From Lachnospiraceae bacterium (GTDB lineage: Bacteria; Bacillota; Clostridia; Lachnospirales; Lachnospiraceae), in assembly GCA_024699645.1 (NCBI GenBank), contig JAILPE010000103.1, forward strand, positions 1-63,023: a stretch of DNA of 63,023 nt, read 5' to 3'. The notes under the pieces are model-generated. The model was not told the DNA's origin and made no database searches. It worked only from the letters and a program-made list of their open reading frames with translations. Positions 1 to 63,023 of this stretch are shown one piece after another; positions within the stretch are counted from its first letter, which is position 1; every line of letters starts with the position of its first letter. The position numbers and the translations under genes are program-made.

Positions 1-70
1 CCGAAGTACCAGGTTTGTTAATGCCTCAGCGCCTCATTTTTTATTGCCCTTTGGCGCGTCAGCGAATGCT

Positions 71-99
71 ATTATATCACCCGCTTTTTGGTGTGTCAA
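71..99 (-). promoter_or_regulatory. Sigma-A promoter reading out of the left edge
   Basis: On the minus strand TTGACA and TATAAT are both perfect and separated by 17 bases. Transcription would start near position 64 and run off the left end of the window, so the gene it serves is not visible. The short transcript segment seen holds no long frame. Confidence 0.75.
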
Positions 100-140
100 C
101 AACAAATTGTGTTTTTTTTGTATAAATTTTTTACATAAAG

Positions 141-165
141 AAAAGCCGCTATTTAAGCGGCTTTT
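141..165 (-). terminator. Terminator of the chemoreceptor gene
   Basis: A 10-bp perfect stem (AAAGCCGCT type arms) with a short AT loop lies 23 bases after the stop codon of the chemoreceptor. The arms themselves end in a T run on the minus strand, as in a rho-independent terminator. Confidence 0.75.
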
Positions 166-187
166 CATCGATTTACCTGTCTAAATT

Positions 188-1894
188 TTATAATTTGTAT
201 TCAGAAATGTTCTCATTTAGGCTTCTTGCTTTTTCATTATTATTCACTGCCTTTTCTGTCAGATCATTCATATTACCTTCAAGTACTGCACTTCCATCGG
301 CAACAGAATCTATCTTGTTTGAACTTTCTTCTACCACCGTATTTATAGAATCTGCCCTATCTCTTATTACGTCTATACTGCTGTTTACCTTCGAAAGGTT
401 ATTATTGATCTCTTTGAGCGCATTAGACATTTCTGCCATATTTGCACTGTATTCGGCACCCATCCTTGTAAACTCTCCGTAATCCGGAAGAACATCATCG
501 TTAAGGAACCCTGTCGTTGTATTCACGTTTTCGATCAGCTCCTCAACTGATATGATCACCTGCTCGTTTGTCTGGCGTATCAATTCAACCAGATCGGTGA
601 TCTGGCTGCTCAGATCCTGAACATCACCCGCAATTATCGCAAATCCTCGTCCTGCTTCTCCTGCTCTTGCAGCCTCTATACTTGCATTGAGTGAAAGCAT
701 CTTTGTCGTACTTGACACTTTAAGTATCTTGTCTGCAAGCTCTTCTATTTCATGGACGGCCTGACACTTGGATGCTGCTTCTTCAAGTCTTTCCTTAAGA
801 CTTGCTGCCATTTGTGTGGCATTTTCAGCCTTTTTTGTCATTCTCTTTTCTATTTCACTCGCATCCTCACTTATCTTTTCTGCGTTTTGTCCTTTATTCT
901 TGGCATTCTCAAATGCACTTTCAACGAGCGCGCGTGAATCGTTTATTCCGTCAAGTATTACCGAAGTATCACTTGTGGTATTCTTCATACTGTCACTCAA
1001 CTTGTTAAGATCTGATGCAATATTGCTCAAGCTGTTTCGGCATTCCTCAACAAGGCTCTCCATCGCTTCACTGTTTTCTGCGACCACATCTGATGTTCCC
1101 GCAGCATTCTTCATCTGTTCCCTTATACGTTCGATGAACGAATTGAATTCTCCGGCTATCGTTTCCAATTCATCGCCGCTGTTAATGGTCACCTTCTTCG
1201 TCAGATCCGCTTCAAGCCCGTTAAGCTCGTGTACTTTTCCGTAAAGAACCTTTAGATTCCTGCCGAGTTTTATTCCTATCAATAACGAAATAACTACAAA
1301 AATAACGCAGAATATAGCGATCAGGGTTATTAACAATCCGGCTACTACAGAAATATCATGTTCCATTTCGCCTAAAGAGACGTCAACTCCGACCATTCCC
1401 GCAACCTGACCTTTAGAATCTAAGATCGGTGCATAGCCCGAGAGGAAAACACCCCATTCATCGACGGTCATCTCTTCATCCCATGCGGGAGTTCCTCCGT
1501 AAACGGTATCGAAAACATCAAGCCAATCGTATTCCTCGTTAATCTCGCCCGGCTCATCGGGATCGGTATCAACAACAAACACCGACTTTTGTGGTGCCGT
1601 CTGTCTCATGGTATAGATATACTCAACAACTTCACTGTCACGGTATTTTAAAAGAGTATTATAGACTTCCGTAAACTGGGGATCTTCGGTGGATTCGATC
1701 GTCGAAAATTTATCGCCGTCAATCTCTGATGCCGCAATCTCCGCAATATGAAGTGCCTCTGCACGAATTTGTTCAACCAGCTCCTTGCTGATCCTTTGAT
1801 AAGCAACAACTCCAAAAACACAAAACAGCACAATACTTGATATAGAAATAACCAGTGTGATCTTTGTTCTGAGGCTTAATCTTCTTGTCTTCAT
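188..1894 (-). CDS. Methyl-accepting chemotaxis protein
   Basis: Transmembrane chemoreceptor that passes a ligand signal to CheA/CheW. Membrane segments are visible at about residues 13-32 and 184-208; the roughly 150-residue extracytoplasmic part between them looks like a CACHE-type sensor (acidic, with DTDPDEPGE near 110). A HAMP region follows at about 210-260 and then a long helical signalling domain. The usual hairpin tip is recognisable as MLSLNASIEAARAGEAGRGFA near residue 400. GGGAGA lies 7 bases before the ATG. It is a single-gene unit with its own promoter and terminator; no other chemotaxis gene is near. The ligand cannot be read from sequence. Confidence 0.93.
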   Translation of the reverse strand: MKTRRLSLRTKITLVISISSIVLFCVFGVVAYQRISKELVEQIRAEALHIAEIAASEIDGDKFSTIESTEDPQFTEVYNTLLKYRDSEVVEYIYTMRQTAPQKSVFVVDTDPDEPGEINEEYDWLDVFDTVYGGTPAWDEEMTVDEWGVFLSGYAPILDSKGQVAGMVGVDVSLGEMEHDISVVAGLLITLIAIFCVIFVVISLLIGIKLGRNLKVLYGKVHELNGLEADLTKKVTINSGDELETIAGEFNSFIERIREQMKNAAGTSDVVAENSEAMESLVEECRNSLSNIASDLNKLSDSMKNTTSDTSVILDGINDSRALVESAFENAKNKGQNAEKISEDASEIEKRMTKKAENATQMAASLKERLEEAASKCQAVHEIEELADKILKVSSTTKMLSLNASIEAARAGEAGRGFAIIAGDVQDLSSQITDLVELIRQTNEQVIISVEELIENVNTTTGFLNDDVLPDYGEFTRMGAEYSANMAEMSNALKEINNNLSKVNSSIDVIRDRADSINTVVEESSNKIDSVADGSAVLEGNMNDLTEKAVNNNEKARSLNENISEYKL

Positions 1895-1985
1895 ATTGTT
1901 CTCCCTCGTTGATATCAGCTTTCGTTTTTATGTTTATTTACATTTATTACAGCAACTACAATTTTGTATATGTTTGCTTGTGGAT

Positions 1986-2014
1986 ATTATATTCTATATA
2001 TCACAGTTTAGCAA
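1986..2014 (-). promoter_or_regulatory. Candidate promoter of the chemoreceptor gene
   Basis: TTGCTA and TATAAT with a 17-base spacer on the minus strand, about 90 bases before the start codon. A sigma-D type promoter was looked for and no element with correct spacing was found. The rest of the 1895-2298 gap holds the repeat, terminator and inverted repeat listed next. Confidence 0.6.
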
Positions 2015-2111
2015 TCGTTTTTTATTATTTATTGCTATCTTTTTTTTCGTAAGCCGTTTTGAAAGGTGTCAGTTGCCCCGAAGCTCATTCCAAATCTCGC
2101 GACAGATGCAC

Positions 2112-2173
2112 AAATCATGTGCCAAGTCTCACGATCGAGTCCCGAATCACGCGTCAAGTCTCGCGATTGAGAC
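2112..2173. repeat. Two imperfect 30-bp direct repeats, period 32
   Basis: Copies begin at 2112 and 2144 and share the core CAAGTCTCxCGAT. The second copy forms a perfect 7-bp dyad (AAGTCTC / GAGACTT) around GCGATT. A third, more decayed copy may begin near 2085. No coding frame explains it. Confidence 0.65.
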
Positions 2174-2185
2174 TTGAACTCATGC

Positions 2186-2206
2186 AAAAAAAGCCCCTGA
2201 TGAGGC
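2186..2206 (-). terminator. Terminator of nrdD
   Basis: On the minus strand a GC stem (GCCTC / GGGGC with loop ATCA) is followed directly by seven T. It lies about 95 bases after the nrdD stop, beyond a longer inverted repeat. Confidence 0.7.
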
Positions 2207-2246
2207 GACCCCCAAAAGTTAGATTGTTGTCTGACTTTTGGGGGTC
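2207..2246. repeat. Long inverted repeat with CCCCCAAAAGT arms
   Basis: Arms of 13 perfect bases (2207-2219 and 2234-2246), extendable to about 17 with one wobble, enclose a very short loop. It may be part of the nrdD terminator. The arm sequence (CCCCCAAAAGTTAGA) also resembles the terminal inverted repeats of IS3-family elements, so it could be a collapsed element with no interior. Confidence 0.65.
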
Positions 2247-2298
2247 GATACATTATGGACTCTTTTAATATATAACTAATTTTTCCGAATGCTACCGA

Positions 2299-4692
2299 TC
2301 AAATCTCTGCATAACGTTTAATATTGGACGCATTCGCATACTTTGTTTTTTTGCCGTTCTGCATTACAACAAGTGTAGGTGCACTCATTATCCCGAATTC
2401 TTTGGCCATCTCCGGATTTTCTTCCGCATCGATCACCTTATAATCCAAGCCGTCAAGGTACTGTTTTGCAAGCTTGCAGTTAGGGCAAGTCTTCGTTGTA
2501 AAGAGGTAAAGACCGTCTCCTACAAGAGATGAAATCTCTTTGTCAAACGAATCTTCTTTAGCCTCACTCTCCGTATTTACAGCATCAAAAGCAGATTCCA
2601 TTTCATAACGGTTATACTTCATCGGATTGTATGTGGTACGATTCTTGTATTCCTGAGTCTTTCCGATATTCCAGTTCTTAACCGGTCTGTAGTAACCCGT
2701 AATTCTCGAGTATACCTCTGCCTCGCCACCGCAGATGGGGCATACCTTCTGTTCGCCGTCAAGGTATCCGTGTTTTGCACAGATCGAGTATGTAGGTGAA
2801 ATCGTATAATACGGAAGCTTATAATTGGTTGCGATCGTACGAACAAGTTTTGCTGCCGATTCCCATGTAGGCATCTTTTCACCAAGGAAAGCATGGAATA
2901 CGGTTCCCGAAGTATACAGTGTCTGAAGTCTGTCCTGAATGTCAAGCGCAGCAAATATATCTTCTGTAAAATCAACCGGCAAATGACTCGAGTTTGTATA
3001 GTAAGGAGCATCACCCTTTGCACCGGCTGTTCTTATATCAGGCCAACGCGAGCGATCATGCTTTGCAAGTCTGTAGCTTGTTGACTCTGCGGGAGTAGCC
3101 TCGAGGTTATAAAGATCTCCGTACTCTTCCTGGTAGTCAGAAAGTCTCTCACGCATATGATTAAGAACATCGATCGTAAAGTCCTGAGTTCTCTTGTCTG
3201 TCATGTCGCAACCAAGCCACTTTGCATTAAGACCAACCTCATTCATTCCGACAAGTCCGATCGTCGAGAAATGATTGTTGAATGTACCAAGGTATCTCTT
3301 TGTATAAGGATAAAGACCCTCATTAAGAAGCTTTGTGATTATCTCACGCTTAACCTTAAGTGATCTTGCGGCGATATCCATCATGTGGTCAAGACGCTTA
3401 TAGAATTCGTCCACATTTGCCGAAAGATAAGCGATTCTCGGCATATTGATCGTTACGACGCCGACAGAACCTGTTGACTCACCCGATCCGAAGAATCCGC
3501 CTGACTTTTTACGAAGCTCACGAAGATCAAGACGGAGACGGCAGCACATCGAACGTACATCCGAAGGCTCCATATCACTGTTGATATAGTTCGAGAAGTA
3601 AGGTGTGCCGTACTTAGCCGTCATCTCAAAGAGAAGTCTGTTGTTTTCCGTATCTGACCAGTCAAAATCACGCGTGATGGAATATGTAGGAATAGGATAC
3701 TGGAATCCACGTCCGTTGGCATCACCCTCGATCATGATCTCAAGGAATGCCTTGTTGACCATATCCATCTCTTTCTTACAATCTTTGTAACAGAAATCAA
3801 CCTCTTCTCCGCCTATAACGCAGGGAAGATTTGCAAGGTCGTTGGGAACAGTCCAATCAAGTGTGACATTTGAGAAAGGAGCCTGAGTTCCCCAACGGCT
3901 GGGAGTATTTACACCGTAAACAAAGCACTGGATGCACTGTTTAACATCATGATAACTTAAATTGTCGATCTTAACGAAAGGAGCGAGATATGTATCGAAG
4001 GACGAAAATGCCTGAGCACCGGCCCACTCGTTCTGCATGATCCCGAGGAAATTAACCATCTGATTACACAGAGTAGAGAGATGTTTTGCAGGTGAAGAAG
4101 TGATCTTGCCGGGGATTCCGCCGAGGCCCTCTTTAATAAGCTGCTTGAGCGACCAACCTGCACAATAACCTGTAAGCATTGAAAGATCGTGAATATGTAT
4201 ATCCGAATTCTTATGAGCATTAGCTATCTCGTCATCATATATCTCGGAAAGCCAATAGTTTGCGGTTATAGAACCCGAATTATGAAGAATAAGTCCACCG
4301 ACCGAATACGTAACGGTAGAATTCTCCTTTACACGCCAGTCTTCTTCCTTAACATAGCTGTTAACGAGCTCCTTGTAGTCAAGGATCGTAGACTTCATGT
4401 TTCTGATCTTTTCTCTATTCTTGCGGTAAAGGATGTATGCCTTTGCCACTTCATTATATCCTGTCTGATTAAGGACTTCCTCAACACAATCCTGGATCGC
4501 TTCAACGCTTACGGTCCCGTTCTCGATCCTTGTCTGGAACATTGATGTAACCCTTAATGCCAAAAGATTGATAATATCATCATTATAAAGTTTTTCTGTA
4601 GCGTTGAATGCTTTTTTGATCGCATTGGAGATCTTATCCAGATTAAATTCTGCTATCTCCCCATCTCTCTTAGTAACTGTAAAGCTATTCAT
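2299..4692 (-). CDS. nrdD: Anaerobic ribonucleoside-triphosphate reductase with fused thioredoxin-like tail
   Basis: Class III reductase making dNTPs from NTPs in the absence of oxygen by a glycyl radical. An N-terminal ATP-cone (residues about 3-90) is followed by the reductase barrel. Zinc-site cysteines are seen at about 638, 651 and 654 (CPICGG) and the glycyl radical loop is RITGYY with Gly about 666. Unusually, a further ~65 residues carry a thioredoxin/glutaredoxin fold with CPNC at about 736 and a cis-Pro motif SAPT. Family members are usually about 700-720 residues, so the tail explains the 797. The activase gene nrdG is not beside it. The fused domain may supply reducing equivalents, which is inference. 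Confidence 0.95.
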   Translation of the reverse strand: MNSFTVTKRDGEIAEFNLDKISNAIKKAFNATEKLYNDDIINLLALRVTSMFQTRIENGTVSVEAIQDCVEEVLNQTGYNEVAKAYILYRKNREKIRNMKSTILDYKELVNSYVKEEDWRVKENSTVTYSVGGLILHNSGSITANYWLSEIYDDEIANAHKNSDIHIHDLSMLTGYCAGWSLKQLIKEGLGGIPGKITSSPAKHLSTLCNQMVNFLGIMQNEWAGAQAFSSFDTYLAPFVKIDNLSYHDVKQCIQCFVYGVNTPSRWGTQAPFSNVTLDWTVPNDLANLPCVIGGEEVDFCYKDCKKEMDMVNKAFLEIMIEGDANGRGFQYPIPTYSITRDFDWSDTENNRLLFEMTAKYGTPYFSNYINSDMEPSDVRSMCCRLRLDLRELRKKSGGFFGSGESTGSVGVVTINMPRIAYLSANVDEFYKRLDHMMDIAARSLKVKREIITKLLNEGLYPYTKRYLGTFNNHFSTIGLVGMNEVGLNAKWLGCDMTDKRTQDFTIDVLNHMRERLSDYQEEYGDLYNLEATPAESTSYRLAKHDRSRWPDIRTAGAKGDAPYYTNSSHLPVDFTEDIFAALDIQDRLQTLYTSGTVFHAFLGEKMPTWESAAKLVRTIATNYKLPYYTISPTYSICAKHGYLDGEQKVCPICGGEAEVYSRITGYYRPVKNWNIGKTQEYKNRTTYNPMKYNRYEMESAFDAVNTESEAKEDSFDKEISSLVGDGLYLFTTKTCPNCKLAKQYLDGLDYKVIDAEENPEMAKEFGIMSAPTLVVMQNGKKTKYANASNIKRYAEI

Positions 4693-4726
4693 TATACCTC
4701 TCCTCTCCTATCAGGCTTATATACTG

Positions 4727-4755
4727 AGTTTATCAAATGCCATACGCAGTGTCAA
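4727..4755 (-). promoter_or_regulatory. nrdD promoter
   Basis: Perfect TTGACA, 17-base spacer and TAAACT on the minus strand, about 35 bases before the nrdD start. Confidence 0.75.
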
Positions 4756-4764
4756 TACAAAAAA

Positions 4765-4812
4765 GCACAAAATATATGTAATCAAAAAACAGGTCTACAC
4801 AATATATTGTGG
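4765..4812 (-). promoter_or_regulatory. NrdR box pair upstream of nrdD
   Basis: Positions 4797-4812 read ACACAATATATTGTGG, 15 of 16 bases of the known NrdR box consensus (ACACWATATATWGTGT). A degenerate second copy at 4765-4780 (GCACAAAATATATGTA) sits 32 bases away centre to centre, the spacing typical of NrdR box pairs. The pair lies just upstream of the -35 element. The first box is itself inside a longer dyad (CAGGTC ... GACCTG). Confidence 0.75.
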
Positions 4813-4940
4813 TGACCTGTTTACTGATCATATGTATATTTTTGTCCTCAAAAAGCCTGTTATTAAAGGGTTTTCATAACTTTTTACCTAACACCGATCA
4901 TACAGATTGATAATTTTGATGTCGGATTTTGTCCGCCATG

Positions 4941-4964
4941 GACAGATTTTGATCAAAATCTGTC
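4941..4964. repeat. 24-bp perfect palindrome centred on a stop codon
   Basis: A perfect dyad centred on TGATCA; the TGA is the stop codon of the TPR lipoprotein. There is no T run after it, so it is not a standard terminator; it may protect the mRNA 3' end or bind a protein. Confidence 0.7.
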
Positions 4965-5891
4965 TTCCAAAAATGCCTTTTCTTTGATAGCTTTTTCATC
5001 ATCCTTGCAATGATTGAGATAAACACCGAGAAGACGTATGGCCACGTCGTTTTGATGCATTCTTTCCGCTATAACGATCCTGTAGCGCAGCTTTTGCTCA
5101 TACGTAAGCCCCTTGTCTCCGGCAAGGGTGATAAACTCCTGAGCCGCGGCATAATAATCCTGTGGTTTTTTTTCGTATTCGTCATATCCGGAAACTTCGG
5201 CAGCATCCAGGATTGCGCCTATAACAGCCGGGAAATTGTCTATATGCGCCGATCTGCCTCTCATATAAATGATCATATTATCCGCTGCCGCCAGCATTCC
5301 CTTATAATCACCGCCGGCACGGTAGCTGTTCACAAGGGCAACATATTCGTCACCGGCATAGATCGAGAGATTGATTATATCGGTCAGTGCCTTTCTGTAA
5401 GCAGCCTCGTATTTCAGATTATCCTTATAGAGCTCAACGTATATTTCGGCGCTTTTGAGCTGATACTTTTCCTTTTCGTCGGTATTCCTCGCAAGAAATA
5501 TAAGCTGATCGGATACATATCCGGCATTTACCGGACTTCCTTCCTCAATATAAAGATCGATCAATATCGACCCGAGGTCGTAGATCCGGTCGACATCTTT
5601 CTCATTTTGAGGACCGTCGAGTACCGAACCCTCGTATATCGGATAGAGCACATCGATCGCTTCTCTTGTTTTTCCGAGCATTGCAAGGTTAAATCCCTGT
5701 CCGATCTTGACGTCCACATCATCCGGGTTTTCATCGGCCGCTTTTTCAAACGCTTCCATAGCCAATTCATACTCACCCTTGGCATAAAGCTCTGCTGCAC
5801 TTTCGAACGATCCGGACGTACAGCCTGTCAAAAAGAGCGCAAAAAAGAGCACCTGCGATATGATTTTCCGCATTATGCCCTTTTTGTACAT
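4953..5891 (-). CDS. TPR-repeat lipoprotein
   Basis: Exported lipoprotein of unknown role. The lipobox FLTGC lies about 20 residues after the chosen ATG, and TPR-like helices follow (ELYAKGEYELAMEAFEKA and IGQGFNLAMLGKTREAIDVL). A GTG three codons upstream opens a slightly longer frame, but GAGGTG six bases before the ATG at 5891 supports that start. The frame ends inside a perfect palindrome. It follows the acyl-CoA synthetase's neighbourhood on the same strand, separated by a small GC hairpin. TPR lipoproteins usually act as scaffolds; the partner is not evident. Confidence 0.8.
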   Translation of the reverse strand: MYKKGIMRKIISQVLFFALFLTGCTSGSFESAAELYAKGEYELAMEAFEKAADENPDDVDVKIGQGFNLAMLGKTREAIDVLYPIYEGSVLDGPQNEKDVDRIYDLGSILIDLYIEEGSPVNAGYVSDQLIFLARNTDEKEKYQLKSAEIYVELYKDNLKYEAAYRKALTDIINLSIYAGDEYVALVNSYRAGGDYKGMLAAADNMIIYMRGRSAHIDNFPAVIGAILDAAEVSGYDEYEKKPQDYYAAAQEFITLAGDKGLTYEQKLRYRIVIAERMHQNDVAIRLLGVYLNHCKDDEKAIKEKAFLEDRF

Positions 5892-5933
5892 GGTTTTCAC
5901 CTCTCCCGTCTTATTTAACGCTTATATTCACGA

Positions 5934-5949
5934 GGGGGAATCTTCCCCC
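5934..5949 (-). terminator. GC hairpin after the acyl-CoA synthetase gene
   Basis: A perfect 7-bp inverted repeat (GGGGGAA / TTCCCCC) with a 2-base centre sits 8 bases after the synthetase stop. No T run follows on the minus strand, so termination is uncertain. Confidence 0.35.
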
Positions 5950-5956
5950 GCGCTTC

Positions 5957-7630
5957 TTATTTTTTTTCAGCCTTTTCGGCATCCTCATGTCTGATCTGTG
6001 CACGCTTTATCTTTCCGCCGAGTGTCTTGGGAAGCTCCTTAACGTACTCAATGATCCTGGGATACTTATATGGTGCCGTGTTATGCTTAACATGGTTCTG
6101 AAGTTCTTTTGTGAGCTCATCACTCGGTTCATAACCTTTGGCAAGGACTACCGTTGCTTTAACCACCTGACCTCTGATAGGATCGGGCGCTGCCGTTATG
6201 GCACATTCTACAACAGCGGGATGCGTTATAAGAGCACTTTCAACCTCAAACGGTCCGATACGGTATCCCGAGCACTTGATAACATCGTCGTGGCGGCCGA
6301 CAAACCAGAGATATCCGTCACTGTCACGCCAAGCCACATCCTTAAGATTATATGCTCCCGAACCGATCGCTTCCTTAGTGAGTTCCTCATTACGATAATA
6401 ACCTACAAAGAGTCCTACGGGATATTCTTTGTCAAGGCCTCTGACAGTGATCTCACCTTCCTGTCCGTCTTCGGCTTCATGACCTTCACTGTTCCATAAT
6501 CTTATGTCATAGATCGGAGAAGGTTTACCCATTGAACCTGCCTTGGGCTCAAACCAGGGGAAATTGGCTACAAGAACAGTTCCTTCGGTCTGACCGAAGC
6601 CCTCTGCTATCGTATGGCCCGTAAAAGAGCGCCATTTGTTAACTACCTCGGGATTGAGAGGCTCTCCAGCCGTACACCAGCGCTGAACACTCGACAGATC
6701 ATATGCGGCAACATCTTCCTGAAGCATGAATCTGTACATTGTGGGAGGTGCGCAAAACGTTGTGAGCTTATACGCCGATATCTTCTCGAGCAATTTTGTC
6801 GGAACGAATTTCTTCATATCATAACAGAATACCGTAGCTCCGCAGATCCATTGTCCGTAGATCTTACCCCATCCGAACTTAGCCCAGCCCGAATCGGAAA
6901 CGCTCATATGAAGCTTATTTTCCTGAACGCACTGCCAGTATCCCGCCGTAACGATATGTCCGAGAGGATGGATATAATTGTGGCATACCATCTTGGGCAT
7001 TCCGGTCGTTCCCGACGTAAAATATATCTGCATTATGTCATTGTTATGTGTTGCTTCGTCGCCGGTAGGACGTTCAAAAACTTCGCTCTGATCTCTCATT
7101 CCGTCGTGAAGATTGAGCCATCCTTTTCTGTGTCCGTTAGCAAGCATGATGTGCTTAACACTGGGAGATTTTGCACTTGCTTTTTCTATCTGCTCAACAA
7201 CGAAATCGTCATCAAGACCGATAAACATCTCTATATCTGCCGCCTGTGCCCTGTATACGAGGTCATGTTCCGTCAGCTGCAGTGTACCGGGGATAAGTAT
7301 TACACCAAGTTTGATCAGTGCAGTCGCACATATCCAGTATTCATAACGTCTCCTGAGGATCATCATTACGACGCTTCCTTTGTGGAGTCCGAGTGATTTA
7401 AAATAATTTGCGGCTTTATTTGAGAGTCTGCTCATATCCGCAAACGTAAATGTTCTTTCCTCTCCTTCGTCATCACACCAAACAAGAGCTCTGTTGTCAG
7501 GCTTTTCTTTGGCCCATCCGTCTACAATATCGAATCCGAAATTAAAGTTTTCCGGAATGTTTACTTTGTAATTTGCTTTAAAGTCTTCATATGAATCAAA
7601 TTTGATACGTGGTAAAAATTTCTCTAACAT
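5957..7630 (-). CDS. AMP-forming acyl-CoA synthetase
   Basis: Activates a carboxylic acid with ATP and CoA through an acyl-adenylate. The ATP-binding loop YFTSGTTGMPKM is at about residues 203-213, the hinge and A10 region (GYRIGPFEVESAL, then TLGGKIKR with the catalytic lysine) near 450-545. Length (557) and sequence fit the medium-chain acyl-CoA synthetase branch rather than the ~650-residue acetyl-CoA synthetase. It has no signal peptide. The XRE-cupin gene immediately upstream on the same strand is probably its regulator; this pairing suggests substrate-responsive control. The substrate acid cannot be decided from sequence. Confidence 0.9.
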   Translation of the reverse strand: MLEKFLPRIKFDSYEDFKANYKVNIPENFNFGFDIVDGWAKEKPDNRALVWCDDEGEERTFTFADMSRLSNKAANYFKSLGLHKGSVVMMILRRRYEYWICATALIKLGVILIPGTLQLTEHDLVYRAQAADIEMFIGLDDDFVVEQIEKASAKSPSVKHIMLANGHRKGWLNLHDGMRDQSEVFERPTGDEATHNNDIMQIYFTSGTTGMPKMVCHNYIHPLGHIVTAGYWQCVQENKLHMSVSDSGWAKFGWGKIYGQWICGATVFCYDMKKFVPTKLLEKISAYKLTTFCAPPTMYRFMLQEDVAAYDLSSVQRWCTAGEPLNPEVVNKWRSFTGHTIAEGFGQTEGTVLVANFPWFEPKAGSMGKPSPIYDIRLWNSEGHEAEDGQEGEITVRGLDKEYPVGLFVGYYRNEELTKEAIGSGAYNLKDVAWRDSDGYLWFVGRHDDVIKCSGYRIGPFEVESALITHPAVVECAITAAPDPIRGQVVKATVVLAKGYEPSDELTKELQNHVKHNTAPYKYPRIIEYVKELPKTLGGKIKRAQIRHEDAEKAEKK

Positions 7631-7752
7631 TTATTGTTTCCTCTCACTTTCCTGTAGTAAAAAGGCCGCAAGTCACCTATTGGCCGGTGTGTTCCTCGTA
7701 ACGCCCTGTAGGTCTGCGCCGGAGTAAAAGCACAGCTCCCTGGCCAGGGCTC

Positions 7753-8307
7753 TCACACCTCGCTTATCACCGTAAGGAAAGTCGAAGGTTTATCGCATCC
7801 ACACCTCTGTCCGTGAGGTATCGTCGGATTGAAATACACACTGTCGCCTGCTTCAAGAGTAAGATCCTTGTCACCGATAGTGACGATTATCGTTCCCTCG
7901 ATCACATAGTTAAACTCTTCACCGCCGTGTGATACAAGGTCTGCCCTCTTATCGGAGGGATCGATCGTAACAAGAAGGGGCTGCATGATCTTTTTGGGGA
8001 ACCGGAATGCCAGATCCTTGAAAATATATCCCGGGTATCTGTCGATATACTGTCCCTTTCCGGCACGGACGACATGATACTTCTCAAGTTTTGCGGATTC
8101 GCCCGTAAGTATCTCGGCAAAATCGACTCCGCACTTCTTTGAGATGTCATAGATAACGCTTATGGGAATGTTTTTTCCGGTCGTTTCATATTCGGCATAT
8201 ACATCTCTGTCTATTCCGAGCTCATCCGCAAATTCATCCCTGGTGTAACCGCATGCATCTCTGAGTCCGCTGATCCTCTGCGCAATTTCTTTGATCTCTT
8301 CATCCAT
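7753..8307 (-). CDS. XRE-cupin transcriptional regulator
   Basis: DNA-binding regulator: an XRE helix-turn-helix at about residues 5-62 (ISGLRDACGYTRDEFADELGI) is joined to a C-terminal cupin at about 105-184 (EEFNYVIEGTIIVTIGDKDLTL, then FNPTIPHGQRCG). Cupins in this family bind a small effector, so the protein probably senses a metabolite. It lies 122 bases upstream of the acyl-CoA synthetase on the same strand, with its own promoter, and is most likely the regulator of that gene. The intergenic part (7631-7752) contains a CCCTGGCCAGGG palindrome just after its stop. Confidence 0.88.
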   Translation of the reverse strand: MDEEIKEIAQRISGLRDACGYTRDEFADELGIDRDVYAEYETTGKNIPISVIYDISKKCGVDFAEILTGESAKLEKYHVVRAGKGQYIDRYPGYIFKDLAFRFPKKIMQPLLVTIDPSDKRADLVSHGGEEFNYVIEGTIIVTIGDKDLTLEAGDSVYFNPTIPHGQRCGCDKPSTFLTVISEV

Positions 8308-8367
8308 AATTCTTTGTTACCTCTGTTTCTTTCCCATAGCCTGTTACGGCAAGGGTCATCTTTCAGT

Positions 8368-8396
8368 AGTATAGCTCACGAAATATTTTTATTCAA
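8368..8396 (-). promoter_or_regulatory. Promoter of the XRE-cupin gene
   Basis: TTGAAT and TATACT with a 17-base spacer on the minus strand. The -35 element contains the TGA stop of the upstream DUF4015 gene, so the two transcription units abut with no spacer. Confidence 0.65.
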
Positions 8397-9739
8397 GGGT
8401 CAAGTAGTGCGCCCCTTGTATATTCGATACCCGCATTCCATAAAAGCCATGAACTGTATCCGGTATCATAGACGGCATTTATCTGGTCTCTGACCTCTTT
8501 TGCACCATAATCGAGATGATATCTTACCCATGATGCCGTAAAGTCCTGCAACCATGGTCGTACATCGGCTTTGTTGCCGTCGGGATCTATCATATACAGT
8601 ACTTTGTTTGCATCAAGAAGTGCATGATGGACAAGTTCGTAGGGATGCATATCGGGATGATCGAGGTTATAATAACCGTCCGCATAGTGGGACGGATAGA
8701 CCATCGGGCAGATATAATCGACATATTGCGACATCCTGAAGAAGCTCTGTCCTACTATTTTTGCATCAACCGTACTCGTGACTATGGCTCCGTATACATC
8801 GCACGAAACGAAAGCACCCATCGGCTTTATCTCTTCACATATTCTCTTGAGCCCGTCGGTTATCGCATCGATCCTTGTTCTTTCACCCGCATCGGCAGAA
8901 AAATCGACATCGTTCATACCCTTGCCGGTCGAGAAACGGATATAGTCAAAGTTTATCTCATCAAAGCCAACCTTGACGCATTCACGCGAAAGATCGAGCA
9001 GATAATCCCAAACGCCCTCCTTAAAAGGATTGAGCCATGTCTTACCCGCATTGTCTTTAAAAAGTGTTCCGTCTTTTTTGGTGACCGCAAGCTCGGGATG
9101 ATACTTGGACAGCTTCGGATCCATCATTGATACGATTCGCGCGACAACATAGATTCCTTTTTCTTTGAGCTTTTTGATCGTTTTCTCTATGTCGGGGATT
9201 GATTTTGTGAGCGCCCCGATCTCCTTGGCGGTTTCGCAACCATCCATATTAAACGTAATATAGCCGTCCTCGGTCTTAACGTCTATAACCATCGTGTTGA
9301 GCTCGGTCGACTCGACGAGTTCAAGTGCTTTATCAAATTTGGCGGTCATATATGAGGATGAGATATATATTCCTTTCGCTGTGACACGCTCCCTCTCATC
9401 CTTAAAGTCGCCCATCCACAAATGCTCTTCGGGATGATATATCGAAGCCTCAGAGTCATCTGCTTCGGCACTCTGTGAATTATACCAGAGTCCGTATACT
9501 CCCGTTTGTTCCATCGCTCCCGGATTGTCCATTGTTTCGGCAACACTCACCGGAACCGGCGCGGCATTCACGCTTTGATCCTGCTCATCTATTATCTCAT
9601 AATAATATGAAGAAACAAAAAACACAGTCAGCCCCGCCGCGGCGGCAATGAGCATGACTATAACAGCCGCAATGGCGGTCTTCTTGCCCGCCGACCTTCT
9701 TCTGCTGTGTTTTCCGTAATCAAGGTAATCATTTTTCAT
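8393..9739 (-). CDS. Putative glycoside hydrolase (DUF4015 family), membrane anchored
   Basis: Extracytoplasmic protein with one N-terminal membrane segment at about residues 22-46 after a basic start, then a linker and a TIM-barrel-like domain (about 120-448) of the DUF4015 type: AKGIYISSSYMT, NTMVIDVKTEDG, FDEINFDYIRFS and DYICPMVYPSHY are recognisable. The family is presumed to act on polysaccharide, but the substrate is not established. Its start follows the HD-GYP gene stop by nine bases and its Shine-Dalgarno lies in that gene, so it is co-transcribed with a c-di-GMP-type regulator. Confidence 0.85.
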   Translation of the reverse strand: MKNDYLDYGKHSRRRSAGKKTAIAAVIVMLIAAAAGLTVFFVSSYYYEIIDEQDQSVNAAPVPVSVAETMDNPGAMEQTGVYGLWYNSQSAEADDSEASIYHPEEHLWMGDFKDERERVTAKGIYISSSYMTAKFDKALELVESTELNTMVIDVKTEDGYITFNMDGCETAKEIGALTKSIPDIEKTIKKLKEKGIYVVARIVSMMDPKLSKYHPELAVTKKDGTLFKDNAGKTWLNPFKEGVWDYLLDLSRECVKVGFDEINFDYIRFSTGKGMNDVDFSADAGERTRIDAITDGLKRICEEIKPMGAFVSCDVYGAIVTSTVDAKIVGQSFFRMSQYVDYICPMVYPSHYADGYYNLDHPDMHPYELVHHALLDANKVLYMIDPDGNKADVRPWLQDFTASWVRYHLDYGAKEVRDQINAVYDTGYSSWLLWNAGIEYTRGALLDP

Positions 9740-9748
9740 AAAAAACGT

Positions 9749-10882
9749 CTATCTCCTGGGATCGTTTATCTGCCATTCGGGAATATATTCGTCATCGTCC
9801 AATTTCATCCCGTGCTCCGTAGTGACAAGACGTCTCTCAAGCCTCATCATTATATCCACAAGATCAGGATCGAACATTTTCCCCGACTGTGCTTTGATCG
9901 CTTTAAGGGCAGCCTTTTTACTGTACGGTTTTTTATACAGTCTCTGTGCGGTAAGAGCATCGAAGACATCGCATATTCCGACTATTCTTGCCGGCAAAGG
10001 GAAATCTTTTCTGCTGTGATCGCCTTCGTCCCACCTCTTATGATGATACAAGACTATATCCTGTGCCATTCTTAGGAATATATTAAGCCCCGCTCCGTTA
10101 ACATAAAGAGATTCGACCACCTTAAGACCTTCCTCGCAATGCCTGTTCATCTGCTCGATCTCCTTGCTTCCGAGCTTTCCTTTTTTCAACAGCACCTTAT
10201 CGGGGACAGCAAGTTTTCCGACATCATGAAGCCTTGCCGCTATCTCTATCATATCCACAAAACTGTTCGTGATGACCTTCTCGTATTTCGGAGTAAGTGA
10301 AAGTCCCATTGCTATAAGCTTGCTGTTAGCCGCAATGTTATCGGAATGATGGAAAGATTCGGGAATATCCCTGTTCTCACAAAGATTTGCGAGACATGTT
10401 ATCAGGTTGATCCGCTCCGTCTCAAGCTGTTGCAGCTGCTTGCTGACGAGGATGTTAAGCTTTTGATTCCTGACATACAGGTTCTTCTGCATGTGGTATT
10501 CTTTCAGATGCGTGTTTATACGCATCAATACCTCAAGGTTCTCAAACGGCTTTGTTATAAAATCGACCGCTCCGCACTCAAAACCCTTTATCCTGTCTTT
10601 CGCGCTCGTAAGTCCCGAAATAAAGATCACGGGTACATTTCTGGTCCTGATGTCTTTTTTCAGGATACGGCAATAATCGTATCCGTTCATATCGGGCATA
10701 GTTACATCAAGCAGGATGATACTGGGAAGCTCCGCGTCAACGGCTCGCATCGCATACTCGACGCTCTTGACCGGTCTCGCAATATATCCCTCGTTACGTA
10801 TTATCTCCGAAAGCGTGATGAGATTCGACGTAACGTCATCGATAAGAAGTATATTATCTTTTTCTACTCGCTTGAATTCCAT
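9749..10882 (-). CDS. Response regulator with HD-GYP-type output
   Basis: Cytoplasmic two-component regulator. The receiver domain is at about residues 8-125 with acidic pocket DD and phospho-acceptor Asp 59 (LLDVTMPDMNG). After a helical linker comes an HD domain with HDVGKLAVPD at 219. The second half of the signature is altered: HHKRWDEGDHS replaces HHE-x-DGxGYP, so the GYP turn is missing while the metal-binding HH is kept. Family members hydrolyse c-di-GMP; with the altered turn the activity is uncertain. It lies downstream of the histidine kinase across a tandem repeat and directly upstream of the DUF4015 gene. Confidence 0.9.
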   Translation of the reverse strand: MEFKRVEKDNILLIDDVTSNLITLSEIIRNEGYIARPVKSVEYAMRAVDAELPSIILLDVTMPDMNGYDYCRILKKDIRTRNVPVIFISGLTSAKDRIKGFECGAVDFITKPFENLEVLMRINTHLKEYHMQKNLYVRNQKLNILVSKQLQQLETERINLITCLANLCENRDIPESFHHSDNIAANSKLIAMGLSLTPKYEKVITNSFVDMIEIAARLHDVGKLAVPDKVLLKKGKLGSKEIEQMNRHCEEGLKVVESLYVNGAGLNIFLRMAQDIVLYHHKRWDEGDHSRKDFPLPARIVGICDVFDALTAQRLYKKPYSKKAALKAIKAQSGKMFDPDLVDIMMRLERRLVTTEHGMKLDDDEYIPEWQINDPRR

Positions 10883-10915
10883 ATTGTCAATGACCTCTCA
10901 CCTTATAGATGTGAA

Positions 10916-11040
10916 TTCCGGGTTGTGTTTCAGGTAACCGTTATCATTTCCCGGTTGTCTTTCGGGTAACCGTACAATTTCCCGGTTGTCTTTCGGATAA
11001 CCGTACAATTTCCCGGTTGTCTTTCGGGTAACCGTTACAG
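10916..11040. repeat. Four tandem copies of a 31-bp unit spanning a stop codon
   Basis: Copies begin at 10916, 10948, 10979 and 11010; the last three differ at only a few bases. The unit (core CCCGGTTGTCTTTCGG) can fold by pairing CGGTT with AACCG. The last copy includes the TAA stop of the histidine kinase, so the array begins inside the gene tail and fills the spacer to the response regulator. Confidence 0.9.
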
Positions 11041-12537
11041 AAGGTCTTCCAGTTCTTCCGTCTGTTCGAGTACCTCATCGGTTTTTTCCTTTCTCGTGTT
11101 AAGAAGAAGGGAAAATGCTTTCTTTGTAAGATCGGGATTGTAGCTTGCGATAAGCTGTTTTATCGTCGTCGCGTACCCCTCCGCTTTTTCCCATGCACCG
11201 AGCTCGGCGCATATCGAGAGCCTCTCGAGATGCTCTCTGAGTTCTTTCATATCCGCCTCTTCCTTAGGAATATATAGCTGAATGCCCTGCGGGGAACCTG
11301 TCAACGTACTGAACGAACCTCCGCGGTCGTTTTCACCGCTTCCGAGAAGTTCATCCTCTTCCGACTCGTCCTCCTGGACCATTGTATTTTCAAAAACATG
11401 AGAATATTCCGACTTGCCTTGCGGGAAGTTTATTAGATCTCCGCGTTTTGTTCCGAGCTTGAGCTTGACCGAGAAAGCAAAAGTACTTCCTTTTCCCTTT
11501 TCGCTTTCAACGTTTATGGTCCCTCCCATCATCGCCGCAAACTGCCTTGTGATTGAAAGTCCGAGGCCTGTTCCTCCGTATCTTCTCGTAATCGACCCGT
11601 CAACCTGTGAAAAGCTCTTAAACAATTTGTCTTTTTCCTCCGGCGAGATACCTATACCCGTGTCTATGACCATAAAAAGCAGCTCTACGCTGTCTTTGTC
11701 CGCGCGTGTTGCTGTTATATCAAGTCCGACATATCCCGTACTCGTGAATTTTATGGCGTTTGATAAAAGGTTATTGAGTATCTGACCGAGTCTGAGTTCG
11801 TCTCCGATAACAGAATCCGGTACCTTTCCGACAATATTGACGATAACCTTGAGTCCTTTTTCGACGGCACTCGAGATCTGAAGCCTCAGTACATCGTTTA
11901 TCACGTTCGTAAGACTTATTTCTCTTTCTTCAAGCGTAACCTTGCCCGCTTCTATTTTTGCATAATCGAGGATATCATTGATTATCTTTGTCATGTTGTC
12001 GCAGCTATGAAGAACTATCTTTACACATTCCTGCTGTTCGACATTAAGAGGTGTTCTCTTGAGGTCTTCAATAAGGCCTTTGATACCGTTTATAGGAGTT
12101 CTCAGCTCATGAGTAATGTTTGCGGTAAACTGATCCTTCATGCGGTTTGCTTCTTCCGCATCTGCAAGGACCTTCTTGTTGGCACGCTCATCATCATAAT
12201 GCTGTTGATCGTTCTCCGCATATGCGACATGGTATTCCGCGTCTTCATCAAGCTTTTTTATCGTGAGCTTGACCGGATAGCATGTGTTGTTGCTTCTGTA
12301 TGCGAATGTACGTTTTTCTTTGACCGAGCGATTCGGCATGATTATACCCTTTTCGTCTGCCAAATGGATCATTCTCGGAAAAATCGAAGATATATTGACT
12401 TCGTCAAAGGATTTATACCCGAGTTCATCCTTTGCGGCTTCGTTGTGGTAGATGATCTTTCCGTTCCCATCAAACAAAAAAACAGCCTCTCCGACACCGT
12501 CGAGCAGTCTTCTGTATGTTTCTGATTCCTGTTTCAC
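11035..12537 (-). CDS. Cytoplasmic PAS-domain sensor histidine kinase
   Basis: No membrane segment is visible. With the chosen GTG start the PAS domain is at about residues 5-110, the HisKA helix with His 143 in ITHELRTPINGIKG, and the HATPase with N box NLLSNAIKFT and G boxes DTGIGI and GTGLGLSIT. About 130 further residues form an acidic linker and a helical tail. An ATG at 12666 would add 43 residues, but these are encoded by the 34-bp tandem repeats and have no good ribosome site; GTG at 12537 has AAGGA ten bases ahead. The HD-GYP regulator downstream is the likely phosphorylation partner. Confidence 0.88.
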   Translation of the reverse strand: MKQESETYRRLLDGVGEAVFLFDGNGKIIYHNEAAKDELGYKSFDEVNISSIFPRMIHLADEKGIIMPNRSVKEKRTFAYRSNNTCYPVKLTIKKLDEDAEYHVAYAENDQQHYDDERANKKVLADAEEANRMKDQFTANITHELRTPINGIKGLIEDLKRTPLNVEQQECVKIVLHSCDNMTKIINDILDYAKIEAGKVTLEEREISLTNVINDVLRLQISSAVEKGLKVIVNIVGKVPDSVIGDELRLGQILNNLLSNAIKFTSTGYVGLDITATRADKDSVELLFMVIDTGIGISPEEKDKLFKSFSQVDGSITRRYGGTGLGLSITRQFAAMMGGTINVESEKGKGSTFAFSVKLKLGTKRGDLINFPQGKSEYSHVFENTMVQEDESEEDELLGSGENDRGGSFSTLTGSPQGIQLYIPKEEADMKELREHLERLSICAELGAWEKAEGYATTIKQLIASYNPDLTKKAFSLLLNTRKEKTDEVLEQTEELEDLL

Positions 12538-12580
12538 GGTCCACCCATCCTTTCCGTATTGAAGCGGACATTGCCGATCC

Positions 12581-12682
12581 GCCTCGTTCCAACCACGCCA
12601 AACAATATGATCATGCCTCGTTTCAACCTCATCGGGCAATATGATCATGCCTCGTTTCAACCTCATCGGACAATATGATTAT
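12581..12682 (-). repeat. Three tandem 34-bp repeats in the kinase leader
   Basis: Copies begin at 12581, 12615 and 12649 and end in CAATATGATxAT. The last two differ at two or three positions. They lie between the promoter at 12681-12709 and the kinase start, so they make up most of a ~140-base 5' leader. Confidence 0.9.
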
Positions 12683-12709
12683 TATACTTCACTGTTTGAA
12701 CATAGTAAA
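12681..12709 (-). promoter_or_regulatory. Candidate promoter of the histidine kinase operon
   Basis: Perfect TATAAT with a weak -35 (TTTACT) at 17 bases on the minus strand. Its -10 touches the end of the 34-bp repeat array. Confidence 0.55.
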
Positions 12710-12764
12710 GCAAGCCCCGTTCACAAAATTTTATGTCAGTCATACCGTCATGCGTGCACTGTAC

Positions 12765-12793
12765 TTGTAAAGAAATATGCAATCAAGTATAAT
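12765..12793 (+). promoter_or_regulatory. Promoter of the BTAD regulator gene
   Basis: TTGTAA and TATAAT with a 17-base spacer, 33 bases before the start codon; divergent from the kinase promoter. Confidence 0.65.
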
Positions 12794-12826
12794 TAACGGG
12801 TATATTCCCGAAAGGAACCGTATTTT

Positions 12827-14035
12827 ATGATGGATAACACGATCTATGTAACGACCCTCGGAGATTTTTCGATCAAATGCAATAAAAATATTGTATCCGA
12901 TTCTATAAACCGGGCCTACAAACCCCGTAATTTCCTTGCATATCTTCTTGTCAACAAGAACAAGGAGATCCTTTCGAGTGAGGTAGCCGAGTTGATATGG
13001 GACGAGAAGAGTGAAAGCAGCGCACGTGGATCCATCAAGGTGCTTGTTCACCGTGTCCGTGCATTTCTCGCGCCTCTCGCAAACAACAGCGACTTTACGC
13101 CAATCTCATTTAAAAAAGGAATCTTTACATGGAATTATCCCGAAAACACGGTTCTTGATTACGAAGTATTTGAAGATCTTCTTCAACGCGCCCACGGAAA
13201 GAACATATCGGATACACGCCGCATCGAACTATATCAGGAAGCCCTTGCGCTTTATAAAGGTAACTTTCTTCACACAAACAAATCTACCTGGACCGAGTCG
13301 ATCCGTAACAGACTTCATACTGCTTATGTGAATGCTGTATGCGAAATGGTCGAACTCTGTTATCGTCAAGCCAAGTATCCTTTAGCCGTTGCCGCATGCC
13401 AAAGGGCTCTCTATATCGAAAAGAACGACGAAACGCTCTATTACCATCTGATCAAGTCGATGTACCTCGCAGGTGACCGCCGGGAAGCCCTCGAAAAGTA
13501 TCACGAGACCACCGAAGTTTTCTACAAAGAATTCGGTATTACTCCCTCGAACGAGATCAAGCTTCTGTATCGCGAGATAACAAAAGCTCTTAATGTGGCC
13601 GAAAACAGTATACTCTCCGTTCAGGCAGAACTCAGGGAATCATTCGGAAGTACAGGTGCGTTCTTCTGTGAATACGAGATTTTCAAAGACATTTATCAAT
13701 TAACGGAACGCGGTTGCAGGCGAAGCGGTGAGACGGCATTTCTCTGTCTTCTCACTCTCTTTTCCGACATTGACGACTCCGTCGTTCCTCAGGATATAAA
13801 GCATTACAACCGCTGTATGGACGAACTCAAACATGTCGTTCAGGAAACGCTTCGAAGACGCGATGTCTATACGCGTTACAGCCTTACCCAGTATCTGATC
13901 CTGCTAAACGACGTTACTATGGAAAATGCTTTCCTGATCACCGAAAGGATCGAGCGTTCGTACAAACGGCTCCATCCCGTAAAAGATGTAAAACTGACTT
14001 CAAAGATCGCCGCTATCGATGTCACCGATATTTAA
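12827..14035 (+). CDS. SARP/BTAD-type transcriptional regulator with degenerate GGDEF-like tail
   Basis: A winged-helix OmpR/SARP-like DNA-binding domain is at about residues 5-95 (VTTLGDFSIKCN, then GSIKVLVHRVRAFL). A BTAD helical domain follows at about 105-255 (LDYEVFEDLLQRA, DETLYYHLIKSMYLAGDRREALEKYHE). The last ~125 residues (about 275-400) are homologous to the tail of the facing REC-HD-GYP-GGDEF protein and look like a GGDEF fold in which the signature is lost (RRDVYTRYSLTQYLILL). AAAGGAA precedes the ATG; a second ATG follows at once. Its stop codon overlaps that of the convergent small membrane protein. It probably activates genes nearby; the target is unknown. Confidence 0.85.
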   Translation: MMDNTIYVTTLGDFSIKCNKNIVSDSINRAYKPRNFLAYLLVNKNKEILSSEVAELIWDEKSESSARGSIKVLVHRVRAFLAPLANNSDFTPISFKKGIFTWNYPENTVLDYEVFEDLLQRAHGKNISDTRRIELYQEALALYKGNFLHTNKSTWTESIRNRLHTAYVNAVCEMVELCYRQAKYPLAVAACQRALYIEKNDETLYYHLIKSMYLAGDRREALEKYHETTEVFYKEFGITPSNEIKLLYREITKALNVAENSILSVQAELRESFGSTGAFFCEYEIFKDIYQLTERGCRRSGETAFLCLLTLFSDIDDSVVPQDIKHYNRCMDELKHVVQETLRRRDVYTRYSLTQYLILLNDVTMENAFLITERIERSYKRLHPVKDVKLTSKIAAIDVTDI

Positions 14036-14280
14036 AGCTCACCATTCTTCTTTTTATTCTTGAGCTTTGTGAAGAGTCCCCCAAGATACACCATGACTCC
14101 GATAAAAAAGCTGAGCGAAATGAGGCCGATAACGATCTTACCGGAGTTTTCCCCTCCTATGACCGCAACTACGGCCGCGGCAACAATGAGTCCGACTATT
14201 GCCACAACACCGAGAAGGGCGGCGATCCTCACCGCTTTAGACCTTCCCTGTCCGTTATTTTCATTTGTATTTGAATCCAT
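14032..14280 (-). CDS. Small membrane protein, unknown function
   Basis: 82 residues: a polar N-terminus (MDSNTNENNGQGRSK), two hydrophobic segments at about residues 18-42 and 47-70, and a lysine-rich end. I do not recognise the family. The frame can be extended to a TTG, but ATG at 14280 has GAGGAA eight bases ahead. The ATG lies two bases after the stop of the upstream signalling protein, so the two are co-translated. Its stop overlaps the convergent BTAD gene stop, so the two transcripts are complementary at their ends. Confidence 0.75.
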   Translation of the reverse strand: MDSNTNENNGQGRSKAVRIAALLGVVAIVGLIVAAAVVAVIGGENSGKIVIGLISLSFFIGVMVYLGGLFTKLKNKKKNGEL

Positions 14281-14282
14281 GA

Positions 14283-16328
14283 TCAATCTTCCTCATATGA
14301 ATTATTCTGTATAAAAGGCGTCGTATCGATATCATACGTAAGCCTTATGTCGGGATCCGTAACGTTCTCGTAAAAGATCTTTCTTATTCTTTCGGCTATG
14401 AGATATCCGTTTTGCGTCGTCGACTCCAAAAGTATCGCAAGATACTGGCTGCTGCTGTAATTCGTCATTACATCGCCGCTCCTGATAGCCATCGTGATTG
14501 CGCTCTTCAGGTAGATCATCGAAGAACCGAGCAGATTGCTGTTTGCCGGGCTCCCATCAGCTGCCGTGAGCGTCAGGAGCAGAAGGATTATAGGCCTCGA
14601 GGACCTCTTTTGAGCACGTCCGAGGAACCTGAAAATCTTCTTGAAGCTCTCGTACTCAACCATAAAACCGCCGGGCGTGGAGTCTTTTTCCGAAACGAAC
14701 TTCTTAAGATACTCAAGATCGATCCTTGTGCCGGAAAGTGAATTTCTCATCATGCTTCCTTCATCCGAGAAGAAGTGATACGAATGCCTTCCGTTTTCCT
14801 TTACAAGATATAACGCCTTATCTGCCTTGTTATACAAAGTCGCGAAATCCTTACCGTCAGATTGTGCTATCGTGATACCTATCGAAACCGAGATCCTTTC
14901 ATCGGAAACCGGATTCTTAAGTCCGTCGTCAAGACAAAGGATTATCTCTTCAGCCTTTGAAGTCGCAAACTCCTTGCTGCCTCCGTCTTTAAAGAACAAT
15001 ATGAACTCGTCTCCGCCCACACGACATATGATATCGTCCTTGCGCATCATCTCGTTAAGGATAACCGAGATATTCTTTATAACGGAATCACCGACTATAT
15101 GTCCGAGATTATCGTTTATCTGTGAGAACCCGTCTATATCTATGAGCATGAAGCACCCGTTACTGCGCTTATCGGAAAGATATCCGTCTATCTCGTCCAT
15201 CGCGTAGGAACTGCTCCACAGTCCGGTAAGCTGATCACGCACATGATTCTTCTTTGGCCGGTTCGTATACTCCGACAAAACATCCTGCAGGAGTCTCGAA
15301 TTTTCGACCATCATCTCTTCCTCGCGGATAATATCGACTTCATCACGCTTAAATTCATCTTGCGAAAGAAGACCGATGGCTACATCAACAAGTTCTGGAT
15401 CAAACTGCGTTCCTCTTCCTTTTTTGAGCTCCTCAAGCACCTCTTCGCGTGACAGCTTCTTTCTGTATGATCTGTCGCTCGTCATCGAATCAAAGGCATC
15501 GGCGATTGCGATGATCCTTGCCTCGATCGGAATATCATTGCCCGAAATGCCGTTCGGGTACCCTTTTCCGTCATAACGCTCATGATGGGATTCGGCGATC
15601 TCGGCTGCTTTTCTTATTACAGTCATGTCTGCGAGTATGTTTTTACCGAGCGTGGTATGCTTCTTGACTGTTTCGTATTCATCGGAAGTAAGCTGTCCTT
15701 TTTTTCTGATGATGTTTTCGGGAACTCCGATATTACCTATGTCGTGTATAAGAGCAAGGTTCTGAAGATTATAAAGATCATCGTTATCCCAGCCGAGCTT
15801 TTTTGCCATCTCCACGGAAAACCATGCAACATTGTTCGAATGTTCTGCCGCAAGAGGATCCTTTTTATCAACGGTATTCGCGATCATCATCATTGATTTC
15901 AGGGATATCCTGGCTATCTGTTTTGTTTTTTCAAGGAGTCTGCCTTCAAGATCTTTTCTGAGCGATACCAGATCAAGAGTACGTTCCACTCTGCTGCAAA
16001 GCGTTATTTTCTGAAAAGGTTTTGAAATATAATCAAATGCTCCGAGCTCAAAACACTTCCGTTCAGTTTCCGGGTTGGAATCCGAAGTAAGGAATATCAC
16101 GGGAATATTAAGATATCCCGGAAGTTCGCGGATCAGTTTGAGAGTTTCAAATCCCGACAGTTCGGGCATATTGATATCAAGAAGAACAAGATCGACATCT
16201 TTTTTTTCAAGAAATTTAATTGCCTGCTCCCCCGAAAGTACCGCATATATCTCATACTTGTCTCCAAGCATGTTTTTTGCAAGCGACAGGCTGACATTAT
16301 TATCATCTACAAGAAGAATCTTCTCCAT
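14283..16328 (-). CDS. REC-HD-GYP-GGDEF c-di-GMP signalling protein
   Basis: 681-residue cytoplasmic protein with both c-di-GMP domains. Receiver at 1-118 (Asp 51 in LLDINMPELSG); HD-GYP at about 150-325 with HHERYDGKGYPNG near 249; GGDEF at about 365-525 with an intact RVGGDEF at 436-442; then a second GGDEF-like domain at about 560-675 without the signature. In the HD motif the usual lysine is asparagine (HDIGN, 195-199), which may weaken hydrolysis. Known family roles are c-di-GMP synthesis and breakdown; which dominates here is not clear. The C-terminal domain is shared with the convergent BTAD regulator. Confidence 0.92.
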   Translation of the reverse strand: MEKILLVDDNNVSLSLAKNMLGDKYEIYAVLSGEQAIKFLEKKDVDLVLLDINMPELSGFETLKLIRELPGYLNIPVIFLTSDSNPETERKCFELGAFDYISKPFQKITLCSRVERTLDLVSLRKDLEGRLLEKTKQIARISLKSMMMIANTVDKKDPLAAEHSNNVAWFSVEMAKKLGWDNDDLYNLQNLALIHDIGNIGVPENIIRKKGQLTSDEYETVKKHTTLGKNILADMTVIRKAAEIAESHHERYDGKGYPNGISGNDIPIEARIIAIADAFDSMTSDRSYRKKLSREEVLEELKKGRGTQFDPELVDVAIGLLSQDEFKRDEVDIIREEEMMVENSRLLQDVLSEYTNRPKKNHVRDQLTGLWSSSYAMDEIDGYLSDKRSNGCFMLIDIDGFSQINDNLGHIVGDSVIKNISVILNEMMRKDDIICRVGGDEFILFFKDGGSKEFATSKAEEIILCLDDGLKNPVSDERISVSIGITIAQSDGKDFATLYNKADKALYLVKENGRHSYHFFSDEGSMMRNSLSGTRIDLEYLKKFVSEKDSTPGGFMVEYESFKKIFRFLGRAQKRSSRPIILLLLTLTAADGSPANSNLLGSSMIYLKSAITMAIRSGDVMTNYSSSQYLAILLESTTQNGYLIAERIRKIFYENVTDPDIRLTYDIDTTPFIQNNSYEED

Positions 16329-16379
16329 ACGCAGGACTCCTATCCGTCTTCACCACAAAACAAACTTGATCTTTACGAT

Positions 16380-16415
16380 AAAAAGAGGGTCCGAAAACGC
16401 TGTTTTCAGGCCCTC
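16380..16415 (-). terminator. Terminator of the small XRE regulator gene
   Basis: A GAGGG / CCCTC stem with an inner GAAAAC / GTTTTC stem is followed by TTTTT on the minus strand, 28 bases after the XRE stop. It lies before the next gene, so that gene needs its own promoter or readthrough. Confidence 0.8.
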
Positions 16416-16442
16416 GGGCTTCACTGTCAATAAAGAAGCTCG

Positions 16443-16781
16443 TCATTCGTTCTCCTGTTTGTAGATCAGGTAATTAACATAACTCCTGACTTCCTCTGCA
16501 CTTTGGCTGTTAAGCTGCTGATAGAGATTGAAGAACTCTACGATCTCCTTATCAAGAACCTCACCGACTATCGGAAGATATGCATCGGAAACACCAAGCA
16601 GATAATCACACGAAACATCAAAATACTTTGAAAGGGCAATAAGCTTATCGAACGAAGGCTCATTACGCTTGGACTCATAATTTGAAATCGCTGTAGGCTT
16701 GAGTCCGAGAATGTCGGCGAGTTCACTTTGTGTGAGCTTGTTCTTCTGTCTGAGCTGCTTTAATCTAACATTAAAGTTCAT
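16443..16781 (-). CDS. Small XRE-family transcriptional regulator
   Basis: 112 residues. An N-terminal XRE helix-turn-helix covers about residues 5-62 (LRQKNKLTQSELADILGLKPTAISNYESKRNEPS), like cI/Xre-type repressors; the remaining 45 residues are helical and probably dimerise. The Shine-Dalgarno AGGAGGTTTTCC lies close before the ATG. It is transcribed from its own promoter, divergent from rarA, and terminated before the next gene. Repeated ACATAA motifs flank its -35 and may be operator half-sites for autoregulation, which is inference. Confidence 0.88.
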   Translation of the reverse strand: MNFNVRLKQLRQKNKLTQSELADILGLKPTAISNYESKRNEPSFDKLIALSKYFDVSCDYLLGVSDAYLPIVGEVLDKEIVEFFNLYQQLNSQSAEEVRSYVNYLIYKQENE

Positions 16782-16855
16782 ATGGAAAACCTCCTGAATT
16801 TAAATCGCAACATAAAATGAATCAGGTCTATTCTTGCCCTTTTTCGATTATCGCA

Positions 16856-16885
16856 ATTATATCTCACGTTATGTAAGTTTGTCAA
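16856..16885 (-). promoter_or_regulatory. Promoter of the XRE regulator with ACATAA repeats
   Basis: TTGACA and TATAAT, both perfect, with an 18-base spacer on the minus strand. TACATAA occurs in the spacer and again upstream of the -35, about 30 bases apart. Confidence 0.75.
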
Positions 16886-16926
16886 GAAAAAATTAACTAA
16901 TTATGTACTTTTGTTTCCCGTTCTTC

Positions 16927-16955
16927 TTGCCAATAAAGATTAAGACCACTATAAT
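16927..16955 (+). promoter_or_regulatory. Promoter of rarA
   Basis: TTGCCA and TATAAT with a 17-base spacer; the rarA start follows about 80 bases later with AAAGGAG before it. Confidence 0.65.
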
Positions 16956-17033
16956 TACAGTGTTACGAATTATCTGGTGTGCTCCGGGTTTTAGACCTTA
17001 AATAAGCGGATTTCGGAGCCAAAAGGAGTCTTC

Positions 17034-18359
17034 ATGGATCTATTCGAATATTCAAGTTCACAGTCACGTGAAAAGGAGTCACCTCTTGCCTCGCGCATGA
17101 GACCCTCAACTCTCGACGAGATAGTCGGGCAGCAGGATATCATCGGTAAAGACAAGATGCTTTATCGTGCTATAAAAGCCGACCGATTAAGCTCCGTGAT
17201 CTTTTACGGTCCTCCCGGAACCGGTAAGACCACACTTGCAAAGGTTATAGCCAATTCCACGAGCTGTGAATTCAAACAGATAAATGCAACCTGCGCCGGT
17301 AAGAAAGATATGGAAGACGTCGTCGAAGAAGCCAAGAAGACCTACGGCGGTTTTGGAAAGCGTACCATTCTTTTCATCGACGAGATACACAGATTTAATA
17401 AAGGCCAGCAGGACTATCTCCTCCCGTTTGTGGAAGACGGCACGATCATCCTTATCGGCGCCACAACAGAGAATCCCTATTTTGAGGTTAACAGCGCTCT
17501 CATCTCGAGATCTTTGATCTTCGAGCTTCACGCATTATCCGCAGACGATATAAAACAGCTGCTGATGCGTGCCGTTTCCGATAAAGAAAAAGGCCTCGGC
17601 GGTTTCAATCTCAAATTGACGCCCGAAGCTCTTGATTTTATTGCCGACAGTGCAAACGGAGATGCCAGAAACGCCCTTAACGCCATAGAGCTTGCGGCAC
17701 TCACAACATCAAAAAATGAGGACGGCTACGTTCATGTCGACCTCGACGTCGCCGCTGAATGTATAAGGAAAAGAGCGATCAATTACGACAAGAACGGCGA
17801 CTCTCATTACGACACGATCTCCGCATTTATCAAAAGCATGCGCGGATCGGATCCCGATGCCGCTGTTTATTATCTTGCGCGAATGCTCTATGCCGGTGAA
17901 GACATAAAATTCATTGCCAGAAGGATCATGATCTGTGCTGCCGAAGATGTCTCCCTTGCAGACCCCAATGCTCTCACTGTAGCTGTGGCCGCCGCCCAGG
18001 CAGTAGAGAGGCTCGGCATGCCCGAAGCGAGGATCGTGCTCTCGGAGGCCGCAATATACGTTGCAACCGCTCCCAAGAGTAATTCTGCGATCTGCGCCAT
18101 AGATGACGCCCTGAGCGAAGTAGCGTCAAAGATTACACCGAGAGTTCCCGCACACCTCATGGACGCCCATTACAAAGGGGCGGCCAAGCTCGGTCACGGT
18201 CTCGATTACGTTTATCCTCATGACTATGAAGATCATTATTATCCGCAGCAATACCTTCCCGACGAACTGAAAGGTGCTTCCTTCTATCACCCCGGAAATC
18301 TCGGTCACGAATCGATCACTCAAAAAAGACTTGACGAAATTAAGAAGAAATATAGTTAA
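17034..18359 (+). CDS. rarA: Replication-associated recombination protein A (AAA ATPase)
   Basis: Clamp-loader-like AAA+ ATPase (RarA/MgsA/WRNIP1 family) acting at stalled replication forks. Walker A GPPGTGKTT is at residues 59-67, Walker B ILFIDEIHRFN at 112-121, sensor 1 IGATTENP near 143, and the C-terminal oligomerisation region includes DAHYKGAAKLGHG. At 441 residues it has the normal family length. It is a single-gene unit with its own promoter, facing the class A PBP gene; the short gap between the two stops is filled by a tandem repeat with GC dyads. Confidence 0.96.
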   Translation: MDLFEYSSSQSREKESPLASRMRPSTLDEIVGQQDIIGKDKMLYRAIKADRLSSVIFYGPPGTGKTTLAKVIANSTSCEFKQINATCAGKKDMEDVVEEAKKTYGGFGKRTILFIDEIHRFNKGQQDYLLPFVEDGTIILIGATTENPYFEVNSALISRSLIFELHALSADDIKQLLMRAVSDKEKGLGGFNLKLTPEALDFIADSANGDARNALNAIELAALTTSKNEDGYVHVDLDVAAECIRKRAINYDKNGDSHYDTISAFIKSMRGSDPDAAVYYLARMLYAGEDIKFIARRIMICAAEDVSLADPNALTVAVAAAQAVERLGMPEARIVLSEAAIYVATAPKSNSAICAIDDALSEVASKITPRVPAHLMDAHYKGAAKLGHGLDYVYPHDYEDHYYPQQYLPDELKGASFYHPGNLGHESITQKRLDEIKKKYS

Positions 18360-18428
18360 CCCCCGACCCGGGGGAAACCGTCAGCCAAAAAGGACGGTTA
18401 ACCCTCAACTCGGGGGGAAGAATCAGCC
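18354..18428. repeat. Two imperfect 33-bp repeats between convergent gene ends, period 42
   Basis: Copies begin at 18354 and 18396; both read GTTAACCC ... GGGGG ... TCAGCC. Each contains a CCCCC / GGGGG dyad. The first begins in the rarA stop, the second ends on the TCA that is the PBP stop codon (minus strand TGA). The dyads may also serve as terminators for both genes, although no T run is present. Confidence 0.8.
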
Positions 18429-21278
18429 CGCGGGAACGTTGTCTGCGACAACGTCTCCTTCTGCGTCTTCGTTTTCCGTAACGTTTTTATTTTTGTTCTT
18501 TTTACTTGATTTCTTGGCAGACGAGTCATCTCCATCCTCATCTGTTTCATCTTCGGTATCCGTTGCTTCCCCGTCATCTCCGTCCTCATCCGAAGGTACG
18601 AGGTCTCCGTTCTCATCGAGCATCATTCCGTGAGGAAGGTGTACGTCACACAACTCATCGGGGTGATAAATGTACGGTGTATCATTTGTTGTTATGGGTA
18701 ACGGGTACTCATCCTTAAGTATCTCTTCCCATTCGGGAGGATACTCGTAATTCTCATCCTTTATAAGGAGTACCACACTCTTTGTTTTCTTCTCGGGACA
18801 ATCTTCACGCGCTATCTTTTTCGACTTTTTACAGATCGTCACGCGTACATGGCAAGTACATTTCTCCGTAGGAACGGTTCCTTTTGCAAAGTACTCCGTG
18901 GCTACCGTGGATCCACCCTCGGCTTCGTCACAAAGTCCGGCTACAGCAAGCTTTCCACATTTTGTACATATATTTGCCTTTACAATGGAGTCGGGCATTT
19001 CAAACTCTTTGTCGGGCAACTGCATTGAAGAATGCACCTCTTCCATGATGTTTCTCCAAAGATCCTGCTGATACGACTTGTTTTTCTGTTCAAAACCATG
19101 GTCGAATCCCGTCCAGACCGCTGCCGTATAATACGGCGAATAACCGACGAACCAAAGGTCGTTGTTCTTCGAGGCCGTACCAGTCTTGCCGGCAAGATGC
19201 ATCTTGTAATCCTTAAATGCAAGCCTCGAACCGGTACCGTTCGTGATCGTATCCTCCATCGCATCCGTGAGCAGCCATGCAGTTGATGTCTTCATAACCT
19301 GTGATGACTTCGTCTTCTTTGACAGCAACAGGTTGCCGTCATGATCGCGGATCTCGGTATACATGATCGGAGTGTTGTAAACACCCTTGTTTGCTATCGA
19401 CGCGTATGCAGCGTTAAGTTCAACGTTATATACACCGTTTGTAAGTCCTCCGAGTGCTATTGAAAGGTTTATATCCGAATAGAAAGTTCCGTCTTCCATC
19501 CTCTTTGATTTAACAAGAGTCGAGAAACCAAGCTTCGTAAGGTATGAAAATCCAAGCGGTGCGCCGATCTGCTGGAGTGTGCGGACCGCAACGATATTAA
19601 GCGAGCTTGAGATACCCTTTCTGATGGTCTGAAGTCCTCTGAATCCCGTATTGTACCAGTTATAAACCTCTTTCGTCGTCTGCGGATAGAAGAACGGCGA
19701 ATCGTCCTGAACCGATGCGAGTGTAAGACCTGCCGCATCGATCGCGGGAAGGAATGCAGCAAGTACCTTGAACGTCGATCCTACCTGACGCGGACTTTGC
19801 GTAGCACGGTTGAGGGTTCTGAGTCCGGTCTTTACACCTCTTCCGCCATAGATTGCTTTTACCTGACCCGTTGCCTGCTCGATCATCGTAAACGAAGACT
19901 GCGGCTGTTTAACAACATCCTTGTCTTCGATATATGTCTCACCCTCGGCAACGACATGATTACGGAATTCCTCGATCTTGGCGTTCATATCCTCAAGATT
20001 CAGGAACAGCTCGTTGATTCCGGTCTTTCCATGCTCGTGATAGTAATATCCCTGAGTATCGTTATAATCCTTAAAGTATTCGAGCAGATCGTTTCTGTGA
20101 TAGTGAGTTATCGTTCCGTCCTGATGATATACGGAAAGATTGTAAGGATAGAGTTCATAACACGATCCCGTTGAATTCGTAAAACCGAATTCGGGGAAGT
20201 TTTCCTCGTTTGTATAGTACTTGTCCACTATCGACTGGATCTGTCTGTCCTGCGTCGTATAAATATTTATACCGCCGAAATAGATAAGATGCTGTGCCTG
20301 TTCGGTCGTATAGCCGAGTTCTTCGACAAGGTCCTTGGTCACCTGATTGATGAGCTCGTCCGTAAAATACGAGAACGATGTTACAGCGGACGCTTTCTTA
20401 CGACTCGCAATGTCCATGATCCTCGAATAAACATCATCGGCAACTGCCTCATCATACTCCTGCTGAGTGCAATATCCGAGCTTCTTCATATTATCGAGAC
20501 AGTCCTGACGTCTCTTGGCATTCATTTCCGGATAATTGATCGGATTACGTAAAGTCGGAGAATAAGCGATGGGCGCAATTACCGCAGCTTCGGAAAGGGT
20601 CAATTCGGAAACACTCTTGTCAAAATAAGTGTTTGCCGCTGCCTCTATGCCGTATGCACCGCTTCCGAGGTTTACAAAATTAAGATAATTTTCGAGTATC
20701 TCATCCTTGCTCATATAGTCTTCGAGCTTTATGGCAAGGAACATTTCCTGAATCTTACGTATGATCTTGTCAAGGACGTTGTCTTCGTTACCGCCCGAGA
20801 ATACCTGGTTTTTCAGCAACTGCTGGGTTATGGTACTTCCTCCGAAATTAAGACCGCCCTCTTTGAGAACTGAGAAACCGGCTCTCATAATACCTTTGAT
20901 ATCGATACCGTTGTGCTCGTAGAAACGCTCATCTTCAAGAGCGACGAACGTATGCTGCACCATCTTCGGTACTTCGTCTATGGAAACGAGCACTCTGTTC
21001 GCCTGAGCTCCTGCGAATACCTGAGCCACCGTTCCGTCCGAATAATATGAAGTTGAACTGTAGCCCGACGGCGTGAGGTCAGCGATCTTAACCTGCGGTG
21101 CCGTATCAATAAGACCGTTCACCACTCCGAAGCCGGCCATTATCACGCAAACAGCTGCCGCTACGACCGCTACCAGAAAAAGTCGAAAGGCTATGATCCA
21201 AAGCTTGCTGTTGAGTTTCCTCCACGGAGATTTCAGCTTTCGGACGTAGCATTTCATACTGTATCTGCTGTAATCCAT
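18423..21278 (-). CDS. Class A penicillin-binding protein (glycosyltransferase-transpeptidase)
   Basis: Bifunctional peptidoglycan synthase. One membrane anchor is at about residues 28-55. The GT51 domain has LEDERFYEHNGID with catalytic Glu near 115 and STITQQLLKN at about 148. The transpeptidase has STFK (Ser 501), SLN at 559-561 and KTGTA at 698-702. The last ~100 residues are acidic, low complexity and probably disordered. At 951 residues it is longer than the common ~800 because of this tail. It has its own promoter and converges on rarA. Confidence 0.95.
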   Translation of the reverse strand: MDYSRYSMKCYVRKLKSPWRKLNSKLWIIAFRLFLVAVVAAAVCVIMAGFGVVNGLIDTAPQVKIADLTPSGYSSTSYYSDGTVAQVFAGAQANRVLVSIDEVPKMVQHTFVALEDERFYEHNGIDIKGIMRAGFSVLKEGGLNFGGSTITQQLLKNQVFSGGNEDNVLDKIIRKIQEMFLAIKLEDYMSKDEILENYLNFVNLGSGAYGIEAAANTYFDKSVSELTLSEAAVIAPIAYSPTLRNPINYPEMNAKRRQDCLDNMKKLGYCTQQEYDEAVADDVYSRIMDIASRKKASAVTSFSYFTDELINQVTKDLVEELGYTTEQAQHLIYFGGINIYTTQDRQIQSIVDKYYTNEENFPEFGFTNSTGSCYELYPYNLSVYHQDGTITHYHRNDLLEYFKDYNDTQGYYYHEHGKTGINELFLNLEDMNAKIEEFRNHVVAEGETYIEDKDVVKQPQSSFTMIEQATGQVKAIYGGRGVKTGLRTLNRATQSPRQVGSTFKVLAAFLPAIDAAGLTLASVQDDSPFFYPQTTKEVYNWYNTGFRGLQTIRKGISSSLNIVAVRTLQQIGAPLGFSYLTKLGFSTLVKSKRMEDGTFYSDINLSIALGGLTNGVYNVELNAAYASIANKGVYNTPIMYTEIRDHDGNLLLSKKTKSSQVMKTSTAWLLTDAMEDTITNGTGSRLAFKDYKMHLAGKTGTASKNNDLWFVGYSPYYTAAVWTGFDHGFEQKNKSYQQDLWRNIMEEVHSSMQLPDKEFEMPDSIVKANICTKCGKLAVAGLCDEAEGGSTVATEYFAKGTVPTEKCTCHVRVTICKKSKKIAREDCPEKKTKSVVLLIKDENYEYPPEWEEILKDEYPLPITTNDTPYIYHPDELCDVHLPHGMMLDENGDLVPSDEDGDDGEATDTEDETDEDGDDSSAKKSSKKNKNKNVTENEDAEGDVVADNVPAG

Positions 21279-21385
21279 ATCTCTCCTCTGTCAATACGTT
21301 CAATAACGTTTTTTTATTAAACGCCTATATCATAAGGCTTTATTATCCGAATCCATAAAGTCAAACATGAACCCACTATGCAGTG

Positions 21386-21414
21386 ATTATAATGATTTGC
21401 TTTGTTTCGTGCAA
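21386..21414 (-). promoter_or_regulatory. Promoter of the class A PBP gene
   Basis: TTGCAC and TATAAT with a 17-base spacer on the minus strand, just downstream of the yigZ-like stop. Confidence 0.65.
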
Positions 21415-21425
21415 TAAATTTCTTG

Positions 21426-22058
21426 TTACAAAATTGTTACGTATTCGAGACCGTCACTTGTAACGGTGCCTTCGCCCGCTGTTGCTTCACCTATTGCGGT
21501 CGATATTTTCGGCAGCTTCTCTTCACTGCAATTGAACACGATCCTTACTCCGTCTGCTTCGTAGATCGTCTCTTTCGGCTCGATCCCTTCGGCCGATAAA
21601 ATCCTGAGCATTCTGCTCTGTCCGGCATAATCGGTTTCAGCCACGGCTCTGCACATAAGCGTTCGCCTGATCACCTCAGAAGCATCAACTCCCTGCACAG
21701 CAGCTTCTCTGTATGCACGGGTAAGCCCCCCCGTCCCGAGAAGGATGCCGCCGAAATACCTTGTTACCACGCAACAGACGTTTCTCATTCCGTTATCTTT
21801 AAGGACGGACAATATGGGCATTCCGGCCGTATGCGAGGGCTCTCCGTCATCACTTTGCCTTTCGAGCGGCTCATCCGTTCCGATTATATACGCGAAGCAA
21901 TTATGACGCGCATCCCAGTATTTCTTTTTGATCGATGCGATCCTTTCCTTTGCTTCATCCTCCGTTTCGACATAAAACAAAGTTGCTATAAAACGCGATT
22001 TTTTCTCGGTAAAAGTACCGACTCCCTCACCGTCCACAGTAAAATACTCTTTGATCAC
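21426..22058 (-). CDS. YigZ/IMPACT family protein
   Basis: Member of the YigZ/IMPACT (UPF0029) family. The N-terminal ~125 residues contain the conserved EKKSRFIA, DARHNCFAY and SDDGEPSHTAGMP ... VVTRYFGGILLGTGGLTRAY motifs. The C-terminal ~75 residues match the small YigZ-type ferredoxin-like domain. The precise biochemical role in bacteria is not settled. At 210 residues it has the usual length. It follows a hypothetical protein gene on the same strand, separated by a tandem repeat. Confidence 0.93.
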   Translation of the reverse strand: MIKEYFTVDGEGVGTFTEKKSRFIATLFYVETEDEAKERIASIKKKYWDARHNCFAYIIGTDEPLERQSDDGEPSHTAGMPILSVLKDNGMRNVCCVVTRYFGGILLGTGGLTRAYREAAVQGVDASEVIRRTLMCRAVAETDYAGQSRMLRILSAEGIEPKETIYEADGVRIVFNCSEEKLPKISTAIGEATAGEGTVTSDGLEYVTIL

Positions 22059-22095
22059 TTATACTCCTAATTTAATTCTTTTTCTTACCGACCAA

Positions 22096-22153
22096 GTCCG
22101 CCGTTTCCGCGTCCGTAATCTCTCGTCCGCCGTTTCCACATCCGTCATCTCAT
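22096..22153. repeat. Two tandem 29-bp repeats spanning a stop codon
   Basis: Copies begin at 22096 and 22125 and share GTCCGCCGTTTCC, then TCCGTxATCTC. The second copy includes the TGA stop of the upstream hypothetical gene (22145-22147), so the first copy is a displaced duplicate of that gene's end. Confidence 0.8.
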
Positions 22154-22663
22154 TGCGCTTTCCATTAAAACGAAAAGTTCGAGCGCACTTCTGAAACTCA
22201 TCTTTTTCTCTCCTTCGACCCATGTCACGGTTCCCTGCCATGTGGCGTTTTGTCTGTAGAGAACATTTACCAGGAAGGTCGCCTTTTTCCCTGCGTAGCG
22301 GTCATGATCGTAATACACTCTTTTTTTCGCCTGCTCACTCTCATGATCGGTCAATGTTGTTCCGTTCATGTTTCTTCCGGCATTTTCACCCCGGGTGATT
22401 TCGCCATCACCCGCTGCAATACCTGCTCTGTTCTCTTCATCTTCCACACGGTCCTTATTTTCTTCATCAAAGGATCTGTATTCAAAAAACGGATGGGGAA
22501 CACCTGCGGTTTCCAGTGCTTTGTTCATTTCAACGATAAGTCCCTGCATGCTCTTAAATAAACGCTTATCGGGATAAACAGGGACATACAGGCTTCCTTC
22601 AAACAGATCCCCGTCAAACTCATCTATACATATTCCAAATGTTCCGAAATCTTTAATTCTCAT
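22145..22663 (-). CDS. Conserved-looking hypothetical protein
   Basis: 172 residues, no signal peptide or membrane segment. I do not recognise the family. The first ~60 residues (IKDFGTFGICIDEFDGDLFEGSLYVP) and the last ~65 (YYDHDRYAGKKATFLVNVLYRQNATWQGTVTWVEGEKKMSFRSALELFVLMESA) look ordered. A charged, low-complexity linker at about 68-105 separates them. The end (TWQGTVTWVEGEKKMSFRSALEL) resembles proteins that bind small regulatory ligands but I cannot name one. GGGAGG precedes the ATG. It lies upstream of the YigZ gene on the same strand. Confidence 0.7.
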   Translation of the reverse strand: MRIKDFGTFGICIDEFDGDLFEGSLYVPVYPDKRLFKSMQGLIVEMNKALETAGVPHPFFEYRSFDEENKDRVEDEENRAGIAAGDGEITRGENAGRNMNGTTLTDHESEQAKKRVYYDHDRYAGKKATFLVNVLYRQNATWQGTVTWVEGEKKMSFRSALELFVLMESAMR

Positions 22664-22763
22664 TTTTACCTCCCGCTCCCGCCGGTACTTTTTTAGTTAA
22701 TGTCCTGTTGTTTTCGTATGGCTGTTATCCACATTCCGCATTTTTTCTTTTTATTTTACTCTA

Positions 22764-22792
22764 TTGATATCAGCGGGTATTTCATGTATAAT
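22764..22792 (+). promoter_or_regulatory. Promoter of the M14 peptidase gene
   Basis: TTGATA and TATAAT with a 17-base spacer, about 80 bases before the start chosen for the peptidase. Confidence 0.6.
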
Positions 22793-22871
22793 TTTCCCAC
22801 ATCACGCGCCGTAAATGCTCGGGCGTCGTACTTACCTCCCATTCCGCTTTTATTTACGAAAGGCCAGCATT

Positions 22872-24347
22872 ATGTCCTCTTTGAAGAAAAATGCCTATAG
22901 ATTCTTTGTGGCGCTTATTATACTTACTTTGATCTCATCTGCCCCGGCAGATCTTCGTGCCTCGTCCGTAAAAGAGGATATCGCTGACGTGCAACAACCC
23001 TCCCCCGAAACGGCTTCCGAAGAAAGTGAAGTCTTCGAAACCGAGACTCTCAAAGTCGTCAATCATTTCGATTACTATGCAGACAGCGTTTCCAACCTTT
23101 CGGACACTCCGCTCACTTCACAGGAAATAGCTTCTTCATTCGGCCGCTTCGGCAGTTACATCGGTAACCCCGGCATGCCTGATTCCCTCTATAAGGAAGC
23201 AATGGATCAAAAGTGGGAAGATGTTACCGACCGTAAAAACACATATACCCCTGTCGATTTCAACATTGAAGAGCGCTATACATACAAAAGTATTGTCAAT
23301 ATAATGCGTCAGCTGTCAAGGATCGACGGTGTCAACATGTACAAAATAGGAAAGACAACCCTCGGTCAGCCTATGTATGCCATCGAGATCGATATTCCTT
23401 CGAAAAAGGAAAAAGATACCGTGATCCTTACCGGCACAATCCACGCCCGTGAAACCGCAGGCTGTACCTACATAGTAAAAGAGCTTGTCGACCTTCTCAA
23501 CGACAGTTCAAAAAAAGCGAAGGCAGTACTGGCCAGGACACGATTTGTCGCCGTTCCGTGTGTAAATCCCGACGGACGTGACGGTGTCTGCTTCTATCCC
23601 GAAAAATACACATACAAAAGCAAAGAACTCCTCAAGGCAACCGTTAACGGCACCGATATCAACAGGAATTTTCCCGGTCTTTCATGGGGGCAAATTGCCA
23701 AGGGTTATGAGAAATCGAAATACATAAGCGATACCCCGAACAAGCTCTACTACCCGGGACCGTACGCCGGCTCTGCGCCCGAAACACGTGCGATGATGAA
23801 ATTTCTGTACCACTACATAGTGCTTGAAAAGGCTGCGATCCATATCGATTATCATCAGCAGGGAAGGATATCTTACGTATCCAAGCCATGGGTATTGGCC
23901 GAACAGCGCGAACGTTCCGAAGAGGCCGCAAAACACTTTGTTTCTATATTTAACGAAGGCCAAAAAAAATCATCCAAAAACAAATATACGACCGTAAAAG
24001 AATCCGAAGAATATGGTCTAAACGGAGTCGGATCCACAATGACCGATTATTCGTGTGCGATAGCATACGGTGCAAAATACAGCCGTGCATACGGATTCAG
24101 TGTTTACTGCTCATCAAAGAGAGAATACCCGCTTATCAAGATTCCCCGCATGGATAAAAATAAGATCACACTGCTTGAAGCACCCAACGAGGCATTTATA
24201 ACGTTTACCTTAGAGATCGGCTGGGGCAGCGGCTCGCTCGGATATTCGGCAAAAGCACGTTCGGCGATCGCTTCCGAATATAAAACTTTCCATTACGATA
24301 AGTTTTTGTATGAATTGTCGTCATATGTTTACGGTTTGCGCGGTTAA
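22872..24347 (+). CDS. Secreted M14-family zinc carboxypeptidase
   Basis: Exported metallopeptidase. From the ATG at 22872 the first ~30 residues form a signal peptide (KKNAYRFFVALIILTLISSAPADLRA); a start 57 bases upstream would put extra residues before it. The zinc site reads GTIHARETAG (His and Glu) with the third ligand in HIDYHQQG, the substrate arginine region is NPDGRDGV ... DINRNF, and the catalytic Glu lies in FTLEIGWGSGS near the end. This set matches the M14 family (carboxypeptidase A or gamma-D-glutamyl-diaminopimelate type). The substrate could be a peptide or peptidoglycan stem; sequence alone does not decide. Its stop codon lies in a hairpin loop. Confidence 0.9.
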   Translation: MSSLKKNAYRFFVALIILTLISSAPADLRASSVKEDIADVQQPSPETASEESEVFETETLKVVNHFDYYADSVSNLSDTPLTSQEIASSFGRFGSYIGNPGMPDSLYKEAMDQKWEDVTDRKNTYTPVDFNIEERYTYKSIVNIMRQLSRIDGVNMYKIGKTTLGQPMYAIEIDIPSKKEKDTVILTGTIHARETAGCTYIVKELVDLLNDSSKKAKAVLARTRFVAVPCVNPDGRDGVCFYPEKYTYKSKELLKATVNGTDINRNFPGLSWGQIAKGYEKSKYISDTPNKLYYPGPYAGSAPETRAMMKFLYHYIVLEKAAIHIDYHQQGRISYVSKPWVLAEQRERSEEAAKHFVSIFNEGQKKSSKNKYTTVKESEEYGLNGVGSTMTDYSCAIAYGAKYSRAYGFSVYCSSKREYPLIKIPRMDKNKITLLEAPNEAFITFTLEIGWGSGSLGYSAKARSAIASEYKTFHYDKFLYELSSYVYGLRG

Positions 24348-24361
24348 TCGCCGCGCAAACC
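24333..24361 (+). terminator. GC-rich hairpin with the stop codon in its loop
   Basis: A perfect 11-bp stem (GGTTTGCGCGG / CCGCGCAAACC) encloses a 7-base loop that contains the TAA stop of the M14 gene. Only a weak T stretch follows. It sits between two convergent genes and may act as a terminator for both. Confidence 0.6.
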
Positions 24362-24365
24362 GCGA

Positions 24366-26204
24366 TCATTTTGCTTTCTTCTTTTGCTTTATCTCATACA
24401 TCTTGTTGTCGGCACTCTTGACGAGCTCTTCAAGACTCGTATTTTCAGCGTTGTTGTTTATAACAAATCCCACACTCGCGGATACAACGAACGGAAGCTG
24501 ATTGTCATGGGTATAATTATCAAGATATCTGTCAAGGGTCGAAATCCTTGTTCGCACATCTTCATCGCTTATGTAGGCCCCCATGACAAGGAATTCGTCG
24601 CCACCCATACGCACTCTGATATCAGTATCAGAGAACGCTGTACAGATCGCATCCGCTATGCCTTTGAGCGCAACGTCACCCATCGCGTGACCGTATTTAT
24701 CGTTGGTCTTTTTAAGATCGTCGAGGTCGATATAAACAATATAAACTCTTCCGAAATTCTTCTCGAAGAAATTTCCCGCATAAGCCGCATATCCGAATCT
24801 GTTCAAAAGATCGGTAAGAGAATCTCTTACATAGAGCTTTTGAAGCTTGAGATTCACGCCGTTGATCGCGATCCTCTGGCTGATGTTTTCGAGTGCGAGC
24901 GAGATACTGTTCATGAACGTTCTGTAATTACCTGACCTAAAGAATCCCTCATCGTACTCCGATATCGTATATCCAAAACTCTGTTTTCCGAAATGAAGCG
25001 GCGAAAGGATAAATATCTTCGATTCGTTCCTGCTTTCCCAATATACAGGGAAAATGCCTTCTTCCGAACGCTTGAAATTACCGTTTACGTTACTGCTGTA
25101 GTAATTCATGCTGTCCGTAAAGCCCTTTTGTTCTTTTTCTATGAGGCCGTCAAAGAACGATCTGTTAATGCATATAGCCACTTCTTTGATCCCGAAGGCT
25201 TCGCATCCCTCCGCAAAGTCGCGCATAAAAGCATCAAAGCTGTTTTTGCTGCACAGGTTGTTTCTGACATATTCCTGTATTATATTCATTCTTTCGTTAA
25301 ATTCATTAAGAAGGATCATGTCCTGATAGGCGACACGATAGTCACGTTTCGATCTGCATCCGCAACTTTCGTTAAGCTTCATGCGGCCCTGAATGAGTAT
25401 CGACTTTTCGGAAGGTCCGTTCTTGATCATCTGCATGAGTCTCTTGGTCGCTTCAAGTCCGGCCTTTCGTCTGTTACGGTTGATACTCGTAACAGAAGGA
25501 TAAAAAGTCTGTCCCATACTGACATTATCAAAACCTGTCACGGCAAAATCAGAAGGAATTTCGTAACCGTCTCGTGTGGCCGCTTCTATGTAACCGACAG
25601 CCATATAATCGTTAGCGCACAAAACAACATCCGGAGCTTCAAGACCCATCTTTTTGAAGTCCTCGTATGCAAGCTGTCCGTCCTCGCGCATGAATCTGTA
25701 ATTGCGCACACGCTTGGGGTCGAGTTCGAGACCGTTAGCATTGAGGCAATCCTTAACAGCTCTGAGTCTGCTCATATTTTCCTGGTGATCCTCAGGTCCT
25801 CCGACATAGTTGACGGTTTTTACCTTGTGATCGATCACCATGTGTTCAGCGAGTTTATACATGGAAGTATAATTGTCGATACCGCAGAATGCGGCTCCTT
25901 TGATCTCCTGGTCAATACTGACAACAGGCTTTCCGGAATCTATAAACGGCCGCACGATACCTTCTACGGCACGCACGGAATCGTTACCGTTGAGCGCAAG
26001 AATAATACCGTCATAGCTGTCTACATCGGGAAGTAAAAAAATCTCGCCTTCCTTCATGTAATACGATGACTGCTGTGCCGATTCGAAAGCATTGACAATA
26101 TGAACTTCGGTGTCGGTCCCTATAACTGCTTCTTCGACGCCGTCAATAAGTTCGCTCGTATATTTATTGTCCCATGTGGTAGAATACATGAGTATTTTAT
26201 GCAC
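24366..26204 (-). CDS. LacI-type periplasmic-binding-like sensor fused to GGDEF diguanylate cyclase
   Basis: 612 residues without signal peptide. Residues about 1-275 form a LacI/PurR-like sugar-binding fold (DGIILALNGND, VVLCANDYMAVGYIEAATRDGYEIPSDFAVTGFDN) but lack the N-terminal DNA-binding helix. A helical and GAF-like middle follows, then a GGDEF domain at about 455-610 with MGGDEF at 533-538. Such proteins are predicted cytoplasmic c-di-GMP synthases controlled by a sugar-like ligand. The GTG at 26204 has a perfect AGGAGG eight bases ahead and is preferred over the ATG at 26189. It follows the transglutaminase-like lipoprotein gene by 45 bases. Confidence 0.9.
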   Translation of the reverse strand: MHKILMYSTTWDNKYTSELIDGVEEAVIGTDTEVHIVNAFESAQQSSYYMKEGEIFLLPDVDSYDGIILALNGNDSVRAVEGIVRPFIDSGKPVVSIDQEIKGAAFCGIDNYTSMYKLAEHMVIDHKVKTVNYVGGPEDHQENMSRLRAVKDCLNANGLELDPKRVRNYRFMREDGQLAYEDFKKMGLEAPDVVLCANDYMAVGYIEAATRDGYEIPSDFAVTGFDNVSMGQTFYPSVTSINRNRRKAGLEATKRLMQMIKNGPSEKSILIQGRMKLNESCGCRSKRDYRVAYQDMILLNEFNERMNIIQEYVRNNLCSKNSFDAFMRDFAEGCEAFGIKEVAICINRSFFDGLIEKEQKGFTDSMNYYSSNVNGNFKRSEEGIFPVYWESRNESKIFILSPLHFGKQSFGYTISEYDEGFFRSGNYRTFMNSISLALENISQRIAINGVNLKLQKLYVRDSLTDLLNRFGYAAYAGNFFEKNFGRVYIVYIDLDDLKKTNDKYGHAMGDVALKGIADAICTAFSDTDIRVRMGGDEFLVMGAYISDEDVRTRISTLDRYLDNYTHDNQLPFVVSASVGFVINNNAENTSLEELVKSADNKMYEIKQKKKAK

Positions 26205-26249
26205 TGTTATTTCCTCCTGCCTGCTCTTACTTCCTTATTGTTTCTCCGT

Positions 26250-27356
26250 TTACGGTACTACATCAGGCCACTTCGTGTGATCATAATCGTGTGAATTGCC
26301 GTTTGCATGCGAGTACTCCATCAACTGCGAGTCCCCCCACATGAAGAAATACGGCTTATCCTTTCTCGGACAGGTATCATAATGGTACCATCCCTCTCCG
26401 AGATCCACAAGATTCCAAAAATGTCTTGAAGTCCTGATCATATCATTTTTAAATCCTGCCCTTGAAAGGAGTTCCTTTGACGCACATGCATAAACGTAGC
26501 AGTCTCCCCTTTCGTACATGAGGCCTTCCCATGCGGCCGATATGTCATCGTTCTGTTCAAAATAATTAACGTAATGAATATTCTTCTTTGTCCATTTAAA
26601 AAGCTTTTCGAGTGCTTCGATGTCACGCGGTGCATCTGCGAGAACCTCTTCGATTATCTCATCGGCCTTCGCGTCAAGCATCTCCTGCGTTACTTCCTCG
26701 CGTTCTCTTACAACTACGGACACCTCACATGAAGCGGTGTTTCCCGCCGCATCGGTCGCCGTATATGTCAAAGGATACTCTCCCGCTTCTTTGAGATTAA
26801 CCTTTGAAGAATCGATCGTCAGAACGGGTTCCTCTCCGCTGTCATCGGTAAGTACCACGCCTCCTCTGTAGGAGACCGTATCTCCGATGTAAACGAGATG
26901 GCTGCGATACTCCTTAAAAACAGGCGGTGTCGTATCGACTGCCGGTTCGGGCTGTGCCTCTGCCGTGTTGCCCTCGGGTTCGGGCTGTGCCTCTGCCGTG
27001 TCGCCCTCGGGTTCGGGCTGTGCCTGTGCCGTGTCGCCCTCGGGTCCGGGCTGTGCCTGTGCTGTATCGGCATCCGGTCCGGTCTGTGCCTGTGCTGTAT
27101 CGGCATCTGATCCGGTCTGTGTTTGTGCCGAGTCGGACGTTGGTCCGGGCCGGGATGCCGTCTCTTCCCCGCTCGATTCGGGATCGCTCTGTTCGGTCAT
27201 CGTCTCCGCCACAGCATCAGGCTGTATGTTTACCAAACTTTTGTCTGTCGATCCTCCCGTTCCGCCCTGCTCCGACGAGCAGCCCGTTATCATGCTTACC
27301 GCGAATACCGGGAGCAAACATAAACATAAAAGCTTTTGTATTTTTGAAGTATTCAT
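26250..27356 (-). CDS. Lipoprotein with Ig-like and transglutaminase-like domains
   Basis: Exported lipoprotein (lipobox SMITGC at 21-26). A disordered linker of six 11-residue repeats (residues 77-142) is followed by an Ig-like domain (144-218: YIGDTVSYRGGVVLTDDSGEEP ... TYTATDAAGNTA). The C-terminal ~130 residues are transglutaminase-like with a possible triad Cys in ERGDCYVYA, His in SRHFWNL and Asp in HYDTCP. Such proteins hydrolyse or crosslink at the cell surface, but the substrate is unknown. No ribosome site precedes the ATG; it overlaps the stop of a 12-residue leader frame in an ATGA, which suggests coupled translation. The sugar-sensor GGDEF gene follows. Confidence 0.85.
   Translation of the reverse strand: MNTSKIQKLLCLCLLPVFAVSMITGCSSEQGGTGGSTDKSLVNIQPDAVAETMTEQSDPESSGEETASRPGPTSDSAQTQTGSDADTAQAQTGPDADTAQAQPGPEGDTAQAQPEPEGDTAEAQPEPEGNTAEAQPEPAVDTTPPVFKEYRSHLVYIGDTVSYRGGVVLTDDSGEEPVLTIDSSKVNLKEAGEYPLTYTATDAAGNTASCEVSVVVREREEVTQEMLDAKADEIIEEVLADAPRDIEALEKLFKWTKKNIHYVNYFEQNDDISAAWEGLMYERGDCYVYACASKELLSRAGFKNDMIRTSRHFWNLVDLGEGWYHYDTCPRKDKPYFFMWGDSQLMEYSHANGNSHDYDHTKWPDVVP
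26931..27128 (-). repeat. Six coding repeats of 33 bp (11 residues)
   Basis: In-frame repeats of the type AQAQPGPEGDT within the lipoprotein linker. Inner copies are almost identical at the DNA level and outer ones diverge, as in an expanding and decaying array. The opposite strand shows long open frames over the same stretch that are only by-products. Confidence 0.9.
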
Positions 27357-27391
27357 TCTGTTTTTAACGTGTAAATAAGACTGCTACACAT
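27353..27391 (-). CDS. Leader peptide coupled to the lipoprotein (12 residues)
   Basis: A strong AAGGAG lies four bases before an ATG that opens a 12-codon frame MCSSLIYTLKTE. Its TGA overlaps the lipoprotein ATG (ATGA). The lipoprotein has no ribosome site of its own at that start. The leader is too short to be a functional protein; it most likely loads ribosomes for the lipoprotein, or its Ser-Ser-Leu-Ile-Tyr run senses translation. Position relative to the promoter (27414-27442) gives a leader of about 20 bases. Confidence 0.6.
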   Translation of the reverse strand: MCSSLIYTLKTE

Positions 27392-27413
27392 ACTTCTCCT
27401 TATAATCTATTCC

Positions 27414-27442
27414 ATTATGACAGATTAGCCATTGTAATTCAA
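27414..27442 (-). promoter_or_regulatory. Promoter of the lipoprotein-GGDEF operon
   Basis: TTGAAT and CATAAT with a 17-base spacer on the minus strand, directly downstream of a bidirectional terminator. Confidence 0.65.
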
Positions 27443-27450
27443 GAAGAAAA

Positions 27451-27528
27451 GAGAACCGGGGCTTATGATATTGGTCTTATTTTCCGAAAAAGATCGGTAA
27501 ATAGGGTATATATCATAAGTCCCGGCTC
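27451..27528. terminator. Large hairpin terminator, probably bidirectional
   Basis: Imperfect ~20-bp arms at 27451-27471 and 27510-27528 (CCGGGxCTTATGATAT) enclose a loop of about 38 bases. T-rich runs follow on both strands. On the minus strand it ends the GH26-like gene; on the plus strand nothing upstream needs it. Confidence 0.75.
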
Positions 27529-27534
27529 ATTTTT

Positions 27535-28971
27535 TTATACTATCGGTTCAAATCTGATCCTTATATCGGGTAATTCGGTAATAGTTGTATAATAGTTTTC
27601 CGCCCAATCACTCCCCTGCGCGGGGTCGTTTTCTCCCGATGCGGGCGGAGCAAAGATATTCAGGTTCAGTTTGCGGGGTCCTTTAAGTTTATTCTTGTAA
27701 AATGCCGGCATAAGATCCGTAAATTTTACTCCCGGTCCCTTGTGGAACCAGCGTCCGTTTATCTCAAGCATAAGATTTAAGGGCACCATCGATTCGGGAT
27801 AGTTTACTTCGGCAAATACGGGATTCTTTTCCATATCAAGCTCGATCGCCATCCCGTCCGAATCCTCGGAGCTTCCCCACCTAAGCGTTATCGGAAGCTT
27901 TTCCGTCTTTTCGGTTTTGATCAACGGTTTAAAGAAAGGATCGTTTATTATTTCTCTGTATGTGTCCAAAAGAGGCCATTCAATGCCGACACCCGGATCC
28001 GAAGGATCGGTATACTCAAGTCCGAGTCTTCCGTCATCCCTGAACTGATAAAGCGTGATCGCACTCGCCCAGTGCTCGGGGTCCTTTTTAAACAGCGTAT
28101 AGAACTCCTTCATTATCTTAGCCTGCTTAAACGGGCCGGCGACATCGCCGTCGGCATTTATCTCCGACATGACGAAAGGTTTTTTCTCTCCGTATATTTC
28201 GCAATAACGGTTATAGCTGAGCTTTGTGATCTCATAATTAAACTTTGCGCTTTCAAGCTTATGTTGGTTGTTATTTTTCTCTGCAACCTCAAAAGGCCAT
28301 CCCCAGTTGAGTCCGATATACCTGTCGATCGACCATATATCCGTTACCCGTCCGGCCTCCGTAAATTCCTTTTCTTTTTCAAGCACCGGTTCTGCGGGAT
28401 CCATAACGGCTCCTGCGCATAATATCATCTGTACATTAGGGGCATACTCGGCCATTATCTTCTTAAATCTCACGAAGAAATCGGCGATCTCCCGATACGA
28501 CGCTCTCTTTGTGAAAGAAAACCAGTTGCCCGTACACTCGTGATTCATTCTGAGCATCATTCGACCGAAAGGGCGAAGATCCTTTGCTATGGCGATTATG
28601 TGTTCATCTCCGACCTTCGGGTCTACCGTAAGCGTAAGGATGACATCCTGACCGTGGCGTCTTATATCACGCATGCACGTAAAAGGCTCGCCGTCCGTAC
28701 TGCCGCAAAGCCCACCGAGATAAGGGAAATAATTGTCATAGGGATAATCCCATGCAAATGAGATTTCCTTATCCGGATATGCGTCCTGCGCCCGCTTAGG
28801 CCATGTTTCATCAAGCGGATAGTAGCAGTACATAATGCTGACCGCTCTGTGAGGTCTTCCGAGCTTATTTAGAATATATCCCTGACCAACATAGGGGCCT
28901 CTCTCACTGCCGTCACCGATATCCACCGATACCGTTGCGGGCGACAGATGAATTTTTCTTATCTTTGACAT
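27535..28971 (-). CDS. GH26-like glycoside hydrolase
   Basis: 478 residues with a TIM barrel at about 40-345 and a beta-rich end at about 350-478. A catalytic-type MMLRMNHECTGNWFS (acid/base Glu) at about 139-153 and a likely nucleophile Glu in FVMSEINADGD near 268 resemble clan GH-A, family 26 (mannanase-like). No signal peptide is present, so it would act on oligosaccharides in the cytoplasm. Its ATG follows the Na/Ca exchanger stop by 12 bases with AGAGGAA ahead, so the two are one operon. The family call is by motif only. Confidence 0.75.
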   Translation of the reverse strand: MSKIRKIHLSPATVSVDIGDGSERGPYVGQGYILNKLGRPHRAVSIMYCYYPLDETWPKRAQDAYPDKEISFAWDYPYDNYFPYLGGLCGSTDGEPFTCMRDIRRHGQDVILTLTVDPKVGDEHIIAIAKDLRPFGRMMLRMNHECTGNWFSFTKRASYREIADFFVRFKKIMAEYAPNVQMILCAGAVMDPAEPVLEKEKEFTEAGRVTDIWSIDRYIGLNWGWPFEVAEKNNNQHKLESAKFNYEITKLSYNRYCEIYGEKKPFVMSEINADGDVAGPFKQAKIMKEFYTLFKKDPEHWASAITLYQFRDDGRLGLEYTDPSDPGVGIEWPLLDTYREIINDPFFKPLIKTEKTEKLPITLRWGSSEDSDGMAIELDMEKNPVFAEVNYPESMVPLNLMLEINGRWFHKGPGVKFTDLMPAFYKNKLKGPRKLNLNIFAPPASGENDPAQGSDWAENYYTTITELPDIRIRFEPIV

Positions 28972-28983
28972 GTTCGATTCCTC

Positions 28984-29934
28984 TTATACAGTGAAAGCAA
29001 GATAAATAACGTAAGCGATCATAAGCAGGATTCCCTGAACTCTTGAAGCTTTTCTTCTGATAAGGAGCGGAACTATCGCAAGAATCGTAACACCAAGGCA
29101 TACCGGCATATCGATATGGGCGCCCTGTTCACTGACAGGAAGCTTCTCGCCCGATATAAGGCTGCAAAGCGGAAGGATAAGCGAAAGATCTATGATATTG
29201 GCTCCGACTATATTTCCGACTGAAAGGCCGTACTCTTTCTTTTTTACTGCTGTGATCATCGTAACGAGCTCGGGTATTGATGTTCCGACAGCAACAACGG
29301 TCACGGCAACAATTCTCTCCGGAACTCCGAGAAGTGTGGCGAGGTCGCTTCCGCCGTCTACAAGGAATCTCGATCCGACAACTATTCCCGCAGCGCCTCC
29401 CACGAACTTACAGATATTAACGATAACTGTCTTCTTATCTTTGGGAATCTCAGCTTCCTTTTCTTTGCTTTCCGAACTGTGTTTTTTAGCCAGACGTACA
29501 TTTACTATCATATGTATCGCAAAGATCGTGATCAAGACCACAGCCGCCCATACAGAGAGCGATCCGCTGTAACATCCGATAATGAGCACGATTCCCGACA
29601 AAATGAGGAGTATGCATTGAAAAAGATAATCTTTGAGCACGATCGTGACTCTCATGAAAATATATGCGATCGCCATGATCATCGCGGTATTTACCGTTAC
29701 CGATCCGACAGCATTTCCTATCGCCATCTCGGTCTTGCCCTCAAATGCAGCCATGCAGGAAACTATGATCTCAGGTAAAGTGGTAGCTATACTTACGATC
29801 GTCGCACCCACTATAAAGGTAGGTATTCCTGCCGCCTTAGCCATCCAGCTTGCCGCATCGACAAAGAAGTCTCCTCCCTTTGCAACAAGTATTATTCCCG
29901 CAAGAAGTGAGAGAAATGCCCAAAAGAAATCCAT
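28984..29934 (-). CDS. Calcium/sodium antiporter (CaCA family, YrbG-like)
   Basis: Membrane antiporter exporting Ca2+ in exchange for Na+ (K+-dependent type). About ten membrane segments are visible. The two alpha repeats read GATIVSIATTLPEIIVS at about 42-57 and VVAVGTSIPELVTM at about 212-225, each with the ion-binding acidic and serine/threonine residues. At 316 residues it has the usual length. Shine-Dalgarno AAGGAG lies seven bases before the ATG. It lies upstream of the GH26-like gene and downstream (in position) of tRNA-Gln. Confidence 0.95.
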   Translation of the reverse strand: MDFFWAFLSLLAGIILVAKGGDFFVDAASWMAKAAGIPTFIVGATIVSIATTLPEIIVSCMAAFEGKTEMAIGNAVGSVTVNTAMIMAIAYIFMRVTIVLKDYLFQCILLILSGIVLIIGCYSGSLSVWAAVVLITIFAIHMIVNVRLAKKHSSESKEKEAEIPKDKKTVIVNICKFVGGAAGIVVGSRFLVDGGSDLATLLGVPERIVAVTVVAVGTSIPELVTMITAVKKKEYGLSVGNIVGANIIDLSLILPLCSLISGEKLPVSEQGAHIDMPVCLGVTILAIVPLLIRRKASRVQGILLMIAYVIYLAFTV

Positions 29935-30020
29935 GTTGTTATCTCCTTAGTAAAGAACTGCATCCGCAATCCTGATAAACGCAAATAATTACATATGTAC
30001 AAAATGTCATATATTCTTCT

Positions 30021-30053
30021 AAAAAATAAAAGGAACTGAGCACTCAGTTCCTT
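30021..30053 (-). terminator. Terminator of tRNA-Gln
   Basis: A perfect 10-bp stem (AGGAACTGAG / CTCAGTTCCT) begins four bases after the tRNA 3' end and is followed by TTTATTTTTT on the minus strand. Confidence 0.9.
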
Positions 30054-30056
30054 TAC

Positions 30057-30127
30057 AGGGCTACAAGGATTCGAACCTTGAAATGACGGAGTCAGAGTCC
30101 GTTGCCTTACCGTTTGGCGATAGCCCT
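30057..30127 (-). tRNA. tRNA-Gln (anticodon CUG)
   Basis: The 71-base minus-strand sequence folds as a standard cloverleaf: acceptor arms AGGGCTA / TAGCCCT, D arm with GGTAAGGC, anticodon arm ACGGA-CTCTGAC-TCCGT with anticodon CTG, and T arm with GGTTCGAATCC. No CCA is encoded. It is a single gene between its own promoter and terminator. Confidence 0.95.
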
Positions 30128-30147
30128 ATGTTCAACCAACATGTGCC

Positions 30148-30176
30148 ATTATATCGCAGGCCATTAAAAAACGCAA
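30148..30176 (-). promoter_or_regulatory. Promoter of tRNA-Gln
   Basis: TTGCGT and TATAAT with a 17-base spacer on the minus strand, about 20 bases before the tRNA. Confidence 0.8.
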
Positions 30177-30215
30177 GTACTATTTTGATCAAAAATACAT
30201 ATTTTAAAACAAGTG

Positions 30216-31235
30216 TCACAGATCACCGTACATTTTTTTATAGTACTCACGGAACTCACCCGAAACTATCTCTTCCCACCACTCTTTATTATCTACATAC
30301 CAGCGGATCGTAGACTTTATCCCGTCGGCAAACTTTGTCTTCGGGAGCCATCCGAGCTCATTATGTATCTTGGTGGGATCTATGGCATACCTAAGATCAT
30401 GTCCTTTTCGATCCTTAACGTATGATATGAGGCTTTCCGGTTTTCCGAGTTCCTTGAGTATAAGCTTTACAATGTCGATATTATGCATCTCGTTGTGACC
30501 GCCGATGTTATAAATCTCGCCGTCACGGCCGTTGTGGAGTATGAGATCGACCGCCTCACAGTGATCCTCAACGTAAAGCCAGTCTCTGACATTCATTCCG
30601 TCTCCGTAAACCGGCAGATGCTTATCGTTCATTGCATTAATGAGCATAAGCGGAATAAACTTTTCAGGAAATTGAAAAGGTCCGTAATTGTTCGAACAGC
30701 GGCTTACCGTTACCGAAAGCCCAAATGTTCTGTTATAAGAAAGCGCGAGAAGATCCGATGCTGCCTTAGATGCGGAGTAAGGGCTGCTCGTCTTAAGTGG
30801 AAGTGTCTCTACGAAAAAACTGTCGGTCGCTTCGAGCGGCAGATCCCCGTATACCTCATCGGTACCGATCTGATGGAATCGCTTGATATTGTGCTTTCTT
30901 GCAAGATCGAGGAGTATCTGTGTCCCAATGACATTCGTTCTGACAAATATCCCGGGATCATCTATCGATCTGTCGACATGAGTCTGCGCTGCAAAATTTA
31001 TGACATAATCAAACCCGAATTCCTCAAAGATCGCCGCCATCCCTTTTTCATCGGTAATGTCGGCTTTCCTGAATATAAAATTACTGTTTTTCTCCGCTTC
31101 GCCGAGGTTCTTTATATTGCCCGCATATGAAAGATTATCTATGCCGACGATAAGATCGCCTTTATGCTTCTCAAGCATGTGATATACAAAATTACTGCCG
31201 ATAAAGCCGGCCGCTCCGGTTACTAAATACTTCAT
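30216..31235 (-). CDS. rfbB: dTDP-glucose 4,6-dehydratase
   Basis: Cytoplasmic NAD-dependent short-chain dehydratase turning dTDP-glucose into dTDP-4-keto-6-deoxyglucose, the second step toward dTDP-rhamnose. The Rossmann motif VTGAAGFIGSNFVYH is at 5-19, the catalytic Thr-Asp-Glu in GTDEVYG near 125 and YxxxK in YSASKAASD near 154-162. At 339 residues the length is normal. The other rhamnose genes (rfbA, rfbC, rfbD) are not near. AAAGGAA lies eight bases before the ATG. A tandem repeat fills the gap to the upstream TPM gene. Confidence 0.95.
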   Translation of the reverse strand: MKYLVTGAAGFIGSNFVYHMLEKHKGDLIVGIDNLSYAGNIKNLGEAEKNSNFIFRKADITDEKGMAAIFEEFGFDYVINFAAQTHVDRSIDDPGIFVRTNVIGTQILLDLARKHNIKRFHQIGTDEVYGDLPLEATDSFFVETLPLKTSSPYSASKAASDLLALSYNRTFGLSVTVSRCSNNYGPFQFPEKFIPLMLINAMNDKHLPVYGDGMNVRDWLYVEDHCEAVDLILHNGRDGEIYNIGGHNEMHNIDIVKLILKELGKPESLISYVKDRKGHDLRYAIDPTKIHNELGWLPKTKFADGIKSTIRWYVDNKEWWEEIVSGEFREYYKKMYGDL

Positions 31236-31248
31236 CCGTCAATTCCTT

Positions 31249-31342
31249 TCGATCAACGCCTATCGTTGGTCTGTTTTTCAGATCAACCCTCGGTCGCTCT
31301 CTTATCCTTTCGATCAACGCTTATCGTTGATCCTGATTTTTA
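31249..31342. repeat. Three 30-32-bp tandem repeats with a dyad, running into a gene end
   Basis: Copies begin at 31249, 31281 and 31311 with GATCAAC. The third forms a perfect 8-bp dyad (GATCAACG / CGTTGATC), the first the same with one change. The TPM stop (31340-31342) follows, and its last codons (TAACGCCTGTC on the plus strand) resemble the next unit, so the array appears to begin in the gene tail. Confidence 0.8.
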
Positions 31343-32662
31343 ACGCCTGTCTGCAGGATTATATTCCTGCCCGTCACCCGAGGAAGGTGAGAAATCACTC
31401 GGGAATACGAAACCGCTCATATCCTTTATTCCGCTTTCCGAATTATTTCTGTTTCCGTTCCCTGCATTCGCAGGTCCGACGTAATTGTTGTTCCCTGCAT
31501 TCGCGGGGCCACCGTTGTTATTGTTCCCGGCGTTCGCGGGACTGCCGTAATTATTGTTTCCGGCGTTCGCTGAATCGTTATAATTACTTTTCCCTTTATT
31601 GAGACCCGAATAGGGGTTCTTGTTGGCAGACCAGCGGTACTGTGATCCCTGTGTTGAGATCTTGCTGGTATCGATGTTTCCGGACTGACTCAGATTACGT
31701 CCCGCCTGTCCCGAGTTATATGATTTTCTTTTAAAACCTCCGGGTTGACCGGGTTGACCGGGATTTCTTCCGCCTCCCGCCTTTCCGCCCTGTCCGGACC
31801 ATTTCTGACTGTTCTGACCGTTGTTGGAGTACTTGTTCTTCTTTTTGCTCGATTTGACAAGTATGATAATCCCGCCGATGAGCAGAACGACAAAGATCGA
31901 CGATCTTCCTACGAACTTAAACACCGTAGATACCAATCCTGTTGCCGTCTTTACGATGCCTGAGACAACCTTCATTCCGCCGTTAACAGTCTTTTCAACG
32001 ATATTGTAACCGCCCTCGTCGTTTTCCTGCACATACGAACTCTGAAGATTAGCGAATGCCGAGGGGTCGCTTATGATCCTCGAAATAGCGTCATATGCTT
32101 CCCTGACACCATCCGAGATACCGTCCGCATCGCCGTTACGAACCTTTTCAAAGCCGCTCTGAAGCGCAGCGCTGACGCTCTTGATCTCAGCTTCGCTCAT
32201 ATCGTTGAACACCTTGCTTTCGGGTTCAAAGAAATAATAATTCTCACTTGTTGTATCAATGAGCATGACCGCACCGTCTCCCGCTTCGAGACCGAGCCTG
32301 TCATAAATCCTTTCTGCTGTTTTCGCCAGGTCTTCAGGCGTTGTCACAGCTCCCTCCGCAAACGTTTCCGTAGCGACCGCAACAACTCCCTCATCACGGA
32401 CTGCCATATTGGCAATGATATTTACGATCTCTTTCGTAGCGGCGGAATCAATAACGTTCGCATTATCCACGACAAACTTATCGCAAATCTCCGTGAGTTC
32501 GGCAAAGCCGTCTTCATCCCCGTATTCCTTTATCATCCTCTGAATGGACGACGGTTCGGGTTGATCATAATCATTACCTTTGATCTGTCCTATAGTGACG
32601 GCCGTAGCTATTGACAAAACCAGTGTGGTGATAGCCACACCTATCTTCTTAAAAAACTTCAT
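31340..32662 (-). CDS. TPM-domain membrane protein with Asn/Gly-rich tail
   Basis: Signal or anchor segment at about residues 5-25, a TPM (TPM_phosphatase) domain at about 45-195 (DNANVIDSAATKEIVNIIANMAVRDEGVVAVATETF), a membrane segment at about 257-275 (SSIFVVLLIGGIIILVK) and a Gly/Asn/Ser-rich end that includes four ~10-residue PANAGNNNYG-like repeats. The family includes phosphatase-like proteins and photosystem repair proteins; here the role is unknown. It closes the xpaC-telA-TPM operon. Confidence 0.85.
   Translation of the reverse strand: MKFFKKIGVAITTLVLSIATAVTIGQIKGNDYDQPEPSSIQRMIKEYGDEDGFAELTEICDKFVVDNANVIDSAATKEIVNIIANMAVRDEGVVAVATETFAEGAVTTPEDLAKTAERIYDRLGLEAGDGAVMLIDTTSENYYFFEPESKVFNDMSEAEIKSVSAALQSGFEKVRNGDADGISDGVREAYDAISRIISDPSAFANLQSSYVQENDEGGYNIVEKTVNGGMKVVSGIVKTATGLVSTVFKFVGRSSIFVVLLIGGIIILVKSSKKKNKYSNNGQNSQKWSGQGGKAGGGRNPGQPGQPGGFKRKSYNSGQAGRNLSQSGNIDTSKISTQGSQYRWSANKNPYSGLNKGKSNYNDSANAGNNNYGSPANAGNNNNGGPANAGNNNYVGPANAGNGNRNNSESGIKDMSGFVFPSDFSPSSGDGQEYNPADRR
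31442..31573 (-). repeat. Four in-frame 30-33-bp repeats in the TPM protein tail
   Basis: DNA encodes SANAGNNNYG, SPANAGNNNNGG, PANAGNNNYVG and PANAGNGNRNN in a row. The copies differ mostly at wobble positions, as in a young expansion. Confidence 0.85.
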
Positions 32663-32682
32663 CCCTTACTCCGTTTTGATCA

Positions 32683-33903
32683 TTAACCACGCAGTTCAAG
32701 AAGCTTCTGTCTGAGCTCGCCTTCGATACGACCAAGCTCTGCCTCTGCTTCCTTACGCTTCTGGCGACCTTCGTTTTGTATTCTCATAACTTCATCAAGT
32801 GTATTGATAAGGTTTTCATTCGTAAGCTTAAGAGTTTCGATATCAACGATCGAACGCTCAGCTTCCTTGGCCGTATCGATGGTTGCCATCTTAAGTGCCT
32901 CGGAATTGCGCTTCAACAGATCGTTCGTCATCTCTGTAACTGCTGCCTGAGCCGCGGTAGCCTGACGGCCGTGCTCTATGCCGAGAGCAAGTACCATCTG
33001 GGACTTCCAGAGCGGGATCGTATTGACGATCGATGACTGGATCTTCTCAACCATAAGCGTATCGTTGTTCTGAAGAAGACGTGTCTGCGGTCCGAGCTGA
33101 ATGGAGATCATTCTTGTAAGCTCAAGATCGTGAATCTTCTTATCGAATCTCTCGCAAAGGTTTGCCAGATCATTGTACTTTTGAGCATCCTCCTGAGTAC
33201 CTGTTTCCTTGGCCTTTGCCTTAAGCTCTTCAAGTTCACCGGCGCGAACCTCTTCAAGCTTTTTCTTTCCTGCGATGATATACATCGTAAGCTCTTTATA
33301 ATACTTGAGGTTTAGATCGTACATCTGATCAAAGGTTGCAATATCTTTCATAAGAACAACCTGATGCTCTTCAAGCTTTTCGACGATCTTGTCTACATTG
33401 ACCTCAGCCTTTGCATATGAAGCCTTAAGTGCCTCTATATCTTTCTTTCTCTTCTGGAACCATCCGAACAAACCTTTCTTCTCAGGCTCATCCATCGTAC
33501 GGAGCTCAACAACGAGTGACGAAAGAGCTTCACCTATCGTTCCGAGATCCTGCGTCTTAACATTCTTCAGTGCGCTTTCCGAGAAGTTTGCGATATGCTT
33601 CTGAGCTGCTGCGCCGTACGACATAACCTGATTTGAATCCTTTATGTCGATCTGCTTTGCAAAATCCGCAACCACCTTCTTTTCTTCATCGGTAAGCATG
33701 CTCTCATCGATCTTAACAGCGTTTTTGTCGCGTTCTTCCTGAGAAGCCTGTCCCGTTGCCTGATTGTTATCAAGCGTAAGTCCGATTGCAGGTGCTTCGG
33801 GCGATGCGATAGAAGCTGCCGAAAGATCGGCCAGACCGGTTTCGGTTTGTGTAGAAGGATCAAGTGTTAATGTGGGCATCTGATTATCTGTCATATCTGT
33901 CAT
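32683..33903 (-). CDS. TelA-family toxic anion resistance protein
   Basis: 406-residue cytoplasmic coiled-coil protein of the TelA/YceH family (toxic anion resistance). Diagnostic stretches are ADFAKQIDIKDSNQVMSYGAAAQKHIANFSESAL at about 83-116, LFGWFQKRKK and LQNNDTLMVEKIQSSIVNTIPLWKSQMVLALG at about 287-318. The first ~65 residues are disordered. The family is named for tellurite resistance but its normal job appears to be in cell-envelope stress, together with XpaC, whose gene is just upstream (14 bases). It probably works with the TPM protein downstream. Confidence 0.93.
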   Translation of the reverse strand: MTDMTDNQMPTLTLDPSTQTETGLADLSAASIASPEAPAIGLTLDNNQATGQASQEERDKNAVKIDESMLTDEEKKVVADFAKQIDIKDSNQVMSYGAAAQKHIANFSESALKNVKTQDLGTIGEALSSLVVELRTMDEPEKKGLFGWFQKRKKDIEALKASYAKAEVNVDKIVEKLEEHQVVLMKDIATFDQMYDLNLKYYKELTMYIIAGKKKLEEVRAGELEELKAKAKETGTQEDAQKYNDLANLCERFDKKIHDLELTRMISIQLGPQTRLLQNNDTLMVEKIQSSIVNTIPLWKSQMVLALGIEHGRQATAAQAAVTEMTNDLLKRNSEALKMATIDTAKEAERSIVDIETLKLTNENLINTLDEVMRIQNEGRQKRKEAEAELGRIEGELRQKLLELRG

Positions 33904-33916
33904 ATCTGTCCTCTCC

Positions 33917-34627
33917 TTACTTCATTTGATTTTTTATTATACTGTCATCTCCTGCCAGCCCCTCCTGTGCAAGAAGACTTTCCATAACGCTTATGTCGGA
34001 AGATATATCCATTGCCTCATCCGAGTAAAGTGCGTCGAGCTGTCTGTCAAAAGCATCAAGCGCTTTATCCATCATATTCTCGACCTTACCTTTGGTACCG
34101 TCAATGTTTATGCCCGATATCCCCGCTTCATCCATTCTGTCGTATGCATTAAGGAGTTTCAGGGTTGTGGGCAGGTAATAATTGAAGAATCTTCGTACCT
34201 GCGTTTTTTTCGCCGGATGTTCGACAACATAGCTTACTATCTTCGATGTAACATCTTCGAGATGATCGATCTGATCTGAGAGCTTTTCGTCCGGTATCGC
34301 ATCATTTAAACGTTTCATCTCGGCGATAGCAAGCTCTTCTTCATCAAGCATTTTGTCGATAGTGTCATCTCCCGTACGAGGTCTCTTGTGTTCGGACACG
34401 TCAACTTTCTTTTCCGTTTCCTCGGGTTCCGCAGCTGCGATCGTTTCCGGCTCTTCCTCCGGTTTTCCCTTTCCCGCATACCCCAGAAGAAGCATGACTC
34501 CCGAAATCGCGGATAATATAAGGAAATCGCTGACCTTGTTAAGCGGAAGCAGGATTGACCACCCCAGCCATGTTGCGGCCGTCAGATATAAGGGAAGTAC
34601 CCTTTTTTTTCTTTCTTTTTTTGCCAT
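33917..34627 (-). CDS. XpaC-like (5-bromo-4-chloroindolyl phosphate hydrolysis) protein
   Basis: 236 residues: two short hydrophobic segments at about residues 13-28 and 33-50, a charged linker, and a helical domain at about 80-225 with the XpaC pattern (DTIDKMLDEEELAIAEMKRLNDAIPDEKLSDQIDHLEDVTSKIVSYV). XpaC proteins are almost always encoded next to TelA, as here. The historic enzymatic name is doubtful. AGGGGAA precedes the ATG. It opens a three-gene operon. Confidence 0.88.
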   Translation of the reverse strand: MAKKERKKRVLPLYLTAATWLGWSILLPLNKVSDFLILSAISGVMLLLGYAGKGKPEEEPETIAAAEPEETEKKVDVSEHKRPRTGDDTIDKMLDEEELAIAEMKRLNDAIPDEKLSDQIDHLEDVTSKIVSYVVEHPAKKTQVRRFFNYYLPTTLKLLNAYDRMDEAGISGINIDGTKGKVENMMDKALDAFDRQLDALYSDEAMDISSDISVMESLLAQEGLAGDDSIIKNQMK

Positions 34628-34638
34628 ATTCCCCTCTG

Positions 34639-34712
34639 TACAGACCTATTGAGCCTGTCTTTAATTTCTTTTAGTACAGACCGTGTGAAGCCTGTCTTTA
34701 ATATCTTTTTTT
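34639..34712. repeat. Two tandem 36-bp repeats upstream of xpaC
   Basis: Copies begin at 34639 and 34675 and share TACAGACC ... GCCTGTCTTTAAT. Each can fold by pairing AGAC with GTCT. They lie just ahead of the xpaC ribosome site, so they are in the leader if transcription starts at 34832 or further. Confidence 0.8.
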
Positions 34713-34819
34713 ATTCGGGTTCCGCACACGCGCTCCTAATGCCGCTCCGATCTGCAACCCATTCTTTTCTTTTTTCAGCCGAACCACATGAGTAACAGTC
34801 AGGACTCGCGGAGCCCTTT

Positions 34820-34862
34820 ACTCAGTCGGTGCTTTATACACCGACTGAGTTGAATGACACAA
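34820..34862 (-). promoter_or_regulatory. Promoter within a 12-bp inverted repeat, upstream of xpaC
   Basis: Perfect arms ACTCAGTCGGTG (34820-34831) and CACCGACTGAGT (34839-34850) enclose a 7-base loop that contains a minus-strand TATAAA. A TTGTGT lies 18 bases upstream of it (34857-34862). The dyad could be an operator placed on the -10. A terminator role is possible but there is no T run. The remainder of the 34628-34945 gap holds the repeat above and the next terminator. Confidence 0.5.
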
Positions 34863-34896
34863 TTTCACGCTATTAGTAATTCTACATATTGCGCAT

Positions 34897-34935
34897 AAAA
34901 AAGGCAAGTCGTTTATTAAGAGAGACTTGCCTTTT
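34897..34935 (-). terminator. Terminator of the six-gene export operon
   Basis: A 12-bp stem (AAAAGGCAAGTC / GACTTGCCTTTT) with a 13-base loop, ending in TTTTTT on the minus strand, about 10 bases after the last ABC gene stop. Confidence 0.9.
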
Positions 34936-34945
34936 ATTTCGCTTT

Positions 34946-35911
34946 TTACTCCGTAATACCCTGTTCTTTTTCCTCTTTGGCAGACTTTGGATTTTTGATC
35001 GTCAGTATTCCGCCTTCATATCCGACCGTAACCTTATTGTCTTCAAGCTCCAGCTTTTTAAGAAGCTTATCGGGGATCTGCAGTCTTCCCGCTCTGTCGA
35101 GGATCACGTATTCATCCTGTGTTTCCTCGTTGCCCCATGAATAATTCTGTGCACTGAAGGCGTCCTTGTATTGTTCCCTCAGGATCCTTTCGCTGCTTAT
35201 CCTTCCGTCACGGATCGCCACCACTCTGTTAACCTTTTTCGAAAGCCTGACATCATGAGTAACGATAACGACCGTAACTCCCATCTCGATACTGAGCTTT
35301 CTGAATATGTCAAATATCCTGTCTGCCGTATCTTTATCAACCGATCCCGTAGGTTCATCGGCCAAAAGAAGCTTCGGATCATTTGCAAGCGCAATGGCTA
35401 TGGCCACTCTCTGCTGCTCTCCTCCGGAAAGCTCCGCAAGACGGCTTGTTTTTCTGTGGCTCATCCCGACAATTTCAAGCAGATGCTCGGCACGTTCACG
35501 TCTGTTTTTTTCTTTGGTGAGCAGCATGGGCGTCATAACATTCTCCAGAGCACTAAGGTATGGGAAAAGGTTACGCGCATTGTTCTGCCATACAAAACCG
35601 ACAGTCTGCTTTTTATATAGCTCTTTCTCACGACTCGTCATATCAAAGAGATTGCATCCGTCGACAAAAAGCTTTCCCGCACTCGGAGTGTCGAGCCCGC
35701 CGAGCATGTTGAGGAATGTCGATTTACCCGATCCGCTGTTACCGATGATCGCGATAAGCTCCCCTCGCTCAACAGTCAGATCAAGACCCTGAAGAGCAAG
35801 CACCTCGATATCACGCGTCTTATAGATCTTTACAAGATTCTGAGCCACTATCATGGGACTCGAATCGCCTGTGTTCATCTCTGTATTATTGGTTGTTTCT
35901 GCGTTTTCCAT
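34946..35911 (-). CDS. ABC transporter ATPase with C-terminal AbrB-like domain
   Basis: MacB/LolD-type ATPase. With the chosen ATG (AGGAGA ten bases ahead; the longer frame adds 12 residues without a site) Walker A GNSGSGKST is at 57-65, signature LSGGEQQRVA near 164, Walker B LLLADEPTG near 186. After the ATPase core the last ~55 residues read YVILDRAGRLQIPDKLLKKLELEDNKV, the pattern of the AbrB/SpoVT swapped-hairpin DNA-binding fold (R-x-G-R-x-x-IP). This fusion is not a normal part of the family. It is the last gene of the operon. The tail could make the transporter bind DNA or merely dimerise. Confidence 0.88.
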   Translation of the reverse strand: MENAETTNNTEMNTGDSSPMIVAQNLVKIYKTRDIEVLALQGLDLTVERGELIAIIGNSGSGKSTFLNMLGGLDTPSAGKLFVDGCNLFDMTSREKELYKKQTVGFVWQNNARNLFPYLSALENVMTPMLLTKEKNRRERAEHLLEIVGMSHRKTSRLAELSGGEQQRVAIAIALANDPKLLLADEPTGSVDKDTADRIFDIFRKLSIEMGVTVVIVTHDVRLSKKVNRVVAIRDGRISSERILREQYKDAFSAQNYSWGNEETQDEYVILDRAGRLQIPDKLLKKLELEDNKVTVGYEGGILTIKNPKSAKEEKEQGITE

Positions 35912-35970
35912 CCGCTGATCTCTCCTATAAAGCTTTCCCATGCACATGGGCTTGTTTCCCCGCGCGAAGT

Positions 35971-36651
35971 TTAATCGTTCTCGCTTACGATCTCTCCGTT
36001 CTCGATCGAATAAACAATATCACCTGCCGACATAAGTCCGACATCATGCGTTGTCATGACCATTGTAACGTGTTCCTTTTCAACAAGCTCCTTGAAAAGA
36101 CTCACAACGTGGATCGCTGTCTGACTGTCAAGCTCAGCCGTAGGTTCATCGGCAAACACCACACGCGGTGAATGCGCGATCGCTCTCGCGATAGCTACAC
36201 GCTGCTGTTCGCCGCCCGAAAGCTCCTGGGGCATATGATCGCTTCTTGCGTCAAGGCCGACAAGAGAAAGACACTTCATTACCCTCTCTTCCCTGTCTCC
36301 CGTATATCCCGAAAGTCTGAGTGAAAACTCGACATTCTCATATACTGTCATTATCGGTATCAGGGATACAGACTGGAACACGAATCCAAAATCCTTACGT
36401 CTGAGTCCGTCAATGTCAGTCTCGCCGTTTGCATATATATCCTTACCGTTAAACAGCATGGTTCCGCTGTTTGGAGCATCGAGACCACCCATGATGTTCA
36501 TAAGCGTTGTTTTTCCGGAGCCCGAAGGGCCTTTAAGTATGGCAAGCGTATTCTCCGGTACAGTCATACTCACGTTCTTTAATACATCGATCTTCTCTCC
36601 GGATCCGAGTTTAAAACTGCGTACGATGTTTTCTGCTTTTAAAATGTCCAT
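35971..36651 (-). CDS. ABC transporter ATPase, MacB/LolD type
   Basis: 226-residue canonical ATPase: Walker A GPSGSGKTT near 40, Q loop FVFQSVSLIP near 92, signature LSGGEQQRVAIARA near 143, Walker B VVFADEPTAELD near 165. It lacks the extra tail of its partner, which follows it 59 bases later in the operon. The two probably form a heterodimer or serve alternative states of the single FtsX permease. AAAGGA lies close before the ATG. Confidence 0.93.
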   Translation of the reverse strand: MDILKAENIVRSFKLGSGEKIDVLKNVSMTVPENTLAILKGPSGSGKTTLMNIMGGLDAPNSGTMLFNGKDIYANGETDIDGLRRKDFGFVFQSVSLIPIMTVYENVEFSLRLSGYTGDREERVMKCLSLVGLDARSDHMPQELSGGEQQRVAIARAIAHSPRVVFADEPTAELDSQTAIHVVSLFKELVEKEHVTMVMTTHDVGLMSAGDIVYSIENGEIVSEND

Positions 36652-36744
36652 TTTTATCCTTTCAGGAATCCTACAGCCCTTCTCTTTAAAGGACTTAAAA
36701 TCATCTCCGTCCCGGTTCGTAGCGCTCGTTACCGGTGCTACGCC

Positions 36745-39537
36745 TTAATCCTCACCAAGCTTGAGTGCCTGCGATATCTTCATTGACTTTATCTGTCTCA
36801 TGAGCACTGCGACACAGATAATGAACACCGCAAGTATGACCGCCACAAGCTCTATAACGTCCGAAGGCTTTGTAATGAGTTTCATCGCGAGCACATTATC
36901 GGCGCCCTGATATGCGATCTGGATCATCGGCACAAACAAGATTGAAGCCAGATATCCGCTTATAAGGCCAACGATTATGCAATATACTCCGGTCAGTATC
37001 TGCTCTATTATGAGCATTCCCGAAACCTGCCCGGCCGTTACGCCCATAGCCCTGAACACACCGAACTGAAGCTGTCTTGCTCTTATCGATAAGCTCCAGT
37101 ACATGAGATATCCGATCGAACATATAACAAGTATCGCAATAAAGCTCATCGTTAGGATACCGCTCGTTCCTGCGAAAAGAGGATCGTCATGAAGCGCCTC
37201 TGTCAATTTCACGCTGTCCGTCAGGGAAGTAATTGAGAATCCCTGCGTTTCGGCCAATTCGTAGAATTTTTCGTTATCACCGTCCGTGTTTATCCAAACA
37301 TCATAAGGAAGAACACCTACTGTACTTTGGATCTTCGAAAGGTTAGCAACCACAAGCATCTTCTGCGCGGTATTGGGCTTCCCATCGTTTCCGATCGATA
37401 TCTGTGTAGGTCTGTAGGACGGCCAGTAATCGAAGAAGCCGTAGATCACGCATATTACCGAATGATTTCCGGTGGGTGAGCTGAGGTTGATCATGATCTC
37501 ATCACCAATCTTAAATAAATATCTATCCTTGAACGCCGATGAAACGAGTACCGCATTCGGATTTCTGCTGAGTACATTGAGATAATCATAATAATCATGA
37601 GCCAAAAGCGATTCGTCTATGGGAGCCGCTTTTCCGAATTCATTCGTATTTATGCCCATTACTTCGGTTTCGAATCTTCTGCTCTCAACAAAGAACGTTG
37701 CATTTTTATCAATATATACTCTTGCCGCATCGGCACCCTCGAGCTGTCCGTACTTTGCAAAATCGGGTTCATAATAGTGTCCCTTTCCGAGACGAGAGTT
37801 ATTCATCCAATATTCCCTGACTTTGATGTCGGCTCCCTCGATATATTTCAGATTTCTCTCGGAATTCGCAACTATCGTTCTGGCGATCGTTGTATAGAAA
37901 AGTCCGAACGAAACGGTAAGGATCAGAAATACCATTACAAAAACCTGCTTATTCCCGGATCTGATAAGCTCCAGAAGAGACGTATATGCCACAGGCTTCC
38001 ATTTTTTCTTTCCGACCCTGTATACGACTTTCAGAAGAAATCTGTGTATTCTTACGCAAAGCAACGCACTTCCGAGGATAAAGAGTGCCGCACTGAGGAA
38101 AACAAGCGGATCGGGAGCCTTGCCCGAAAGCACTCTCATTATCATCTCGTCCTTTGAGTTGAGGAATGTATAGTAACCGTATATTGATATTCCGGTAATA
38201 ATTATATCAAGATATAATTTCATCCATAACGGCTTTGTTTGGCGGTTTCTGCGTCTTTTTACAGCAACGATGCTCGTTTTATCCTTCTTCATAACGGGGA
38301 TCATGGTTATGAGTACAGACAACACCATAGCGCCGAGAGCGAAATACAGAGTATCAATCTTAAAGATGATATCCATCTTTCGACCGCCCGAGAACGACAG
38401 GAATGCATCGGCCCGCCCAAGAAGCTTCGTTATGCCCGCCCCGATAGGGAATCCAAGTATCAACCCGACGCCCGAAACAACAAGCGACTGCATAAGATAC
38501 AACCTGAATATCTGAAAAGCACTCGCCCCACGGCTTTTAAGCATTGCCACCTCCCCCTCTTCAAGGGAAAGCATCTGTCTCGATATCATGAAAATAAATG
38601 CAAGCAGCATAAGCGCTACGGGCACCTCAAGTATCGTAAGCATGACATCTATCTGCTTCTGTTTTGTCCTGAACTGTTCAAGGAGCTTCAAATAATTTGA
38701 TGTCTCAAGTAATCTGTATACGTCATTGTTATTTTTGACAAGATCATTTGTGGTATAGATCAGATCATCTACCGTATCGGGTGTGATCGCCTTATAATCC
38801 GGAAGGATTATGAACTCTTCGTCGAACTGGTTCTTTTTGGCATCTTCATACATAAAAAGCTCTTCAAACAGATCATGATCCATCATCAGATCTTTCGAAT
38901 AAAACGAAGGCGGATTATACCAGTAAAGATCTTCGTCGCTCGAATTCGTATAAACCCCGACTACCCTGAGGTTTACGGGTTTCTTGTCCGGTCCCTTAAT
39001 CGATTCTATGGTGAGCTCCTCACCTACGATAAGATCATGCTCCACCATTACGCTCTGGTTTATCATGACCTCAATAAACCCGTCGTCCGTAACCTTATCT
39101 GAATACATTCTTCCCGAAAGTACCTCACAGTGTTTCTCAAGGTCGCTCAGTGAAGACAATGCAAGCATCAGCTTCGAAAACATGCCGTCATGGACAGTCA
39201 TCGACGTAACCGTCGATGAGATCATGTTTCTGTAGCATATCTGCTCGACAATAGGCAGTCCGATGGTTTCACTCATGCCGTTTGCCACTTTTCTAATCTT
39301 GTTCGTGGCTGATCTGCCGGCATTTTTTCTTATTCTTCCGATCGTATGGATCATCATCGGATACTTGTTGTTCTCTTTCATTGACGAATCAAATTCTTCG
39401 ATGAGCATACTTTGCGAGGAAGAACTGTTGTAGAGCGGATGTGTGACCGCCACAGCCGTAAGAAGAATATTGCCTATGATAAGACATGCTATCATCCACT
39501 TCTTATGTAGTATCCTCTGTATTACAAGGTGAAGCAT
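36745..39537 (-). CDS. Large FtsX-domain ABC permease
   Basis: 930 residues with two FtsX domains and about ten membrane segments: an N-terminal one at 12-33, a first block at about 300-430, a second short set at about 450-560, and a C-terminal block at about 790-925 with large extracytoplasmic parts between (40-300 and 570-780). It is the single permease of the six-gene operon and is roughly twice the size of a simple MacB permease. Such systems use ATP to move substrates or drive mechanical work in the envelope, rather than classic channel transport. Substrate unknown. Confidence 0.9.
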   Translation of the reverse strand: MLHLVIQRILHKKWMIACLIIGNILLTAVAVTHPLYNSSSSQSMLIEEFDSSMKENNKYPMMIHTIGRIRKNAGRSATNKIRKVANGMSETIGLPIVEQICYRNMISSTVTSMTVHDGMFSKLMLALSSLSDLEKHCEVLSGRMYSDKVTDDGFIEVMINQSVMVEHDLIVGEELTIESIKGPDKKPVNLRVVGVYTNSSDEDLYWYNPPSFYSKDLMMDHDLFEELFMYEDAKKNQFDEEFIILPDYKAITPDTVDDLIYTTNDLVKNNNDVYRLLETSNYLKLLEQFRTKQKQIDVMLTILEVPVALMLLAFIFMISRQMLSLEEGEVAMLKSRGASAFQIFRLYLMQSLVVSGVGLILGFPIGAGITKLLGRADAFLSFSGGRKMDIIFKIDTLYFALGAMVLSVLITMIPVMKKDKTSIVAVKRRRNRQTKPLWMKLYLDIIITGISIYGYYTFLNSKDEMIMRVLSGKAPDPLVFLSAALFILGSALLCVRIHRFLLKVVYRVGKKKWKPVAYTSLLELIRSGNKQVFVMVFLILTVSFGLFYTTIARTIVANSERNLKYIEGADIKVREYWMNNSRLGKGHYYEPDFAKYGQLEGADAARVYIDKNATFFVESRRFETEVMGINTNEFGKAAPIDESLLAHDYYDYLNVLSRNPNAVLVSSAFKDRYLFKIGDEIMINLSSPTGNHSVICVIYGFFDYWPSYRPTQISIGNDGKPNTAQKMLVVANLSKIQSTVGVLPYDVWINTDGDNEKFYELAETQGFSITSLTDSVKLTEALHDDPLFAGTSGILTMSFIAILVICSIGYLMYWSLSIRARQLQFGVFRAMGVTAGQVSGMLIIEQILTGVYCIIVGLISGYLASILFVPMIQIAYQGADNVLAMKLITKPSDVIELVAVILAVFIICVAVLMRQIKSMKISQALKLGED

Positions 39538-39590
39538 ATTAGTTTCCTGCCTTTCGCTTCCGATTCTTATTCATCCGTTAATATGAACGC

Positions 39591-40721
39591 TTATTTGATC
39601 AGAACCACATCTCCCTCTTCCAAGCCCCTGATTATCCAGGTGTCTTCTTCATTGGCTCCGCCTACGACAACATATATTCTCGTTCTTCGCCCGTCCACGT
39701 TCATAATGACATAATCTGCTCCGGAATCGTTGTATACCGCCTTATTCTTGACCATAAGCGCATTTTCCATATGTACGTATTCAACTTTTAAGACTATGTC
39801 TTTTCGTGGATTAAACTCTTTAAGTGCTTCGCCGAAGACGATCTTATTATCCTCACCTATGAGCGAAGCCGGAAGTGATGCGTCAAGACTGCTTCGAACC
39901 GTCCCTTCGGCCTCACGCCTTTCCTGGCCGTCGTTCTGAACAAGAGACACATTCAGTCCGAAGCGAAGGAAATCGCTGCCCTTATCGATACTGATCCTTC
40001 CATCATCCTTTCTGAAGATGACGCCTATAAAGGAGTACGGTTCCATATTCTGGCCTACGGTATATCTTTCAAGATACTGCACATATCCGGGTGCGATTGA
40101 TGTAAGCACCGTTTGTTTTTGGGCCATCACAAGCGCATCGTATTCACTCTGCATGGCGTCTATCGACTCCCTGCGTTTCTTCAGTTCTTCTTCGTAGGAA
40201 TGCTTTAACCTGTCATAAAGAAGCTTTGCAAGTTCTGCGTCAGAACCTCCGGCCGTGTATATCCTGTTATATTTATCCAGCAACTCTTCGCATGTAAATG
40301 CATAGCTTCCGAGCATTTCTTCTTCCTTGGCTATATTATCTTCAAGCTCGGCAACCTTTATCTCATCTACCTTCACTTCTATCTCACAAACAGGGTCTCC
40401 TATCTCAAGCCAGTCCCCGAGCTTTGCGACATATCTGAGGAATTTAACCTCACCGACCATTATCGTGTTGAACAGATACGAATAATCGTTGTATCCTGCC
40501 TGCGGGATCGTTGTAAAATACTTACTGAATGTTCCCTTGCGTACGGTTTCTGTTTTATCGAAGTCCTCTGCGTTTTTTACTTCCAGCGCTTCCACATAAA
40601 GATCGTCGTATCGGGTTTCGCCGTCGGCGCGGACTTGAGTCTGTGTTCCCGGTATCACGGAAGTTATCAGAACAAGTGCTGCGATAAGAACGGCAACGAA
40701 TCTGTCTTTAGTTTTCAACAT
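39591..40721 (-). CDS. Secreted HlyD/MacA-like adaptor protein (third of three)
   Basis: 376 residues from the ATG at 40721, whose GGAGA site lies eight bases ahead. The longer frame adds 13 residues without a site. Signal peptide MLKTKDRFVAVLIAALVLITSVIPGTQTQVRA without a lipobox cysteine, so the protein is secreted or membrane anchored. A lipoyl/coiled-coil hairpin at about 115-190 and a beta-rich C-terminal domain follow. Its start overlaps the end of the second adaptor by 14 bases. It is about the same size as the other two and precedes the permease. Confidence 0.8.
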   Translation of the reverse strand: MLKTKDRFVAVLIAALVLITSVIPGTQTQVRADGETRYDDLYVEALEVKNAEDFDKTETVRKGTFSKYFTTIPQAGYNDYSYLFNTIMVGEVKFLRYVAKLGDWLEIGDPVCEIEVKVDEIKVAELEDNIAKEEEMLGSYAFTCEELLDKYNRIYTAGGSDAELAKLLYDRLKHSYEEELKKRRESIDAMQSEYDALVMAQKQTVLTSIAPGYVQYLERYTVGQNMEPYSFIGVIFRKDDGRISIDKGSDFLRFGLNVSLVQNDGQERREAEGTVRSSLDASLPASLIGEDNKIVFGEALKEFNPRKDIVLKVEYVHMENALMVKNKAVYNDSGADYVIMNVDGRRTRIYVVVGGANEEDTWIIRGLEEGDVVLIK

Positions 40722-41790
40722 AAATGTTCTCTCCTTCCCGGACACCTTCCGTAACCTCAATACGCGCTCCGTCCGAAAGACCCGTTACCACTTCACGTCT
40801 CTCTTTGCCGCCGTCTTCGTCTATAACATAAACAAATCTTCCGCCCTTATCCGTGAATACCGAATTTACAGGGATCGTAAGAACATTCTCTTTCCTGTCG
40901 GCAACGATTACGACAGCCGCATAATCCCCGAGTTTTATCTCATCCGCAACTTCTCCGGCAAATTCAAAATGACTTTTTGCTATCTTTCCGGCTGCGGAGA
41001 GGACCGTAAGTTGCTCTTTATCAATAGGGACATATGTGAGCGGATACTCTTTTCCGTTTATCAATGCGTAAAATGACTTATACTGATGTGACTGCTTTTC
41101 GGAGATGAATTCGCACGATATAAAAGGTTTGGTATCTTCGTTTGCAAGAGCGGCCACGGGAGTTCCCGCAGTTATATACGCTCCCTCCGTGGTAGAAGTC
41201 ACGGCAACCACATAACCGTTTGAAGGAGCGGAAATATAATTGTAACCGATATCTTCGCTCTTGAGCTTTTCATACCGTCTTTCCTTTTGCGCAAGCTTAA
41301 GATCCATGAGCGCCACTTCTTTTTCCAAAGCGAAGCGCTCCTCCGTTGCATTTTCTCCGTTCTGTTCCTTGAGCTTAACCTCTGCCTCAAGGAAATCTTT
41401 ACGTTTTTTATTATCTTCTTTTAAACTCTCTATTTCTTCCTCGAGCGTCATTATCTCTTCGAAATCGGCGCTTGTAACTGCCGCAAGAGAATCGCCTTTT
41501 CCGACCTTATCTCCCGGAGTCGAGAAAACCTGATACAAATATCCGTCCACATCAAAGGAAAGGATCTCGTAGTCACCTTCGACATGTCCATCCTTGATGA
41601 TCAGTTTTTCAATATCGCCTCGTTCGCACACGGCCACTTCGTTTGCGGACATAAGCGGTTCAAGAAGTTCTTTTTCCTCTTTCTCACTGCCGCATGACGT
41701 AAGCCCGGCTACAGAAAGAGCACATATAAGCGTTATGGACATTATCCTTTTTGTGAGCCTTCCGACCCCTGAAAAAAACATCTGCTTCAT
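40708..41790 (-). CDS. Lipoprotein MacA-like adaptor (second of three)
   Basis: 360-residue lipoprotein (ICALSVAGLTSCGSEK lipobox at about 21-33). The beta-barrel/lipoyl region includes VFSTPGDKVGKGDSLAAVTS, an alpha-hairpin at about 112-178 is coiled-coil, and the C-terminal SNGYVVAV ... YAAVVIVADRKENVLTIPVNSVF is the membrane-fusion-protein barrel. The ATG overlaps the preceding gene's stop (ATGA). The end VTEGVREGENIYVEN is the usual MacA-type closing motif. Confidence 0.9.
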   Translation of the reverse strand: MKQMFFSGVGRLTKRIMSITLICALSVAGLTSCGSEKEEKELLEPLMSANEVAVCERGDIEKLIIKDGHVEGDYEILSFDVDGYLYQVFSTPGDKVGKGDSLAAVTSADFEEIMTLEEEIESLKEDNKKRKDFLEAEVKLKEQNGENATEERFALEKEVALMDLKLAQKERRYEKLKSEDIGYNYISAPSNGYVVAVTSTTEGAYITAGTPVAALANEDTKPFISCEFISEKQSHQYKSFYALINGKEYPLTYVPIDKEQLTVLSAAGKIAKSHFEFAGEVADEIKLGDYAAVVIVADRKENVLTIPVNSVFTDKGGRFVYVIDEDGGKERREVVTGLSDGARIEVTEGVREGENIYVEN

Positions 41791-42857
41791 TGGCCTATCT
41801 TACCCTTTCTCAGAATAACCTGTTCATACGGAACAAGCCCGTTTTTGATCTCAACCAGATTCGTCCCCATTATTCCGACTTCTATTTCCGCAAGTTCCCT
41901 GACGCCTTTGTCGGTTAGTCTGTATACGTAAGCCATATCTTCCGTTGTATGTACAGCCTCACGCGGCAGAGTCAGAACATTGTCGGCTCTTTCAAGCTCA
42001 ATGTTTATCGTTCCTCTCGTACTCATCTTTATGCTGTAATCGGGCTCGTCGAGATCCATGATGACTCTTCCGCCCTCGGCATCTTTTTCGATGACCGTGG
42101 CATTGTAACGTTTATCTTCCGAAACATCGATCGTCACGGGATCTCCCACATTAAGTAATTCAAACGCTTCTTCGTTTCTCGAAATGAACGAGCAGTGATC
42201 TGTGTTTATGATCTTCATGACAGTTGCGCCTTTTGACGGGCGGGTGCCGATAAAGCTCTTGTTGATACTGCTCACCGTCCCGTCCATTCCGGCATAAAGG
42301 ACCGATTTCTCTATTATTGCTCCAAATTCATTGTTTTCACGCAGAGCCCCTTTTTTTTCGCTTTCAACCTCATCAAGCTGCTGCTTTGCATCAGAGATCT
42401 TAAATTCAATCTCTTCACGCTTTTTAAGACTTGCCGAACCGCTCAAAATACCTTCATAATAATCAATGAGCTTATTTGTCTCGGTTATGATAAGGTCACA
42501 TTGCTCAATGAGATCTTCATTGTCGCGAACCTTTTTTTCAAGGTCATCGACATTGAGTTTGGCCACAGCCTGTCCCTCCTTCACGGAATCGCCGTCGCTG
42601 ACGTATATGTGCGTAAGCTCACGGTTTTCAATCGAAAAAGAGAGATTTTCTTCACTGACCTGGGAATATAAACAACTGATCTGCTGCTCAAGAACAACAT
42701 CGCCGTAATCTACTTCAACCATGCTGTATTCATCCGAAACATCATCCGAAACGATCTTGACGGAAGGTTCCTGTGTCTGTGCGCATCCCACAAGAGCACC
42801 CGCCGAGAGTGCCATGATGCCTAAGCATGCTATTTTTCTGAGTGTCTTCTGCTTCAT
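41787..42857 (-). CDS. Lipoprotein MacA-like adaptor (first of three)
   Basis: 356 residues from the ATG at 42857, with AAAGGAA about ten bases ahead and a lipobox ALVGCAQ at about 19-25; the longer open frame adds 24 residues and is rejected. The domain layout matches the other two: hairpin at about 100-165, lipoyl and barrel regions with GDSVKEGQAVAKLNVDD and AGMDGTVSSINKSF, closing LVPYEQVILRKG. It is the first gene of the operon and lies only 25 bases after a terminator for pta. Three adaptors for one permease is unusual. Confidence 0.88.
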   Translation of the reverse strand: MKQKTLRKIACLGIMALSAGALVGCAQTQEPSVKIVSDDVSDEYSMVEVDYGDVVLEQQISCLYSQVSEENLSFSIENRELTHIYVSDGDSVKEGQAVAKLNVDDLEKKVRDNEDLIEQCDLIITETNKLIDYYEGILSGSASLKKREEIEFKISDAKQQLDEVESEKKGALRENNEFGAIIEKSVLYAGMDGTVSSINKSFIGTRPSKGATVMKIINTDHCSFISRNEEAFELLNVGDPVTIDVSEDKRYNATVIEKDAEGGRVIMDLDEPDYSIKMSTRGTINIELERADNVLTLPREAVHTTEDMAYVYRLTDKGVRELAEIEVGIMGTNLVEIKNGLVPYEQVILRKGKIGQ

Positions 42858-42881
42858 CTTCTGAAAGTTCCTTTTTTCCTT

Positions 42882-42914
42882 AAAAAAGGGAGGGTTAGAA
42901 TGATCCACCCTCCC
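42882..42914 (-). terminator. Terminator between pta and the export operon
   Basis: A GGGAGGGT / ACCCTCCC stem with a short loop is followed by TTTTTT on the minus strand. The first adaptor starts 25 bases later. No promoter is evident in between, so the operon may depend on readthrough or on a promoter upstream of this hairpin. Confidence 0.8.
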
Positions 42915-42958
42915 GATTTTTTTGAACATCTAACCGCTGTTCGGGTTGAACAACTCTG

Positions 42959-43954
42959 TTATTGGTTAGCACACTGAACAGCTGTTATGGCGATAACGCC
43001 TACTATATCTTCCGCAAAGCATCCTCTCGAAAGATCGTTTACGGGAGCTGCGATTCCCTGCATAACAGGACCGTATGCTTCTGCCTTTGCAAGACGCTGA
43101 ACAAGCTTGTATCCGATGTTTCCCGCATCAAGATCGGGGAATACAAGTACGTTGGCCTTGCCTGCAACAGGCGATCCCTTAGCCTTTGAAGCGCCTACTT
43201 CGGGAACGATGGCAGCGTCGAGCTGAAGCTCTCCGTCGATAAGGATGTCGGGATATGCTTCTTTTGCAAGTGCCGTAGCATCGGTAACCTTTGTTACGTC
43301 GTCATGCTTTGCGCTTCCCTTTGAGGAATGTGAAAGCATTGCAACCCTTGCCTCGTTTCCTGTAAGCATCTTAAAGCTCTTTGCCGAAAGACCTGCGATC
43401 TCAGCAAGCTGCTCGGGATCGGGATTCTGGTTAAGTCCGCAGTCAGCAAAAACGAACACACCGTTGTCTCCGTATGCACAATCCGGAACGATCATAAGGA
43501 AGAAAGCGGAAGCCGACTTAACGCCGGGTGCCGTCTTAAGGATCTGGAGGCAGGGACGAAGTGTGTTTGCCGTTGAATGGCAAGCGCCCGAAACAACGCC
43601 GTCAGCATCGCCCATCTTAACCATCATAACCGCATATGTTGTAAAGTCTGTTGTAAGTGATTCGCGGGCAAGCTCGGGTGTCATACCCTTCTTTGCACGG
43701 AGCTCAACAAGCTTGTCAATATAAGCGTCAAGCTTATCTGAATCTGCGGGATTGATGATGGTTGCTGCGGAAAGATCAAGTCCCTTTCCGAGTTCCTTAA
43801 TGTCTGCTTCCTTACCGAGGATAACTACTTTTGCATTGCCTTCTTTAATTGTTGTTGCGGCTGCTTCAAGTACTCTGCGGTCCTCACCCTCGGGAAGTAC
43901 GATAGTCTTGATGTTCTTTTTTGCTCTTGCTTTGATCTCATCTATAAAACTCAT
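42959..43954 (-). CDS. pta: Phosphate acetyltransferase
   Basis: Converts acetyl-CoA and phosphate to acetyl phosphate and CoA, the first step of acetate fermentation. 331 residues is the normal short-form length (no N-terminal DRTGG domain). Diagnostic blocks are IVLPEGEDRRVLEAA at the start and DGVVSGACHSTANTLRPCLQIL near 129, VSGA being the phosphate-binding region, with ASKAKGSPVAGKANVLVFPDLDAGNIGYKL near 257. The downstream half of the ackA-pta pair on the same strand, 182 bases apart. AGAGGAG precedes the ATG. Confidence 0.96.
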   Translation of the reverse strand: MSFIDEIKARAKKNIKTIVLPEGEDRRVLEAAATTIKEGNAKVVILGKEADIKELGKGLDLSAATIINPADSDKLDAYIDKLVELRAKKGMTPELARESLTTDFTTYAVMMVKMGDADGVVSGACHSTANTLRPCLQILKTAPGVKSASAFFLMIVPDCAYGDNGVFVFADCGLNQNPDPEQLAEIAGLSAKSFKMLTGNEARVAMLSHSSKGSAKHDDVTKVTDATALAKEAYPDILIDGELQLDAAIVPEVGASKAKGSPVAGKANVLVFPDLDAGNIGYKLVQRLAKAEAYGPVMQGIAAPVNDLSRGCFAEDIVGVIAITAVQCANQ

Positions 43955-44136
43955 GATTTTCTCCTCTACTATATTCGTTAATGTGTGTTAATGTGTCAAT
44001 TTAATTCGCCTGTAAAACACGGTTCATTTTTCATATCTTGGCTGCGTCAGGGTCACTGTCTTGTTTTGGGGACTTTGTCAGGGCCACAGCCTTTTGAGTA
44101 ACCCGACGGCCTTCAAAGTCACGTCACTTCGCGGCT
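43955..44136 (-). other. ackA-pta spacer with weak repeats
   Basis: No gene. On the minus strand three loosely related segments of 25-28 bases can be lined up (core GxGxCCCTGAC) after the ackA stop, and TTAATGTGTGTTAATGTGTCAA lies near the pta start. No hairpin with T run and no clear promoter were found, so pta is probably transcribed from the ackA promoter. Confidence 0.35.
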
Positions 44137-45348
44137 TTACTTTGTTACGACATCCTTAGTTTCACGTGCGATAACAAGCTCTTCGTTTGTGGGGATTACA
44201 AGGATCTTAACCTTCGAATTCTTTCCGGTGATATCCTTAACGGGAACCTTACAGCTGTCCGTGTTCTTTTCCTTGTCAACTTCGATGCCGTATGCATCAA
44301 GACCTTCAAGGATCTGATTGATGATGAATCCGTTCCACTCGCTGATACCGGCAGTGAATACGATGCAATCCACTCTTCCGAGGACTGCCATATAAGCACC
44401 TACATATTTCTTGCAGTCATAAGCGAACTTATCAAGCGCAAGCTGTGCTCTGCGGCCTGTTTCTCCGCCTTTTTCAACGTTCTCACGAAGATCTCTGAAA
44501 TCCGAGAATCCGCCGGAAAGTCCTTTAAGACCCGACTCTTTGTTGAGGTATGTAAGAATCTGGTTGATATCCATACCCTTCTGGTTTGCAAGGAACTGTA
44601 CAGCCGATGCATCGATGTCGCCGGCACGTGTTCCCATGCATACACCTGCAAGAGGGGTAAAGCCCATTGAAGTATCAACGCACTTTCCGCCCTTAACGGC
44701 ACTGATCGAGGAACCGTTTCCGAGGTGGCAGGTGATAATGTTGAGGTCTTTGGGATCTTTTCCGAGATATTCGGCAGCCTTTCCGGAAACGAACTTGTGG
44801 CTTGTTCCGTGAGCGCCGTAACGTCTTACGCTGTACTGCTTGTAATCTTCGTATTTGATATTGTAAAGATATGCCACTTCAGGCATTGTAAGATGGAAGC
44901 TTGTATCGAATACAAGTACCATGGGAGTGTTGGGCATAACCTCACGGCAAGCCATAACGCCTGTATATGCTGCGGGATTATGAAGGGGTCCCAAGGGGAA
45001 TGTTTTCTTAAGTCTTTCGATGGATTCATCCGTAACAAGCGTGGGCTCCTTAAAGTATTCGCCCGATGCTACGACTCTGTGACCTACGGCACCGATCTCG
45101 TCCATTGACTTGATACAGCCCTGCTCCTTGTCAACAAGCATCGACATGATAACTTCGATGGCATCCTTATGATCCTTGAGGATCAGGCTCTTAATGATCT
45201 CCTCTCCGCCGTCTTTCTTATGCTTGCAGAAAGAACCTTCGATTCCGATTCTGTCGCAATTACCTTTTGCGAGCACTTTCTCGCTCTCCATATCGATGAG
45301 CTGGTATTTGAGGGAAGAACTTCCCGCGTTAAGTACAAGTATCTTCAT
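44137..45348 (-). CDS. ackA: Acetate kinase
   Basis: Makes ATP and acetate from acetyl phosphate. From the ATG at 45348 (AAGGAGAAGTT ahead) the protein is 403 residues and begins MKILVLNAGSSSLKYQLID, the first acetate kinase signature; the longer frame adds 42 residues of non-conserved sequence. HGTSHKFVSGKAAEYLG near 185 is the second block and FTPLAGVCMGTRAGDIDAS near 224 the third. The gene is upstream of pta on the same strand with its own promoter. Confidence 0.97.
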   Translation of the reverse strand: MKILVLNAGSSSLKYQLIDMESEKVLAKGNCDRIGIEGSFCKHKKDGGEEIIKSLILKDHKDAIEVIMSMLVDKEQGCIKSMDEIGAVGHRVVASGEYFKEPTLVTDESIERLKKTFPLGPLHNPAAYTGVMACREVMPNTPMVLVFDTSFHLTMPEVAYLYNIKYEDYKQYSVRRYGAHGTSHKFVSGKAAEYLGKDPKDLNIITCHLGNGSSISAVKGGKCVDTSMGFTPLAGVCMGTRAGDIDASAVQFLANQKGMDINQILTYLNKESGLKGLSGGFSDFRDLRENVEKGGETGRRAQLALDKFAYDCKKYVGAYMAVLGRVDCIVFTAGISEWNGFIINQILEGLDAYGIEVDKEKNTDSCKVPVKDITGKNSKVKILVIPTNEELVIARETKDVVTK

Positions 45349-45452
45349 AACTTCTCCTTGTAGCCTCCTGATAAAAACAGTGTATTGTTCTATAATTGCC
45401 CGGTCGGAACCTTGTAACATCCGAATATTCCGATACAACGGCACTAAATAAC

Positions 45453-45481
45453 ATAATATCACAGCGCCGATCAAAAGTCAC
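45453..45481 (-). promoter_or_regulatory. Promoter of ackA
   Basis: GTGACT and TATTAT with a 17-base spacer on the minus strand, about 105 bases before the chosen start. Confidence 0.6.
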
Positions 45482-45485
45482 GGAA

Positions 45486-45522
45486 TAAAAAACAACTGCC
45501 CGGTACAAAAAATACGGGCAGT
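45486..45522 (-). terminator. Terminator of the cNMP-binding protein gene
   Basis: A perfect 8-bp stem (ACTGCCCG / CGGGCAGT) with a 12-base loop is followed by TTGTTTTTTATT on the minus strand, directly after the stop codon region of the upstream gene. Confidence 0.85.
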
Positions 45523-45530
45523 CGTTACAG

Positions 45531-46097
45531 TCACTGTAAATGATTTTCACTGTCAAGGAATCTGTCGTTGAGTTCTTTGAGAGATGAACAAAGGAATGTT
45601 ATCAAAGCTATCGCTCCGTCCGCGTTTTCGCTTACAAGTTTGGCGAATTGCGACTGGAACAATTGATGCGCAAGCTGATAGTAAGAATTCGACCTGAATT
45701 TATACTCAAATTTCTTGTCTATCTTACCGACCTTTTCAAGCATCCCGTCAACACGATTGGTCAGCGATTTCATCAGCTTGAAACAGGTTGCGGCATCTTC
45801 CTTAAGGTAGTCCTTAAAGTTGTCCATGCCGATTTCGAGCACGCTTGTATTGTCATTCACCGTAATAACGGTAGCAGTACGCTTATGTTTAAGGAAAAGC
45901 GACATTTCCCCGACAAAGCTTCCGGGCATGAGCGTAGTAACAATATAAGGATTTGCGGAAAAAGAATTAAGCACGACCCTGACGGCTCCGGACAAGACAA
46001 TAAAGGCGGTCTCTCCATCCTCACCCTCTCGGCACAGAACACTGTCTTTTGAAAGAGTATGCAGTTTTCCCACTTTAGACAGGCTCTCAAATCCCAT
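45531..46097 (-). CDS. Cyclic-nucleotide-binding-domain protein without HTH
   Basis: 188 residues. Residues about 10-130 form a Crp-type cyclic-nucleotide-binding barrel (LCREGEDGETAFIVLSGAVRVV, then the phosphate cassette GEMSLFLKHKRTATVI). The C-terminal ~55 residues are helical but lack the winged-helix DNA-binding domain of Crp/Fnr regulators. It may therefore be a sensor that acts on a partner protein or a truncated regulator. GGAGG precedes the ATG. It lies just upstream of the ackA promoter on the same strand. The stop codon is the centre of a TTACAGT-G-ACTGTAA dyad. Confidence 0.85.
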   Translation of the reverse strand: MGFESLSKVGKLHTLSKDSVLCREGEDGETAFIVLSGAVRVVLNSFSANPYIVTTLMPGSFVGEMSLFLKHKRTATVITVNDNTSVLEIGMDNFKDYLKEDAATCFKLMKSLTNRVDGMLEKVGKIDKKFEYKFRSNSYYQLAHQLFQSQFAKLVSENADGAIALITFLCSSLKELNDRFLDSENHLQ

Positions 46098-46234
46098 TTC
46101 GTTTCCTCCGTTTCTTACAAAAAGTCAATACCCGGTACCAACCTTAAATATCCTAATTATCAAATATCAGTTTTCTTCCTCTTAAATAAAATCGTGTATT
46201 ATGCCTATGACCTGTATATCCCCATGGCCTTATA

Positions 46235-47416
46235 TTACACATGATCCAATAATATCACGGGCGACCTCTTCATATCCTCGTCTCTGTGGATGCCGTATTT
46301 TGCAAGTACCGCGCCGTTATAAACGGAAGCGGCTTTAACATCCAGCTGAAAGAGCTCATCGTTTCTGCACGAAGCATCGGCGGGTTTTGTGACAAGAACA
46401 GCCTCCGCATTGTCGCTCACTTCCCTCAGGAGCCTCGATGACTCGTTTCTAAAAGCCAGCAGTCTCAGGTACGGAACCCTTATATTACCCGGCTTTCCCC
46501 TTAAGCTTTCAGGCATTCTGAGAATTATGTGCAAAAGAGCACGACTGATCTGTGTATATAAATTATTTTTAGATTTAACTTTTGCCGTCAATTCTGAAAC
46601 GGTCAGGCTCTCTTCTCTGTGCTTCAGGACAGCACGCGCAAGATTTTCCGTAACATCCGCGTACTTAACCGCGCCTTCCGGGTTCAGATCAAGAAGCTGT
46701 GAAAACAGGATCTGTGAAAAGTCATCAATATGGATCGGGCACTCGCCGTAATTTGTTAATTTTTGATTAAATATTTTATTTCTGATCCCTGTAGCACTAT
46801 CAAATCCGGCCCGCTCCGGGTTCTTTTCCTCGTGATAGCCGGCTCCCACTCTCTTAACGGTATACGCAGCGAGATCGCACTTACAACTCCCGATGGCGCT
46901 TATATAATGAATGCCGAGAATATTGTTCGGTTCCCGCATCATCTTTATATCTTCTTCATCAGCTCCCGATTCTCTGAGCGCTTTTTCTCTCGCCTTCGGA
47001 TAAGAATCTCCGCTTTTCAGAAATCCCTGCAGACATTCTTTAAACTCAGCCGTCTCGTTGTCAAGCAGTCCCGCAAGCCTTTTCAGCTTTTCAATATCTC
47101 CGCATTCGCTTCCAAAGCATATCGAATCAACGACTCCCGTCGCGGCAAGAAGTCTGATTCCCGCTTCTGAATAGATCTTGGCCCCCGAAGTGGCATATGC
47201 CGTCGGGATCTCAAATACCGCGTCCGCTCCGCCCTTAACTGCGGCATAAGCGCGTTCAAACTTGTCGAATACAGCCGGTTCACCGCGTTCCACAAAATCG
47301 CCGCTCATAACAACAACCGCATGATTGGCTCCGGTTATTCTTTTTGCTTCTTTGATAAGATAAGCATGTCCGTCGTGAAACGGATCGAACTCAGCAATAA
47401 TCCCGACCGCTCTCAT
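46235..47416 (-). CDS. tmcAL: tRNA(Met) cytidine acetate ligase
   Basis: TmcAL (UPF0348) uses acetate and ATP to acetylate the wobble cytidine of elongator tRNA-Met. The nucleotidyltransferase start GIIAEFDPFHDGHAYLI with the HxGH-like FHDGH near 14-18, then VVVMSGDFVERGEPAVFDKFERAYAAVKGGADAVFEIPTAYATSGA at 33-78 and the C-terminal helical part (ISRALLHIILRM) match the family. 393 residues is a normal length. The GH3 gene stop overlaps its ATG, so it is co-translated with the glucosidase. Its substrate acetate is the product of ackA nearby, though that may be coincidence. Confidence 0.93.
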   Translation of the reverse strand: MRAVGIIAEFDPFHDGHAYLIKEAKRITGANHAVVVMSGDFVERGEPAVFDKFERAYAAVKGGADAVFEIPTAYATSGAKIYSEAGIRLLAATGVVDSICFGSECGDIEKLKRLAGLLDNETAEFKECLQGFLKSGDSYPKAREKALRESGADEEDIKMMREPNNILGIHYISAIGSCKCDLAAYTVKRVGAGYHEEKNPERAGFDSATGIRNKIFNQKLTNYGECPIHIDDFSQILFSQLLDLNPEGAVKYADVTENLARAVLKHREESLTVSELTAKVKSKNNLYTQISRALLHIILRMPESLRGKPGNIRVPYLRLLAFRNESSRLLREVSDNAEAVLVTKPADASCRNDELFQLDVKAASVYNGAVLAKYGIHRDEDMKRSPVILLDHV

Positions 47417-49866
47417 TTCTTTTTTATCAGCCTTCCTTTTACGAGATCGATTCCCGATGCTGCAACAATTTTGAGATTCTTTTCGATATCCTCGTTGTTA
47501 AAGAGTCCCAAAAGCGCCTTTGTACCTTCCTCGGAAACCATTCCGCCCGACCATGTACTGAAATTTCTAAGCTGTGTTTCAAGGACATTGGTCTCGAACA
47601 TCTTTCTGCTTCCGAGAAGCGTGTGACCCTTGCATGCCATCTTAGCAAGTCTGTAAACAACTTTGCCAAACTTGGTGTCCTTAACGTCTTCAAGCGAATT
47701 GTAAAGTGTAAACTTTTCTCCGGGAAGGTAATCCGGCTCGGGAATAGGAGCACACAGAAGCGTTTCAAACTCCTCATCCGGAATAACAGCCGGATCTCCG
47801 AAAAAGTAAGTCGGCAGTTCGTCCGCCTTATGGAGTTTAACACCGGCACCCTCTGTATCAAGCGTCACAACTCCGCGAAGCCTTAAGTCTCTGCTCGACG
47901 ATCCGACGCTTATGTGATAAGTTCCGGGTTCCACGGCCCATTCGCCTTCTCCGGCGCTGTAATAAGAAAATGCTCTCTTATCAAGGATCATTGTAACATC
48001 CCGTTCTTCTCCGGGTTCAAGGTATATCTTTTCAAATCCCTTAAGCTCCCTTACGGCACGGTGAACCTGACCTACGGGTTTTCCTACATAGAGCTGGCAA
48101 ACTTCGGCTCCTGCACGCTGTCCCGAATTCTTAATTCTAAAATTAACTTCTACCTCTTCAACTTTATTGTTGATCTTTAAATCACTGTACGCGAAGGTCG
48201 TATACGAAAGACCGTGGCCGAAGGGGAAAAGCACATTCTTCGAGACTTTATCGTAATACCTGTATCCAACGTATATTGCCTCACGATACTCTACAGTCTT
48301 GGCATGTCCGGGGAAATTCTCTCTGCACGGTGTATCCGCAAGTGACATCGGGAAAGTTTCGGCAAGCTTTCCGCTCGGATTTGTCTTTCCGAAGAGAATC
48401 TTGGCACATGCCTCTCCTCCCGCTTCGCCTGCAAGATAACACTCAAGTATGGCATTTACGGAATTGATCCAGGGCATCGTGACGGGTGAGCCGTTCTGGA
48501 GGCAAACGATCGTATTGGGCTGAACACGACATATCCTTCTGATAAGCTCATTTTGTGCTTCGGGGAGATTAAGTCCGTCCCTGTCGTATCCTTCACTCTC
48601 ATACTCATCGGGCAGTCCCGCAAACACAACGGCGACGGATGCTTTTCTTGCTGCAAGTACAGCGTCTTCAGCCAGTTTCTCATCAAGCTTTTCGTCGTCA
48701 CATCCAAATCCCTTTTTATATCTTACATCCGCGAAATGTCTTGCCGCAGCAAGCGGAGAACTGATCCTGAACGAATCGATATGCGAGCTTCCCGCTCCCT
48801 GGAAACGGGGCTTACGTGCATATTCACCGATGAACACTATCTTTTCGGAAGTATTCAAAGGAAGGAGACCTTCATTTTTGAGAAGGACCATGCATTCACT
48901 TGCAATCTTACGTGCGACCTTATGGTCTTCAGAATAATTAAATTGTGATTTTATTTCTTGTTCTTGTGTTTTTTCACCCTCATGAAGCAGTGGGATCCTT
49001 TTATACTTGTCAACTTTTTTGAGTATGTTGGCAACAACCTCATCAAGCAGCTCTTCGTCAAGAGTTCCGTTAAGGACTGCCTCCTCAACATTCTTCGCGT
49101 CGCTTCCTCCGCTTCCGGGCATTCCCAGATCGAGTCCCGCTACCACCCCGAGAGATCTTTCATGTACAGATCCCCAGTCGGACATTACGAAACCTTTATA
49201 TCCCCACTCTTCTCTGAGGATATCCTTCAAAAGCTTCTTGTTCTGACTGTTGAATGTTCCGTTTATGCCGTTATACGAGCACATCAATGAATCGGGATCG
49301 GCCTGCTTTACAACGGCCTCGAATGCACTCAGATATATTTCACGCAGTGTTCTTTCATCGATCACCGCATTGATCGTCATTCTTCTTTTTTCCTGGTTGT
49401 TTGCAGCAAAATGTTTTACGCTCACTCCGACGCCGTGACGCTGAACCCCTTTGACATAGGCGCTTGCGAGCTCTCCCGTCAGGTACGGATCCTCACTTAC
49501 GTATTCAAAGTTCCTTCCGCAAAGAGGTGAACGTTTTATGTTTATCGCGGGTCCGAGGATAATATCGACATCAAGCGCACGGCACTCCTTCGCAAGTGTC
49601 TCACCGAGCGATGCAAATACACCTCTGTTAAAGGATGCCGCAAGAGCAGACGCCGAAGGAAAACATACCGATGTCACTGTTCCTGCCGCTTCCGGTGATG
49701 TATCCCCCGTATCATTTTGCTTTCTGACTCCGTGAGGGCCGTCAGCTACTCTGATCGAAGGTATCGAAAGCCTGTCAATCGCCGGTGTTTCCCACGCATT
49801 GGCTCCTTCCGTGAATTTTGCCTTTTCTTCCAATGTCATCTGTCCGATCAATTCTTTTAATGTCAT
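47413..49866 (-). CDS. GH3-family beta-glucosidase
   Basis: 817-residue cytoplasmic glycosidase with no signal peptide. The GH3 N-terminal barrel has PSIRVADGPHGVR near 35 and the nucleophile region KGFVMSDWGSVHERS near 225-240; the second domain has the AAR-rich LAEDAVLAARKASVAVVFAGLP near 400 and the last ~130 residues are a fibronectin III-like domain (HGLSYTTFAYSDLKI near 545). The acid/base residue cannot be placed by eye. AGAGGAG precedes the ATG. It probably hydrolyses oligosaccharides taken up by transporters outside the window. Confidence 0.92.
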   Translation of the reverse strand: MTLKELIGQMTLEEKAKFTEGANAWETPAIDRLSIPSIRVADGPHGVRKQNDTGDTSPEAAGTVTSVCFPSASALAASFNRGVFASLGETLAKECRALDVDIILGPAINIKRSPLCGRNFEYVSEDPYLTGELASAYVKGVQRHGVGVSVKHFAANNQEKRRMTINAVIDERTLREIYLSAFEAVVKQADPDSLMCSYNGINGTFNSQNKKLLKDILREEWGYKGFVMSDWGSVHERSLGVVAGLDLGMPGSGGSDAKNVEEAVLNGTLDEELLDEVVANILKKVDKYKRIPLLHEGEKTQEQEIKSQFNYSEDHKVARKIASECMVLLKNEGLLPLNTSEKIVFIGEYARKPRFQGAGSSHIDSFRISSPLAAARHFADVRYKKGFGCDDEKLDEKLAEDAVLAARKASVAVVFAGLPDEYESEGYDRDGLNLPEAQNELIRRICRVQPNTIVCLQNGSPVTMPWINSVNAILECYLAGEAGGEACAKILFGKTNPSGKLAETFPMSLADTPCRENFPGHAKTVEYREAIYVGYRYYDKVSKNVLFPFGHGLSYTTFAYSDLKINNKVEEVEVNFRIKNSGQRAGAEVCQLYVGKPVGQVHRAVRELKGFEKIYLEPGEERDVTMILDKRAFSYYSAGEGEWAVEPGTYHISVGSSSRDLRLRGVVTLDTEGAGVKLHKADELPTYFFGDPAVIPDEEFETLLCAPIPEPDYLPGEKFTLYNSLEDVKDTKFGKVVYRLAKMACKGHTLLGSRKMFETNVLETQLRNFSTWSGGMVSEEGTKALLGLFNNEDIEKNLKIVAASGIDLVKGRLIKKK

Positions 49867-49989
49867 ACGTTTTCTCCTCTCAAAAACTTTATGAGCATGA
49901 TCTTCTTCGCGGCACGTTATCCTTTATGCATTTGACCGTCTTTTCCGCACATCGTTCAAGTCGGTACCCGCATGCCGGTCTTTTGCTTA

Positions 49990-50673
49990 TCATTCTATGT
50001 ATTTTTCAATAAACGGTGTGACGAAATTATGATCGTTTATCCATCCCAGTATCGCACTCGAGTTTATATCTTCGGCAATGGATGTATTGAACGATCCACC
50101 CGTAAAGAGCGTTGCAATCGCAAGTACAAGACATATGGCAAAAAACCCCACTGCCAGCGCTACCACAACACCGAGTACCCTGTTAATAACATTGACAACA
50201 GGCAATTGGGAAAGGAATTTAAACAACCTGAGCAACAGACCCACAAGAATAGAGACGATGATATAGGTTATGATAAATGCAGCCACCTTTATGATCATCA
50301 GTGTTATTCTGTCCCGTATGTAGTCTCCCGCACCGTTCGTTGCCGTATTTACATCTCCCGCCAGACTTTCAAGTCCCTCTTTAATATTGTTTTTAAAGTT
50401 GTCGTTAATATCGATCGAATCAATATTCTCCAGCGCCGTCCTGACATCGATATCCGGAAGATCAAAGTTACCCACTACCTTTTCATAAAAGAACCCGTAT
50501 ATGTCTTCCGATTCGGTCATTATTTTGGTAGTTACCGGCGAAACAAAAAACGTTATAACAAACACAATGATAGATGAGCACAAAACACATACCATCCTGA
50601 CGAAACCTGAGAACCACCCCCACACTCCAAGAAGGATAAGTCCGATAATTGCTATTATGAGAGTAATGTTCAT
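49990..50673 (-). CDS. CvpA-like membrane protein
   Basis: 227 residues from the ATG at 50673, which has GGAGA seven bases ahead (the longer frame starts at 50760 without a site). Membrane segments are visible at about 3-25, 28-48, 125-150 and 165-190. The LPVVNVINRVLGVVVALAVGF region matches the CvpA family (colicin V production protein); CvpA proteins are widespread and their exact role is unclear. The gene stands alone on the minus strand, upstream of the GH3 operon. Confidence 0.75.
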   Translation of the reverse strand: MNITLIIAIIGLILLGVWGWFSGFVRMVCVLCSSIIVFVITFFVSPVTTKIMTESEDIYGFFYEKVVGNFDLPDIDVRTALENIDSIDINDNFKNNIKEGLESLAGDVNTATNGAGDYIRDRITLMIIKVAAFIITYIIVSILVGLLLRLFKFLSQLPVVNVINRVLGVVVALAVGFFAICLVLAIATLFTGGSFNTSIAEDINSSAILGWINDHNFVTPFIEKYIE

Positions 50674-50745
50674 AACTGTCTCCATATAAGCATCCGCCTG
50701 ATTTACAATGTGTTTCCCATTGCCGCGAATGCGCCTATACCGTAA

Positions 50746-50775
50746 ATTATACCATATCAAACAACCCGTAGTAAA
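50746..50775 (-). promoter_or_regulatory. Candidate promoter of the CvpA-like gene
   Basis: TTTACT and TATAAT with an 18-base spacer on the minus strand; a TG upstream of the -10 makes it an extended type. Confidence 0.5.
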
Positions 50776-50899
50776 GCCGATATCGTATATCGCAGCGTTG
50801 TCGGCAGATCGTTTTTCCTTCCCTTTTTTCAGGCTCTCTCAAGGCTGTGAAGTACCCGTCAATTGAATAACCGAGGATTCCCGCTTATAGTCCTAAGGT

Positions 50900-50929
50900 T
50901 TGACACAATATGATTCCGTATGATATTAT
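50900..50929 (+). promoter_or_regulatory. Promoter of the REC-HPt / sms operon
   Basis: TTGACA and TATTAT with an 18-base spacer, 116 bases before the start of the REC-HPt gene. The rest of the 50674-51045 gap holds the divergent promoter above and nothing else recognisable. Confidence 0.65.
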
Positions 50930-51045
50930 ATCAACACAGTTTAGGTACACATTTTTCATTTGCTGTTTCACTTTATCATGTGCTCCCTTGGTGATCCAAA
51001 ATACAGCTTAAGAGTATTTCGAACAAAGAATGCGAGGTTTTTGAT

Positions 51046-52095
51046 ATGCCTTTACACCTTCTTATAATAGATGACAGCGAACTAAACTTAAAACTCACGG
51101 AGATCATGCTCTCTAAGATCAAGTGTCAGACCGACACTTTTTCCGATGTCCGTGAAGCACTGCGTTCTGTGAGAGATCACGACTACGATCTTGTATTCAT
51201 GGATTATCTTATGCCCGATATAAACGGCGTGGAAGCAACACGCCTTATACGTTCGATGGAGGGCGGAGTTCATTCCGATACCGATTATTACAAAAAACTT
51301 CCGATCGTTGCCCTGACAGCAGAAGAAGATTCATCCCTGCTTGACACCATGACGGACAGCGGAGTAAACGATATCCTCTTCAAACCGTTCAAAATAGAAG
51401 ATGTTTGCGCGGTTTTGGATAAGTGGTGTGCCACAGACCTCAAAAAAACTCTCTGTTCTCAGAAAGCCTCGAGTGACACCGGATCTGCCGATATCGAATG
51501 TTCCGATATTCCCGATATCACCGGAATTTCACCCGATGCGCTCAGAGAGATACTCAAAATTGACAGAGACGGTTTTATTGAGGCTCTCGATGTTTTTACA
51601 AAAGATCTGCCCGGAAAGCATTATCGTATCAACGAGGCTCTTTCCCGCGAAGATTACGAAACATACTGTGTAGAAGTTCACCGCATCAAGGGTGAATCAG
51701 CCCTGATAGGAGCCTACAGACTTTCCGAAGCCTCAGAACATTTAAATATTCTCGGTAAGTCTCTCGCCCGCAAAACGTTTGCCCCCGACGATTATGAAAC
51801 GATACTTTCCTCTATATTGACCGGGACTGCGGCTATGTTTAAATCACTGGACGATCTTTGTTCCTCCGCCAATACATTCCTTACAGACGAACGTCCCCCG
51901 GAAGACGATTCCGATGTCGGTGTCATGATGTCTCTTTCCGAACTGACAAATAAAGACACTGTTTCGTCCGAAAAAAAGGTTGACAACGACAAGATCATCC
52001 GATACATTGCTCATGCAAGGGAAGCTCTCGACAGCGGAGACGCCGATCTTGCAAAAGAATGGCTGGTCGAGATCAGCGAACATATAAAAAAGTAA
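51046..52095 (+). CDS. REC-HPt phosphorelay protein
   Basis: 349 residues. Receiver domain at 3-128 with Asp 53 (LVFMDYLMPDING), Thr in VALTAEE and Lys in LFKPFK. An HPt domain at about 165-275 has the phosphorylatable His 212 in VHRIKGESALIGAYRL. A further helical stretch of ~40 residues ends the protein (KIIRYIAHAREALDSGDADLAKEWLVEI). No DNA-binding or enzymatic output is present, so it is a phosphotransfer intermediate. The Sms gene pair starts 40 bases later on the same strand. The cognate kinase is not evident. Confidence 0.9.
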   Translation: MPLHLLIIDDSELNLKLTEIMLSKIKCQTDTFSDVREALRSVRDHDYDLVFMDYLMPDINGVEATRLIRSMEGGVHSDTDYYKKLPIVALTAEEDSSLLDTMTDSGVNDILFKPFKIEDVCAVLDKWCATDLKKTLCSQKASSDTGSADIECSDIPDITGISPDALREILKIDRDGFIEALDVFTKDLPGKHYRINEALSREDYETYCVEVHRIKGESALIGAYRLSEASEHLNILGKSLARKTFAPDDYETILSSILTGTAAMFKSLDDLCSSANTFLTDERPPEDDSDVGVMMSLSELTNKDTVSSEKKVDNDKIIRYIAHAREALDSGDADLAKEWLVEISEHIKK

Positions 52096-52135
52096 TAAAA
52101 GGACCTGTTAAACCACGGTCCGGAGCGGAGCATAT

Positions 52136-52861
52136 ATGCTTGAATTAAAGAACATTTCATATGCCGTCAATGACGATGACGGCTCAAAGGAAATTCTCAA
52201 AAACATCTCACTCGAACTGTCCGACGATAAGTTCTATGTCGTAACCGGACCGAACGGAGGCGGCAAATCCACACTTGCCAAGATCATTGCAGGAATAATC
52301 CATCCGAGCGAAGGAAAGATCATTTTTGACGGAAAAGACATTACGGATATGAATGTTACCGAACGTGCAAAAGCCGGTATCAGTTTTGCTTTTCAACAGC
52401 CCGTCAGATTTAAGGGAATAACCGTTAAGGATCTGATCTCCCTTGCGGCAGGCAACGATGTTTCTTTTAACCAATCCTGTGATTACCTCGCACGCGTCGG
52501 ACTGTGTGCCCGCGACTATATCGACAGAGAAGTGAACGCATCTCTTTCGGGCGGCGAGCTCAAACGTATAGAAATTGCCATGACTCTTGCGCGAAAGACC
52601 AAGATCACGCTTTTCGACGAACCCGAAGCCGGTATCGATCTTTGGAGCTTTACCAACCTCATCAAAGAATTCGAGAAGCTCCATTCTGATCTTCACGGAA
52701 TGATCCTGATCATCTCGCATCAGGAAAGGATCATAAACATTGCGGATGAACTTATACTGATCGCAGACGGAGAACTGAAAGGTAAAGGAAGCCGCGAAGA
52801 GATATTACCCGAATACGAAGGTCTGACCATGGGCTGCCGTTTCACCGCATCCGGACAATAA
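52136..52861 (+). CDS. SufC-like ABC ATPase of a minimal Fe-S assembly system
   Basis: 241-residue SufC-type ATPase: Walker A GPNGGGKST at 38-46, signature LSGGELKRIEI at 138-148, Walker B ITLFDEPEAGIDLWSF at 158-173, with the SufC-type DLWS after the aspartate. Together with the adjacent SufB-like gene it forms a two-gene set without sufD, sufS or sufU, like the described SUF-like minimal system (SmsCB). GGAG lies close before the ATG. Its last codons are part of a 21-bp tandem duplication that continues past the stop. Confidence 0.88.
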   Translation: MLELKNISYAVNDDDGSKEILKNISLELSDDKFYVVTGPNGGGKSTLAKIIAGIIHPSEGKIIFDGKDITDMNVTERAKAGISFAFQQPVRFKGITVKDLISLAAGNDVSFNQSCDYLARVGLCARDYIDREVNASLSGGELKRIEIAMTLARKTKITLFDEPEAGIDLWSFTNLIKEFEKLHSDLHGMILIISHQERIINIADELILIADGELKGKGSREEILPEYEGLTMGCRFTASGQ

Positions 52862-52890
52862 GTACTGAAATCCGGACAATTAATACGGAT
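52849..52890 (+). repeat. Two 21-bp repeats spanning the sufC-like stop
   Basis: ATCCGGACAAT occurs at 52849 (within the last codons) and at 52870 (after the stop), a 21-base period that keeps the reading frame. The stop TAA is in the first copy. Confidence 0.75.
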
Positions 52891-52931
52891 AACAGACATT
52901 ATACGAATATATACAAGGAGCAATTTAATAA

Positions 52932-53849
52932 ATGGACGATATTCAAAAAAGGTTGATCGCCGAAGTTGCGGATCTTCACACCGTCCCCGACGGAGCCTAC
53001 ACACTCCGCGCCAACGGACAGAGTGTTGATATGAGATCATCCGCAAACATAATCATTGAAAAAAAGACAGATAAACCGGGCATTGACATCTATATAAAAG
53101 ACGGCACCAAGCATGAAAGCATGCATATGCCGGTCATTATCAGTGAAACAGGTCTTACCGAAGTTGTCTATAACGATTTCCATATCGGTAAAGACTGTGA
53201 TGTTACGATCATCGCGGGCTGTGGAATCCACAACTGCGGTGACCAGCTTTCGCAACATGACGGTGTCCACACATTCGATGTCGGTGAACGTTCCAAAGTC
53301 CGCTATGTTGAAAAGCACTACGGGGAGGGCGACGGAAACGGAGAAAGAGTCCTTAATCCCACCACCATCATTCATCTCAAAAAAGACAGTCTCCTCGACA
53401 TGGATTCGGTTCAGATAAAGGGCGTTGATTCGACCCTCAGGAAGTCGATCGCAACGATCGAAGAAGGCGCAACTCTCGTGATCAAGGAAAAGATCATGAC
53501 TCACGGCAAGCAGCATGCCGAAACAGACTTTACAGTCGACCTTAACGGTGAAGGCTCAAGTTCGAGACTTATTTCCAGGTCAGTTGCGCGAGATCAGTCC
53601 ACTCAGCTCTTCCGCTCCAACATAAACGGTAATAACCGCTGCCACGGTCATTCCGAGTGCGACGGCATTATCATGGACGAAGGAAAGGTCGCTGCCATCC
53701 CCGAGATCAATGCAAACCACGTAGAAGCAACTCTCATCCACGAAGCAGCCATCGGAAAGATCGCCGGCGAGCAGCTCACAAAACTCATGACGCTCGGCCT
53801 TACGGAAAACGAAGCCGAAAACATGATCATAAACGGTTTTTTGAAATAA
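52932..53849 (+). CDS. SufB/SufD-like scaffold of a minimal Fe-S assembly system
   Basis: 305 residues, much shorter than SufB (~480) and SufD (~420), and close in size to archaeal SmsB. A right-handed beta-helix core is suggested by the repetitive beta pattern (GIDIYIKDGTKH, TIIAGCGIHNCGDQLSQHDGVHTF). The C-terminal signature RCHGHSECDGIIMDEGKV ... HEAAIGKIAGEQL holds the conserved cysteines, Glu and His of the family. It receives clusters together with the SufC-like ATPase encoded 70 bases upstream. AAGGAG precedes the ATG. The end of the gene is duplicated in frame downstream. Confidence 0.88.
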   Translation: MDDIQKRLIAEVADLHTVPDGAYTLRANGQSVDMRSSANIIIEKKTDKPGIDIYIKDGTKHESMHMPVIISETGLTEVVYNDFHIGKDCDVTIIAGCGIHNCGDQLSQHDGVHTFDVGERSKVRYVEKHYGEGDGNGERVLNPTTIIHLKKDSLLDMDSVQIKGVDSTLRKSIATIEEGATLVIKEKIMTHGKQHAETDFTVDLNGEGSSSRLISRSVARDQSTQLFRSNINGNNRCHGHSECDGIIMDEGKVAAIPEINANHVEATLIHEAAIGKIAGEQLTKLMTLGLTENEAENMIINGFLK

Positions 53850-53935
53850 GACCCGGCAGATAACATAGACATTAACGGATTTTTGAAATAAAACCCGGCA
53901 GACAACATAGACATTAACGGATTTATAAATAAAAC
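53832..53935 (+). repeat. Three 42-bp repeats running through the sufB-like stop
   Basis: Copies begin at 53832, 53874 and 53916 with AACGGxTTT and, in the first two, the following GAAATAAxACCCGGCAGA. The period is 42 bases (14 codons), so the frame is kept and each of the first two copies encodes NGFLK-stop. The gene stop is in the first copy. Confidence 0.9.
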
Positions 53936-53960
53936 AATATAGTTTTTATAAATAAAAAGA

Positions 53961-53986
53961 CCCGAGTTAAAAACTTCGGGTTTTTT
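53961..53986 (+). terminator. Terminator of the sms operon, probably bidirectional
   Basis: CCCGAGTT / AACTTCGGG arms are followed by TTTTTT on the plus strand and by TCTTTTTATT on the minus strand, so it can also end the tRNA-Leu transcript arriving from the right. Confidence 0.85.
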
Positions 53987-53989
53987 CGT

Positions 53990-54072
53990 GCCGGCGGCGG
54001 GGGTCGAACCCGCACGTCCTCGCGGACACAAGATTTTGAGTCTTGCACGTCTGCCAATTCCATCACGCCGGC
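53990..54072 (-). tRNA. tRNA-Leu (anticodon CAA)
   Basis: The 83-base minus-strand sequence has acceptor arms GCCGGCG / CGCCGGC, D arm with AATTGGCAGAC, anticodon arm CAAGA-CTCAAAA-TCTTG (anticodon CAA), a long class II variable arm (TGTCCGCGAGGACG) and T arm GGGTTCGACCCCC. CCA is not encoded. Confidence 0.95.
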
Positions 54073-54092
54073 TTATTTGTCACAACATCGCA

Positions 54093-54121
54093 ATTTTATC
54101 AAATCTCACGCATATATTCAA
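54093..54121 (-). promoter_or_regulatory. Promoter of tRNA-Leu
   Basis: TTGAAT and TAAAAT with a 17-base spacer on the minus strand, about 20 bases before the tRNA 5' end. Confidence 0.75.
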
Positions 54122-54186
54122 GAACTATTTATCTCAGCGCGAACTTACCCGGGGATCACGAAGAATGTTGCGTGAACGAGAACCGA

Positions 54187-54978
54187 TCACTTAAGCTCTT
54201 CACCGTACACCATCACGGCATCTCTTAAGACTCCGTACTTATCCTCGCCTTCCATATAAGTGTCAAAAATGCCGGTTACACATACGTCTTCGCCCTCTTT
54301 TGGGAACTCTTCGGGATACTTTCGCTCCTCGGCAAGAGCAAACTCAAGACCCTGAGCGCAGCATTCCGTAGCATCCTTTACTATACATGCGTAATACATT
54401 TTGTCCAAAACTTCATCGTAATATGTGGCAAACATTCCGTCAGCCTTGATCTTTTTTCCGATGTAACGTTCCGGATAAACCATCATAAAGTAAACCTCGG
54501 CGTAAACCATTGTTGCCGACATATCGGTCAGATCAATGTCTATACCTCCGGCCGAAGTCGTATCACCTTCAGCAAGATCCGATTCGTCGGGTACATGGGC
54601 TCCGTAACTCAAACCGTTCTGTCTGACCTCTCCGCTTCCGTCTATCGGCTCATCCGACCACCAATCCGAAGATTCCCAATCGATTGAAGGGGTATTAAAG
54701 CTTGGATCAAGCCACTCGTCTCCGTTGTAGAAGATCTCGTCGTTGTTGCCGCCCGATGCTTTTTTGTCATTACCGTCACTCACCGGCAACCCGGAATCAC
54801 CACCGGATCCGTTTTCCGAAAGCTTCTTATTATTCTCGGCTTCCACACCCTTCTGAAGTGCTTCGCCGATGTCCGAAAGCGAATTGTCCCGTCGTCTTGC
54901 AAGCGACGGATCGGCCGCACATCCGGAAAGGCCCAAAACAAGTGAAAAACATAAAACAAGAGTAATTATTCTTTTCAT
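54187..54978 (-). CDS. Lipoprotein with OB-fold-like C-terminal domain
   Basis: 263 residues: signal peptide with lipobox VLGLSGCAAD at about 14-24, an acidic, Ser/Gly-rich linker (about 40-135) and a C-terminal domain of ~110 residues (AEVYFMMVYPERYIGKKIKADGMFATYYD ... EFPKEGEDVCVTGIFDTYMEG). The pattern resembles the OB-like domain at the end of TIGR03943/DUF1980-type proteins. A CC pair (ATECCAQG) is visible. No function can be given. AAGGAG precedes the ATG. It follows tyrS on the same strand. Confidence 0.75.
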   Translation of the reverse strand: MKRIITLVLCFSLVLGLSGCAADPSLARRRDNSLSDIGEALQKGVEAENNKKLSENGSGGDSGLPVSDGNDKKASGGNNDEIFYNGDEWLDPSFNTPSIDWESSDWWSDEPIDGSGEVRQNGLSYGAHVPDESDLAEGDTTSAGGIDIDLTDMSATMVYAEVYFMMVYPERYIGKKIKADGMFATYYDEVLDKMYYACIVKDATECCAQGLEFALAEERKYPEEFPKEGEDVCVTGIFDTYMEGEDKYGVLRDAVMVYGEELK

Positions 54979-55019
54979 CAGTACTCCTTTCCGGATGCAA
55001 CCTTAAAAAATCACATTTA

Positions 55020-55117
55020 TCATCCTGTACCGGCTTTGAGAAATTTCTCACCTCATCATCCTGTATGCTTTGAGGAATCCCTACGTAAGCTCATCCTATT
55101 ATAGCTTTGTGGAATAC
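55020..55117 (-). repeat. Three ~35-bp units spanning the tyrS end
   Basis: Plus-strand units begin TCATCCTxTA at 55020, 55056 and 55091 and continue GCTTTGxGGAAT or GCTTTGAGAAAT. The unit at 55091 is the last codons and stop of tyrS. The unit at 55020 includes a perfect GAGAAATTTCTC dyad. Confidence 0.75.
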
Positions 55118-56311
55118 TTTCTTGCCCTTCTTGATCTTAACGCCTGCCTCGAGCTGTTCCTTAGTGATGCGCTCATTGATCGAGGTAACTTTTTCACCGT
55201 CAACACTCACACCGCCCTGCTCGATAAGACGTCTTCCCTCGCTCCTCGAAGGAATGAGGGCACATGCCTCAAGAAGTTCCATAATGGTCATTCCGTCAGC
55301 GGCCTTGTCTGCGGGGATCTGCGTTGTAGGCATGTTGGAATCATCGCCGCCACCCGCAAAAAGTGCTCTTGCCGCCGAAAGAGCCTTGTCGGCTTCCTCT
55401 TTGCCATGAACGAGTTCTGTAAGCTCATGAGCGAAGATCTCCTTCATCTCGTTGATCCTCTCTCCGGGCCACTGCTCCATCTCATGGATCTTCTCGAGAG
55501 GAAGGAATGTAAGCATCTTAAGGCACTTAACAACATCGGCGTCATCGATATTTCTCCAGTACTGGAAGAATTCGAAGGGAGTTGTCTTCTCGGGATCAAG
55601 CCATACTGCACCTTTGGCGGTCTTGCCCATCTTCTTACCTTCGCTGTTGAGAAGAAGCGTAACTGTCATAGCATAGGCGTCTTTACCGGTCTTCTTACGG
55701 ATAAGCTCGGTACCCCCGAGCATGTTCGACCACTGGTCGTCACCGCCGAACTGCATGTTGCAGCCATAGTGCTCGTTAAGGTATAAGAAGTCGTAGGACT
55801 GCATTATCATGTAGTTAAACTCAAGGAAGGAAAGACCCTTCTCCATACGCTGCTTATAGCACTCTGCCCTGAGCATCGTATTAACCGAGAAGCAGGCACC
55901 GACATCACGAAGGAGGTCAATGTACTTAAGGTCAAGGAGCCAGTCCGCATTGTTAACCATGATTGCCTTATCCTCGCCGAATTCGATAAAGCGCTCCATC
56001 TGCTTCTTGAAGCAATCGCAGTTGTGCTGAATAGTTTCAGGCGTCATCATAGCTCTCATCTCGCTCTTGCCTGTGGGATCGCCGATATATCCGGTTCCTC
56101 CGCCTATAAGCACTACAGGCTTGTTTCCTGCCATCTGGAGTCTCTTCATAAGGCAAAGAGCCATGAAGTGACCAACGTGGAGCGAATCCGCAGTGGGATC
56201 GAAACCGATATAGAATCTGGCTCCTCCGTTATTGATAAGTTCTCTGATCTTATCCTCGTCAGTAACCTGAGCAATAAGACCTCTCTCGACAAGTTCTTCG
56301 TAAATCTGCAT
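55091..56311 (-). CDS. tyrS: Tyrosyl-tRNA synthetase
   Basis: Class I synthetase charging tRNA-Tyr. From the ATG at 56311 (GGAGAG seven bases ahead) the protein is 406 residues; the longer frame adds 16. HVGH in DSLHVGHFMALCLM (about 45) and KMGKTAKG (the KMSKS equivalent, about 226) are the catalytic motifs. The C-terminal ~70 residues hold an S4-like RNA-binding domain (SRSEGRRLIEQGGVSVDGEKV). A T-box leader with a Tyr specifier precedes it. An exported lipoprotein gene and tRNA-Leu follow on the same strand. Confidence 0.97.
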   Translation of the reverse strand: MQIYEELVERGLIAQVTDEDKIRELINNGGARFYIGFDPTADSLHVGHFMALCLMKRLQMAGNKPVVLIGGGTGYIGDPTGKSEMRAMMTPETIQHNCDCFKKQMERFIEFGEDKAIMVNNADWLLDLKYIDLLRDVGACFSVNTMLRAECYKQRMEKGLSFLEFNYMIMQSYDFLYLNEHYGCNMQFGGDDQWSNMLGGTELIRKKTGKDAYAMTVTLLLNSEGKKMGKTAKGAVWLDPEKTTPFEFFQYWRNIDDADVVKCLKMLTFLPLEKIHEMEQWPGERINEMKEIFAHELTELVHGKEEADKALSAARALFAGGGDDSNMPTTQIPADKAADGMTIMELLEACALIPSRSEGRRLIEQGGVSVDGEKVTSINERITKEQLEAGVKIKKGKKVFHKAIIG

Positions 56312-56333
56312 CTTTTCTCTCCTTTTCATATAT

Positions 56334-56372
56334 AAAAAATCCCCCTGCTTCCGACTCATCGGAAACAGAGGG
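56334..56372 (-). terminator. T-box terminator hairpin of tyrS
   Basis: CCCTCTG / CAGGGGG arms with a TTCCGA / TCGGAA inner stem and a TTTTTT run on the minus strand, overlapping the antiterminator core. It is the alternative structure of the tyrS T-box. Confidence 0.88.
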
Positions 56373-56670
56373 CGAAAATTCTCGCGGTACCACCTCTTGT
56401 TCGGATCTGCCTCACGGCAAACCCCTCATCACGTGCCAACACACGCTGTTCGCTGTATCGGGCTAACCCGTCCGTCCCTACTCGGTGCAAAACCTGATCT
56501 TTTCATCTTCCGCAAATGCTTTTTCCTAAAAGCATCCATACCCTTTGGGGTCGGCAGCTCGGGAATGTATTCGTCATGAACTTTCCACGGATTCACACCA
56601 ACCATCCGCTCTCTGCCGGGTAAAGCATCAAGACTACTTCTTTCCTTCAACGCCTCGTTTTATGTCGTGG
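56342..56670 (-). promoter_or_regulatory. T-box leader of tyrS (tyrosine-specific)
   Basis: On the minus strand the conserved T-box core AGGTGGTACCGCG lies at 56383-56395 (plus strand CGCGGTACCACCT) and is followed by a terminator hairpin. Stem I carries AGAGAGCGGATGGTTGGTGTGAATCC. The specifier loop reads GAATACATT with TAC (Tyr) at 56567-56569. This is the classical uncharged tRNA-Tyr antitermination switch. It explains the open frame seen inside it. Confidence 0.93.
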
Positions 56671-56700
56671 ATTATAAATCATACCGGACAAAACTGTCAA
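56671..56700 (-). promoter_or_regulatory. Promoter of tyrS
   Basis: TTGACA and TATAAT, both perfect, 18 bases apart on the minus strand, starting the T-box leader near 56664. Confidence 0.85.
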
Positions 56701-56713
56701 GCATAAAAATCAG

Positions 56714-56947
56714 TTACTCCTCAGATGTCTTCTCATCAGCCGCTGCGGGATTGATTGAAACATATTCGGGAGTCTTAAGAGGAGCGTCGTCCTCGTCATC
56801 ATCCATCTCAAAATCATCAAGGTCTTCATCAATATCTTCATCATCGCATCCGTCGCAAGCGATAAACTTTTTATATGCATAATATGCTGCCGCTCCGATT
56901 GCTGCAACTGCAGCCGTTCCGGCAAGGAATTTAAAGAACTTCTTCAT
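56714..56947 (-). CDS. Small membrane-anchored acidic protein
   Basis: 77 residues: one hydrophobic segment at about 7-28 (FLAGTAAVAAIGAAAYYAYKK) followed by CDGCDDEDIDEDLDDFEMDDDEDD and a short end. AAAGGAG lies seven bases before the ATG. The family is not recognised; a cytoplasmic or surface acidic tail is likely. The gene is the last on its strand before the T-box promoter and has no visible terminator. Confidence 0.8.
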   Translation of the reverse strand: MKKFFKFLAGTAAVAAIGAAAYYAYKKFIACDGCDDEDIDEDLDDFEMDDDEDDAPLKTPEYVSINPAAADEKTSEE

Positions 56948-57028
56948 AGTAGGCTCCTTTCGGTTGTGTACTTCATGAATTACTTATATTCCATTATACA
57001 GCTTTCGCGGAAAAAGTAAACAATTCAT

Positions 57029-58222
57029 TCAGGCAACATTATAAGTTATGTATGCCGAGGGGATCACTGCTTCTATCCCCTTTGATGCATTGGCGTTAAT
57101 ACCCTTAAAGCGGAACAGCACTTTACTTCCCTTGGGGAGCTGTCTTTCCGAAAGCTTCACGACCTTTCCGGCCTGTTTTATAGCCTTCCATCCCTTTGTA
57201 TAGTTCACTTCGGTCTCGTTGGGCTTTACTATTTTATACTCTACGGGAGCCGTCTTTGATGCAGTATTGAAGGTTATGATCGTTTTGCCCGCAAGCTTTC
57301 CTGTTCCGGCTTCGATCTTGACGTCCTTCCCCGAAGTGCCGACAGCCGGCCCTGCATTCTGGCCTTTGATCGTAACAAACGATTCAAGAGAAGCCGGTCT
57401 TGAAGAAGTTGCCGCATTTCTGAACTTGATCGCCACTGTTTTGGATCCGTTCTCATAAAGCACGGACGGAGCGATGTCTGATACGCTCATATTTTTTGTA
57501 CAGGTCTTCCAGTCGTCTCCCGACCCGATGACCTGATATTCCATCTTGTCCCTTGTATTTAAGGTAAGCTTTGTAACATTTATTTTTACGTTCGGAGCCG
57601 AAGACCTCTTGGGGATTGTAACAGTAACTTCTTTTACGGGTCTTACGCCCATATCGTCTATTCCCGTTCCGTTCCTTCCGGGAAGACCGATCATTATCTT
57701 CGCGCCTTTTGTTGTAAGCTTTTCGATCTCATTTTCAAATTTCCTGTAAGAAGCATTATTTGTATCAAACGAGACTGTCTGATAATTGTCATCCGTGCTT
57801 TTATGCCATCTGAAGGTAGTACGGTCTTCGTAACCGCTCATTACGATCGTTCCGGTTCCTCTGTCGTACTTTGCCTTAAATGTGGAAGACTGCTTGGGGA
57901 TCACGACCTTGATGACCTTTGAATCCTTGTCGCCTTTAAGCCATACATTAACATCCGATGCAGAACTTGCGAACTGGATATCCATTATGAGCTTGTCGCC
58001 CACGATCACACCGTCGATCTCGCTCCAGGTTTTCTTGTTGTCAAGAGAAGAATATATGATCGTATTGCCGTTCCTGATGATCTCCATCGTCAGCGCTTCA
58101 TAATCGGTAACACCGATCTCCACAGTCTGCGCTTCGTCTGCCCGGGCCTCACCCGTAAAAGCGGCTGCAACAAGCATCCACGCCATTATCAAACCTGCAA
58201 TGATCTTAACATTCTTTTTCAT
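57029..58222 (-). CDS. Secreted protein, paralogue of the next one
   Basis: 397 residues with signal peptide (KKNVKIIAGLIMAWMLVAAAFTGEARA). Beta-rich throughout with no known domain. The pattern of about residues 30-280 matches the first ~290 residues of the next protein: VVIPKQSSTFKAKYDRGTGTIVMSG ... against VIIPKQSAGLRASYNTSTGRVVFTG ..., plus KKIAAPN / KRSSAPN. It therefore belongs to a small duplicated family of surface proteins. Role unknown. AGGAG lies close before the ATG; it is the second gene of the pair. Confidence 0.8.
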   Translation of the reverse strand: MKKNVKIIAGLIMAWMLVAAAFTGEARADEAQTVEIGVTDYEALTMEIIRNGNTIIYSSLDNKKTWSEIDGVIVGDKLIMDIQFASSASDVNVWLKGDKDSKVIKVVIPKQSSTFKAKYDRGTGTIVMSGYEDRTTFRWHKSTDDNYQTVSFDTNNASYRKFENEIEKLTTKGAKIMIGLPGRNGTGIDDMGVRPVKEVTVTIPKRSSAPNVKINVTKLTLNTRDKMEYQVIGSGDDWKTCTKNMSVSDIAPSVLYENGSKTVAIKFRNAATSSRPASLESFVTIKGQNAGPAVGTSGKDVKIEAGTGKLAGKTIITFNTASKTAPVEYKIVKPNETEVNYTKGWKAIKQAGKVVKLSERQLPKGSKVLFRFKGINANASKGIEAVIPSAYITYNVA

Positions 58223-58249
58223 AATGATCTCCTAACTTTCCATCACGAC

Positions 58250-60742
58250 TCACGCTGCCGGATTGATCGTTAAACTGTAACCCGTGCTCAAAACAAATCC
58301 GTTATCAAAGATAAATCTGAGTGATTTTGTTGTCGTCTGATTTACATCAATACCATTGATGAGCTTGTTCGAAAGGTCAAGTGTCACATCCGCTCCGACC
58401 TTGCTGATGTTAGTGCAAATGTCAGTGTCTCCCCATTTAACGCTTATGAGAGAAACGTCATAATCGCTCTTAAATATCTTAAGCGTTATTGTCTTATCTA
58501 CATGAGTTACTGTAGTTGTTGTTGTCGTATTCCCGCCGTCCGAACTCGTTGTAACTTCATCTGTCAGAGTAAGTGAGCCTTCCGTTATTGTCCACGAATA
58601 AGGGCCGCCGACTATAGTTGCCGTTTCCTTGAACGTGATACTTGCCACATTCTTCAGGATCTCTCCGTTGTTGAGGCGTATCGACAATTCAACGGGTGTA
58701 TTTCTGTCATCGATAAGATTTTCCATTGTTGCGGTATTCACTGTAATGACCGCCATAGCATTCTGTTCGTTATAATCGTTTACCGTATCCGCATATTCTA
58801 CCGTGAAGCCGTTGTCACAGGAGAAATTCACGTTGTCGGCGCAGATCGATGTTATCGCAACTCTCTCATCGGTAAACTCGCCGCTAACATTCGAAGGGAT
58901 ATATCTTGTTCCAAGATCGAGCCTGATCCTGAATTCACTGATATCTCTTGTCGATCCCGCTATCCTCTCAAACGATCCCGTGTATTCGATCGGATCGGTA
59001 TCGGGGTTATAATCCTGCCATCCGAGTTTCTGCGCTATCTCGATCATGTCGCCGCGCTTTGTCGATCCGGACGGATTGTTAACCTTCGTTGCGGGAAGGA
59101 TGTTAATTCCCACACCCTTCTCACTGCTGCTTTCAAATGCCTTCGTGCTGTCCTGAAGTGTTATGTAAGCAAGCATCTTTCTTGTCTTTGTATCGCTCGC
59201 AAATCTGTCGAGCTTGGCGGTCGAAGTGATCGTCGTTGTAATAATGTACTTCTCGTCTTCGGTCGCGAGCGGATCGGTATTGACCCTTACGCTGCTTCTG
59301 ATCTCATCTGCCGAACGAGTAAGTGTATCTCTTGTTGTTCCTATCGAAATGTAATCAACAAATTTGATCTCCGAAACGACGCTCTCGGTAGGTGACAAAA
59401 GTTCGAAGCTCAGATATCCCTCGGGATTGTTGCCGTTACATCTGCCTGCAACAGTTGTAAGCCATGTAAGTTCTCCGTTTGCCGTCGATACCTCACCGGG
59501 ATATCTTACTGTTCCCACGAAATATGCGGGTGATGCAAGGCTGTATCCGCTCTCACCGAGCGAAAGGACTGCTTTTCTTCTCACATACACTTTGCTTCCG
59601 TCATCAACTTTATTGTTGTCACGGCTTATAGGAACCGGAGTTGTCGAATTGATCGTCGTCCACTTGATGTCTTCCACAGAGTCGATCGTTATACCGTCCT
59701 CAAGATCGCTCGAATTGATAATGCAGTATTCGTAAGGAGTCTGCGTTCCTGCGAAAGGAACCCTGATCTCGAATGTTGTCGAGCTTGTGTATGCGATGGT
59801 GATGTTTTCTTTCTGGGTATTTGTAAGATCGGTCTGTGCAGGTATCTCAACTGTGGTTACATTTGACACCTGCTTTGAAGCCGTTGCTTTTGTTCTGAAC
59901 TGAATGTATGTCACCTCTGTCTCATTCGTTCCCTCGGCATTGACCATCGAAAGGCTTGCGAGCTGTGAAAGAGGCATATTGTCCGATTTGCTTATATCAT
60001 TCCATTCCGAGCTGATCGGGTTACCCTTCTCGTCAGCCATTCTGTACTGCATGTCATTATTGACAGAAACGGTGAGTGTTGAGTCATCGATCTTGATGTT
60101 CGGTGCCGCGATCTTCTTGGGAACACTCACATAGATTTCTTTTCCGGGGCGCTTTCCGGGATATGCGCTTCCTGTTCCGTTAATGCCTTTTGTTCTGAAC
60201 GCGATAATCGCGCCGTAAGCGCACATGGAATCGAGCTGTTGCTTGAATACCTCGTCACTCGGTACATCGTTCCATTCGATACTTTCCTTTTTTCTCCATT
60301 CAACGGATCCGGTCTCACCGGTAAATACAACACGTCCCGTTGAAGTGTTATAGGAAGCTCTCAGTCCTGCCGACTGCTTAGGGATTATAACGCTTATGGG
60401 CTCAGACGAGATATCACCCTTAAGTGAAAGGGTATAATCCTTTGTCATACCGATCCAGGAGATGTCCATCTCAACGGTGTTGTCATATGCCTTATCAGCG
60501 GGGATGGCTTCCCACTTTCTTCTCCTTGAATCGGAGATAAGAAGGACATTGTCTTCGCTGCTCATCTGCACGGTGATCGTGCTCTTTCCGTAATCGATGC
60601 ACTTGACACTCAGGCTTTGAGCCGCCTGTGCCTTGACCTCACCGATGAGAAGTATCATTACAACAAAAACAGCCGACAGGGCTATCTTAACCCGCAGGCT
60701 GATATTTATCCTTCCGCTCATATTCTCTGTTTTGTTCATCAT
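58250..60742 (-). CDS. Large secreted protein of the same family
   Basis: 830 residues from the ATG at 60742, where AAAGGGG lies eight bases ahead (the open frame could start 27 bases upstream). Signal peptide about residues 13-38. The first ~290 residues are paralogous to the downstream protein; the rest contains several beta-rich, repeat-like modules of unknown type. No transmembrane end or sorting signal is apparent, so it would be released or bound non-covalently. It opens the pair. Confidence 0.85.
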   Translation of the reverse strand: MMNKTENMSGRINISLRVKIALSAVFVVMILLIGEVKAQAAQSLSVKCIDYGKSTITVQMSSEDNVLLISDSRRRKWEAIPADKAYDNTVEMDISWIGMTKDYTLSLKGDISSEPISVIIPKQSAGLRASYNTSTGRVVFTGETGSVEWRKKESIEWNDVPSDEVFKQQLDSMCAYGAIIAFRTKGINGTGSAYPGKRPGKEIYVSVPKKIAAPNIKIDDSTLTVSVNNDMQYRMADEKGNPISSEWNDISKSDNMPLSQLASLSMVNAEGTNETEVTYIQFRTKATASKQVSNVTTVEIPAQTDLTNTQKENITIAYTSSTTFEIRVPFAGTQTPYEYCIINSSDLEDGITIDSVEDIKWTTINSTTPVPISRDNNKVDDGSKVYVRRKAVLSLGESGYSLASPAYFVGTVRYPGEVSTANGELTWLTTVAGRCNGNNPEGYLSFELLSPTESVVSEIKFVDYISIGTTRDTLTRSADEIRSSVRVNTDPLATEDEKYIITTTITSTAKLDRFASDTKTRKMLAYITLQDSTKAFESSSEKGVGINILPATKVNNPSGSTKRGDMIEIAQKLGWQDYNPDTDPIEYTGSFERIAGSTRDISEFRIRLDLGTRYIPSNVSGEFTDERVAITSICADNVNFSCDNGFTVEYADTVNDYNEQNAMAVITVNTATMENLIDDRNTPVELSIRLNNGEILKNVASITFKETATIVGGPYSWTITEGSLTLTDEVTTSSDGGNTTTTTTVTHVDKTITLKIFKSDYDVSLISVKWGDTDICTNISKVGADVTLDLSNKLINGIDVNQTTTKSLRFIFDNGFVLSTGYSLTINPAA

Positions 60743-60901
60743 GCTCATATCCCCTTTATATGTATCCATGAAGCCTTAACGCTTTTTCTTACCAACTTGG
60801 AAGCGATCTGTCTGCTACCGGCAAATTTCAAATCTTACAATAAATATATCGGACATTTTGACGATGACTTTACCCTTTTTTACAATTTTTTTCACTTATC
60901 C

Positions 60902-61016
60902 AAAGGTCACTCCCGCATCCCTTTCTTCTCTTTTACCGCAAAGGTTACACCCGCATTCCTTTCTTCTCTTCTGTTTCGAAAGTTACCTCCGTATCCCTTT
61001 TCTTTCTTCTGCTCCG
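60902..61016. repeat. Three imperfect 38-39-bp tandem repeats between divergent genes
   Basis: Copies begin at 60902, 60940 and 60979 and share AAAGGTTAC-CCGCAT-CCTTTCTTCTCTT; the third is the most diverged and a fourth is partly visible. The 60743-61107 gap otherwise holds only the promoter of the MraY-family gene. Confidence 0.8.
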
Positions 61017-61037
61017 AAGATTTCCTCCTTATACTGT

Positions 61038-61066
61038 TTGACAAAAGAATTAAAAAGGCACATTAT
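61038..61066 (+). promoter_or_regulatory. Promoter of the MraY-family gene
   Basis: TTGACA and CATTAT with a 17-base spacer, about 40 bases before the start codon. Confidence 0.6.
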
Positions 61067-61107
61067 GTTTAAGGTAAAGATTTCATTAGAAAAAGGCAGG
61101 TAAGAAC

Positions 61108-62082
61108 ATGCTCTATTATTTGTTTCCTCAATTTGCACTCAAGATCAATCCTATGTTCTCGGGACTTATTTCTTTTATCGTCACTGCGATCCTGATAGGA
61201 TCATTAATGAAAAAACTCCCCGCCGACCAAGGAAGGGAGTTTGCCGTAAACGGTGCTCTTTCAAAAGGAAAAGCACGAGGATGCGGTATAATCTTTATAT
61301 CTGTTTATGTAGTACTTTCTCTTCTTTTTGTTCCCGTCATTCCCACAGCCCGTTGGGAAACAATGATATATCTCGCACTTACGTTTGCCGCATGTCTCGA
61401 GGGTTTCCTCGATGATGCTTCAAAAGTTCCGTGGGGCGAACTCAAGAAAGGTCTTATAGATCTCGTTATATGCGTTGCAACAGCATTTACTTTCTATATG
61501 TATAACGGCAGCTCCGTCAGACTTGCTCTTTTTGATGTATCGTTCGAGCTTCCGGCAGTTGTATTCATTATTCTTGCAACACTGCTGTTGTGGGCTTCCA
61601 TCAATGTTGTAAACTGCACCGACGGTGTCGACGGACTTTGCGGATCTCTTACGATCCTTTCATGTGCCGGTTTCCTCCTGATACTTATGGGCACTGACAG
61701 TGCAAGTGTTCCGTCGATCATAAACTGCGTGATCATGATCGGTGCCATAGCGGCATACCTGCTTTATAACTGCTCTCCGAGCAAGGTTCTCATGGGTGAT
61801 GCAGGATCACGCGCCATCGGACTTTTTCTCGGTCTGGCAGCGTTAAAAACCGGCAGTCCGCTTGCGTTCATCCCGATCTGTCTTATCTTCATAATCGACG
61901 GTGGTCTCGGACTTATAAAGGTTGCTCTTTTACGTACTGTAAAGCTCAAGATCCTCAAGAATACGCGCACGCCCATACATGATCACGTCCGTAAGAACAA
62001 AGGATGGTCAGACACGCAGACGGTGGCACGCTTCGTAATAGCGGGCGCGTTTGTGGTCGTACTGTACCTTTTATTCATATGA
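61108..62082 (+). CDS. MraY/WecA-family phospho-sugar transferase
   Basis: 324-residue integral membrane protein with about ten segments. It keeps the catalytic residues of the family: DD at 102-103 (FLDDASK), NCTDGVDGL at 169-177, MGDAGSRAIG at 229-238 and HDHVRKNKGW at 291-300 (HHH-F-type in MraY). It differs from canonical MraY in the missing KAGTPTMGG loop (here KGKARGCG near 53). It could be the cell-wall MraY in a divergent lineage or a paralogue loading another sugar on undecaprenyl phosphate. It is a lone gene beside the secreted pair and the CotH gene. Confidence 0.85.
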   Translation: MLYYLFPQFALKINPMFSGLISFIVTAILIGSLMKKLPADQGREFAVNGALSKGKARGCGIIFISVYVVLSLLFVPVIPTARWETMIYLALTFAACLEGFLDDASKVPWGELKKGLIDLVICVATAFTFYMYNGSSVRLALFDVSFELPAVVFIILATLLLWASINVVNCTDGVDGLCGSLTILSCAGFLLILMGTDSASVPSIINCVIMIGAIAAYLLYNCSPSKVLMGDAGSRAIGLFLGLAALKTGSPLAFIPICLIFIIDGGLGLIKVALLRTVKLKILKNTRTPIHDHVRKNKGWSDTQTVARFVIAGAFVVVLYLLFI

Positions 62083-62173
62083 AAATGAAATACAATTATT
62101 AAAAGATAGTATATACAGGTCAGGCTGTCGGGTATATTTCTCCGCAAACACGCTCTGTATTTGTACCCACGTT

Positions 62174-63023
62174 TTATTCTACGCCGTAGAGGTCGCGCTC
62201 CACGTACTTAAGTGCGTATTCCTTACGATTTTCAGCGAATGACAGGAGCTGTGACTCGGTATCGAAATACGATCCGGGACTGCACCAGAGTGAGAAGTCT
62301 CCCTTCTTTCTGAGCTGATCGAGATGCTGATAATAATACTCAAGCTCCGTTGCCCTTGATTCGTTGAGCATATTGTAGCTTTCCTTTATGCTGTCAGGTG
62401 AGAGAGCACCTTCAAAGAACTCGATCGTCTTGTTCTTAAAATACTCCTTACAATCCTCACGCTCCATAAGCTTTGTAAAGAGCGGCGAATATCTGGTATC
62501 GTGAGAATTCATGACAACCTTGAGTGTATCATAAAACGGCTGTGTGGTATCCTGGCCGTAAAGACTGTACGAATAGTCCATATCATGAGGCAGGAAACGG
62601 TAACGTCCGTCAAAGACTCCCTCCGTATATGTATCGCCCTCTGCCGGAACATATCTCATAACCTTGTAATTGTTATTGGGCCAGTCCCAGTTATTGAGGG
62701 AGATATTCCATGCAAAGAAGTCAAGATAATCCTCTACTACCATAAACTCGTTGAGAGCCTTATAATTGGCATCGTTAGTGAGATCCATCTCGATGAACTT
62801 ATTATATGCTTCGTTATACTCATCTACATATTTCTGGGTAAGCTCGTCGTCGTCATCTTTTTTTTGCTGATCACTTCCTTCAAGCACTACAAACTCTCCG
62901 GGAGCATCCTTGCCGAACTTCTGCTTGAAATATTCGTCGCAGTAGTTTTCGTGAAGCCAGAAAAGACCGTAATACTTTCCGTTCAGATATGCGGTTGCGG
63001 GGATCACTGCTTCATAAATATCA
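62174..63023 (-). CDS. CotH-family protein, C-terminal part (start outside window)
   Basis: The frame is open at the right edge, so the start lies beyond the window; 283 codons are visible. It carries the CotH kinase domain pattern GKYYGLFWLHENYCDEYFKQKFG, DYLDFFAWNISLNNWDWPNNNYKVMR and the catalytic-like RYRFLPHDMDYSYSLYG. Spore-coat CotH proteins phosphorylate coat proteins; in non-sporulating Firmicutes homologues are exported and of unknown role. The stop is followed by a region with no clear terminator, converging on the MraY-family gene. Confidence 0.85.
   Translation of the reverse strand, partial: DIYEAVIPATAYLNGKYYGLFWLHENYCDEYFKQKFGKDAPGEFVVLEGSDQQKKDDDDELTQKYVDEYNEAYNKFIEMDLTNDANYKALNEFMVVEDYLDFFAWNISLNNWDWPNNNYKVMRYVPAEGDTYTEGVFDGRYRFLPHDMDYSYSLYGQDTTQPFYDTLKVVMNSHDTRYSPLFTKLMEREDCKEYFKNKTIEFFEGALSPDSIKESYNMLNESRATELEYYYQHLDQLRKKGDFSLWCSPGSYFDTESQLLSFAENRKEYALKYVERDLYGVE

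Follow-up and report, generated by a model that had tools for sequence, protein, structure and literature searches.

Eleven intergenic spacers of one bacterial contig carry tandem repeats, nearly all with a unit of their own. How does such a collection arise, and is it kept for a purpose? The contig (C17; 63,023 nucleotides), called the window here, was analysed over its whole length of 63 kb. It belongs to a Lachnospiraceae genome (G000) of 2.13 Mb in 123 contigs, 93% complete. An earlier note on this DNA suggested that slippage-generated duplication of gene tails with retained hairpins would fit the repeats. Our preferred answer, to which we give a probability of about two in three, is that they are minisatellite-like arrays which stem from a raised rate of tandem duplication of approximately 28-56 bp and are filtered by selection.

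Tandem Repeats in the Window

Two methods of detection were used. A sensitive direct-repeat score compares each spacer with its own dinucleotide shuffles, and Tandem Repeats Finder (TRF) was run with standard scoring, arrays in the genome sample being counted at period 15-60 and score at least 50. Genes were called by a codon-model caller, and their starts are therefore approximate.

At offsets of 15-60, with 300 shuffles each, ten of the eleven loci listed earlier show direct repeats at p≤0.013. At the remaining one, 31249, the same offsets give p=0.475, and p=0.002 is reached at offset 61 when offsets up to 90 are admitted. Since this locus is significant only at offset 61, its period is 61. 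Direct repeats beyond shuffles are thus present at all eleven loci, while the period range of 21-42 bp given earlier does not extend to 31249. When all 36 window spacers of 25-450 bp were tested (offsets 15-70, 100 shuffles), p≤0.02 was found in eleven, exactly those named, where about 0.7 would be expected by chance; the other 25 revealed no direct repeat at this level. TRF calls six of the eleven (10916, 12581, 22096, 34638, 53820, 60902) and misses 2112, 18354, 31249, 52849, and 55020, which are short or degenerate with two to three copies. The loci are as follows.

Locus 2112: 2113-2171, no strand assigned; degenerate repeat of period 32 with a strong dyad; not called by TRF
Locus 10916: 10916-11035, minus strand; 31-bp unit in 3.8 copies, separating a histidine kinase gene, whose stop is at 11035, from the gene for its response regulator; TRF
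Locus 12581: 12581-12679, no strand assigned; 34-bp unit in 2.9 copies upstream of the kinase gene; TRF
Locus 18354: 18355-18416, plus strand; two degenerate, hairpin-bearing copies of period 42 in a convergent spacer, reaching 5 nt into the gene that ends at 18359; not called by TRF
Locus 22096: 22096-22151, minus strand; 29-bp unit in 1.9 copies, taking in the stop codon of gene 22145-22663; TRF
Locus 31249: 31244-31329, no strand assigned; period 61 with a GATCAACG/CGTTGATC dyad, no overlap with a gene end; not called by TRF
Locus 34638: 34638-34709, minus strand; 37-bp unit in 2.0 copies in front of gene 33917-34627; TRF
Locus 52849: 52849-52880, plus strand; short repeat of period 21 over the end of ABC ATPase gene 52136-52861
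Locus 53820: 53820-53935, plus strand; 42-bp unit in 2.8 copies, covering the final codons and the stop codon of SufBD-family gene 52932-53849; TRF
Locus 55020: 55019-55065, minus strand; degenerate, period 36, a weaker third copy reaching the end of tyrosyl-tRNA synthetase gene 55091-56359; not called by TRF
Locus 60902: 60902-61018, no strand assigned; 38-bp unit in 3.1 copies between divergent genes; TRF

Seven of these arrays had been described as starting in the final codons or stop codon of a gene. Six do so: the overlap is 1 nt at 10916, 5 nt at 18354, 7 nt at 22096, 13 nt at 52849, and 30 nt at 53820, and at 55020 it comes about only through the weaker third copy. At the seventh, 31249, some 10 bp separate the array from the closest stop codon. 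At 12581, the called kinase reading frame starts inside the array; since the protein resembles its relatives from residue 23-39 onward, the array probably lies outside the gene and the start was probably called too early. A T-box leader was observed at 56365-56659, upstream of the tyrosyl-tRNA synthetase gene.

Units Are Private to Their Loci

The window is not special within its genome. In a sample of 515 kb (24% of G000), TRF found 41 arrays, mostly outside genes, with copy identities of 70-97%. Arrays occupy 38 of 280 spacers in a per-spacer run (37 of 280 when counted by overlap), compared with about half a spacer in shuffled sequence.

The claim that every locus has its own unit holds for nearly all units of the sample. 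No second site at E≤1e-3 was found in the 515-kb sample for 40 of the 41 TRF units; the single exception (in L177) contains a GGGGACGGGGGT core and has 23 bp in common with L164. The 10916 array, searched against the whole genome, returned only itself. Among the window loci, relatives in the sample were absent except for 2112, of which positions 2141-2178 have a 38-bp relative of 84% identity in L018; given this relative elsewhere in the genome, 2112 is perhaps a dispersed element.

These data bear on the possibility that the arrays are copies of a dispersed mobile repeat of the REP type. REP-like units with the GGGGACGGGGGT core occur across species, namely in several arrays of the related genome G002 (L190), in the one own unit (L177, 1820-1886), and in one of genome G012 (L200, 3851-3907). 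The relative of 2112 points the same way. A Y1 (RAYT-type) transposase is typical of genomes with REP/BIME elements, and the Y1 family PF01797 has one match each in G002 and G012. Against this stand the 40 units lacking a second site and the absence of a PF01797 match in G000 and in the array-rich relative G022. Within the 24% of the genome sampled, these results refute a mobile repeat for most of the genome's own arrays, and we consider it very unlikely as a general explanation.

A dispersed element was also seen at 50847-50896, in a divergent spacer of the window: it is about 50 bp long and has seven more copies with 80-92% identity in the 515 kb (L013, L170, L008, L014, L172, L169, L021).

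Distribution among Related Genomes

The best named records for the SufBD-family protein come from Lachnospiraceae/Clostridia metagenome-assembled genomes (MAGs), with 94 and 93% identity (L042 in G021 and L043 in G022). Partial synteny with the window exists in the genus members G002, G011, and G012, and in G022. The proportion of array spacers is given below, first as TRF counts among spacers of at least 40 bp, then by the sensitive score.

G000: 37/280; 20.8%
G002: 11/82; 20.8%
G022: 20/149; 16.0%
G011: 4/107; 14.6% (median period 61)
G012: 1/75; 7.4%
Six other genus members: 1/127; 5.1%
Other families of the order: 5/173; 2.9%
Other Lachnospirales, named loci L049-L121: 15/399; 6.0%

The last row leaves out L042-L048, which were counted separately (2/20 spacers in L042-44, 0/20 in L045-48), and the counts leave out G003, G004, and G007, which were not sampled, and G017, which gave no match. 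G000, G002, and G022 together (68/511) exceed G011 plus G012 (5/182; p=1.7e-5), the six other genus members (1/127; p=3.4e-6), and L049-L121 (15/399; p=3.5e-7). No difference is seen between G011 plus G012 and the other genus members (p=0.41). Once periods of up to 200 are admitted, G011 reaches 8/107, several of them of 62-70 bp, and G022 22/149.

The arrays mark a clade, and their density is uneven inside it. In a MutS2 tree the five close species group together (100/100) without resolution inside; G000 shares 87-89% of its MutS2 residues with the others of this group, compared with 62-64% with six others. Arrays are not confined to this clade, as G015, an order-mate outside the genus, has them in 4 of 36 spacers.

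Four repair genes were compared with this pattern. MutS2 is present in six of six genomes of a first set (two of these, G012 and G021, have identical hits and seem to be one genome) and in six of six others, and MutL (as two contig-end pieces in G006) and RecJ are each present in ten of ten; none of the three accounts for the distribution. SbcD was rejected as a cause: it exceeds the cut-off in 3 of 14 genomes (G000, G007, G010) and does not follow the arrays.

As far as they are named, the clade genomes are MAGs, which brings up an artefact of assembly. The copies of an array differ from each other, separate assemblies agree, one array is common to the window and G002, and other MAGs lack arrays. 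Moreover, the effect of assembly on repeats described in a review is collapse, i.e., loss (PMC6868369). An artefact is thus the least credible of the explanations considered here.

Starts Are Avoided, Stops Are Overlapped

Positions were counted for G000, G002, and G022 added together. Of 73 arrays, 30 overlap the 3' end of a gene (19.4 under random placement) and only two a 5' end (21.2 under random placement). Within 15 bp, 41 arrays are found at 3' ends (random 23.8) and nine at 5' ends (random 25.8). The only 5' overlap in G000 is locus 12581 with its doubtful start. By the sensitive score the contrast in the three genomes is weaker, with 38 arrays at stops and 8 at starts. The link to stop codons seen in the window hence holds on a larger scale, yet start avoidance is the stronger signal, the excess at stops being about 1.5-fold.

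Selection is the probable source of this asymmetry. Few arrays would survive over start codons and leaders. Over stop codons they would be retained, since a duplication with the stop inside it does not alter the first copy, so that the gene stays intact.

Arrays Rise in Genes as Well

Intergenic arrays of the three rich genomes have a median period of 34, those of the controls of 21 (p=1e-7). At periods of at least 28, noncoding DNA contains 56 arrays in 118 kb versus 4 in 185 kb of the controls (21.9-fold, p=8e-19), and coding DNA 38 in 889 kb versus 14 in 1270 kb (3.9-fold, p=3e-6). Part of this coding rise are in-frame 33-bp repeats observed inside two window genes (26944-27135 and 31457-31593). 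Multiples of three make up 97% of coding and 25% of intergenic periods in the rich genomes, and 97% and 50% in the controls. A rise in coding and noncoding DNA alike, with a frame filter in genes only, argues for a raised duplication rate rather than a spacer-specific system.

Under raised duplication, an array would be born by local tandem duplication of about 28-56 bp through a replication error of the slipped-strand or template-switch type, and would change later by further slippage; most arrays would be young and imperfect. The density of such arrays is raised in this lineage both inside and outside genes, and selection would admit almost only multiples of three within genes and set no such constraint elsewhere. 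The arrays would need no function and could be neutral.

Spacer Growth and the Origin of Units

All 11 array spacers of the window are longer than their G002 orthologs, by a median of 90 bp, whereas of the other spacers 10 of 24 are longer (p=6.5e-4). The same holds against G011 (6/7 versus 3/14, p=0.005); against G012 the numbers are 3/4 and 7/10 (p=0.15). The spacers have thus undergone net growth. In G002, G011, and G012 there is no gap between the kinase and the regulator gene, which directly adjoin or overlap (mapped spacers of -4, -5, and -4 bp). The window has 152 bp at this junction (locus 10916), with no source visible in flanks or orthologs. New intergenic DNA thus arises where the genes of relatives leave no space between them; at this pair, it would presumably uncouple their translation.

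The syntenic stretches of four relatives contain 12 significant spacers. Two of them, perhaps three, lie at array junctions of the window. The spacer 53850-54186 in G002 has the same unit as the window array 53820, shared by descent, with about 2 copies compared with about 2.8 in the window. At the ABC ATPase junction (52849; spacer 52862-52931), G022 carries an array of a different, 38-bp unit, and near 22059 it has a weak array. Another junction, 35912-35970, has a repeat of period 29 in G002 and of 61 in G011. For ten of the eleven loci (all but 31249), the origin of units was sought in flanks and available ortholog spacers. Matches were obtained for 53820 in G002 (p=0.005) and for 55019 in the right flank (p=0.010), together with a weak one for 22096 in the left flank (p=0.025); only 53820 clearly matches an ortholog spacer. 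By eye, a single copy of the 34638 unit is possible in G002, which is not significant in the ortholog-spacer test. The authors on Borg elements describe a puzzle similar to that of locus 10916, the middle of a unit often being absent from flanking partial repeats (PMC9879509).

Such observations could also suggest a dedicated process that creates private arrays at selected sites and lengthens them, a possibility considered for Borg elements. It would agree with the clade pattern, with periods longer and narrower in range than in controls, with unit sources out of sight at most loci tested, and with two species having different units at one junction. But coding arrays rise too, no shared unit was found, and a 12-mer count (top 25 per genome) revealed no sequence common to the array spacers; the search for candidate enzymes of array formation covered PF01797. 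We regard this process as improbable. Independent duplication of the slippage type at each locus fits the private units, the spacer growth, and the 3'-end bias. To this extent the tail duplication proposed initially is supported; an outward decay of copies is not, and retained hairpins are present at some window loci. In 17 arrays free of indels, located at gene ends and drawn from four genomes, the first pair of copies is as similar as the last (identity 0.919 versus 0.932; 8 versus 9), and hairpins are no genome-wide property, as detailed next.

Folding of the Arrays

Whole arrays, taken on either strand, fold with z≤-2 at 7 of 11 window loci, compared with 13 of 60 draws from array-free spacers, the strongest being 18354, 34638 (one strand), 31249, 22096 (one strand), and 2112. 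Together with the location after stops, this would suit RNA 3'-end elements, i.e., terminators or stabilisers kept for their hairpins. Shuffling destroys the repeats, however, so that whole-array z is inflated and the test favours repeats. In a stricter test the unit was shuffled and then repeated, by which z at 10916 shrinks from -2.2 to -0.3. The 41 own TRF units give a mean z of -0.34 (longest stem 3.90 versus 3.68), 21 units of G022 -0.58, and 11 of G002 +0.36, compared with -1.23 to -1.37 for the 70 nt after array-free stops, a measure not identical in form to the unit test. The picture for the dyads noticed in many units is thus mixed: seven window loci fold better than shuffles, and the TRF units genome-wide show nothing of the kind. 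As the units are also private and mostly not found at orthologous junctions, we hold a role as 3'-end elements to be unlikely for the arrays in general. Plain hairpins with degenerate copies exist at 2112, 18354, and 31249, three loci outside the stricter test, which may form a class apart from the other arrays.

Relation to Known Repeat Systems

The closest published form is the tandem repeats of Borgs, extrachromosomal elements of Methanoperedens (PMC9879509). As in Borgs, the unit is essentially unique to its site (40 of 41 units) and arrays may begin inside a gene end (30 of 73 overlap a 3' end here). Borg copies are perfect and their units enriched in A (PMC9879509); here, copies are imperfect (70-97% identity), and A is slightly up in G000 and G022 and down in G002, hence not consistent (units 0.352/0.264/0.313, spacers 0.333/0.323/0.303 for G000/G002/G022), T being low in the units of all three. 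Clear avoidance of gene starts is a further difference from the Borg repeats as described (PMC9879509). Bacterial core genes, tRNAs, and the T-box show that the contig is a piece of bacterial chromosome, not a linear archaeal extrachromosomal element like the Borgs (PMC9879509).

With bacterial minisatellites or VNTRs the arrays share head-to-tail units of at least 20 bp, locus specificity, and intergenic location (PMC2884548). They are far denser: E. coli has 18 non-PU minisatellite loci among 1,037 variable loci (PMC2884548), whereas about one spacer in seven to eight has an array here. VNTRs also vary in copy number between strains; here, a difference in copy number is seen against the related genome G002, at 53820 (about 2.8 versus 2). 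Freshwater Planctomycetota are another bacterial lineage with numerous tandem repeats between genes, which the authors read as polymerase slippage (PMC9426551). REP elements or palindromic units resemble the arrays in size (about 30-37 bp), intergenic location, and frequent clustering, but form a single dispersed palindromic family (PMC2884548); our arrays are for the most part private and, taken together, not palindromic. Palindromy of the REP/BIME kind occurs at several window loci and not genome-wide, and dispersal was not found in the 24% sampled, the L177 unit and 2112 excepted. In the literature searched, private, stop-codon-biased arrays in a bacterial clade are not described.

If the rate is truly raised, the clade would be a natural mutator for mid-length tandem duplication. 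As close species rich and poor in arrays exist side by side (G000, G002, and G022 versus G012), its cause can be searched for by comparison. A bolder version is conceivable, although we would rather bet against it: a heritable change in one Lachnospiraceae clade, be it a variant in replication or repair or some dedicated process, would produce tandem duplications of about 34 bp chromosome-wide, as a bacterial counterpart of the Borg repeats, and the stop/start asymmetry would display selection at gene borders.

Two further observations concern the relatives. Certain 12-mers of G022, among them AAGCTTGCAACA and TTATCGCACAAA, each occur in three of its spacers (L210-L225), and by eye, similar strings are present in two G011 spacers. 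In addition, G022 and G011 contain arrays with units of 63-65 bp (L211, 11903-12090; L221, 13398-13638; L193, 11158-11357). No Rfam family was assigned to them at the gathering score; by eye, they have in common a hairpin with a GAGGAA(A/G)C core next to it, and are possibly tandem structured RNAs.
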